NCBI GenBank assembly: GCA_021846065.1
Contig: JAJZCP010000005.1
Coordinates: forward strand, 1-22,302
DNA from: Acidobacteriota bacterium
GTDB taxonomy: Bacteria; Acidobacteriota; Terriglobia; Terriglobales; Acidobacteriaceae
Length of the DNA: 22,302 nt
Direction of reading: 5' to 3'
Below, piece by piece: positions 1-22,302 of this stretch. A program made the position numbers and the translations under genes. The stretch's first letter is position 1. Every line of letters begins with the position of its first letter. A model generated the notes under the pieces. That model did no database searches and was not told the DNA's origin. It saw only the letters and a list, made by a program, of their open reading frames with translations.

Positions 1-580
1 AGATACAAGTTTGTTGCGTGCAGGAAATGAGCGTGTTTTCCTGGAAGAGGCCACGAGGGTCAGGCAGGCTATATTTTGTCCTTTTCGCTTGAGCATCATT
101 CCCTCTTCATTTCCAGACGCTTGCACTTCCGTGGTGTCTTGCTCGCGTCCGTTGCTCAACTGATTCTGCATGTTCACAATGCAATTGACAAGAGCCTTTT
201 AGTAACCGCAAAAAGAGTACCCCGGGGGTAACCTTTGGGGGGTTTTCCCCACCCCGGCGGCCACAGGCGCTCCGGTTCCCTGGGCCATTGGAAAGCGCGG
301 GCCCAGTGCCCCGATTTCGTTCATTCTTTTGCCCATCCCGCTCCGAGGGCATCCCTTCCCGCGAGTGTGAAAACTTTTACCCAATGCGAAGATAACTTCC
401 TATTTCTTTTGGGGAAACATGGTTGCAGGGACATGTCATCCAGCTCGGGGAATCTCGCCACGGCTGGGCGAAGAGTGCATGTCCTGAAAATTATGAGAAT
501 CGATCTACCGCTGGATTGACAGGTGGTTTCGCCCGAATGGACTGTCCACTGAAGCGGCAGGAGGGGGGTGCCGTTCTGTT
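1..580. other. non-coding upstream region with GC-rich dyads
   Basis: I see no convincing gene here; open frames on both strands are short and have no recognisable domain. The stretch contains a perfect 13-nt palindrome at 218-230 (arms TACCCC/GGGGTA) followed by a G-run, T4, C-run at about 236-250 that could pair. Closer to the first gene lie an inverted pair, CAGGGACATG (426-435) and CATGTCCTG (478-486), and a perfect 11-nt palindrome TGGACTGTCCA (538-548). These sit about 60-180 nt upstream of the predicted sigma-54 start site, where activator sites usually lie. Confidence 0.5.
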
Positions 581-596
581 TGGCGTTGTACGTGCA
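581..596 (+). promoter_or_regulatory. sigma-54 (-24/-12) promoter of the EPS operon
   Basis: TGGCGTTGTACGTGCA, preceded by TT, matches the RpoN consensus TGGCACGNNNNTTGCW. The GG and GC dinucleotides have the required 10-nt spacing, and the TGGC and TGCA blocks are intact. The predicted start of transcription is near 607, just ahead of the ATG at 621. The first gene is itself a sigma-54 activator, so autoregulation is plausible. It has not been tested. Confidence 0.68.
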
Positions 597-620
597 TGGT
601 TAGGGCCGAGTGAAAAAACC

Positions 621-1646
621 ATGCAACTAATTTCACCAACGTTCTCGTCCATGCCGGAGCTACTGGGAAACTCCCCGGCGATGTCGGCTGTGCGCCATCA
701 GGTGCAGCTGGCAGCGTCGGCAGGCATGCCGGTACTGATTACGGGCGAGAGCGGCACTGGGAAAAACGTGGTTGCCCAGAATCTGCACATGCTGTCGGGG
801 CGGCGGGACAGGGCGCTTGTCCAGGTGAATTGTCCGTCCCTGCCGCATACGCTGATTGAAAGCGAGCTGTTCGGCTACGAGCAAGGCGCGTTTACGGGAG
901 CGAACCATACCCGCAACGGGAAGGTGGAACAAGCGCAGAATGGCACGCTGTTCCTGGATGAAATTGGCGATCTGGATGCGACCGTGCAAGCGAAACTGCT
1001 GCAGGTGCTGCAGGATTTCCGATTCAGCCGTCTCGGCGGAACGGAAGAGCGGGTTGTGGATATCTGGCTGATCTGCGCCACCCATCGCAACCTGCAGGCG
1101 GACATTAAAGCCGGCCGGTTCCGCTCCGATTTGTATTACCGCATCAATGTTGTTTCGATCGAGTTGCCGTCTCTGCGGGACCATCGTTCCGATGTACCGC
1201 TGCTGTTGAACCATTTTCTGCGCCACTATGAGCTGAAGTTTGGCCGTTCGCTCGATCCACTCTCCAGCTCGGTGCGCAAACTGCTCGAGTCGTATCACTG
1301 GCCCGGGAACGTGCGGGAACTGGAGAACCTGGTAAAGCGCTACGTGGTGCTGGGGACGGAACAGGCGATTGTAGAAGCGCTGAACGGCAGCGATACAACC
1401 TCCGCACTCTCGCCCTTTATTCCTGACAGCAATCTTCCACTGCGAATCCAGACCCAGCGGGCGGTGCGCGTGATGGAGCGACAGATCATATTGCGCGCCT
1501 TGAACGAGCACAGGTGGAACCGCAGGAAGACCGCCCAGTCGCTCGATATCAGCTATCGGGCACTGCTCTACAAGATCAAAGATGCTGGCCTACCCCGACT
1601 GCGGCATACAGGTTCGGGCGCATGTTCCCCTGAGGAGAACCGATGA
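621..1646 (+). CDS. sigma-54-dependent transcriptional activator (no receiver domain)
   Basis: This is a 341-residue bacterial enhancer-binding protein that should couple ATP hydrolysis to opening of RNA polymerase-sigma-54 complexes. Visible motifs are Walker A GESGTGK (42-48), the sigma-54 contact loop GAFTGA (89-94), Walker B TLFLDE (109-114), the arginine-finger region FRSDLYYRIN (167-176), WPGNVRE (227-233) and a Fis-like helix-turn-helix (about 285-325). Only about 20 residues precede the AAA+ core, so there is no receiver, GAF or PAS domain, and activity may be set by expression level or a partner protein. The frame is open back to 423 and has another ATG at 537, but the start at 621 fits the promoter at 581-596 and the start of family homology. 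The stop overlaps the next ATG (ATGA). The location fits a pathway-specific EPS regulator, functionally like PrsR of PEP-CTERM systems but lacking PrsR's receiver. Confidence 0.93.
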   Translation: MQLISPTFSSMPELLGNSPAMSAVRHQVQLAASAGMPVLITGESGTGKNVVAQNLHMLSGRRDRALVQVNCPSLPHTLIESELFGYEQGAFTGANHTRNGKVEQAQNGTLFLDEIGDLDATVQAKLLQVLQDFRFSRLGGTEERVVDIWLICATHRNLQADIKAGRFRSDLYYRINVVSIELPSLRDHRSDVPLLLNHFLRHYELKFGRSLDPLSSSVRKLLESYHWPGNVRELENLVKRYVVLGTEQAIVEALNGSDTTSALSPFIPDSNLPLRIQTQRAVRVMERQIILRALNEHRWNRRKTAQSLDISYRALLYKIKDAGLPRLRHTGSGACSPEENR

Positions 1647-2356
1647 AGAGTGGAAAAGAAATACAGGGTCGACTCGCACAATTCGCAGTGGCCGTTGCGA
1701 TGGTGGGTTTGACCTGCGGCTATTTGCATGGCCAGGCGGAGCCATCTCCCAGCCAGGTATTCAACACGCCCGACAATACCCCCGCGGCGCCGGTCGGCAC
1801 CTCGTTCAAGACGCAGGCGGGTGACACGGCGTTGGCGCGTCCGGATACGCGGGTAACGCCGATCATGGACTCCAGGTATCGGATCGGCGCGGACGATGTG
1901 CTGACCATCAATGTCTGGCATGAGCCGGAAGTATCGCGCAATGTTCCGGTGCGGCCGGATGGAAAAATTTCTCTTCCTCTGGTGGGAGATGTGCAGGCCG
2001 CCGGTCTGACGCCGACGGAACTGCAAAATGAGCTGGAGGCGAGCTTCACGAAGTATCTGACGGACCCCGACGTGAGCGTGATTGTTGCCGAGATTCGCAG
2101 TCAGCGGGTGAATGTTCTGGGTCAGGTTCAGCGTCCGGGGACGTATGCGCTGATTCCTCCGATGAGCGTCATTGATGCGATTGCGACGGCGGGTGGATTG
2201 AGGGAATTCGCAAAGCCGAACAAGATGTATGTCCTGCGCGTCTTGCCCAACGGTCAACAGGAGCGGCTGAAGTTTCAATATAGCAACGTGCTGAAGGGCA
2301 AGAAGGGCAGCAAGGACATCCTGCTGCAGACTCGCGATACCGTGGTGGTTCCATGA
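1643..2356 (+). CDS. polysaccharide export protein (Wza-like, Poly_export/SLBB)
   Basis: A 237-residue exported protein of the outer-membrane polysaccharide export family. An N-terminal signal peptide is visible (hydrophobic stretch about 13-30, possible cleavage after HGQA). There is no good lipobox, although a Cys lies near the cleavage region. The Poly_export domain starts at YRIGADDVLTINVW and is followed by RPDGKISLPLVGDV. An SLBB-type beta-grasp follows, from RVNVLGQVQRPGTY through DAIATAGG. It is short compared with E. coli Wza (about 380), lacking further SLBB repeats and the C-terminal helix, like the shorter export proteins of EPS/XrtA loci. A GAGGAG site lies 5 nt before the ATG, and both ends overlap neighbouring genes by ATGA. 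It probably forms the periplasmic or outer-membrane part of the EPS channel with the next gene and the Wzz-like protein. Confidence 0.9.
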   Translation: MKSGKEIQGRLAQFAVAVAMVGLTCGYLHGQAEPSPSQVFNTPDNTPAAPVGTSFKTQAGDTALARPDTRVTPIMDSRYRIGADDVLTINVWHEPEVSRNVPVRPDGKISLPLVGDVQAAGLTPTELQNELEASFTKYLTDPDVSVIVAEIRSQRVNVLGQVQRPGTYALIPPMSVIDAIATAGGLREFAKPNKMYVLRVLPNGQQERLKFQYSNVLKGKKGSKDILLQTRDTVVVP

Positions 2357-3765
2357 GAAAGTTCCAGTCGTTTCATCGACGGATTGGGAGGAGGCTGTTG
2401 GCCTTTGTCGCGGCGCTGTGCATGGCTTCATGGCTGCTGCTGATGCAGGCGAATCGGGCCTTGGCGCAGGCGGTTCCGGCCGGCAGCGGGGGTACCAATC
2501 CCGCCGATCAGCCGCTGGCTGGGCAAAGTCTGGGATCGAGCCTGACGCTCAATCAAGGAGTGAACGCGATCGGCGCGGAGAACGAGTCGTTCGATCGGTT
2601 TGGATTGGGCCTGACGGCATCGGGGGGCGAAGTGACAAATTTGTTAGGCACCCAGACCAACCAGCAGAACGCGGCCTATGCGCAGTTCCTCGCGAGCGCC
2701 GGGTTGAAACTGCAAAGCAGCCGGACGCACTACTACGCGCTGTATCAGCCCCAATACACTACTTATCCGCAATTCTCCGCAGTCAACAATTTTGGCCAGG
2801 CCTTTTATCAGACCCTCAATCACGCCATGTCCGAGCGCACGGTGGTGGAGTGGGACACAACCGCGGCCCGCTATCTGAGTCTCAATGAGTATGTGCCGCA
2901 ATCGCTTGCCATCGGGGGAATTGGAGTTGCCGTACCCTCGCTGGGCACGCAATTGCTGGAAAACAGCTTTGAGATGACGAACGCGGCCACCACTGTCAGC
3001 CTCCGGCATTTGATAAGCGCGCGGATGACGTTTACGGGCACGTTGACAGGAGCCTATATTTTGATGGTTCCTGCGGCCAATGTCGCGGGAGCGAATCCGG
3101 ACATCGCGGAGAGGTTCATCACCAGCGGGGCAGACCTGCGGCTGGACTATCAATGGACGCCGCGCGATAGTGTCGGTGTCGAGGCAACTCCCGTGTACAT
3201 GTACGGCCTGCGGCCGGGGGGGCACGAGGCATTGGAAACCGTGCAAGGCGTTTATCAACGGCAGCTGAGCTCAACTCTGACCGCCAGGGTGGGCGTGGGG
3301 CCGCTCTTTGCTCAGTCTTCCAGTGCGTTGTTTGGCAGTGCGAACGATACGAGTTATGCCATAACCGCTTCGATCAGCCGCCAGGTCCGGCAGTCCCAAT
3401 TCTCGGCCACATACAGTCGCGCGCTGATGGTGGATATATTCGAGCCCCCGATTGTGGCCGATACTGCCGTTGGTAGTGCCTATCTCCCCATGGGGAGCCA
3501 TTGGATTTTCAGCGGAGCGGGGTCGTACGTCTATATGGGCGCAAGCGCGACCTATGGGTATGGCGCCGGAGATTTTTATGGCGGCTCGGGGCAAATCGCC
3601 TATCAATTGACATCGAAAATGCAACTGTTCGCTCTCTTCTCCCTGCTTTCCGAAACTTTTTCAATCGGGCCAGGACAGCCGTCGGTTGGGTTCACCCAAA
3701 ATCGCTTCGGCGGCGGAATCCAATTCAACCTTGGCAATGCAATCACCCGTGGAGGTGCGCAGTAA
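2353..3765 (+). CDS. outer-membrane beta-barrel protein of the EPS operon
   Basis: A 470-residue protein with a long signal peptide: basic residues 1-14, a hydrophobic core, and likely cleavage after about residue 39 in an LAQA context. The mature part has repeated alternating hydrophobic/polar segments rich in aromatics, Ser, Thr and Gly and almost no Cys, as expected for a beta-barrel. The last strand is FGGGIQFNLGNAITRGGAQ rather than one ending in Phe. I assign no precise family. Position suggests the role of EpsL-type or TIGR03016-type outer-membrane proteins found between the export protein and chain-length genes of XrtA-type EPS loci. It overlaps the previous gene (ATGA), and its TAA shares one base with the next ATG (TAATG). 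Confidence 0.78.
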   Translation: MRKFQSFHRRIGRRLLAFVAALCMASWLLLMQANRALAQAVPAGSGGTNPADQPLAGQSLGSSLTLNQGVNAIGAENESFDRFGLGLTASGGEVTNLLGTQTNQQNAAYAQFLASAGLKLQSSRTHYYALYQPQYTTYPQFSAVNNFGQAFYQTLNHAMSERTVVEWDTTAARYLSLNEYVPQSLAIGGIGVAVPSLGTQLLENSFEMTNAATTVSLRHLISARMTFTGTLTGAYILMVPAANVAGANPDIAERFITSGADLRLDYQWTPRDSVGVEATPVYMYGLRPGGHEALETVQGVYQRQLSSTLTARVGVGPLFAQSSSALFGSANDTSYAITASISRQVRQSQFSATYSRALMVDIFEPPIVADTAVGSAYLPMGSHWIFSGAGSYVYMGASATYGYGAGDFYGGSGQIAYQLTSKMQLFALFSLLSETFSIGPGQPSVGFTQNRFGGGIQFNLGNAITRGGAQ

Positions 3766-5249
3766 TGGAACGTAAACCACCCTCGTCTCTCGGCGATATT
3801 GTCTCCGTTATCCAACGCCGCAAGTATTGGATCATCGTTCCTTCCGTCTTCTTGATTGCGGTGGGTGTGGCGCTGATACCGCTGGTACCGCGCACCTACA
3901 AATCGACTGCCACCATCATGGTGACAGCGCAGAGGATGCCCTCCGTCTATGTGAAATCGAACGGCGGCGGTGACGGGACAACGCGCCTGGAGGAAATCAA
4001 CCTGCAGGTGATGAAGGGGACAGGGTTCCCCGAGATCATCGAGAAGTACAATCTCTACCCCAAGCTGCGCAAGAAGGCCAGCATGACTCGCGTGATTGCT
4101 GTTATGCGCAAGGACATCTCCGTCGACGAGGTGCCAGACGCGGAAGACGGCAGAGGAGGAGTTTTAGCCTTCACGATCTCCTACACCGGCGCTACTCCGC
4201 AGCAGGCGCAAGAGGTGACCAAAGCACTCACAGAGTTATTCATGGACGAAAACCTGCGAGAGGGACGCGAGAGGGCCGAAGGAGCGTACGCTTTTCTGAC
4301 CTCGCAGATGAATGCAGCGGCCGAGCGATTGACAGCGCAGCAGGCGAAGATACAGGCATTCAAGATGTCGCACCTGGACAGTCTGCCGGAGCAGGCGCAG
4401 GCGAACATGCAGATGATCAGCCAGACGCAGGCTGCGTTGCAAACCAACGAGGATGCGCTGACTCAGGCGAGCCAGCAGCGCGTGTACTTGCAGTCCGTGC
4501 TGAACGTGAAACAAAACGGCGACCAGGGAATCTCGGCGCCGGCGCCTGCCTCGCCGCTGGAAGTGGAACTGGCCCAGAAACAGCAGGAGCTGCGTGCCGA
4601 CCTGCTGAAATATACGCCCCTATATCCAGACGTAGTGCGGCTGAAGCACGACATCGCTGTATTGAAGGATGAGATCAAGAATGCTCCACCGGCGACGAGT
4701 GCGGCGTTTGTCGCGCAGACGCCGCAACTGACCGGGCCTTCCATAAACGATCAGCTTAGAAGCCAACTGATTGCGCTGAATGTGGACATCAAGGCGCGGC
4801 AGGCCCGTCAACAGCAGTTGGAACAGCGGCTTGCCCATCTGCAGGGATCGGTGGGCGGATTGCCGGCGGTGCAGACGCAATTTGCCGCACTGAACAGCGA
4901 CTACGAGGAAATGCAGAAGAATTACAACGCGTTGCTGGAACAGCAGCAGGAAGCGGCCATGGTGACGGCGCTAGGTCAACGCGATCAAGCCCAGCAATTT
5001 GCTGTGGCCGAACCGGCGAATCTTCCAGTGCTGCCGTTCACCCCGAATCCGCTGTTGTTGAACATGGCCGTGGTATTGCTGGGACTGCTCGTAGGATTCA
5101 TCTGCGCACTAGTGGTGGAGGTCGGCGACGATACCATGCATGATTCCGACGAGGTGGCTGCGTATCTGAAGCTGCCGGTGATGGTCGCTCTGCCAAAATG
5201 CTTGAATCTTGCCGATGGGACATGGGACGCGGCCACGCTCAAAAGCTAG
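3765..5249 (+). CDS. Wzz/GNVR-type EPS chain-length determinant
   Basis: A 494-residue inner-membrane polysaccharide co-polymerase. The first membrane segment is about 21-41 (YWIIVPSVFLIAVGVALIPL). A long periplasmic part has coiled-coil helices rich in Gln, Ala and Glu. A Pro-rich stretch (LPVLPFTPNPLLLN) leads into the second membrane segment at about 430-453, a hallmark of the family. The cytoplasmic tail of about 38 residues has no ATPase domain; the kinase is the next gene, the split arrangement common in Gram-positive and XrtA-type loci. The ATG at 3765 is chosen over upstream in-frame starts because GGAGGTG lies 8 nt upstream and family homology begins there. The family controls EPS chain length by oligomerising around the export complex. 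Confidence 0.93.
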   Translation: MERKPPSSLGDIVSVIQRRKYWIIVPSVFLIAVGVALIPLVPRTYKSTATIMVTAQRMPSVYVKSNGGGDGTTRLEEINLQVMKGTGFPEIIEKYNLYPKLRKKASMTRVIAVMRKDISVDEVPDAEDGRGGVLAFTISYTGATPQQAQEVTKALTELFMDENLREGRERAEGAYAFLTSQMNAAAERLTAQQAKIQAFKMSHLDSLPEQAQANMQMISQTQAALQTNEDALTQASQQRVYLQSVLNVKQNGDQGISAPAPASPLEVELAQKQQELRADLLKYTPLYPDVVRLKHDIAVLKDEIKNAPPATSAAFVAQTPQLTGPSINDQLRSQLIALNVDIKARQARQQQLEQRLAHLQGSVGGLPAVQTQFAALNSDYEEMQKNYNALLEQQQEAAMVTALGQRDQAQQFAVAEPANLPVLPFTPNPLLLNMAVVLLGLLVGFICALVVEVGDDTMHDSDEVAAYLKLPVMVALPKCLNLADGTWDAATLKS

Positions 5250-5306
5250 GTATTTCCATCCTAGCAGCTACATCAGACAGGGAAGCGAGATCAGGGAGAA
5301 CTACCG

Positions 5307-6164
5307 ATGAGAACGACGAATATTCAGCAGGAAGGTGCCGCAGTGAAGCCAATCGAACCGAAAATCAAGTCCACGTCTGAACCCGCTGTTCTGTATCCGC
5401 GTCCGATCGGCGACCAGGAGTTGGCGGCACAGCGCGTGGATCTCGCCAAGGTTAGCCAGTCGCTGGTCACGCTGGCGCCCGCAGAGGCAGCTCTCAATCC
5501 GAAGCAGCAGGTGATGGCGGAACAGTTCCGTCTGCTGCGAACCAGGGTGAAGGCTCTGAGCAAAGATTTTCAACTGCGCACCATGCTGATTACGAGCACG
5601 CTGTCCGGCGAAGGGAAGACTACGGTGGCGGCCAATCTGGCTGGGTCGCTGAGCGGTGTCGAGGGACTGCGCGTGCTGCTGATCGACTTCGATCTGCGGC
5701 GGCCCTGCTTGCACACAATCTTCGGCGTGGAGCCGGACCGGCGTACTTTGACCTCCTGGCTGACAGGGGAGACGCCGTGGCAGCGTGCCATCTACCAGGT
5801 CAATCGTAGATTGGACGTGCTGTTCGGCTTCGATCCACTGGAGGAGCCGGACCTGCTGCTGCAAAGCAGCCGATTGGAGAAGCTGCTGAAGGAGATGAAA
5901 GCCGAGTACGACGTGATGATTCTGGACTCGGCGCCGATGCTGGTCGTGGCCGATACCCACTCCCTGGTGCCGCTGGTGGACTGCGCGCTCTTTGTTCTGA
6001 ATGCCGACAATACGCCGATTCGCAGCGCGCGGGAGGCACTGACCATGCTGCAGGATAAGGTGGCGGGTTGCGTGGTGAATCGCATTCAACACCTGAAGAG
6101 CGAAGATTACTATCGCAATTCCGGGTACGGCTACGGATACCGATCGAAGCGCAAGGAGAGCTGA
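5307..6164 (+). CDS. BY-kinase-like tyrosine autokinase/ATPase (CpsD/XrtA-associated type)
   Basis: A 285-residue cytoplasmic P-loop ATPase. It shows the family entry motif EQFRLLRTRV (73-82), Walker A STLSGEGKTT (97-106), a Walker A-prime block LLIDFDLRRP (124-133) and Walker B VMILDSAP (203-210). The usual DADLRRP is DFDLRRP here, with both Asp kept. The C-terminus carries five tyrosines (268, 269, 274, 276, 278) in a Gly/Tyr tail followed by basic residues, the typical autophosphorylation cluster. It should work with the preceding Wzz-like protein in a phosphorylation cycle that controls polymer length and export. The 57-nt gap before it is the longest between genes at the front of this operon. 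A GGGAG site precedes the ATG; an in-frame GTG at 5343 is a less likely start. Confidence 0.92.
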   Translation: MRTTNIQQEGAAVKPIEPKIKSTSEPAVLYPRPIGDQELAAQRVDLAKVSQSLVTLAPAEAALNPKQQVMAEQFRLLRTRVKALSKDFQLRTMLITSTLSGEGKTTVAANLAGSLSGVEGLRVLLIDFDLRRPCLHTIFGVEPDRRTLTSWLTGETPWQRAIYQVNRRLDVLFGFDPLEEPDLLLQSSRLEKLLKEMKAEYDVMILDSAPMLVVADTHSLVPLVDCALFVLNADNTPIRSAREALTMLQDKVAGCVVNRIQHLKSEDYYRNSGYGYGYRSKRKES

Positions 6165-6165
6165 C

Positions 6166-7551
6166 ATGTTTCGCATGTTCAACCTGTATGTGCCGTCCAG
6201 CAAATTGCTCTTGATGGTAGCCGACGCCCTGCTGCTGGCGACGGGATGCTTTTTGTTGTTTCGACCGCTGGCTCCCGCGGACACGCTGGCCGACGTGCAG
6301 CTCTATGTCGTAGTCCTGCTGGTTGCCATAGTCGGGATATGGTCGTTTTATTTTTCCGATCTCTACGAGAATGCAACGCTGCGCAGCAAGCAAACGGTTT
6401 TGGTGTCAGGCCTGCGCGGGCTGGGATTGAGCGCACTGCTGCTGACGCCGCTGGTCTGGCTGTTGGCGCGCAATCGCCTGACGCACGATCATTTCATCGA
6501 GCCTGCACTGGCATTGATTCTGATTGTGTTGTATCTGCAGCGCCGGGTCTCCGACTGGTGGCAACGCAGAATGAGCAGCGGCGAACGGGTGCTGCTGGTT
6601 GGCTCCGGGGTGACGGTGCAGTTGCTGGCCGAACAACTGGCAGGGAAATGCGGCCTGCCGTTGAAGCTGGCGGGAGTTGTGCTCGACCAAAGTCGTCCGC
6701 TGCCGCAGGATTTTCGATTTGCCGTGGTGGGGAATGTGGACCGGCTGCGCGACCTGACCCGTTCGTTCCGTCCGGATCGGATCGTGATCAGCTCCGAGAT
6801 TGGTGTATCCACGGTGTCGGTGGCCGACTTGCTTGCATTGCGACGCATTGGGATTCGGGTGCAGGACGCGGGGGAGTTGTACGAATCGGTGACCGGCCGT
6901 GTTCCTGTCGAGTCGGTCCGGTCGAATGGGCTGGCGTTCGGAGCCGCTCTGGTTCCTACTCCCATGAAGCGCTCGTTCCATCGAGCCGCCAGTTTTGTAG
7001 CGGCTGCGATATTGACTGTTTTGTTAGCGCCTATCGGAATGTTGATCGCGATTGCCGTGAAGCTGGAATCCGAAGGGCCAGTCTTCTATACGCAGGAACG
7101 CGTTGGCGCGGGCGGGCGCACGTTTCGCGTGATCAAATTCCGCTCCATGCGTCAGGATGCGGAGAGCGCCTCGGGACCGGTCTGGGCTACCACCAAGGAT
7201 TCGCGGGTGACGCGGGTTGGGGTTGTACTCCGTAAGCTGCGTCTGGACGAACTGCCGCAGGTGATCAACGTGCTGCGCGGCGAGATGTGCCTGGTTGGCC
7301 CGCGCCCGGAGAGGCCGCATTTCGTGCGGATGCTCGAAGAGAAAATTACCTACTACGACCTACGGCACTGCATCCCACCGGGGATTACCGGCTGGGCGCA
7401 AGTATGCGCGGACTATGGGTCGAATGTAGAGGAATCGCGCACCAAGCTGGAATACGACTTGTTTTACGTCAAGAATGCTTCCCTGCTGTTTGACCTGTTG
7501 ATACTTTTCAAAACCGTAAAGATTGTCCTGTGCGGGCGTGGGTCTCGCTGA
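6166..7551 (+). CDS. undecaprenyl-phosphate sugar phosphotransferase (EpsB/WcaJ-like)
   Basis: A 461-residue membrane enzyme predicted to start EPS synthesis by transferring a sugar-1-phosphate from a UDP-sugar to undecaprenyl phosphate. Four N-terminal membrane segments lie within about 10-125, followed by a Rossmann-like region (LVGSGVTVQLLAEQLA), a fifth hydrophobic segment (about 275-300) and the catalytic bacterial sugar transferase domain. Visible motifs there are QERVGAGGRTFRVIKFRSM, LRKLRLDELPQVINVLRGEM, LVGPRPERP and PPGITGWAQV. The C-terminus (EYDLFYVKN, then VKIVLCGRGSR) closely resembles the EpsB family associated with XrtA/PEP-CTERM loci (TIGR03013), as I recall it. AAGGAG precedes the start, which lies one base after the kinase stop. 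Confidence 0.92.
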   Translation: MFRMFNLYVPSSKLLLMVADALLLATGCFLLFRPLAPADTLADVQLYVVVLLVAIVGIWSFYFSDLYENATLRSKQTVLVSGLRGLGLSALLLTPLVWLLARNRLTHDHFIEPALALILIVLYLQRRVSDWWQRRMSSGERVLLVGSGVTVQLLAEQLAGKCGLPLKLAGVVLDQSRPLPQDFRFAVVGNVDRLRDLTRSFRPDRIVISSEIGVSTVSVADLLALRRIGIRVQDAGELYESVTGRVPVESVRSNGLAFGAALVPTPMKRSFHRAASFVAAAILTVLLAPIGMLIAIAVKLESEGPVFYTQERVGAGGRTFRVIKFRSMRQDAESASGPVWATTKDSRVTRVGVVLRKLRLDELPQVINVLRGEMCLVGPRPERPHFVRMLEEKITYYDLRHCIPPGITGWAQVCADYGSNVEESRTKLEYDLFYVKNASLLFDLLILFKTVKIVLCGRGSR

Positions 7552-7610
7552 TTCCGCCGCTTCCCTGGGGCGCAGATGGTAGTGCCGCGAGGGCAACAAA
7601 GGAGAACGAT

Positions 7611-8771
7611 TTGTCACGCATACTACATTTGATCGCGAGTGATTCTGTCGGTGGTCAGGAGAAGCAGCTACTGTATCACGCCCGCGATACACGAGATTCG
7701 GGCTATGAAGTAGTCCTAGGAAGCTTTCAAGACGATGGGGAGCCGCCGGAACTTTTGACATACGCCAGTCGCTATGGCATCGAGACGGTCTCCGTTCCAG
7801 GCGGAATCCGCCCCGGCCTGGTCGACGATCTGGCGCAATACCTGCGCAGCGGACAGATCGATCTGCTGTGTACGCATGGATACAAGGCGACCGTAGTGGG
7901 TCACTTCTCGGCCAAGCATGCCGACATTCCATGGGTTCCCTTTGTGCGGGATTTCACGGAGGAGACGTGGCAGGTGACTTTGTATGAGCGTCTGGAGCGC
8001 AGTCTGCTGACTCGTTGTCCCTGGGTGGTCTGCATTTCTCCGGCACAAGCTCGCGAGTTGGGCCGGATGCGCCGCGGGCGCCGTTCGCCACTGGTGATTC
8101 AGAACGCGGTGCTCGCCCCCAGAGAGACAGGTTTGCTGCAAGAGCCGACGCCCAATCGTGAGGAACTGGGATTTTCGGGCCGCTCCTTTGTTTTTGGCGC
8201 CGCCGGACGGTTTAGCCGCGAAAAGGGACATCGCTATCTGCTGGACGCGTTTGCGCTGTTGCACCGGATGCTGCCCGGCCAGGCGATGGAACTGGTGCTG
8301 TTGGGCGAAGGCCGTGAAGAGACGGCGCTGCGCGCACAGGCGCGGCGACTGGGAATCGAGCAACGAGTCTGTTTTGCCGGTTTTCAGCGTAGAGCCGCGG
8401 CGTGGATGAAGGTCATGGATTGCCTGGTGCAGCCGTCGTTGACGGATGGGACGCCCAACTCGGTTCTGGAAGCGATGTTTCTGGGGGTTCCGGTGATCGC
8501 GACCAACGTGGGAGGCATTCCCGACGTGATTCAGGACGGCCAGACTGGCCTGCTGGTAGAACCGAGCGCAGCGATTCCCATGGCGGAAGCGATGAAAAAG
8601 ATGGTGCGTTCCGGAGCTTTGCGCAACCGTCTGGCGTCGGAAGCCAAGTATCGCGTGAAGGAGGATTTCTCTCCCCAGCGTCAGCGGGCGCTGTTGGAAA
8701 TGCTCTACAGAGCGATGTTAGGGGACGCCTTTTCGATCGAGCTGGAGGAACCGGCGAATGTCGTTGCCTAA
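7611..8771 (+). CDS. GT4 family glycosyltransferase
   Basis: A 386-residue GT-B fold glycosyltransferase. The N-terminus RILHLIASDSVGGQEKQ is the usual first strand and Gly-rich loop. The donor-binding half has GAAGRFSREKGHRYLLDAF and the motif TPNSVLEAMFLGVPVIATNVGG. I choose the TTG at 7611 because AAAGGAG lies about 6 nt upstream and homology begins at residue 2. The frame is open back to a GTG at 7530, but that would overlap the previous gene and add residues unlike a GT4 start. It overlaps the next gene by 14 nt. The sugar specificity cannot be read from sequence; it likely adds an early residue of the EPS repeat in the cytoplasm. Confidence 0.9.
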   Translation: MSRILHLIASDSVGGQEKQLLYHARDTRDSGYEVVLGSFQDDGEPPELLTYASRYGIETVSVPGGIRPGLVDDLAQYLRSGQIDLLCTHGYKATVVGHFSAKHADIPWVPFVRDFTEETWQVTLYERLERSLLTRCPWVVCISPAQARELGRMRRGRRSPLVIQNAVLAPRETGLLQEPTPNREELGFSGRSFVFGAAGRFSREKGHRYLLDAFALLHRMLPGQAMELVLLGEGREETALRAQARRLGIEQRVCFAGFQRRAAAWMKVMDCLVQPSLTDGTPNSVLEAMFLGVPVIATNVGGIPDVIQDGQTGLLVEPSAAIPMAEAMKKMVRSGALRNRLASEAKYRVKEDFSPQRQRALLEMLYRAMLGDAFSIELEEPANVVA

Positions 8772-9816
8772 GATTTCCGTGATCCTGCCGGTGCGCAATG
8801 AAGTTCGCAGCATTGGACGGCTGCTGGATCAACTGGTGCAGCAGGAGTATCCCGTCGATCACTATGAGATTCTGGTCGCCGACGGACGTTCGAACGACGG
8901 AACGCGCGAGGCGGTGGAGTCCAAGGCGAGAGATGCGGCGGTTGCCATCCGAGTGGTGGATAATCCTGGCATGCGTTCCGGCGCCGGACGCAACGCGGGT
9001 GTAGCGGCCGCGACCGGAGAAATCATTCTCTTTATCGACGGACATTGTGAAATTCCATCTCCGCGTCTGCTGGCGGACACTATTCTCTTATTGGAGGAGA
9101 CCGGGGCGGACTGCTTGTGTCGTCCTCAGCCGCTGATCGCTTTTGCTCCGCAAGGCGTGGGCAGAATCATCGCCGATGCGCGCGCGTCGACTCTGGGCCA
9201 TGGGCGCGATTCTCTCATCTATGACATGACCCACGCGGGCTTTGTCGATCCCGCGAGTTCCGGCGCGACCTATCGCCGGGCCATCTTTGAAGAGCTGGGC
9301 GGGTATGACGAAACTTTCGACGCCTGCGAAGATGTGGAGTTCAACACCCGCGTCGCCGCGGCGGGTCACAAGGCGTACACCGATCCCAGGCTGAGCGTGT
9401 ATTACGAGCCGCGCAGCAGTTTTCCGGGACTTTTTCGGCAGATGATGCGGTATGGCGTGGGCCGTGTTCGCCTGGCGCGCAAGCATCCGCAGTCCGCTTC
9501 GCGCTCACAATGGGCGCCAGCGGTCTTGTTGGCGATACTGGCCGCTGGGATACTCTCGTCGGTCCTTGCCATCGCATGGGAAAACTGGATGTTGGCGATT
9601 CCGGCGGTTCCGGTGGCGATGTTCCTGCTGATTATTGTGGCGGCGTCACTCAACCTGGGACGGCGACATGGATGGAAACATGCCGTACTGGGTCCGTTCG
9701 CGTATGGCTGCATCTATCTTGGTCTCGGCGCAGGTATGTGGGCCGAGATGATTGGCATGACGCGTCCTACGCTGCGCATCTCGAACGCCTCGACCATTCC
9801 GCTGGCCGGCGGCTGA
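8758..9816 (+). CDS. GT2 family glycosyltransferase, ExoA-like, with C-terminal membrane segments
   Basis: A 352-residue GT-A glycosyltransferase. ISVILPVRNE (6-15) and VADGRSNDGT (40-49) form the nucleotide-binding part. GRNAGVAAATGEIILFIDGH (78-96) carries a DxH version of the metal motif (D94, H96). CEDVEFNTRV downstream provides the acidic catalytic region. The C-terminal third (about 250-335) has two or three hydrophobic segments, anchoring the enzyme to the inner membrane as in succinoglycan ExoA-type enzymes. GGAGGAA lies about 8 nt before the ATG, which overlaps the end of the GT4 gene. This is the last gene of the first operon; the next gene converges on it. No clear terminator hairpin is visible in the 24-nt gap. 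Confidence 0.9.
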   Translation: MSLPKISVILPVRNEVRSIGRLLDQLVQQEYPVDHYEILVADGRSNDGTREAVESKARDAAVAIRVVDNPGMRSGAGRNAGVAAATGEIILFIDGHCEIPSPRLLADTILLLEETGADCLCRPQPLIAFAPQGVGRIIADARASTLGHGRDSLIYDMTHAGFVDPASSGATYRRAIFEELGGYDETFDACEDVEFNTRVAAAGHKAYTDPRLSVYYEPRSSFPGLFRQMMRYGVGRVRLARKHPQSASRSQWAPAVLLAILAAGILSSVLAIAWENWMLAIPAVPVAMFLLIIVAASLNLGRRHGWKHAVLGPFAYGCIYLGLGAGMWAEMIGMTRPTLRISNASTIPLAGG

Positions 9817-9840
9817 CGGCTCCAAAAAAACTAGGATCGA

Positions 9841-10914
9841 TTAGAACGAGACAGCGGAGCGGAGCCCGGAGGTAAGGAAATACACGGAGGCGCGACTGGT
9901 CGAGAGCTGCGCGCCAGCATGGGTGACAGTCGTGTTATCCACGGGAATGCGGGGAATCGCGAACGGGTTGGTGCGTCGTGTCACGAAGCCGGGGCAGGTT
10001 GCGAGCGCCGCTTTGAAGCCCATGGAGCGCACGATGTCCTGAACTCTGCGGTTATACATGCCGTTAGGGTACGCCAGGATATCAGAAACCGCGCCGGTAT
10101 GCTGCCACAGAGCGGTACGGGAGTCTTCCAGTTCCTGGCGGATGTCACGATCTGTTTCTGAAGAGAGAGTGGCGTGGCGGCTGGTGTGCGAAGCCAGGCG
10201 AATCAGACCGGTCCCGGTCATGATGCGGACCTGTTCCCACGTCAAAAACCGCTGCGACTTGAGAAGCGGAATTTGATACCGCTGCTCCAGATGATCGAGC
10301 AGAAGAAGGCGAGCGTTCAAGGGCATCCGCTTCAATTCATCCGACCAATATTGTTGCCCGGGATGGAGGCGCCGGTTCTTATTTTTCCCCATGCCCCAGT
10401 GATGCAGGTCGACCACCAGTTCTTCCAGCGTGGATTGGGACGCGCACTGGGTCCACAGGCGGGCAAAACGTTCTTCCGGCAGCAATTGCGGCGTATCCAG
10501 AAGTCCCGTGCTGGCGAAGATCGTGGCCGGCAACTGGTAGGCGAGCAGGTGAGGAAAGGCGATGCGGTAGTTATCTTCCCAGCCATCGTCAAAGGTGATG
10601 GCAACCTTGGGATGGCCAAAGTTTCCCGCGGGATTGTCCAGTAAATCCTGGAGGTGGACGACTTCATACTCCTGCCGCAAGAGCTGCAGCAGGGACACAA
10701 ACGCCGGTTCGCTCAGGACAAGATGGGGGTTATAGCAAAGATTTTGCTCGTCGCATGGGAGTACGCGATGGAGCGCGAGAACCAGTCCGCTGCCGACTGC
10801 AATCGCGCGACGCGCCAAGCCGATCATCCCCGTCCATTCCCATAGTGCGCTGATGGCCTTCATTTTTCCTTGCATAGCTTCTTTCGGGTTTGGAGAAACC
10901 AAGGAGAGAGCCAT
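9841..10914 (-). CDS. polysaccharide deacetylase (NodB homology domain)
   Basis: A 357-residue carbohydrate esterase 4 family protein expected to remove N- or O-acetyl groups from the EPS or its precursor. Motif 1 is TFDDG (107-111) with the catalytic and metal Asp pair. Motif 2 is SHTSRH (242-247), giving the two metal His (H243, H247). Motif 3 is YPNG (282-285). No clear signal peptide is seen; a hydrophobic patch at about 30-48 may associate with the membrane. The start at 10914 is preferred over the longer frame beginning at 11049: AGGAGGAG lies directly upstream, and a sigma-54 promoter match (10934-10949) lies between. Transcription converges with the main EPS operon. It does not look like the longer XrtA-type deacetylase. 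Confidence 0.92.
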   Translation of the reverse strand: MALSLVSPNPKEAMQGKMKAISALWEWTGMIGLARRAIAVGSGLVLALHRVLPCDEQNLCYNPHLVLSEPAFVSLLQLLRQEYEVVHLQDLLDNPAGNFGHPKVAITFDDGWEDNYRIAFPHLLAYQLPATIFASTGLLDTPQLLPEERFARLWTQCASQSTLEELVVDLHHWGMGKNKNRRLHPGQQYWSDELKRMPLNARLLLLDHLEQRYQIPLLKSQRFLTWEQVRIMTGTGLIRLASHTSRHATLSSETDRDIRQELEDSRTALWQHTGAVSDILAYPNGMYNRRVQDIVRSMGFKAALATCPGFVTRRTNPFAIPRIPVDNTTVTHAGAQLSTSRASVYFLTSGLRSAVSF

Positions 10915-10933
10915 CGGTCTCCTCCTGGGAATA

Positions 10934-10949
10934 AGCATGTGGAGGGCCA
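10934..10949 (-). promoter_or_regulatory. sigma-54 promoter of the deacetylase gene
   Basis: Read on the minus strand this is TGGCCCTCCACATGCT, preceded by T to give TTGGC. The -24 TGGC and -12 TGCT blocks have exact GG-N10-GC spacing. The predicted start is near 10923, which would leave AGGAGA at the very 5' end of the message, 9 nt before the ATG. The position directly before a start codon supports it. Confidence 0.65.
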
Positions 10950-11031
10950 ATCGTGAATACGAGTAACTCGCGCTGGTAACCCTCGCGGATGTGGCCGGTG
11001 GCCGCAGGCAGGACGGAAAACAAGTTGAGCA

Positions 11032-11051
11032 ATGTGCAATCTGCTGCACAT
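11032..11051. promoter_or_regulatory. perfect inverted repeat ATGTGCA-N6-TGCACAT, candidate activator site
   Basis: Two 7-nt arms, ATGTGCA (11032-11038) and TGCACAT (11045-11051), separated by 6 nt. The centre is about 118 nt upstream of the predicted start of the deacetylase transcript, a normal distance for a sigma-54 activator site. It is also about 220 nt upstream of the weaker candidate promoter on the plus strand. Binding by the activator encoded at 621-1646 is inference. Confidence 0.4.
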
Positions 11052-11233
11052 GATGCGGCGTCGATAGGCTGGACCGGTCTTACATTCCCCGAGGAGGCGA
11101 GTGCGAACCCACACGCGTCGCCTGCTGAGCGGGTTTCAGCGCACCGGTCCCTGCCTGTATATGGTTTGCCTGCGTGCGATTCCGGGCAATCTCCGAGGAA
11201 GGTAAGACAAGATCCGCCGGGCGATTCGTGAAA

Positions 11234-11249
11234 CGGCCACGGAATTGCA
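11234..11249 (+). promoter_or_regulatory. possible sigma-54 promoter ahead of a micro-ORF
   Basis: CGGCCACGGAATTGCA has a perfect -12 block (TTGCA) and exact spacing, but the -24 block is CGGC instead of TGGC. The predicted start is near 11260. That gives an untranslated leader of about 180 nt before the 31-residue ORF at 11440. It is weaker than the other matches. The remainder of 10950-11439, apart from the inverted repeat at 11032 and short ACCGGTCC/GGACCGGT elements (11071-11078, 11143-11150), shows no gene I can support. Confidence 0.35.
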
Positions 11250-11439
11250 TTAGTTGAGGGTGCACCACAGTTGGCGCCGCAGTGTCTCAGAGCGCGTCGG
11301 CAAGGATGTGGCCCCGGTTCATCTCGACACGGTCCGCCCGTGGCTGGGATCGACGTGGGGCTAAAGAATCGTTGGCCTGTTCTAGGGTTCGCATTGCTGC
11401 GCTTTTCAGGAGGAGTTTGCAGATAGAAGGGACACTTAC

Positions 11440-11535
11440 GTGACACTATTACAACTGATGTTACTTCCGTCCGCGGCTGCGGGTCTTGTGTTATTTGCCT
11501 GCATGATCGTTCAAAGCGTTCGTCGCGAATGGTAG
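11440..11535 (+). CDS. 31-residue membrane micro-ORF
   Basis: GTG at 11440, stop TAG at 11533-11535. The ribosome-binding sequence GAAGGGA lies 7 nt upstream, and a GGAGGAG lies further up. The product starts TLLQLMLLPSAAAGLVLF and continues ACMIVQSVRREW, so it is essentially one membrane helix with a short basic end. An internal ATG at 11458 would give 25 residues. A strong hairpin begins 5 nt after the stop, giving the look of a free-standing unit. I do not recognise a family. The layout LPS, hydrophobic stretch, then RR vaguely recalls a C-terminal sorting signal, but there is no preceding protein in frame (a TAG lies shortly upstream). Confidence 0.42.
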   Translation: MTLLQLMLLPSAAAGLVLFACMIVQSVRREW

Positions 11536-11539
11536 AGGC

Positions 11540-11572
11540 CACGCTGGGACGATGAGGGATCGGCCCAGCGTG
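11540..11572 (+). terminator. strong hairpin after the micro-ORF (terminator or attenuator)
   Basis: CACGCTGGG (11540-11548) pairs perfectly with CCCAGCGTG (11564-11572). Inside, after one A/G mismatch, CGAT pairs with ATCG around a GAGGG loop. Only a short T-run (CGTTT) follows, so it may terminate weakly or act as an attenuator or mRNA-stabilising structure before the GT4 gene. The following 11573-11829 shows no further gene and no sigma-54 match. Confidence 0.55.
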
Positions 11573-11829
11573 CGTTTGGATGCCACTACAACCGGTTCTG
11601 GGGCGGTGCTGAAAGGCTGCCCCGGATCTCTTGGGACGAATTGTAGAAACGAATCGGATATCACAGGGTGCCTGTGCTGACTCGGGATATCCCACAATCT
11701 GAGGGCAGCGGAGTCCGGCTTCCTCGCAGTCGGCAACGATCGATGCTGAGGGCATTTGACGATTGCGGATCCGATTTAGGTAGTTGCATTCCGGTTGGAG
11801 GAAATTTGGGAAATCAAGGCTTGGCGAAG

Positions 11830-13014
11830 ATGCAATTTTTGGACGAGGATGAAGCGGTGGCCGAGGAAATGGTATGGAAACCGCGCATTCTCTTTCTGAT
11901 CGACGAAATCGGCGGCATCGCTGAAGGCGGAACCGAGCGGCAGGTGCTGCAACTGATCGAGTTGGCGCAGAGGCTGGGCTATGAGCCACGGCTGGCCGTT
12001 CTCCGCGGAACGGAATGGCTGAGCGAAGGACAAGCCGGGTGTCCGATGTACTTTGCTCGGGTCGGCAGTATGCTGCGTCCTTCCGGATGGCTCGGATGTC
12101 TGAGACTCGTTCGCTGGATGCGGCAGGAACGGATTAGCCTGGTACAGACGTTTTTTGTCGAGTGCAACACGGTTGGGCCGTGGCTGGCACGCCTGGCTGG
12201 CGTGCGGGTGGTAATCGGTTCACGCCGCAATTTGAACCAATGGCACGGCCGCACGAAGTGGATGAAACCTGTGATCGATCTATTTCAGAAACTGGCGAAT
12301 TTGTTCACCGATTGCGTGGTGGCAAACAGTCTGGTCGTGGCGGAAATGACGGCAGCGACAGAGCGTGTGCCGCAGCGGAAATTGCACGTTGCGTACAACG
12401 GCATCGATCTGGCAAAGTTCTCTAAATTGGATCGACTGCGGGATCAAGCCCGACGAATGCTGGGAATCGCCGAGGATGAAATCCTTGTTGGCAATATCTC
12501 CTGCATGCGGGAGGTGAAGGGAATTCCGCAATTTGTGGACGCGGCCCGCATCGTGCTGGCCACTGACCCGCGGATGCGATTTGTGGTGGTCGGAGACGGC
12601 CAGGAATATGCTCAGGTAGTGGAACGGATTCGACGGTACGGGATCGAGGATCGAATCCATCTGGCCGGCCCTCAGGCGGATGTTTTGCCCTACCTGGCGG
12701 CAATGGACATTGGCGTGCTTAGCTCTCTGGCGGAGGGATTTTCCAACTCGCTGCTGGAGTATATGGCCAGCGGACTGCCGTCGGTGGCGACGGATGTAGG
12801 CGGCAATCGCGAGGCATTGGAGGATACCGGAATTCTAGTGCCGCCCGACGATCCGGCAGCGTTGGCAGAAGCGATTCTTCGCCTGCAAGCGCCGACGTTG
12901 CGGCAGCAAATGGGCCATGCGGCACGACGGCGCGTGGAATGCTTCAGTCTGGCGCGTGCCGAGCAGCGAATGGAAGAGATTTACGGCGACTTGCTACAAG
13001 CAAAGGGAAGTTAA
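11830..13014 (+). CDS. GT4 family glycosyltransferase
   Basis: A GT-B glycosyltransferase of 394 residues from the ATG at 11830. The N-terminal half begins PRILFLIDEIGGIAEGGTERQ. The donor half has VGNISCMREVKGIPQFVDAA, a VVVGDGQE strand, and SSLAEGFSNSLLEYMASGLPSVATDVGGNREAL, the typical GT4 acidic motif. The start is uncertain. An in-frame TTG at 11806 has a better GGAGG site, 4 nt upstream, and would add eight residues. The frame stays open to 11668, but that part is not GT4-like. The gene lies 31 nt before the dehydrogenase, so the two are probably co-transcribed. The promoter is unclear; read-through from the micro-ORF unit past its hairpin is one option. Confidence 0.88.
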   Translation: MQFLDEDEAVAEEMVWKPRILFLIDEIGGIAEGGTERQVLQLIELAQRLGYEPRLAVLRGTEWLSEGQAGCPMYFARVGSMLRPSGWLGCLRLVRWMRQERISLVQTFFVECNTVGPWLARLAGVRVVIGSRRNLNQWHGRTKWMKPVIDLFQKLANLFTDCVVANSLVVAEMTAATERVPQRKLHVAYNGIDLAKFSKLDRLRDQARRMLGIAEDEILVGNISCMREVKGIPQFVDAARIVLATDPRMRFVVVGDGQEYAQVVERIRRYGIEDRIHLAGPQADVLPYLAAMDIGVLSSLAEGFSNSLLEYMASGLPSVATDVGGNREALEDTGILVPPDDPAALAEAILRLQAPTLRQQMGHAARRRVECFSLARAEQRMEEIYGDLLQAKGS

Positions 13015-13045
13015 CCGCAGGACGATTGAAGGAGAAACGACCGGC

Positions 13046-14488
13046 ATGGAACATTACGACAAAACGAAGGATGCGACTGCATCCCGAACCATTGGATCTG
13101 TGGGCACGGCCACGGCGGAGACAGGCGCGGCGACTGCCGAGTCCAGTACGGATTCGCCGATGCGGACCATCCAGGATCGCTCGGGCCAGGTCGGCGTGGT
13201 CGGGCTGGGATACGTTGGCTTGCCGCTGGCGATGCTGTTCGCCCGCGCCGGTTTTCCGGTCACCGGATTCGATGTGGACCGCAGCAAGGTGAACAAGCTG
13301 AACGCGGGTTCTTCGTATATCCAGCGCATTCTGCCGGAAGAGATTGCGCAGTTACGCGAGTCGGGATTTAAAGCAAGCGCCGAATACGCGGATGTCAGCA
13401 AGATGCAGGCAATCATCATTTGCGTGCCCACGCCGCTCGATGAGCATCAGGGGCCGGATCTTCGCTTTATCGAAGATACCGCCCGCTCGCTATCTCCCCA
13501 TCTTCGCGCCGGGCAACTGGTCATTCTGGAAAGCACGACATATCCGGGCACAACGGAAGAGGTCCTGATCCCGCTGCTGGAAGCGAACAATCCAGAGGGA
13601 CTCCGCTGCTACCGGGAGGGCCTGGATCCGGCAAAGTGTTTCTATGTGGCCTATTCTCCCGAGCGCGAGGACCCGGGCAACGTGACCGTGGAACGCAGCG
13701 ACATCCCCAAGGTCGTCGGGGCATCGACGAAGGAGTCGGGGGACCTGGCGGCGGCGTTTTACGGCAGCATCTTCCATCGCATCATTCGCGTATCGAGCCC
13801 GGCAGCGGCGGAGATGACGAAGCTGCTGGAAAACATCTACCGGTGCGTGAATATCGCCCTGGTGAACGAACTGAAACTGCTGTGCCTGCGGATGGGGCTG
13901 GATATCTGGGAGATTATCGATGCCGCCGCCACCAAGCCGTTTGGATTCCAGCCGTTTTATCCCGGCCCCGGCCTGGGCGGACACTGCATTCCCATCGATC
14001 CTTTCTATCTTTCGTGGAAGGCGAAAGAACTGGACTTCAGCACTCGCTTCATTGAACTGGCGGGCGAAGTGAATACTTCCATGCCCTACCATGTGGTTGA
14101 GTCAGTGATGGCCGCGTTGAACGATCGCAGCAAGCCGCTGAAGGGCAGCCGCATTCTGGTTCTGGGGCTGTCGTACAAGAAGGACATCGACGATCTGCGC
14201 GAGTCGCCGTCGTTGACATTGATCGAACAACTGCGCCGCCGCGGCGCGCTGGTCGAGTACAACGACCCTTACTTTCCCACGGTGGGTCATGGGCGCCATT
14301 ATGCTCTCAACATGACCTCTGTTCCCCTGGATACGATTCGGGACTACGATTGCGTACTGATCGCTACCGACCACTCCGATTACGACTACGAGCAGATTGC
14401 ACGGGAGGCGCAATTGGTGGTCGATACGCGCAATGCGACTCGTCGTATCGTGGACGCTGAGCTGCAGAAGAAGATTATTCGCTGTTAG
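13046..14488 (+). CDS. UDP-N-acetylhexosamine (or UDP-glucose) 6-dehydrogenase
   Basis: A 480-residue nucleotide-sugar dehydrogenase that should oxidise C6 of a UDP-sugar to a uronic acid with two NAD+. The Rossmann motif is VGVVGLGYVGLP (49-60). The catalytic Cys is C314 in GPGLGGHCIPIDPFYLSW. That GGHCIPIDP form is closer to WbpA/TviB/WecC-type UDP-GlcNAc or UDP-ManNAc dehydrogenases than to UDP-glucose dehydrogenase. The C-terminal domain has SRILVLGLSYKKDIDDLRESPS. Residues 1-40 are a low-complexity Ala/Thr/Ser/Gly-rich extension ahead of the usual start. AAGGAGA lies about 10 nt before the ATG. It supplies an acidic sugar precursor to the EPS. The exact substrate is inference. Confidence 0.93.
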   Translation: MEHYDKTKDATASRTIGSVGTATAETGAATAESSTDSPMRTIQDRSGQVGVVGLGYVGLPLAMLFARAGFPVTGFDVDRSKVNKLNAGSSYIQRILPEEIAQLRESGFKASAEYADVSKMQAIIICVPTPLDEHQGPDLRFIEDTARSLSPHLRAGQLVILESTTYPGTTEEVLIPLLEANNPEGLRCYREGLDPAKCFYVAYSPEREDPGNVTVERSDIPKVVGASTKESGDLAAAFYGSIFHRIIRVSSPAAAEMTKLLENIYRCVNIALVNELKLLCLRMGLDIWEIIDAAATKPFGFQPFYPGPGLGGHCIPIDPFYLSWKAKELDFSTRFIELAGEVNTSMPYHVVESVMAALNDRSKPLKGSRILVLGLSYKKDIDDLRESPSLTLIEQLRRRGALVEYNDPYFPTVGHGRHYALNMTSVPLDTIRDYDCVLIATDHSDYDYEQIAREAQLVVDTRNATRRIVDAELQKKIIRC

Positions 14489-14789
14489 TAACGCAAGTAT
14501 TGACAGAAAGATCGACGTGTTGCACCCGCAACGTACAGCAACTGCCTTCCGCGCTGCCCAATCAGGCGACCGGGAGGCGGTTGCCGTTTTGACGATATCG
14601 TGCTGATTTTCCGTTCCGGCGACGGTTTTGCCCTGATGAAGGGCGAATAGGAAAAACTTTTCACACTCGTTATCGGAATGGGAACTCTTTTAGCTGAAAC
14701 GGCGGCAATCATCCAGTTTTGTCGACTCATTCGTTCAACCTGCCCCGTCGTTTCAGGATACTCACAAACATCTTCCGAGTGCCCTTGCT
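14489..14789. other. intergenic region with small dyads
   Basis: No gene is supported here. Two small perfect stem-loops are visible: GTTGC-ACCC-GCAAC (14519-14532) and GCCCT-GATGA-AGGGC (14630-14644). Neither is followed by a T-run, so neither is a clear terminator for the dehydrogenase gene. The first is about 290 nt upstream of the predicted sigma-54 start at 14816 and could be a protein site. Confidence 0.35.
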
Positions 14790-14805
14790 TGGCATCCTAC
14801 GTGCA
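14790..14805 (+). promoter_or_regulatory. sigma-54 promoter of the acyltransferase operon
   Basis: TGGCATCCTACGTGCA, preceded by T (TTGGC), matches the RpoN consensus in both blocks with exact spacing. It shares its last eight bases (TACGTGCA) with the promoter at 581-596. The predicted start is near 14816, leaving a 31-nt leader to the ATG at 14847. Confidence 0.68.
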
Positions 14806-14846
14806 ACCTACCAACGGGTAGCCGTTAATTGAAAGCCTGGCAACCG

Positions 14847-15056
14847 ATGAATCTCGTTACCTTAATTGCCTTGATAGCGTGTATTTGCGAAGTTTGGTTC
14901 CATCGCGTCCTGAGACGGGGGCGATTGATGGGTGAGGTGTTGGCGACGCAGCCTGGGCGTCTAGGCCTACCCTCCGCAGCATTGGCGGGGCGCTCGAGAT
15001 TGCATGTATCGGAAGCTCAGATCCTCGGCACCGCTAGCGAGGAGGGCTGCCGATGA
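14847..15056 (+). CDS. 69-residue small protein with N-terminal membrane segment
   Basis: The ORF runs from an ATG at 14847 to a TGA that overlaps the ATG of the next gene (ATGA at 15053-15056). It lies directly downstream of a sigma-54 promoter. Both points argue that it is translated. Residues 1-17 (MNLVTLIALIACICEVW) are hydrophobic, then a basic RVLRRGR stretch stops the helix, followed by a soluble tail of about 45 residues. No family is recognised. The ribosome-binding site is weak; an in-frame TTG at 14829 would add six residues. It could be a membrane partner of the acyltransferases. Confidence 0.5.
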   Translation: MNLVTLIALIACICEVWFHRVLRRGRLMGEVLATQPGRLGLPSAALAGRSRLHVSEAQILGTASEEGCR

Positions 15057-16324
15057 GCGATCCTGTGCGCCATGAAGGTACCGTTCGCGGACTTGCGGGT
15101 GCCGCTTCGGCGAAGAATGCCAAATCGAAGCCGACGGTGACCACGACGATCCGGTTTCTTGAGACAGAGCGGGAATGGAATGCGCCGTTGGTGCAGCAAG
15201 CATGGCACCAGTTGCTGACAGAAACGACTAATCCCAACGCGCTTTTCTCGACGCCGGAGTGGTACGAGAACAAGCGCAAGACAAAAGGGGAGGAACTACG
15301 AGTCGCGGTGGTGGAAAACGACGCCAAGATCATCGCCATTGCACCCTTCCTGCTGGGGCAACAGGAATTTTATCTAAAATTTTACCGGATGCGATTTCGG
15401 ACCGCGCAGCTTCTCGGCGGAGAAGGCTTGACGCAGCGACAGGAGGGGTATGAGCTACTGTTCAAGGCGATTTTTCGGACCTTCGATGTGGCAGGCATTC
15501 ACTTCCGGCTATTGTCCACGGAAAGTCCTTGCTGGAAGGCCGTGCAATCGTCGCGGGCGGGGTTTGTTCAAGTCCACGACCGGCTAAAGATGTACCTCGT
15601 GAATCTGCCGCCAACCCTCGATGCATACCTCTCGGCACGGTTCGACTCGTCCCATCGCAGGAATTTGAAACACCGCGTGAAGTTGCTGCGGGAGCAGGGG
15701 GAGCACAGACTCTGGCGTTGCTCGGCATGTACCGCGGCCCCGGAATGCGCGCGGTTGCGGGAGAAGGGAGAACTTCGACTGCAACGGATCAGCGCACCGG
15801 AGGACATACCGGAGTTTCTCCACGCAGGGGGCCAGGTCGCGCAGGCTTCCTGGCAAGCAAGGGAGGCGGAATGGTTGGTCAAGGAAACGCCGGAATGGAA
15901 CGCGCATCTGAGCGACTTGGCAACCCAGGGACTCCTTCGTTCCTATCTCTTGTGGTGCGGCCCGGCGCCATGCGCGTATGCGCTGGGGTTTCAAGGTGGA
16001 GGGTGCTATCAGGCCTACTCGATCGGCTACGACCAATCCATGGCGAAGTTTTCCCCCGGAACGGTCATGTTGCTGTTGCTACTGGAGGACCTGATGCAGC
16101 ACGACCGTCCGGAGAAATTCAACTTTGGCGGCGGAGAGAACGAATACAAGCGAAGGTTTGCGACCGAGGCGGCAGAAGTGAGGAATGTCACGATACTGCG
16201 GCGGTCGATCATGGGCGGTCTGAGGGTCGCTGGATTCTGGTTCTATCGGTTTCTGGGAGAGATGAGACGAAACCGAGGCGTTTCGGCGGCGAAAAGACTT
16301 CTTTTCTCAAGGAAGGCGACATGA
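15053..16324 (+). CDS. CelD/BcsL-like (FemAB-fold GNAT) acyltransferase, copy 1
   Basis: A 423-residue protein of the GNAT/FemAB superfamily of the type annotated as CelD/BcsL, acetyltransferase involved in cellulose biosynthesis. Visible landmarks are NALFSTPEWYENK, LRVAVVENDAKIIAIAPFLL, RTAQLLGGEGL, FDSSHRRNLKHRVKLLREQG, SYLLWCGPAPCAYALGFQ, YSIGYDQSMAKFSPGTVMLL and KFNFGGGENEYKRRFA. The last is the usual C-terminal Gly-rich/E.YK motif. An unusual insertion with CSACTAAPEC repeats the flanking LREQGEHRLWR-like segment. The probable role is acylation of the EPS or its precursor; the acyl donor is unknown. GAGGAGGG precedes the ATG. The stop overlaps the next copy by ATGA. Confidence 0.85.
   Translation: MSDPVRHEGTVRGLAGAASAKNAKSKPTVTTTIRFLETEREWNAPLVQQAWHQLLTETTNPNALFSTPEWYENKRKTKGEELRVAVVENDAKIIAIAPFLLGQQEFYLKFYRMRFRTAQLLGGEGLTQRQEGYELLFKAIFRTFDVAGIHFRLLSTESPCWKAVQSSRAGFVQVHDRLKMYLVNLPPTLDAYLSARFDSSHRRNLKHRVKLLREQGEHRLWRCSACTAAPECARLREKGELRLQRISAPEDIPEFLHAGGQVAQASWQAREAEWLVKETPEWNAHLSDLATQGLLRSYLLWCGPAPCAYALGFQGGGCYQAYSIGYDQSMAKFSPGTVMLLLLLEDLMQHDRPEKFNFGGGENEYKRRFATEAAEVRNVTILRRSIMGGLRVAGFWFYRFLGEMRRNRGVSAAKRLLFSRKAT
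15673..15780 (+). repeat. near-identical tract shared by the tandem acyltransferase genes, copy 1
   Basis: These 108 nt match 16938-17045 with only three mismatches, and the first 57 nt are identical. The flanking parts of the two genes are clearly more diverged in DNA. The tract encodes the region around the Cys-containing insertion. Confidence 0.9.
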
Positions 16325-17694
16325 GCGAACGCCTGCAAAATGCTGTGGCCATCTCTGAAACTGGGGGCCGCCTTCAGGTGGTCAATGGCGAGTCCGACCG
16401 AGCGAAGCCAACTGTCCGATTCATTTCGACAGAGCGCGAATGGAATGCCCCGCGGGTGCAGGAGGCGTGGCGGCGATTGATGGCTGCCAGCGCGAATCCC
16501 AGCGCGCTGTTTCAATCTCCGGAATGGTTTGAGAACAAGCACAAGACAAAACGCGAGGAGTTACGAATTGCCGTCGTCGAAAACGATGGGACGATCACAG
16601 CCATCGTTCCCTTATTGCTGGGGAAACAGGAATTTGATCTCAAGCTTTGGCGCACGCGGTTCAGGACCGCACAGCTTCTTGGGGGAGAAGGCCTGATGCA
16701 GGAAGAGGCGTATGAGTCGCTGTTCGAGACGATCTTCCAAACATTCGACGATGTGGACGCCATTCATTTCCGCCTGTTGTCTACGGAAAGTCTGTGTTGG
16801 AAGGCAGTGCAATCGTCGCAGGCTGGCCTTGTTCACGTCCACGACCAACTCAAGATGTACATCGTGGATCTGCCGCAATCATTCGATGAATACCTGGCGG
16901 CGAGGTTCGATTCGAAGCACCGGGGGAACTTGAAACGCCGCGTGAAGTTGCTGCGGGAGCAGGGGGAGCACAGACTCTGGCGTTGCTCGGCATGCACCGC
17001 GTCCCCGGAATGCGCGCGGTTGCGAGAGAAGGGAGAACTTCGACTTCAGCGGATCAGCGCGCCGGAGGACGTGCCGGAGTTTCTACGAGCTGGGGGCCAG
17101 GTCGCGCAGGCCTCCTGGCAGGCGGCGAAGGCGGATTACCTGATCAAAGAAACACCCGCATGGAAAGCACATCTTACTGATCTGGCGAAACGCGGACTCC
17201 TCCGTTCGTATCTCCTGTGGTGTGGCCCGCAGCCCTGTGCCTATAAGCTCGGATTCCAAGGGGGCGGATACTATTACGGCAGCTCTACCGGCTACGACCA
17301 ATCGATGGCGAAGTTTTCCCCAGGTACGGTCATTCTGTTGCTGACCATTGAGGACTTGATACAACACAATCATCCAGGAAAGCTAAACTTTGGCGAAGGA
17401 GAGGATGAATACAAGCGAGAGTTTGCGACTCAGGCGGTCGAGGTGGCGAATGTCACGATGTTGCGGCCGTCGATTCTGGGAACTTTGAGAGTCGCTGGAT
17501 TCGAGACGTACCGGTTCTTGAAGTACGTGAGACGGCGAAAGAAGGATTGGGCTGAGAAAGCACGAGATTCCTTTTCCAAGAGGTGGCGAATGGGTCGGAG
17601 CAAGGGAAAGATCCACGTTGCTCATCTGGGCCAACGCGGGTGCGGCTATCTTAGCGAGAGAATGCGGATCGCTCGAATCGGGAAACGGGTTTGA
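16321..17694 (+). CDS. CelD/BcsL-like (FemAB-fold GNAT) acyltransferase, copy 2
   Basis: A 457-residue paralogue of the preceding gene, alignable over nearly its whole length (for example NPSALFQSPEWFENK, RTAQLLGGEGLMQ, STGYDQSMAKFSPGTVILLL, KLNFGEGEDEYKREFA). The start at 16321 overlaps the previous stop by ATGA. The frame is open further upstream to 15529, but that part overlaps copy 1 and is not homologous. The C-terminus is about 34 residues longer than copy 1 and very basic (RRRKKDW, then KRWRMGRSKGK), perhaps membrane- or polymer-binding. It is probably co-translated with copy 1 and may act on a different sugar position or donor. Confidence 0.85.
   Translation: MSERLQNAVAISETGGRLQVVNGESDRAKPTVRFISTEREWNAPRVQEAWRRLMAASANPSALFQSPEWFENKHKTKREELRIAVVENDGTITAIVPLLLGKQEFDLKLWRTRFRTAQLLGGEGLMQEEAYESLFETIFQTFDDVDAIHFRLLSTESLCWKAVQSSQAGLVHVHDQLKMYIVDLPQSFDEYLAARFDSKHRGNLKRRVKLLREQGEHRLWRCSACTASPECARLREKGELRLQRISAPEDVPEFLRAGGQVAQASWQAAKADYLIKETPAWKAHLTDLAKRGLLRSYLLWCGPQPCAYKLGFQGGGYYYGSSTGYDQSMAKFSPGTVILLLTIEDLIQHNHPGKLNFGEGEDEYKREFATQAVEVANVTMLRPSILGTLRVAGFETYRFLKYVRRRKKDWAEKARDSFSKRWRMGRSKGKIHVAHLGQRGCGYLSERMRIARIGKRV
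16938..17045 (+). repeat. near-identical tract shared by the tandem acyltransferase genes, copy 2
   Basis: Partner of 15673-15780, with three mismatches in 108 nt. Such a sharp island of identity inside diverged paralogues suggests gene conversion. Confidence 0.9.
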
Positions 17695-17785
17695 CGAGCG
17701 CCGGAAAGAATCAACTGGATGCGACGAAGAATCATGCGCCGACGGTACCAGAAAAGATGAACTGTGTTGAGCAATTGCCTGCAAG

Positions 17786-17802
17786 ACGACGGTAGACGTC
17801 GT
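17786..17802. promoter_or_regulatory. inverted repeat ACGACG-GTAGA-CGTCGT next to a promoter
   Basis: Perfect 6-nt arms with a 5-nt loop, ending 5 nt before the -24 element at 17808. It has no T-run, so it is not a classical terminator for the acyltransferase operon. It could be an operator or a weak hairpin. Slightly upstream (17766-17775) is GTTGAGCAAT, a 10-mer also found at 11024-11033. Confidence 0.35.
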
Positions 17803-17807
17803 GGAAA

Positions 17808-17823
17808 TGGCCGGACGATTGCT
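17808..17823 (+). promoter_or_regulatory. sigma-54 promoter of the antiterminator/ACP operon
   Basis: TGGCCGGACGATTGCT has perfect TGGC and TTGCT blocks with exact GG-N10-GC spacing. The predicted start is near 17834, giving a leader of about 150 nt before the NusG-like gene. The leader holds a TATGG...CCATA pairing (roughly 17865-17895), which could matter for an RNA-guided antiterminator. Confidence 0.62.
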
Positions 17824-17986
17824 CGGTATTGTGTAAGTCGAAAGTGTGCTGCAGCCCTGAGGTTATGGTAACAGCGCTCGAAGTCTGAGCCATAGGAGAA
17901 AACGAGGGATGTAACCCACAGAGCGAAGCTATGTCTCTCGACTACCGAGAAGCGCGACTGCCCATCGTAAGGAAAGGCAAAGCGGG

Positions 17987-18595
17987 ATGCTGAGTTCACA
18001 GAATGTCGACCTTGGAGTCGGTGAAGATCCGGGCTGGTGGGTGCTCTATACCCGTCACCAACACGAGAAGTCGGTGACAGAGATGCTGTCGGCAAAAGGC
18101 TTCGAGGTATTTCTGCCGCTCTATGAATCCACGCGGCGCTGGAAAGACCGAAGCAAGACGCTTTCTCTGCCGCTATTTCCTTGCTATGTGTTCGTCCGGG
18201 GAAGATTCGATCGACGACTGGAGGCGGTGACGACTCCCGGGGTTCACATGATTCTAACCAGCGGGAAGCGTGTGGCACTCATTCCGGAAACAGAGATCCA
18301 GGCGATTCGGAACATCGTTGCGAAGCCTACTCGGGTAGAACCGCACCAGTTCCTGAAGTGCGGCGAGCGGGTACGAGTGACACGCGGCTGCCTGGAGGGC
18401 ATCGAAGGGATTCTGCTTCGCAACAAGAATTTGTACCGTCTGGTTGTTTCTGTGAACATGCTCGCGCAGTCAGTGGCAGTAGAAATCGATGCTTCGGATG
18501 TGGAACTTGTCGCCGCACGGGATGTGGCGACAGTATTCATGGCCGGGCAATCCAACGGAGCCGAGAGAGTCCACCCAATATCACGTTGTGCATGA
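17987..18595 (+). CDS. NusG paralogue, UpxY/RfaH-like transcription antiterminator
   Basis: A 202-residue protein with an NGN domain from WWVLYTRHQHEKSVTEML (17-34) through FPCYVFVRG (64-72), and a C-terminal KOW domain around CGERVRVTRGCLEGIEGILL (125-144). Specialised NusG paralogues of this kind (RfaH, UpxY, LoaP) bind elongating RNA polymerase and let it cross terminators in long polysaccharide or natural-product operons. Here the gene opens the last operon, about 150 nt downstream of a sigma-54 promoter, so it likely promotes transcription of the genes that follow. AAGGAAAGG lies a short way upstream of the ATG. The stop overlaps the next small ORF (ATGA). Confidence 0.9.
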   Translation: MLSSQNVDLGVGEDPGWWVLYTRHQHEKSVTEMLSAKGFEVFLPLYESTRRWKDRSKTLSLPLFPCYVFVRGRFDRRLEAVTTPGVHMILTSGKRVALIPETEIQAIRNIVAKPTRVEPHQFLKCGERVRVTRGCLEGIEGILLRNKNLYRLVVSVNMLAQSVAVEIDASDVELVAARDVATVFMAGQSNGAERVHPISRCA

Positions 18596-18771
18596 ACCGG
18601 CCGATTGGCGATTCCGCCGCCGGGTTAGGAGACGTACATGCGAAGTTCACGGGCCAAATTCAAAGGATGGTCAGCAACGTGCAATGGAAGCCGACGTCTG
18701 ACGCGATCCAGCAATCTGCCGTGTTTCAATCGTTTGTAAAATTCCAAACCGAGCGAAAGGGTAAACCATGA
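18592..18771 (+). CDS. 59-residue conserved-context small ORF, function unknown
   Basis: ATG at 18592 overlaps the stop of the NusG-like gene, and its TGA overlaps the ATG of the next gene. The ORF therefore fills the gap exactly, with 4-nt ATGA overlaps on both sides. That arrangement strongly suggests a translationally coupled gene. The product is soluble, hydrophilic and likely helical (segments AKFTGQIQRMVSNVQW and AVFQSFVKFQTERKGK), with no membrane segment and no Cys. I recognise no family. It may be a partner of the oxidase-like protein or of the ACP pathway. Confidence 0.6.
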   Translation: MNRPIGDSAAGLGDVHAKFTGQIQRMVSNVQWKPTSDAIQQSAVFQSFVKFQTERKGKP

Positions 18772-19445
18772 ACGCATCGTTACTCACAACCCAACAGCTG
18801 GAGAATCACGTAGTCGACGGCTCAATCAGACGGAACATCAACAGCATGATCGACGGATTCATCGGTTCGTTGCCTGACCCGAACGGTTTGACCAGCGCAG
18901 AACGGCGGGGAATCATTGCCAGGTATACCGCCGTCCTGGAAGGAAATTTTATCTATTGGATGACCGCCACCCTTCTCTCCGTTCACTCCGAAGACGCGCG
19001 CCCCATCCTGCTGGAAAATCTGCACGAGGAAGTGCGCGATGCGCATCCGGCGATGATGCGGAGGTTTGCGCTTGCAGCGCAGGCTTTTCCTACAGACACG
19101 GACGCGCTTGCGGTTCACGAAGACTTGACCAATGTTCGCCTATTTATGGGGCGACTCTTGGGCGTGCAGTCGGTCCTAACGATGGCCTTCTTCGAAGGAT
19201 TCATTCAGAGGTTTATGAGGTATCTGGCGGACCTGGCCAAAGCTGAGGGCTCGACTGAGTTGGAGTACACGGATGTGCATGGGGTGTGCGACATTGAACA
19301 CACCGAGGGGCTTTTCCGCGCACTCGCGGCGGAGATGGCCGTCAACCAGCCTGATCCGGAGCAGGATATTTTTGAGGGCGTGTATCTTCTTCGTACATTG
19401 ATCCAGACAATCGTTTTTGGACATCCAGAAGCCGTCAAGGCCTGA
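18768..19445 (+). CDS. heme-oxygenase-like diiron oxidase/oxygenase (HDO) family candidate
   Basis: A 225-residue all-helical protein resembling iron-containing redox enzymes of the TenA/PqqC/HDO fold. Candidate metal ligands are spread as in HDO proteins: E58 in AVLEGNF, E87-x5-H93 in HEEVRDAHP, E143 in AFFEGF, and the H171/D175/H178 group in DVHGVCDIEH. Known HDO members oxidise amines, amino acids or fatty acids (for example SznF, BesC and UndA), some on carrier-bound or free acids. Located just before two hydrolases, an ACP and an AMP ligase, it may oxidise an acyl or amino-acyl group. That is inference. GAAAGGG lies 6 nt upstream. Other TenA-like functions cannot be excluded. Confidence 0.68.
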   Translation: MNASLLTTQQLENHVVDGSIRRNINSMIDGFIGSLPDPNGLTSAERRGIIARYTAVLEGNFIYWMTATLLSVHSEDARPILLENLHEEVRDAHPAMMRRFALAAQAFPTDTDALAVHEDLTNVRLFMGRLLGVQSVLTMAFFEGFIQRFMRYLADLAKAEGSTELEYTDVHGVCDIEHTEGLFRALAAEMAVNQPDPEQDIFEGVYLLRTLIQTIVFGHPEAVKA

Positions 19446-19467
19446 TTTTTGAGAGGAGAAATCGCAA

Positions 19468-20286
19468 GTGCAGACGCAGTGTCCATCAAAACATGGATTG
19501 CCGGAACGGGCCAGATACTTCGCGGTTCCGGGTGCGCACGTCTACACTGTGCTGCATCCAGTGACGGACCCGGTGGCTCGGGTCCTGCTGGTTGGCGCAC
19601 TTGCGTCGGAGAGGCATTTCTCCTATCACTCTTGGGTCCGCTGGGCCCGCTACCTGGCGGCGAGGCGGATTGAAGTCCTTCGCTTCGACTATCGTGGCAC
19701 CGGTGAGAGTACGGGCATTTTTGAAGAAATGAGTTTTGAGGACTGGAGCCAAGATGTCCATCTTCTTGCCGAATGGATACTGGGTCGGTCTCCACGTCTG
19801 CCGCTCCTGCTGCATGGACTCGAACTTGGCGCGATTCTCGCTGGCAAGTGCTTTCAGGAAGGCATGGGGGACGCTTTGCTGCTTTGGTCTCCGCCTGTGA
19901 ACGCAAACCAGGTGCTGCGCTCGACCCTACTGCGCTGGTCGGGGCTGGAACAACTCTACGAGTCGCCCGAGAACCGGAAATCTGTCTCTGCATACATCAG
20001 GGAACTGGAGCAAGGTTCTTCGATCGAAGTGCAAGGATATCGATGGTCGGGGCGTCTCTGGCGCGATTCTTTTCATTTCGACCTGCCTGCGGACATGGCA
20101 GATGGAAGCCTAGCTGGCGAAGCATACAAGAAACCCGTCAAGTGCGTGAGATTTGGCAAGGATGCGGTTTGTCTGACGATGCCGTACCTGAGGTACGGGG
20201 AAGTGAAAGACCTTAGCTCGCTATACTCAGACACTTTCAACTGGGTCGCTGGGACGTTCGCACTACCCATCGAAAGGGCGCAATGA
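19468..20286 (+). CDS. alpha/beta hydrolase, exosortase-A-associated hydrolase 2-like
   Basis: A 272-residue alpha/beta hydrolase-fold protein. The region LRFDYRGTGESTG (71-83) is typical, but the nucleophile elbow reads HGLELG (116-121). Glu119 thus occupies the place of the usual Ser, so classical serine hydrolase chemistry is unlikely. As I recall, hydrolase 2 proteins of exosortase-A loci (TIGR03101) also lack the Ser. The GTG start at 19468 has AGGAG upstream. It overlaps the next gene by ATGA. It lies in the order hydrolase, hydrolase, ACP, ligase known from XrtA loci. The substrate is unknown. Confidence 0.75.
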   Translation: MQTQCPSKHGLPERARYFAVPGAHVYTVLHPVTDPVARVLLVGALASERHFSYHSWVRWARYLAARRIEVLRFDYRGTGESTGIFEEMSFEDWSQDVHLLAEWILGRSPRLPLLLHGLELGAILAGKCFQEGMGDALLLWSPPVNANQVLRSTLLRWSGLEQLYESPENRKSVSAYIRELEQGSSIEVQGYRWSGRLWRDSFHFDLPADMADGSLAGEAYKKPVKCVRFGKDAVCLTMPYLRYGEVKDLSSLYSDTFNWVAGTFALPIERAQ

Positions 20287-21233
20287 AGGAAACCATTGAG
20301 ACGCGCGAGTTAGTTGTGCTGGAGAGGCCCGATGGCATCATTCGAGGGACTTATCACAAGGCTTGCGATGAAACCTCCATTGCACGCGAGAGCTCGACCG
20401 ATCGAGATCGCGTTGGGTTGTTGTTTCTAACCGGCCTGTCTGCGACGAGAGCCGCAAATGGAGATTCGGCAGTGTATTGGGCAGACGCGTTTGCGGAGCG
20501 CGGTTATCCGTCGATTCGACTGGATCTGCCTGGATTCGGGGATTCCGACGGAGATCCTCCAACCGAGTCGCTAGAATTTATTAACGCAGGGCGGTATGCC
20601 TCAATAGTTTCCGTCGCGATAGACGAACTCGTAGCGCGCTTCAATCTGAGTGGCATTGTCATCGTGGGACATTGCGCAGGGACAGTTTCCGCCATCTATG
20701 CGGCAGCCGACAGCAAAGAGTGTAGGGGCTTGATCCTGATGGATCCTCTTTTTTACTTGCCGGCAACCAAGCTCTGGAAGTTTCGGCGACAGTTGCATAC
20801 ATGGGTTTTGCGGTGCCATCTCGACGGACTTTTGACTCCAATCTACGATCGTTCGAAAGAGCTTTGTTTGTCGATTCGCGGAAACAGGCCTCCGGCGAAT
20901 GCGAATTTCCCTCTCCTTCGCTGCTGGAAGAAGCTGGCATCGATAGGCCTGCCGATCCTGATCCTGAAGGCGTCGGGCCGTAAGAGTGCCGGCACGAGAT
21001 CGCGGATCGGTGAATTCGATTACATCCAGCATGTTGTAGAGTTGGCAGGACGCAAGGGTCAGGTTTCGGTACAAGTGGCGGATGGCGCCCATCACTCGTT
21101 TGCAAACCGGCCAGGCCGGGCGGCAGTACGCCAACATACCGAGGAATGGCTGAGCGCCACTTTTCCACTCACAGGACGGAAAGATTCGGATGCGGACGCA
21201 TTGCATCAGGATCCCGTCGTCGTTACAAAATAA
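20283..21233 (+). CDS. alpha/beta hydrolase with Cys nucleophile, exosortase-A-associated hydrolase 1-like
   Basis: A 316-residue alpha/beta hydrolase. LFLTGLSATR near the N-terminus and IRLDLPGFGDSDG (78-90) are typical oxyanion-side motifs. The elbow is VGHCAG, with Cys131 replacing Ser. The catalytic His is likely H270 or H271 in DGAHHSF. A Cys nucleophile is known in some thioesterases and dienelactone hydrolases, so an acyl-thioester or acyl-transfer role with the adjacent ACP is attractive. That is inference. The order and pairing with the previous gene match exosortase-A-associated hydrolases (TIGR03100/TIGR03101). The 62 nt between its stop and the ACP start hold no other gene. Confidence 0.78.
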   Translation: MKETIETRELVVLERPDGIIRGTYHKACDETSIARESSTDRDRVGLLFLTGLSATRAANGDSAVYWADAFAERGYPSIRLDLPGFGDSDGDPPTESLEFINAGRYASIVSVAIDELVARFNLSGIVIVGHCAGTVSAIYAAADSKECRGLILMDPLFYLPATKLWKFRRQLHTWVLRCHLDGLLTPIYDRSKELCLSIRGNRPPANANFPLLRCWKKLASIGLPILILKASGRKSAGTRSRIGEFDYIQHVVELAGRKGQVSVQVADGAHHSFANRPGRAAVRQHTEEWLSATFPLTGRKDSDADALHQDPVVVTK

Positions 21234-21295
21234 GTGTCAGAAACCCCAGCAATCTGCAGAAGTAGATATCCCGTAGAAAGTTGAAATCAACGCAC

Positions 21296-21541
21296 ATGAC
21301 TGTTCGATCCGAGATCGTAGCGCAATTCGCTCAGGTTGCCCGTGAACACGATAAGGCATTGGCACCGTTAACCGACGATCTGGAGCTTCTGGATTCGGGG
21401 CTCGATTCGCTGTGCTTTGCAGTCGTGGTAGCACGCCTGGAGGATTTGCTGGAAGTCGATCCATTCAGCGCCTCCGAAGATGTTCTTTTTCCAGTGACCT
21501 TTGGTGAGTTTGTCGGGTTATATGAGCATGCCGAAAAGTAG
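21296..21541 (+). CDS. acyl carrier protein
   Basis: An 81-residue acidic protein with the phosphopantetheine attachment motif LDSGLDSL (32-39), where S38 is the likely 4'-phosphopantetheine site. Flanking helices (IVAQFAQVAREHDKAL and FGEFVGLYEHAE) complete the ACP fold. The ATG at 21296 is preferred; an in-frame TTG at 21281 is possible. The end overlaps the ligase start. It presumably carries an acyl or aminoacyl group loaded by the next enzyme. It is not in a fatty-acid synthesis context, so it is a dedicated ACP. Confidence 0.92.
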   Translation: MTVRSEIVAQFAQVAREHDKALAPLTDDLELLDSGLDSLCFAVVVARLEDLLEVDPFSASEDVLFPVTFGEFVGLYEHAEK

Positions 21542-22302
21542 CCACGCCTCTCTTTGGAACGCGCTCAGCGCCAAAAGCGATCTGTCCGATCGCTTTGTGA
21601 TTGGCGCGAAATCGCGCGTGGCTCTGGGCCAGATGATGGCGGGATCCGCCATCGATGGCCGGGGTGAAGATCTCCGCGGGCGTTCTGTCCTCGTCATGAC
21701 AAGGGACCAGTTCACCGCCGCATTGGTCCTATTGGAACTGGACGGCATCGCGCGCCGGCTGATTCTGTATCCGCCCGATTTGCCGCTCGAATATCTCCCA
21801 TTTGTCATCAAGTCGGCGAGTGTCGATGCTATTGTGTCCGATCGGACCGACTTCGGACCCAACATTTCCGGTGTTCGATATATGATGCCGTGCGGCCATA
21901 CGATCATGTCTCAGAGTTGCGATCGAAGCGCGCAGTATCGAACAGAATGGATTCTTCTCACCTCCGGTACGCTTGGATTGCCGAAAGTCGTCGTCCATAC
22001 CCTATCTAGCCTGACCGCTGCCATTGAGCGCCCTGGCGCTCCGGCAGGGAAGGTTGTCTGGAGTACCTTTTACGACATTCGCCGCTACGGTGGACTACAG
22101 ATATTTCTTCGTGCCATCCTTACCGGAACTTCGCTGGTACTCTCGGATGCAAAGGAGTCAATTGCGGATTTTCTGGCTCGGGCTGGTTCAGACGGAGTCA
22201 GCCATATCTCCGGAACGCCGTCTCATTGGCGGCGTGCGCTGATGAGTCCTTCGGTGCATAGGATCGCCCCCGAAAATATTCGTTTGTCGGGTGAAATCGC
22301 GG
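21522..22302 (+). CDS. AMP-forming acyl/aminoacyl ligase, N-terminal part (cut by window end)
   Basis: The frame is open from the ATG at 21522 (alternative ATG at 21528) to the window edge, giving about 260 residues. The P-loop signature of the AMP-binding superfamily is LLTSGTLGLPKVVVHT, with TSGTLGLPK at about 147-155. The following YDIRRYGGLQIFLRAILTGTSLVL corresponds to the A4 region, and LSGEIA at the edge to the next core motif. The stretch before the P-loop is shorter than in full-length acyl-CoA synthetases. It overlaps the ACP gene by 20 nt and probably charges that ACP. In XrtA loci the matching gene is the exosortase-A-associated AMP-forming acyl ligase (TIGR03098). Confidence 0.85.
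   Translation, partial: MSMPKSSHASLWNALSAKSDLSDRFVIGAKSRVALGQMMAGSAIDGRGEDLRGRSVLVMTRDQFTAALVLLELDGIARRLILYPPDLPLEYLPFVIKSASVDAIVSDRTDFGPNISGVRYMMPCGHTIMSQSCDRSAQYRTEWILLTSGTLGLPKVVVHTLSSLTAAIERPGAPAGKVVWSTFYDIRRYGGLQIFLRAILTGTSLVLSDAKESIADFLARAGSDGVSHISGTPSHWRRALMSPSVHRIAPENIRLSGEIA

Follow-up and report, generated by a model that had tools for sequence, protein, structure and literature searches.

Sigma-54-type promoter elements and a conserved upstream box in an exopolysaccharide locus of an acidobacterium

Are the separate gene units of an exopolysaccharide (EPS) locus in an acidobacterium served by one sigma-54 switch, with the activator encoded in the locus itself? An initial annotation had proposed this, and we have followed it up on the whole stretch of 22,302 nt (the window) and in related genomes, referred to by G numbers. 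A sigma-54-controlled EPS locus of a Terriglobia-type soil acidobacterium is in our view the probable explanation of the window as a whole. Control of this kind is known in bacteria, here arranged in an unusually clear and new way, and what is new is an upstream box and two regulator genes that, judged by their sequences, may read the same DNA tag.

Gene units and the elements before them

The features are given in Table 1. The barrel-like protein of unit 1 has no Pfam match and the small ACP-like protein of unit 5 no family match, and both names are our own reading. The AMP-binding enzyme gene of unit 5 is cut off by the end of the window. The start of unit 2 was set at the ATG behind AGGAGGAG, and a longer deacetylase ORF up to 11049 was rejected, G005 having a stop there in an alignment judged by eye. 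A longer activator ORF from 423 was also rejected, as conservation places the start at the ATG at 621 and in G005 and G008 the frame stays open for just 6 codons further upstream. The 32-aa protein of unit 3 has matches of 77-91% in G005, G003, G007 and G009 and of 78% in G008. The genes behind the 14790 promoter vary among relatives, with an adenylation enzyme first in G005, G010, G003 and G008. The idea of a riboswitch ahead of the antiterminator gene was given up because an Rfam search of the window gave no match up to an E value of 2; in six relatives Rfam gave nothing but group II intron pieces, in G007. For this single locus it can be said that separate polysaccharide gene blocks bear the same kind of on-switch, and that it is kept in related species.

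Table 1. Genes and candidate control elements of the window
Feature	Position	Strand	Basis or context
Receiver-less sigma-54 activator (bEBP), 341 aa	621..1646	+	Pfam PF00158, PF25601, PF02954
Rest of unit 1: SLBB polysaccharide export, outer-membrane barrel-like, Wzz-like, tyrosine-kinase-like ATPase, sugar-phosphate transferase, GT4, GT2	1643..9816	+	
Unit 2: polysaccharide deacetylase	9841..10914	-	PF01522 (searched with longer ORF)
Unit 3, first gene: conserved 32-aa small membrane-type protein	11440..11538	+	Protein matches
Rest of unit 3: GT4 glycosyltransferase, nucleotide-sugar dehydrogenase	11668..14488	+	Domain searches
Unit 4: two FemAB/GNAT-like acyltransferases	15053..17694	+	PF13480
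Unit 5: UpxY/RfaH-type antiterminator, haem-oxygenase-like, two alpha/beta hydrolases, ACP-like, AMP-binding enzyme	17987..22302	+	
-24/-12 element TGGCGTTGTACGTGCA	581..596	+	Head of unit 1 (activator and EPS export/assembly genes)
-24/-12 element TGGCCCTCCACATGCT	10934..10949	-	Head of unit 2
-24/-12-like element CGGCCACGGAATTGCA (GG-N10-GC)	11234..11249	+	Head of unit 3
-24/-12 element TGGCATCCTACGTGCA	14790..14805	+	Head of unit 4
-24/-12-like element TGGCCGGACGATTGCT	17808..17823	+	Before unit 5; pattern match
Upstream box GTGTGAAAACTTTTACC, candidate activator site	365..381	+	Centre 209 bp before -24 GG of 581
Upstream box GTGTGAAAAGTTTTTCC	14650..14666	-	Centre 133 bp before -24 GG of 14790
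Dyad ATGTGCAATCTGCTGCACAT, possible second activator site	11032..11051	.	Between divergent promoters 10934 and 11234
Sigma-70-like promoter TTGTCA-N17-CAGAAT	163..191	-	Aimed at divergent receiver-bearing activator outside window

The four strong 16-mers of the initial annotation are indeed present (581-596, 14790-14805 and 17808-17823 on the forward strand, 10934-10949 on the reverse), but not with the spacing it gave: TGGC-N9-TGCW has 3 matches in the window, none of them at these places, and the coordinates fit N8 (GG-N10-GC). TGGC-N8-TGCW has 10 matches in the window against a shuffle mean of 2.38 (largest 6), and 10 were reached in none of 100 shuffles. Six of the ten, not listed in the annotation, are inside called genes, at 2423, 4408 (reverse strand), 5065, 6668, 9614 and 19574. 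The other four are intergenic and each is aimed at the next gene, which bears out their placing directly upstream of a unit. For intergenic DNA the shuffle mean is 0.18 and 4 matches were reached in none of 2000 shuffles, with gene limits from our own calls and only segments above 100 bp shuffled. The bare pattern is unspecific genome-wide, with 506 matches in the 3.4 Mb of the nearest relative genome versus 231 for the reversed control. Of 28 matches to the extended form TTGGC-N5-ACGTGCW in the 10 genus genomes, 15 fall at this locus and 13 elsewhere; its control pattern gives 12 over all ten. Scanning for a general consensus with 3 mismatches allowed was useless (46 matches against 39 expected). 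The gene for RpoN (PF04963) is found in 9 of the 10 genus genomes; G007 (92% completeness) gave no RpoN match, although activator and box are present.

When the upstream regions of orthologous loci are aligned, GG-N10-GC is conserved in diverged intergenic DNA at 581, 10934, 11234 and 14790, which argues for sigma-54-type promoters heading separate units at these four places. The 17808 element is a candidate by its pattern; the gene behind it is matched by an orthologue in no genome but the near-identical G001, where a paralogue has an upstream region lacking the -24 GG. At 581, TGGC-N8-TGCW is present in 9 of 9 rows (the window and 8 genomes of two genera); with the G001 row dropped, 12 of 466 upstream windows are as conserved or more (mean identity of the region 0.50, against 0.90 here). 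The 14790 element is kept in G001, G005, G010, G003 and G008; it is absent in G007, and the G009 contig ends ahead of its place (rows of G001, G007 and G009 were dropped from the conservation counts for this region). The weakest case is 10934, where plain identity is not outstanding (58 of 507 windows equal or better); TGGC-N8-TGCW is there in 4 of 5 rows and GG-N10-GC in all 5, G003 having TGGT, and the element is present in G008 too, as TGGCACGCAACGTGCT. The site at 11234 had been set down as a weaker match, and it is there, but its sigma-54 positions are kept in related genomes, with 13 of 16 columns unchanged across all 5 rows and only 6 of 507 windows that equal or exceed it in conservation. 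The 11032 dyad is equalled or exceeded in conservation by 6 of 503 windows, and has a single match in the window with up to 3 mismatches. The sigma-70-like promoter at 163..191 is intact or almost so in 8 of 9 rows and changed in G026; a scan for such sites is weak alone (5 in 1-20000, where shuffles lead one to expect 7.2).

The upstream box and the two activators

The box GTGTGAAAASTTTTWCC was found 133-209 bp upstream of two of the promoters, 581 and 14790. The copy at 365 is the most conserved window of the 581 upstream region (1 of 465), and that at 14650 has 16 of 17 columns invariant in the window, G005, G010 and G003, and is present in G008 too. The 16-bp core has 12 matches in the 10 genus genomes, one of them the overlapping contig end of the same place, and all are at the two locus places; all 7 genus genomes that have the activator contain it and none of the 3 that lack the activator do, a specificity that is partly by construction because the box was read off the alignments. 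No box was found within 3 mismatches near 10934, 11234 or 17808. As the box is at two of the five units only, the shared switch that had been proposed is seen in sequence for those two and presumed for the rest. Another shared motif, AAAAGAGTWCC (211 and 14681), is weak, as two matches were reached in 6 of 100 shuffles, and conservation of the copy at 211 is unremarkable (87 of 471 windows).

In an independent test a looser form of the box has 4 matches in 51 non-genus genomes (its control pattern 6 in 61 genomes), of which 3, in G021, G024 and G037, are upstream of a homologue of the receiver-less activator; away from any activator it is seen in G034 and G005:C63. These three homologues have 50-51% identity and the helix ISYRALLYKI, TGGC-N8-TGCW (in two) or TGGT-N8-TGCA (in one) lies between box and activator, and on the opposite strand there is a receiver-bearing homologue, 51-52% identical to the neighbour at this locus. 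No EPS export genes were found adjoining the module in G037 and G021. Most of the more distant loci with activator homologues are unlinked activators, and in the 7 whose upstream regions were viewed a full TGGC-N8-TGCW within 500 bp upstream is present in only 2.

The gene behind the first element does encode a sigma-54 activator without a receiver, as annotated: the AAA+ domain begins at residue 14, a Fis-type HTH is near the end and GAFTGA is seen in the sequence, so that the AAA+ sigma-54 domain and HTH expected of a bEBP are both there. Its orthologues have 77-99% identity in 8 genomes. The lack of a receiver had been taken to suggest a different input. However orthologous loci add a second, divergent sigma-54 activator that does have a receiver (PF00072), which in the near-identical G001 lies some 0.3 kb outside the window; the pair is found side by side within the genus and beyond. 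Among the 17 sigma-54 activators matched in G005 (15 with a readable helix) only these two have the helix ISY[RK]ALLYKI; a third has VSYKALLNKI. In the HTH region 21 of 41 residues are identical between the two, and the recognition helix differs only by R/K. As both carry this helix, the signal may enter through the receiver-bearing partner.

Relation to known systems

The framing of the locus by PEP-CTERM/exosortase loci under PrsK/PrsR proved weak. Exosortase (PF09721) gave no match in 7 of the 8 genomes with the activator, including G005, which is listed as 100% complete; G009 has one, on another contig, and the more distant G033 and G047 have exosortases on the contigs of activator homologues. 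Against the PrsR model TIGR02915, with a cut-off of 502.6, the receiver-less activator scores 301.8 bits and the receiver-bearing neighbour in G005 295.9 bits. Some of the EPS genes do resemble XrtA-type genes by these models, mostly below the curated cut-offs: export 150.9 (cut-off 180), chain length 217.7 (278.9), kinase 115.9 (230.7) and the transferase EpsB_2 352.7 (393.4) are below, and a deacetylase adjoining the locus in G005, with 294.5 against 276.2, is above. The two genes after the receiver-bearing activator in G005 are for a DUF6982 protein and a deacetylase, with no kinase; in G037 a kinase (PF00512, PF02518) stands ahead of the homologue.

PrsK/PrsR loci have a similar two-motif layout, an activator box upstream of -24/-12, near EPS genes (PMC1569441, PMC9850573), but those motifs are before PEP-CTERM genes and are reported only in Proteobacteria (Haft 2006, PMC1569441; PMC9850573), whereas ours are before EPS units and an activator gene in an acidobacterium, mostly without exosortase, and with two activators of which neither is above the PrsR cut-off. 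In Burkholderia cenocepacia, BerB and RpoN control the Bep exopolysaccharide, and BerB binds c-di-GMP (PMC5552954). BerB is likewise a receiver-less, RpoN-dependent sigma-54 activator adjoining EPS genes, but as described there it switches on one regulator gene, berA (PMC5552954), while here the elements precede the activator gene itself as well as several EPS units, and a receiver-bearing partner is encoded next door. In Myxococcus xanthus too an NtrC-like activator, EpsI/Nla24, is encoded in the eps locus; it is a single activator whose receiver binds c-di-GMP (PMC4877007). Paired activators are known in HrpR/HrpS (PMC7057263) and VnfA1/VnfA3 (PMC9542535); the VnfA set is described as having like DNA-binding parts, with the same enhancers predicted (PMC9542535). 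HrpR and HrpS are in that account both without an input domain (PMC7057263), whereas here one activator has a receiver (PF00072) and one has none.

How the switch might work

From the conserved elements and boxes, the gene layout, the domain content and the genomic co-occurrence we infer transcription from the elements, a protein that binds the box, a cascade and self-amplification. RpoN-polymerase would sit at the -24/-12 elements ahead of the units at 581, 10934 (reverse strand), 11234 and 14790, the last an exchangeable acyl/NRPS unit, and probably also ahead of the antiterminator unit (17808), and would fire only once an AAA+ activator bound at the upstream box remodels it. The receiver-bearing activator, itself likely made from the sigma-70 promoter, would take the signal. 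The receiver-less activator (621-1646) would be made from the sigma-54 promoter with the box, and is for that reason probably self-amplifying; both probably read the same box, as their recognition helices are nearly identical.

Could the conserved elements be sites of another DNA-binding protein and not promoters at all? An ACGTGC/ACATGC part common to three sites goes beyond what sigma-54 needs. However it is the -24 GG and -12 GC, at N10 spacing, whose columns do not vary, the 11234 element differs on the -12 side (AATTGC) with spacing unchanged, G021 and G024 keep TGGC-N8-TGCW without ACGTGC, and every element is aimed at a start codon, and we regard this as very improbable. For the input, c-di-GMP might be bound by the AAA+ domain as in BerB, which is receiver-less and RpoN-dependent and adjoins EPS genes, the receiver-bearing neighbour then being unrelated. 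That seems to us improbable, as a receiver-bearing neighbour with the same helix is a simpler input.

It is somewhat less improbable, though still unlikely, that only the receiver-bearing neighbour binds the box and that it drives every unit, its receiver-less companion being a target or an accessory subunit of mixed hexamers. The almost identical helices and the occurrence of the pair together in the genus and beyond fit this, and HrpR/HrpS and VnfA1/VnfA3 are precedents. However the receiver-less protein retains AAA+, HTH and GAFTGA and can thus on paper act alone, and G004 has a piece of the neighbour with no activator match above 43% and no box, in a contig that ends there.

We offer as a tentative joint reading, with rather less than even confidence, a two-stage sigma-54 switch that forms a module across genera, with one promoter as a socket for cassettes. 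Two activators would have one DNA specificity: the phospho-signal activator, made from sigma-70, would fire the box of its receiver-less twin, which would amplify itself and, perhaps in mixed hexamers, keep several EPS units switched on. The module would be the box, the -24/-12 element, the receiver-less activator and the divergent receiver activator, kept across several genera, and the fixed socket would have FemAB acyltransferases or NRPS/PKS genes swapped behind it.

Because sigma-54 promoters are silent unless their activator is there, strict on or off control is possible for a locus that has several of them and encodes its own activators. Our literature search found no study of sigma-54 control of EPS in Acidobacteria. 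One activator that carries the signal, paired with one that has no input domain and shares its recognition helix, offers a design for a self-locking EPS switch in this group that can be tested, and the box is a handle for finding the module elsewhere, which has already led to three further genera.

Probable sigma-54 promoters of the locus

The four strong -24/-12 16-mers named in the initial annotation are indeed at the coordinates it gave, but its spacing of nine bases was wrong, as these sequences match TGGC-N8-TGCW, equivalent to GG-N10-GC. There are 10 matches to this pattern in the window, as against a shuffle mean of 2.38 and maximum of 6, and 6 of the 10 are inside genes. The four intergenic matches compare with 0.18 in shuffles, where at least four were found in 0 of 2000. 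G001, the nearest genome compared (3.4 Mb), has 73% of sampled 31-mers in common with the window and is about 98.6-99.2% identical to it across two contigs covering the locus. It has 506 matches to the bare pattern and 231 to a reversed control. The bare pattern is thus common genome-wide, and conservation must be the deciding criterion. For TTGGC-N5-ACGTGCW there are 28 matches in the 10 genomes of the genus, 15 at the polysaccharide locus and 13 elsewhere, and as the control gave 12 over all ten, this form is at background level away from the locus.

Elements and other features of the locus
Feature	Position (strand)	Remarks
-24/-12 element	581 (+)	heads unit 1, activator/EPS export
-24/-12 element	10934 (-)	heads unit 2, deacetylase
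-24/-12 element	11234 (+)	heads unit 3, small protein/glycosyltransferase/dehydrogenase
-24/-12 element	14790 (+)	heads unit 4, FemAB
-24/-12 element	17808 (+)	-24/-12-like candidate before unit 5, antiterminator
Box	365-381 (+)	candidate activator site
Box	14650-14666 (-)	candidate activator site
32-aa membrane-type protein	11440-11538	about 190 bp after 11234 element
Possible 69-aa small membrane protein (MNLVTLIALIACICEVW...)	14847-15056	between 14790 promoter and first FemAB gene
About 33 bases/11 residues, start of second FemAB gene	16321-16353	same as PKS starts (loci L095, L102)
Leader sequence ATGTAACCCACAGAGCGAAGCTAT	17909-17932	antiterminator gene; also in leader of G001 paralogue (L160)

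The DNA upstream of the activator gene, aligned for the window and eight genomes (two genera), has mostly diverged, with two conserved islands, the 581 element and the box at 365, and TGGC-N8-TGCW is kept at 581 in all nine rows. In the DNA separating units 2 and 3, which are divergent, the 10934 element has GG-N10-GC in 5/5 rows and TGGC in 4/5. Relatives have it in a form closer to consensus (TGGCACTCCACGTGCT in G005, TGGCACGCAACGTGCT in G008) than the one in the window, and its plain identity is unremarkable (58/507 windows). The 11234 element had been described as weak, yet it is among the best conserved stretches between these units (6/507). The 14790 element is present in G001, G005, G010, G003 and G008 and absent from G007, and the G009 contig stops short of its position. 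It is very likely that sigma-54 promoters precede at least four units.

The antiterminator gene behind 17808 has an orthologue in G001 only, and the upstream region of its 71% paralogue in G001 is without the -24 GG. The leaders of gene and paralogue have ATGTAACCCACAGNGCGAAGCTAT in common. The leader sequence in the table has no Rfam match and may serve this UpxY/RfaH-type protein for recruitment or as a leader element.

A pair of activators and an upstream box

The activator of the window is without a receiver, as originally proposed. In all eight genomes holding its orthologue a second sigma-54 activator is divergent to it, which in G005 has receiver, AAA+ and HTH, and in G001 begins about 0.3 kb past the window edge. 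A sigma-70-like promoter directed at this receiver-bearing gene is retained in 8 of 9 rows. Among 17 activator matches in G005, 15 with a readable helix, only the locus pair has ISY[RK]ALLYKI, and one further activator has VSYKALLNKI. The pair are also alike in the helix in G037, and nearly so in Edaphobacter (L009) and bog_368 (L012). The helix sequences suggest that one binding site is shared by both activators; we infer that they might act in order and form mixed hexamers, and that the receiver-less one might amplify its own expression.

The box, GTGTGAAAASTTTTWCC, has two copies in the window, centred 209 bp (365) and 133 bp (14650) ahead of the -24 GG, with no further copy there even at 3 mismatches (0.08 expected). 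Across the 10 genomes of the genus the 16-bp core is matched 12 times (one an overlapping contig end), always at the two locus positions, and it is in 7/7 genomes with the activator and 0/3 without, a specificity that is partly circular because the motif was derived from those very sites. A looser form, scanned across 61 genomes, happened to give a better test: there were 10 matches, four from outside the genus, and the control gave 6. Three of the four (G021, G024 and G037, of three other genera) immediately precede the gene of a receiver-less activator homologue (50-51%). A GG-N10-GC element (TGGCGCTCGAGGTGCA, TGGCTCTCCGGGTGCA, TGGTGGATGGGGTGCA) stands between the box and the start codon, and a receiver-bearing homologue is divergent to the receiver-less one. 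The fourth, in G034, has no such activator genes nearby, nor has a match in G005 that lies away from the locus. Our confidence is slightly higher because box matches turned up in other genera, and the locus-encoded pair is likely to act through the box. Among the named sequences related to the activator at 46-53% identity are records from Terriglobia and from Acidobacteriaceae.

The receiver-bearing gene of G037 is preceded by one for a histidine kinase. Homologues of EPS export genes were not found in the 20 kb (L183, G037:C1:58000-77999), where activator pair, box and kinase are beside DUF3857/transglutaminase-like and beta-propeller genes, not EPS genes. The switch there may act on other targets. 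In G024 export genes are about 7 kb off, next to a different activator. G007 (L099, G007:C197) and G009 retain activator, box and glycosyltransferases, but the genes that stood between them, for export, barrel, chain length and kinase, have been lost; in G007 there is a group II intron near this locus. In G005 (L123, C29:106356) TTGGCACATAACGTGCT precedes a small gene, NifX-like by eye, adjoining another sigma-54 activator, and resembles a sigma-54 promoter that belongs to a different system.

Gene content and nature of the locus

The genes behind the 14790-type promoter are FemAB-like in the window and G001, and in G005, G010, G003 and G008 an adenylation enzyme gene, with a PKS-type gene next to it wherever the contig extends far enough. 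The opening 11 residues of the second FemAB protein, MSERLQNAVAI, recur at the start of the G003 PKS, likely a recombination scar of cassette exchange. The 32-aa protein behind 11234 is conserved at 77-91% though the surrounding DNA is not, and none of the families searched matched it in scans not specific to it.

The export, chain-length, kinase, transferase and glycosyltransferase genes have XrtA-type likeness with scores under curated cut-offs; only the deacetylase adjoining the locus in G005 scores above. No exosortase was found in 7 of the 8 genomes with the activator; several of these genomes are not complete, though the listed completeness of G005 is 100%. G033 and G047, which are more distantly related, have exosortases on the same contigs as activator homologues, and it is therefore plausible that this was ancestrally an XrtA-type locus, the sorting enzyme having been lost in this genus. 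Sigma-54 control of EPS genes is already known, from BerB (PMC5552954), EpsI/Nla24 (PMC4877007) and PrsR (PMC1569441, PMC9850573), and the present case is thus a variation on known control, not new in kind.
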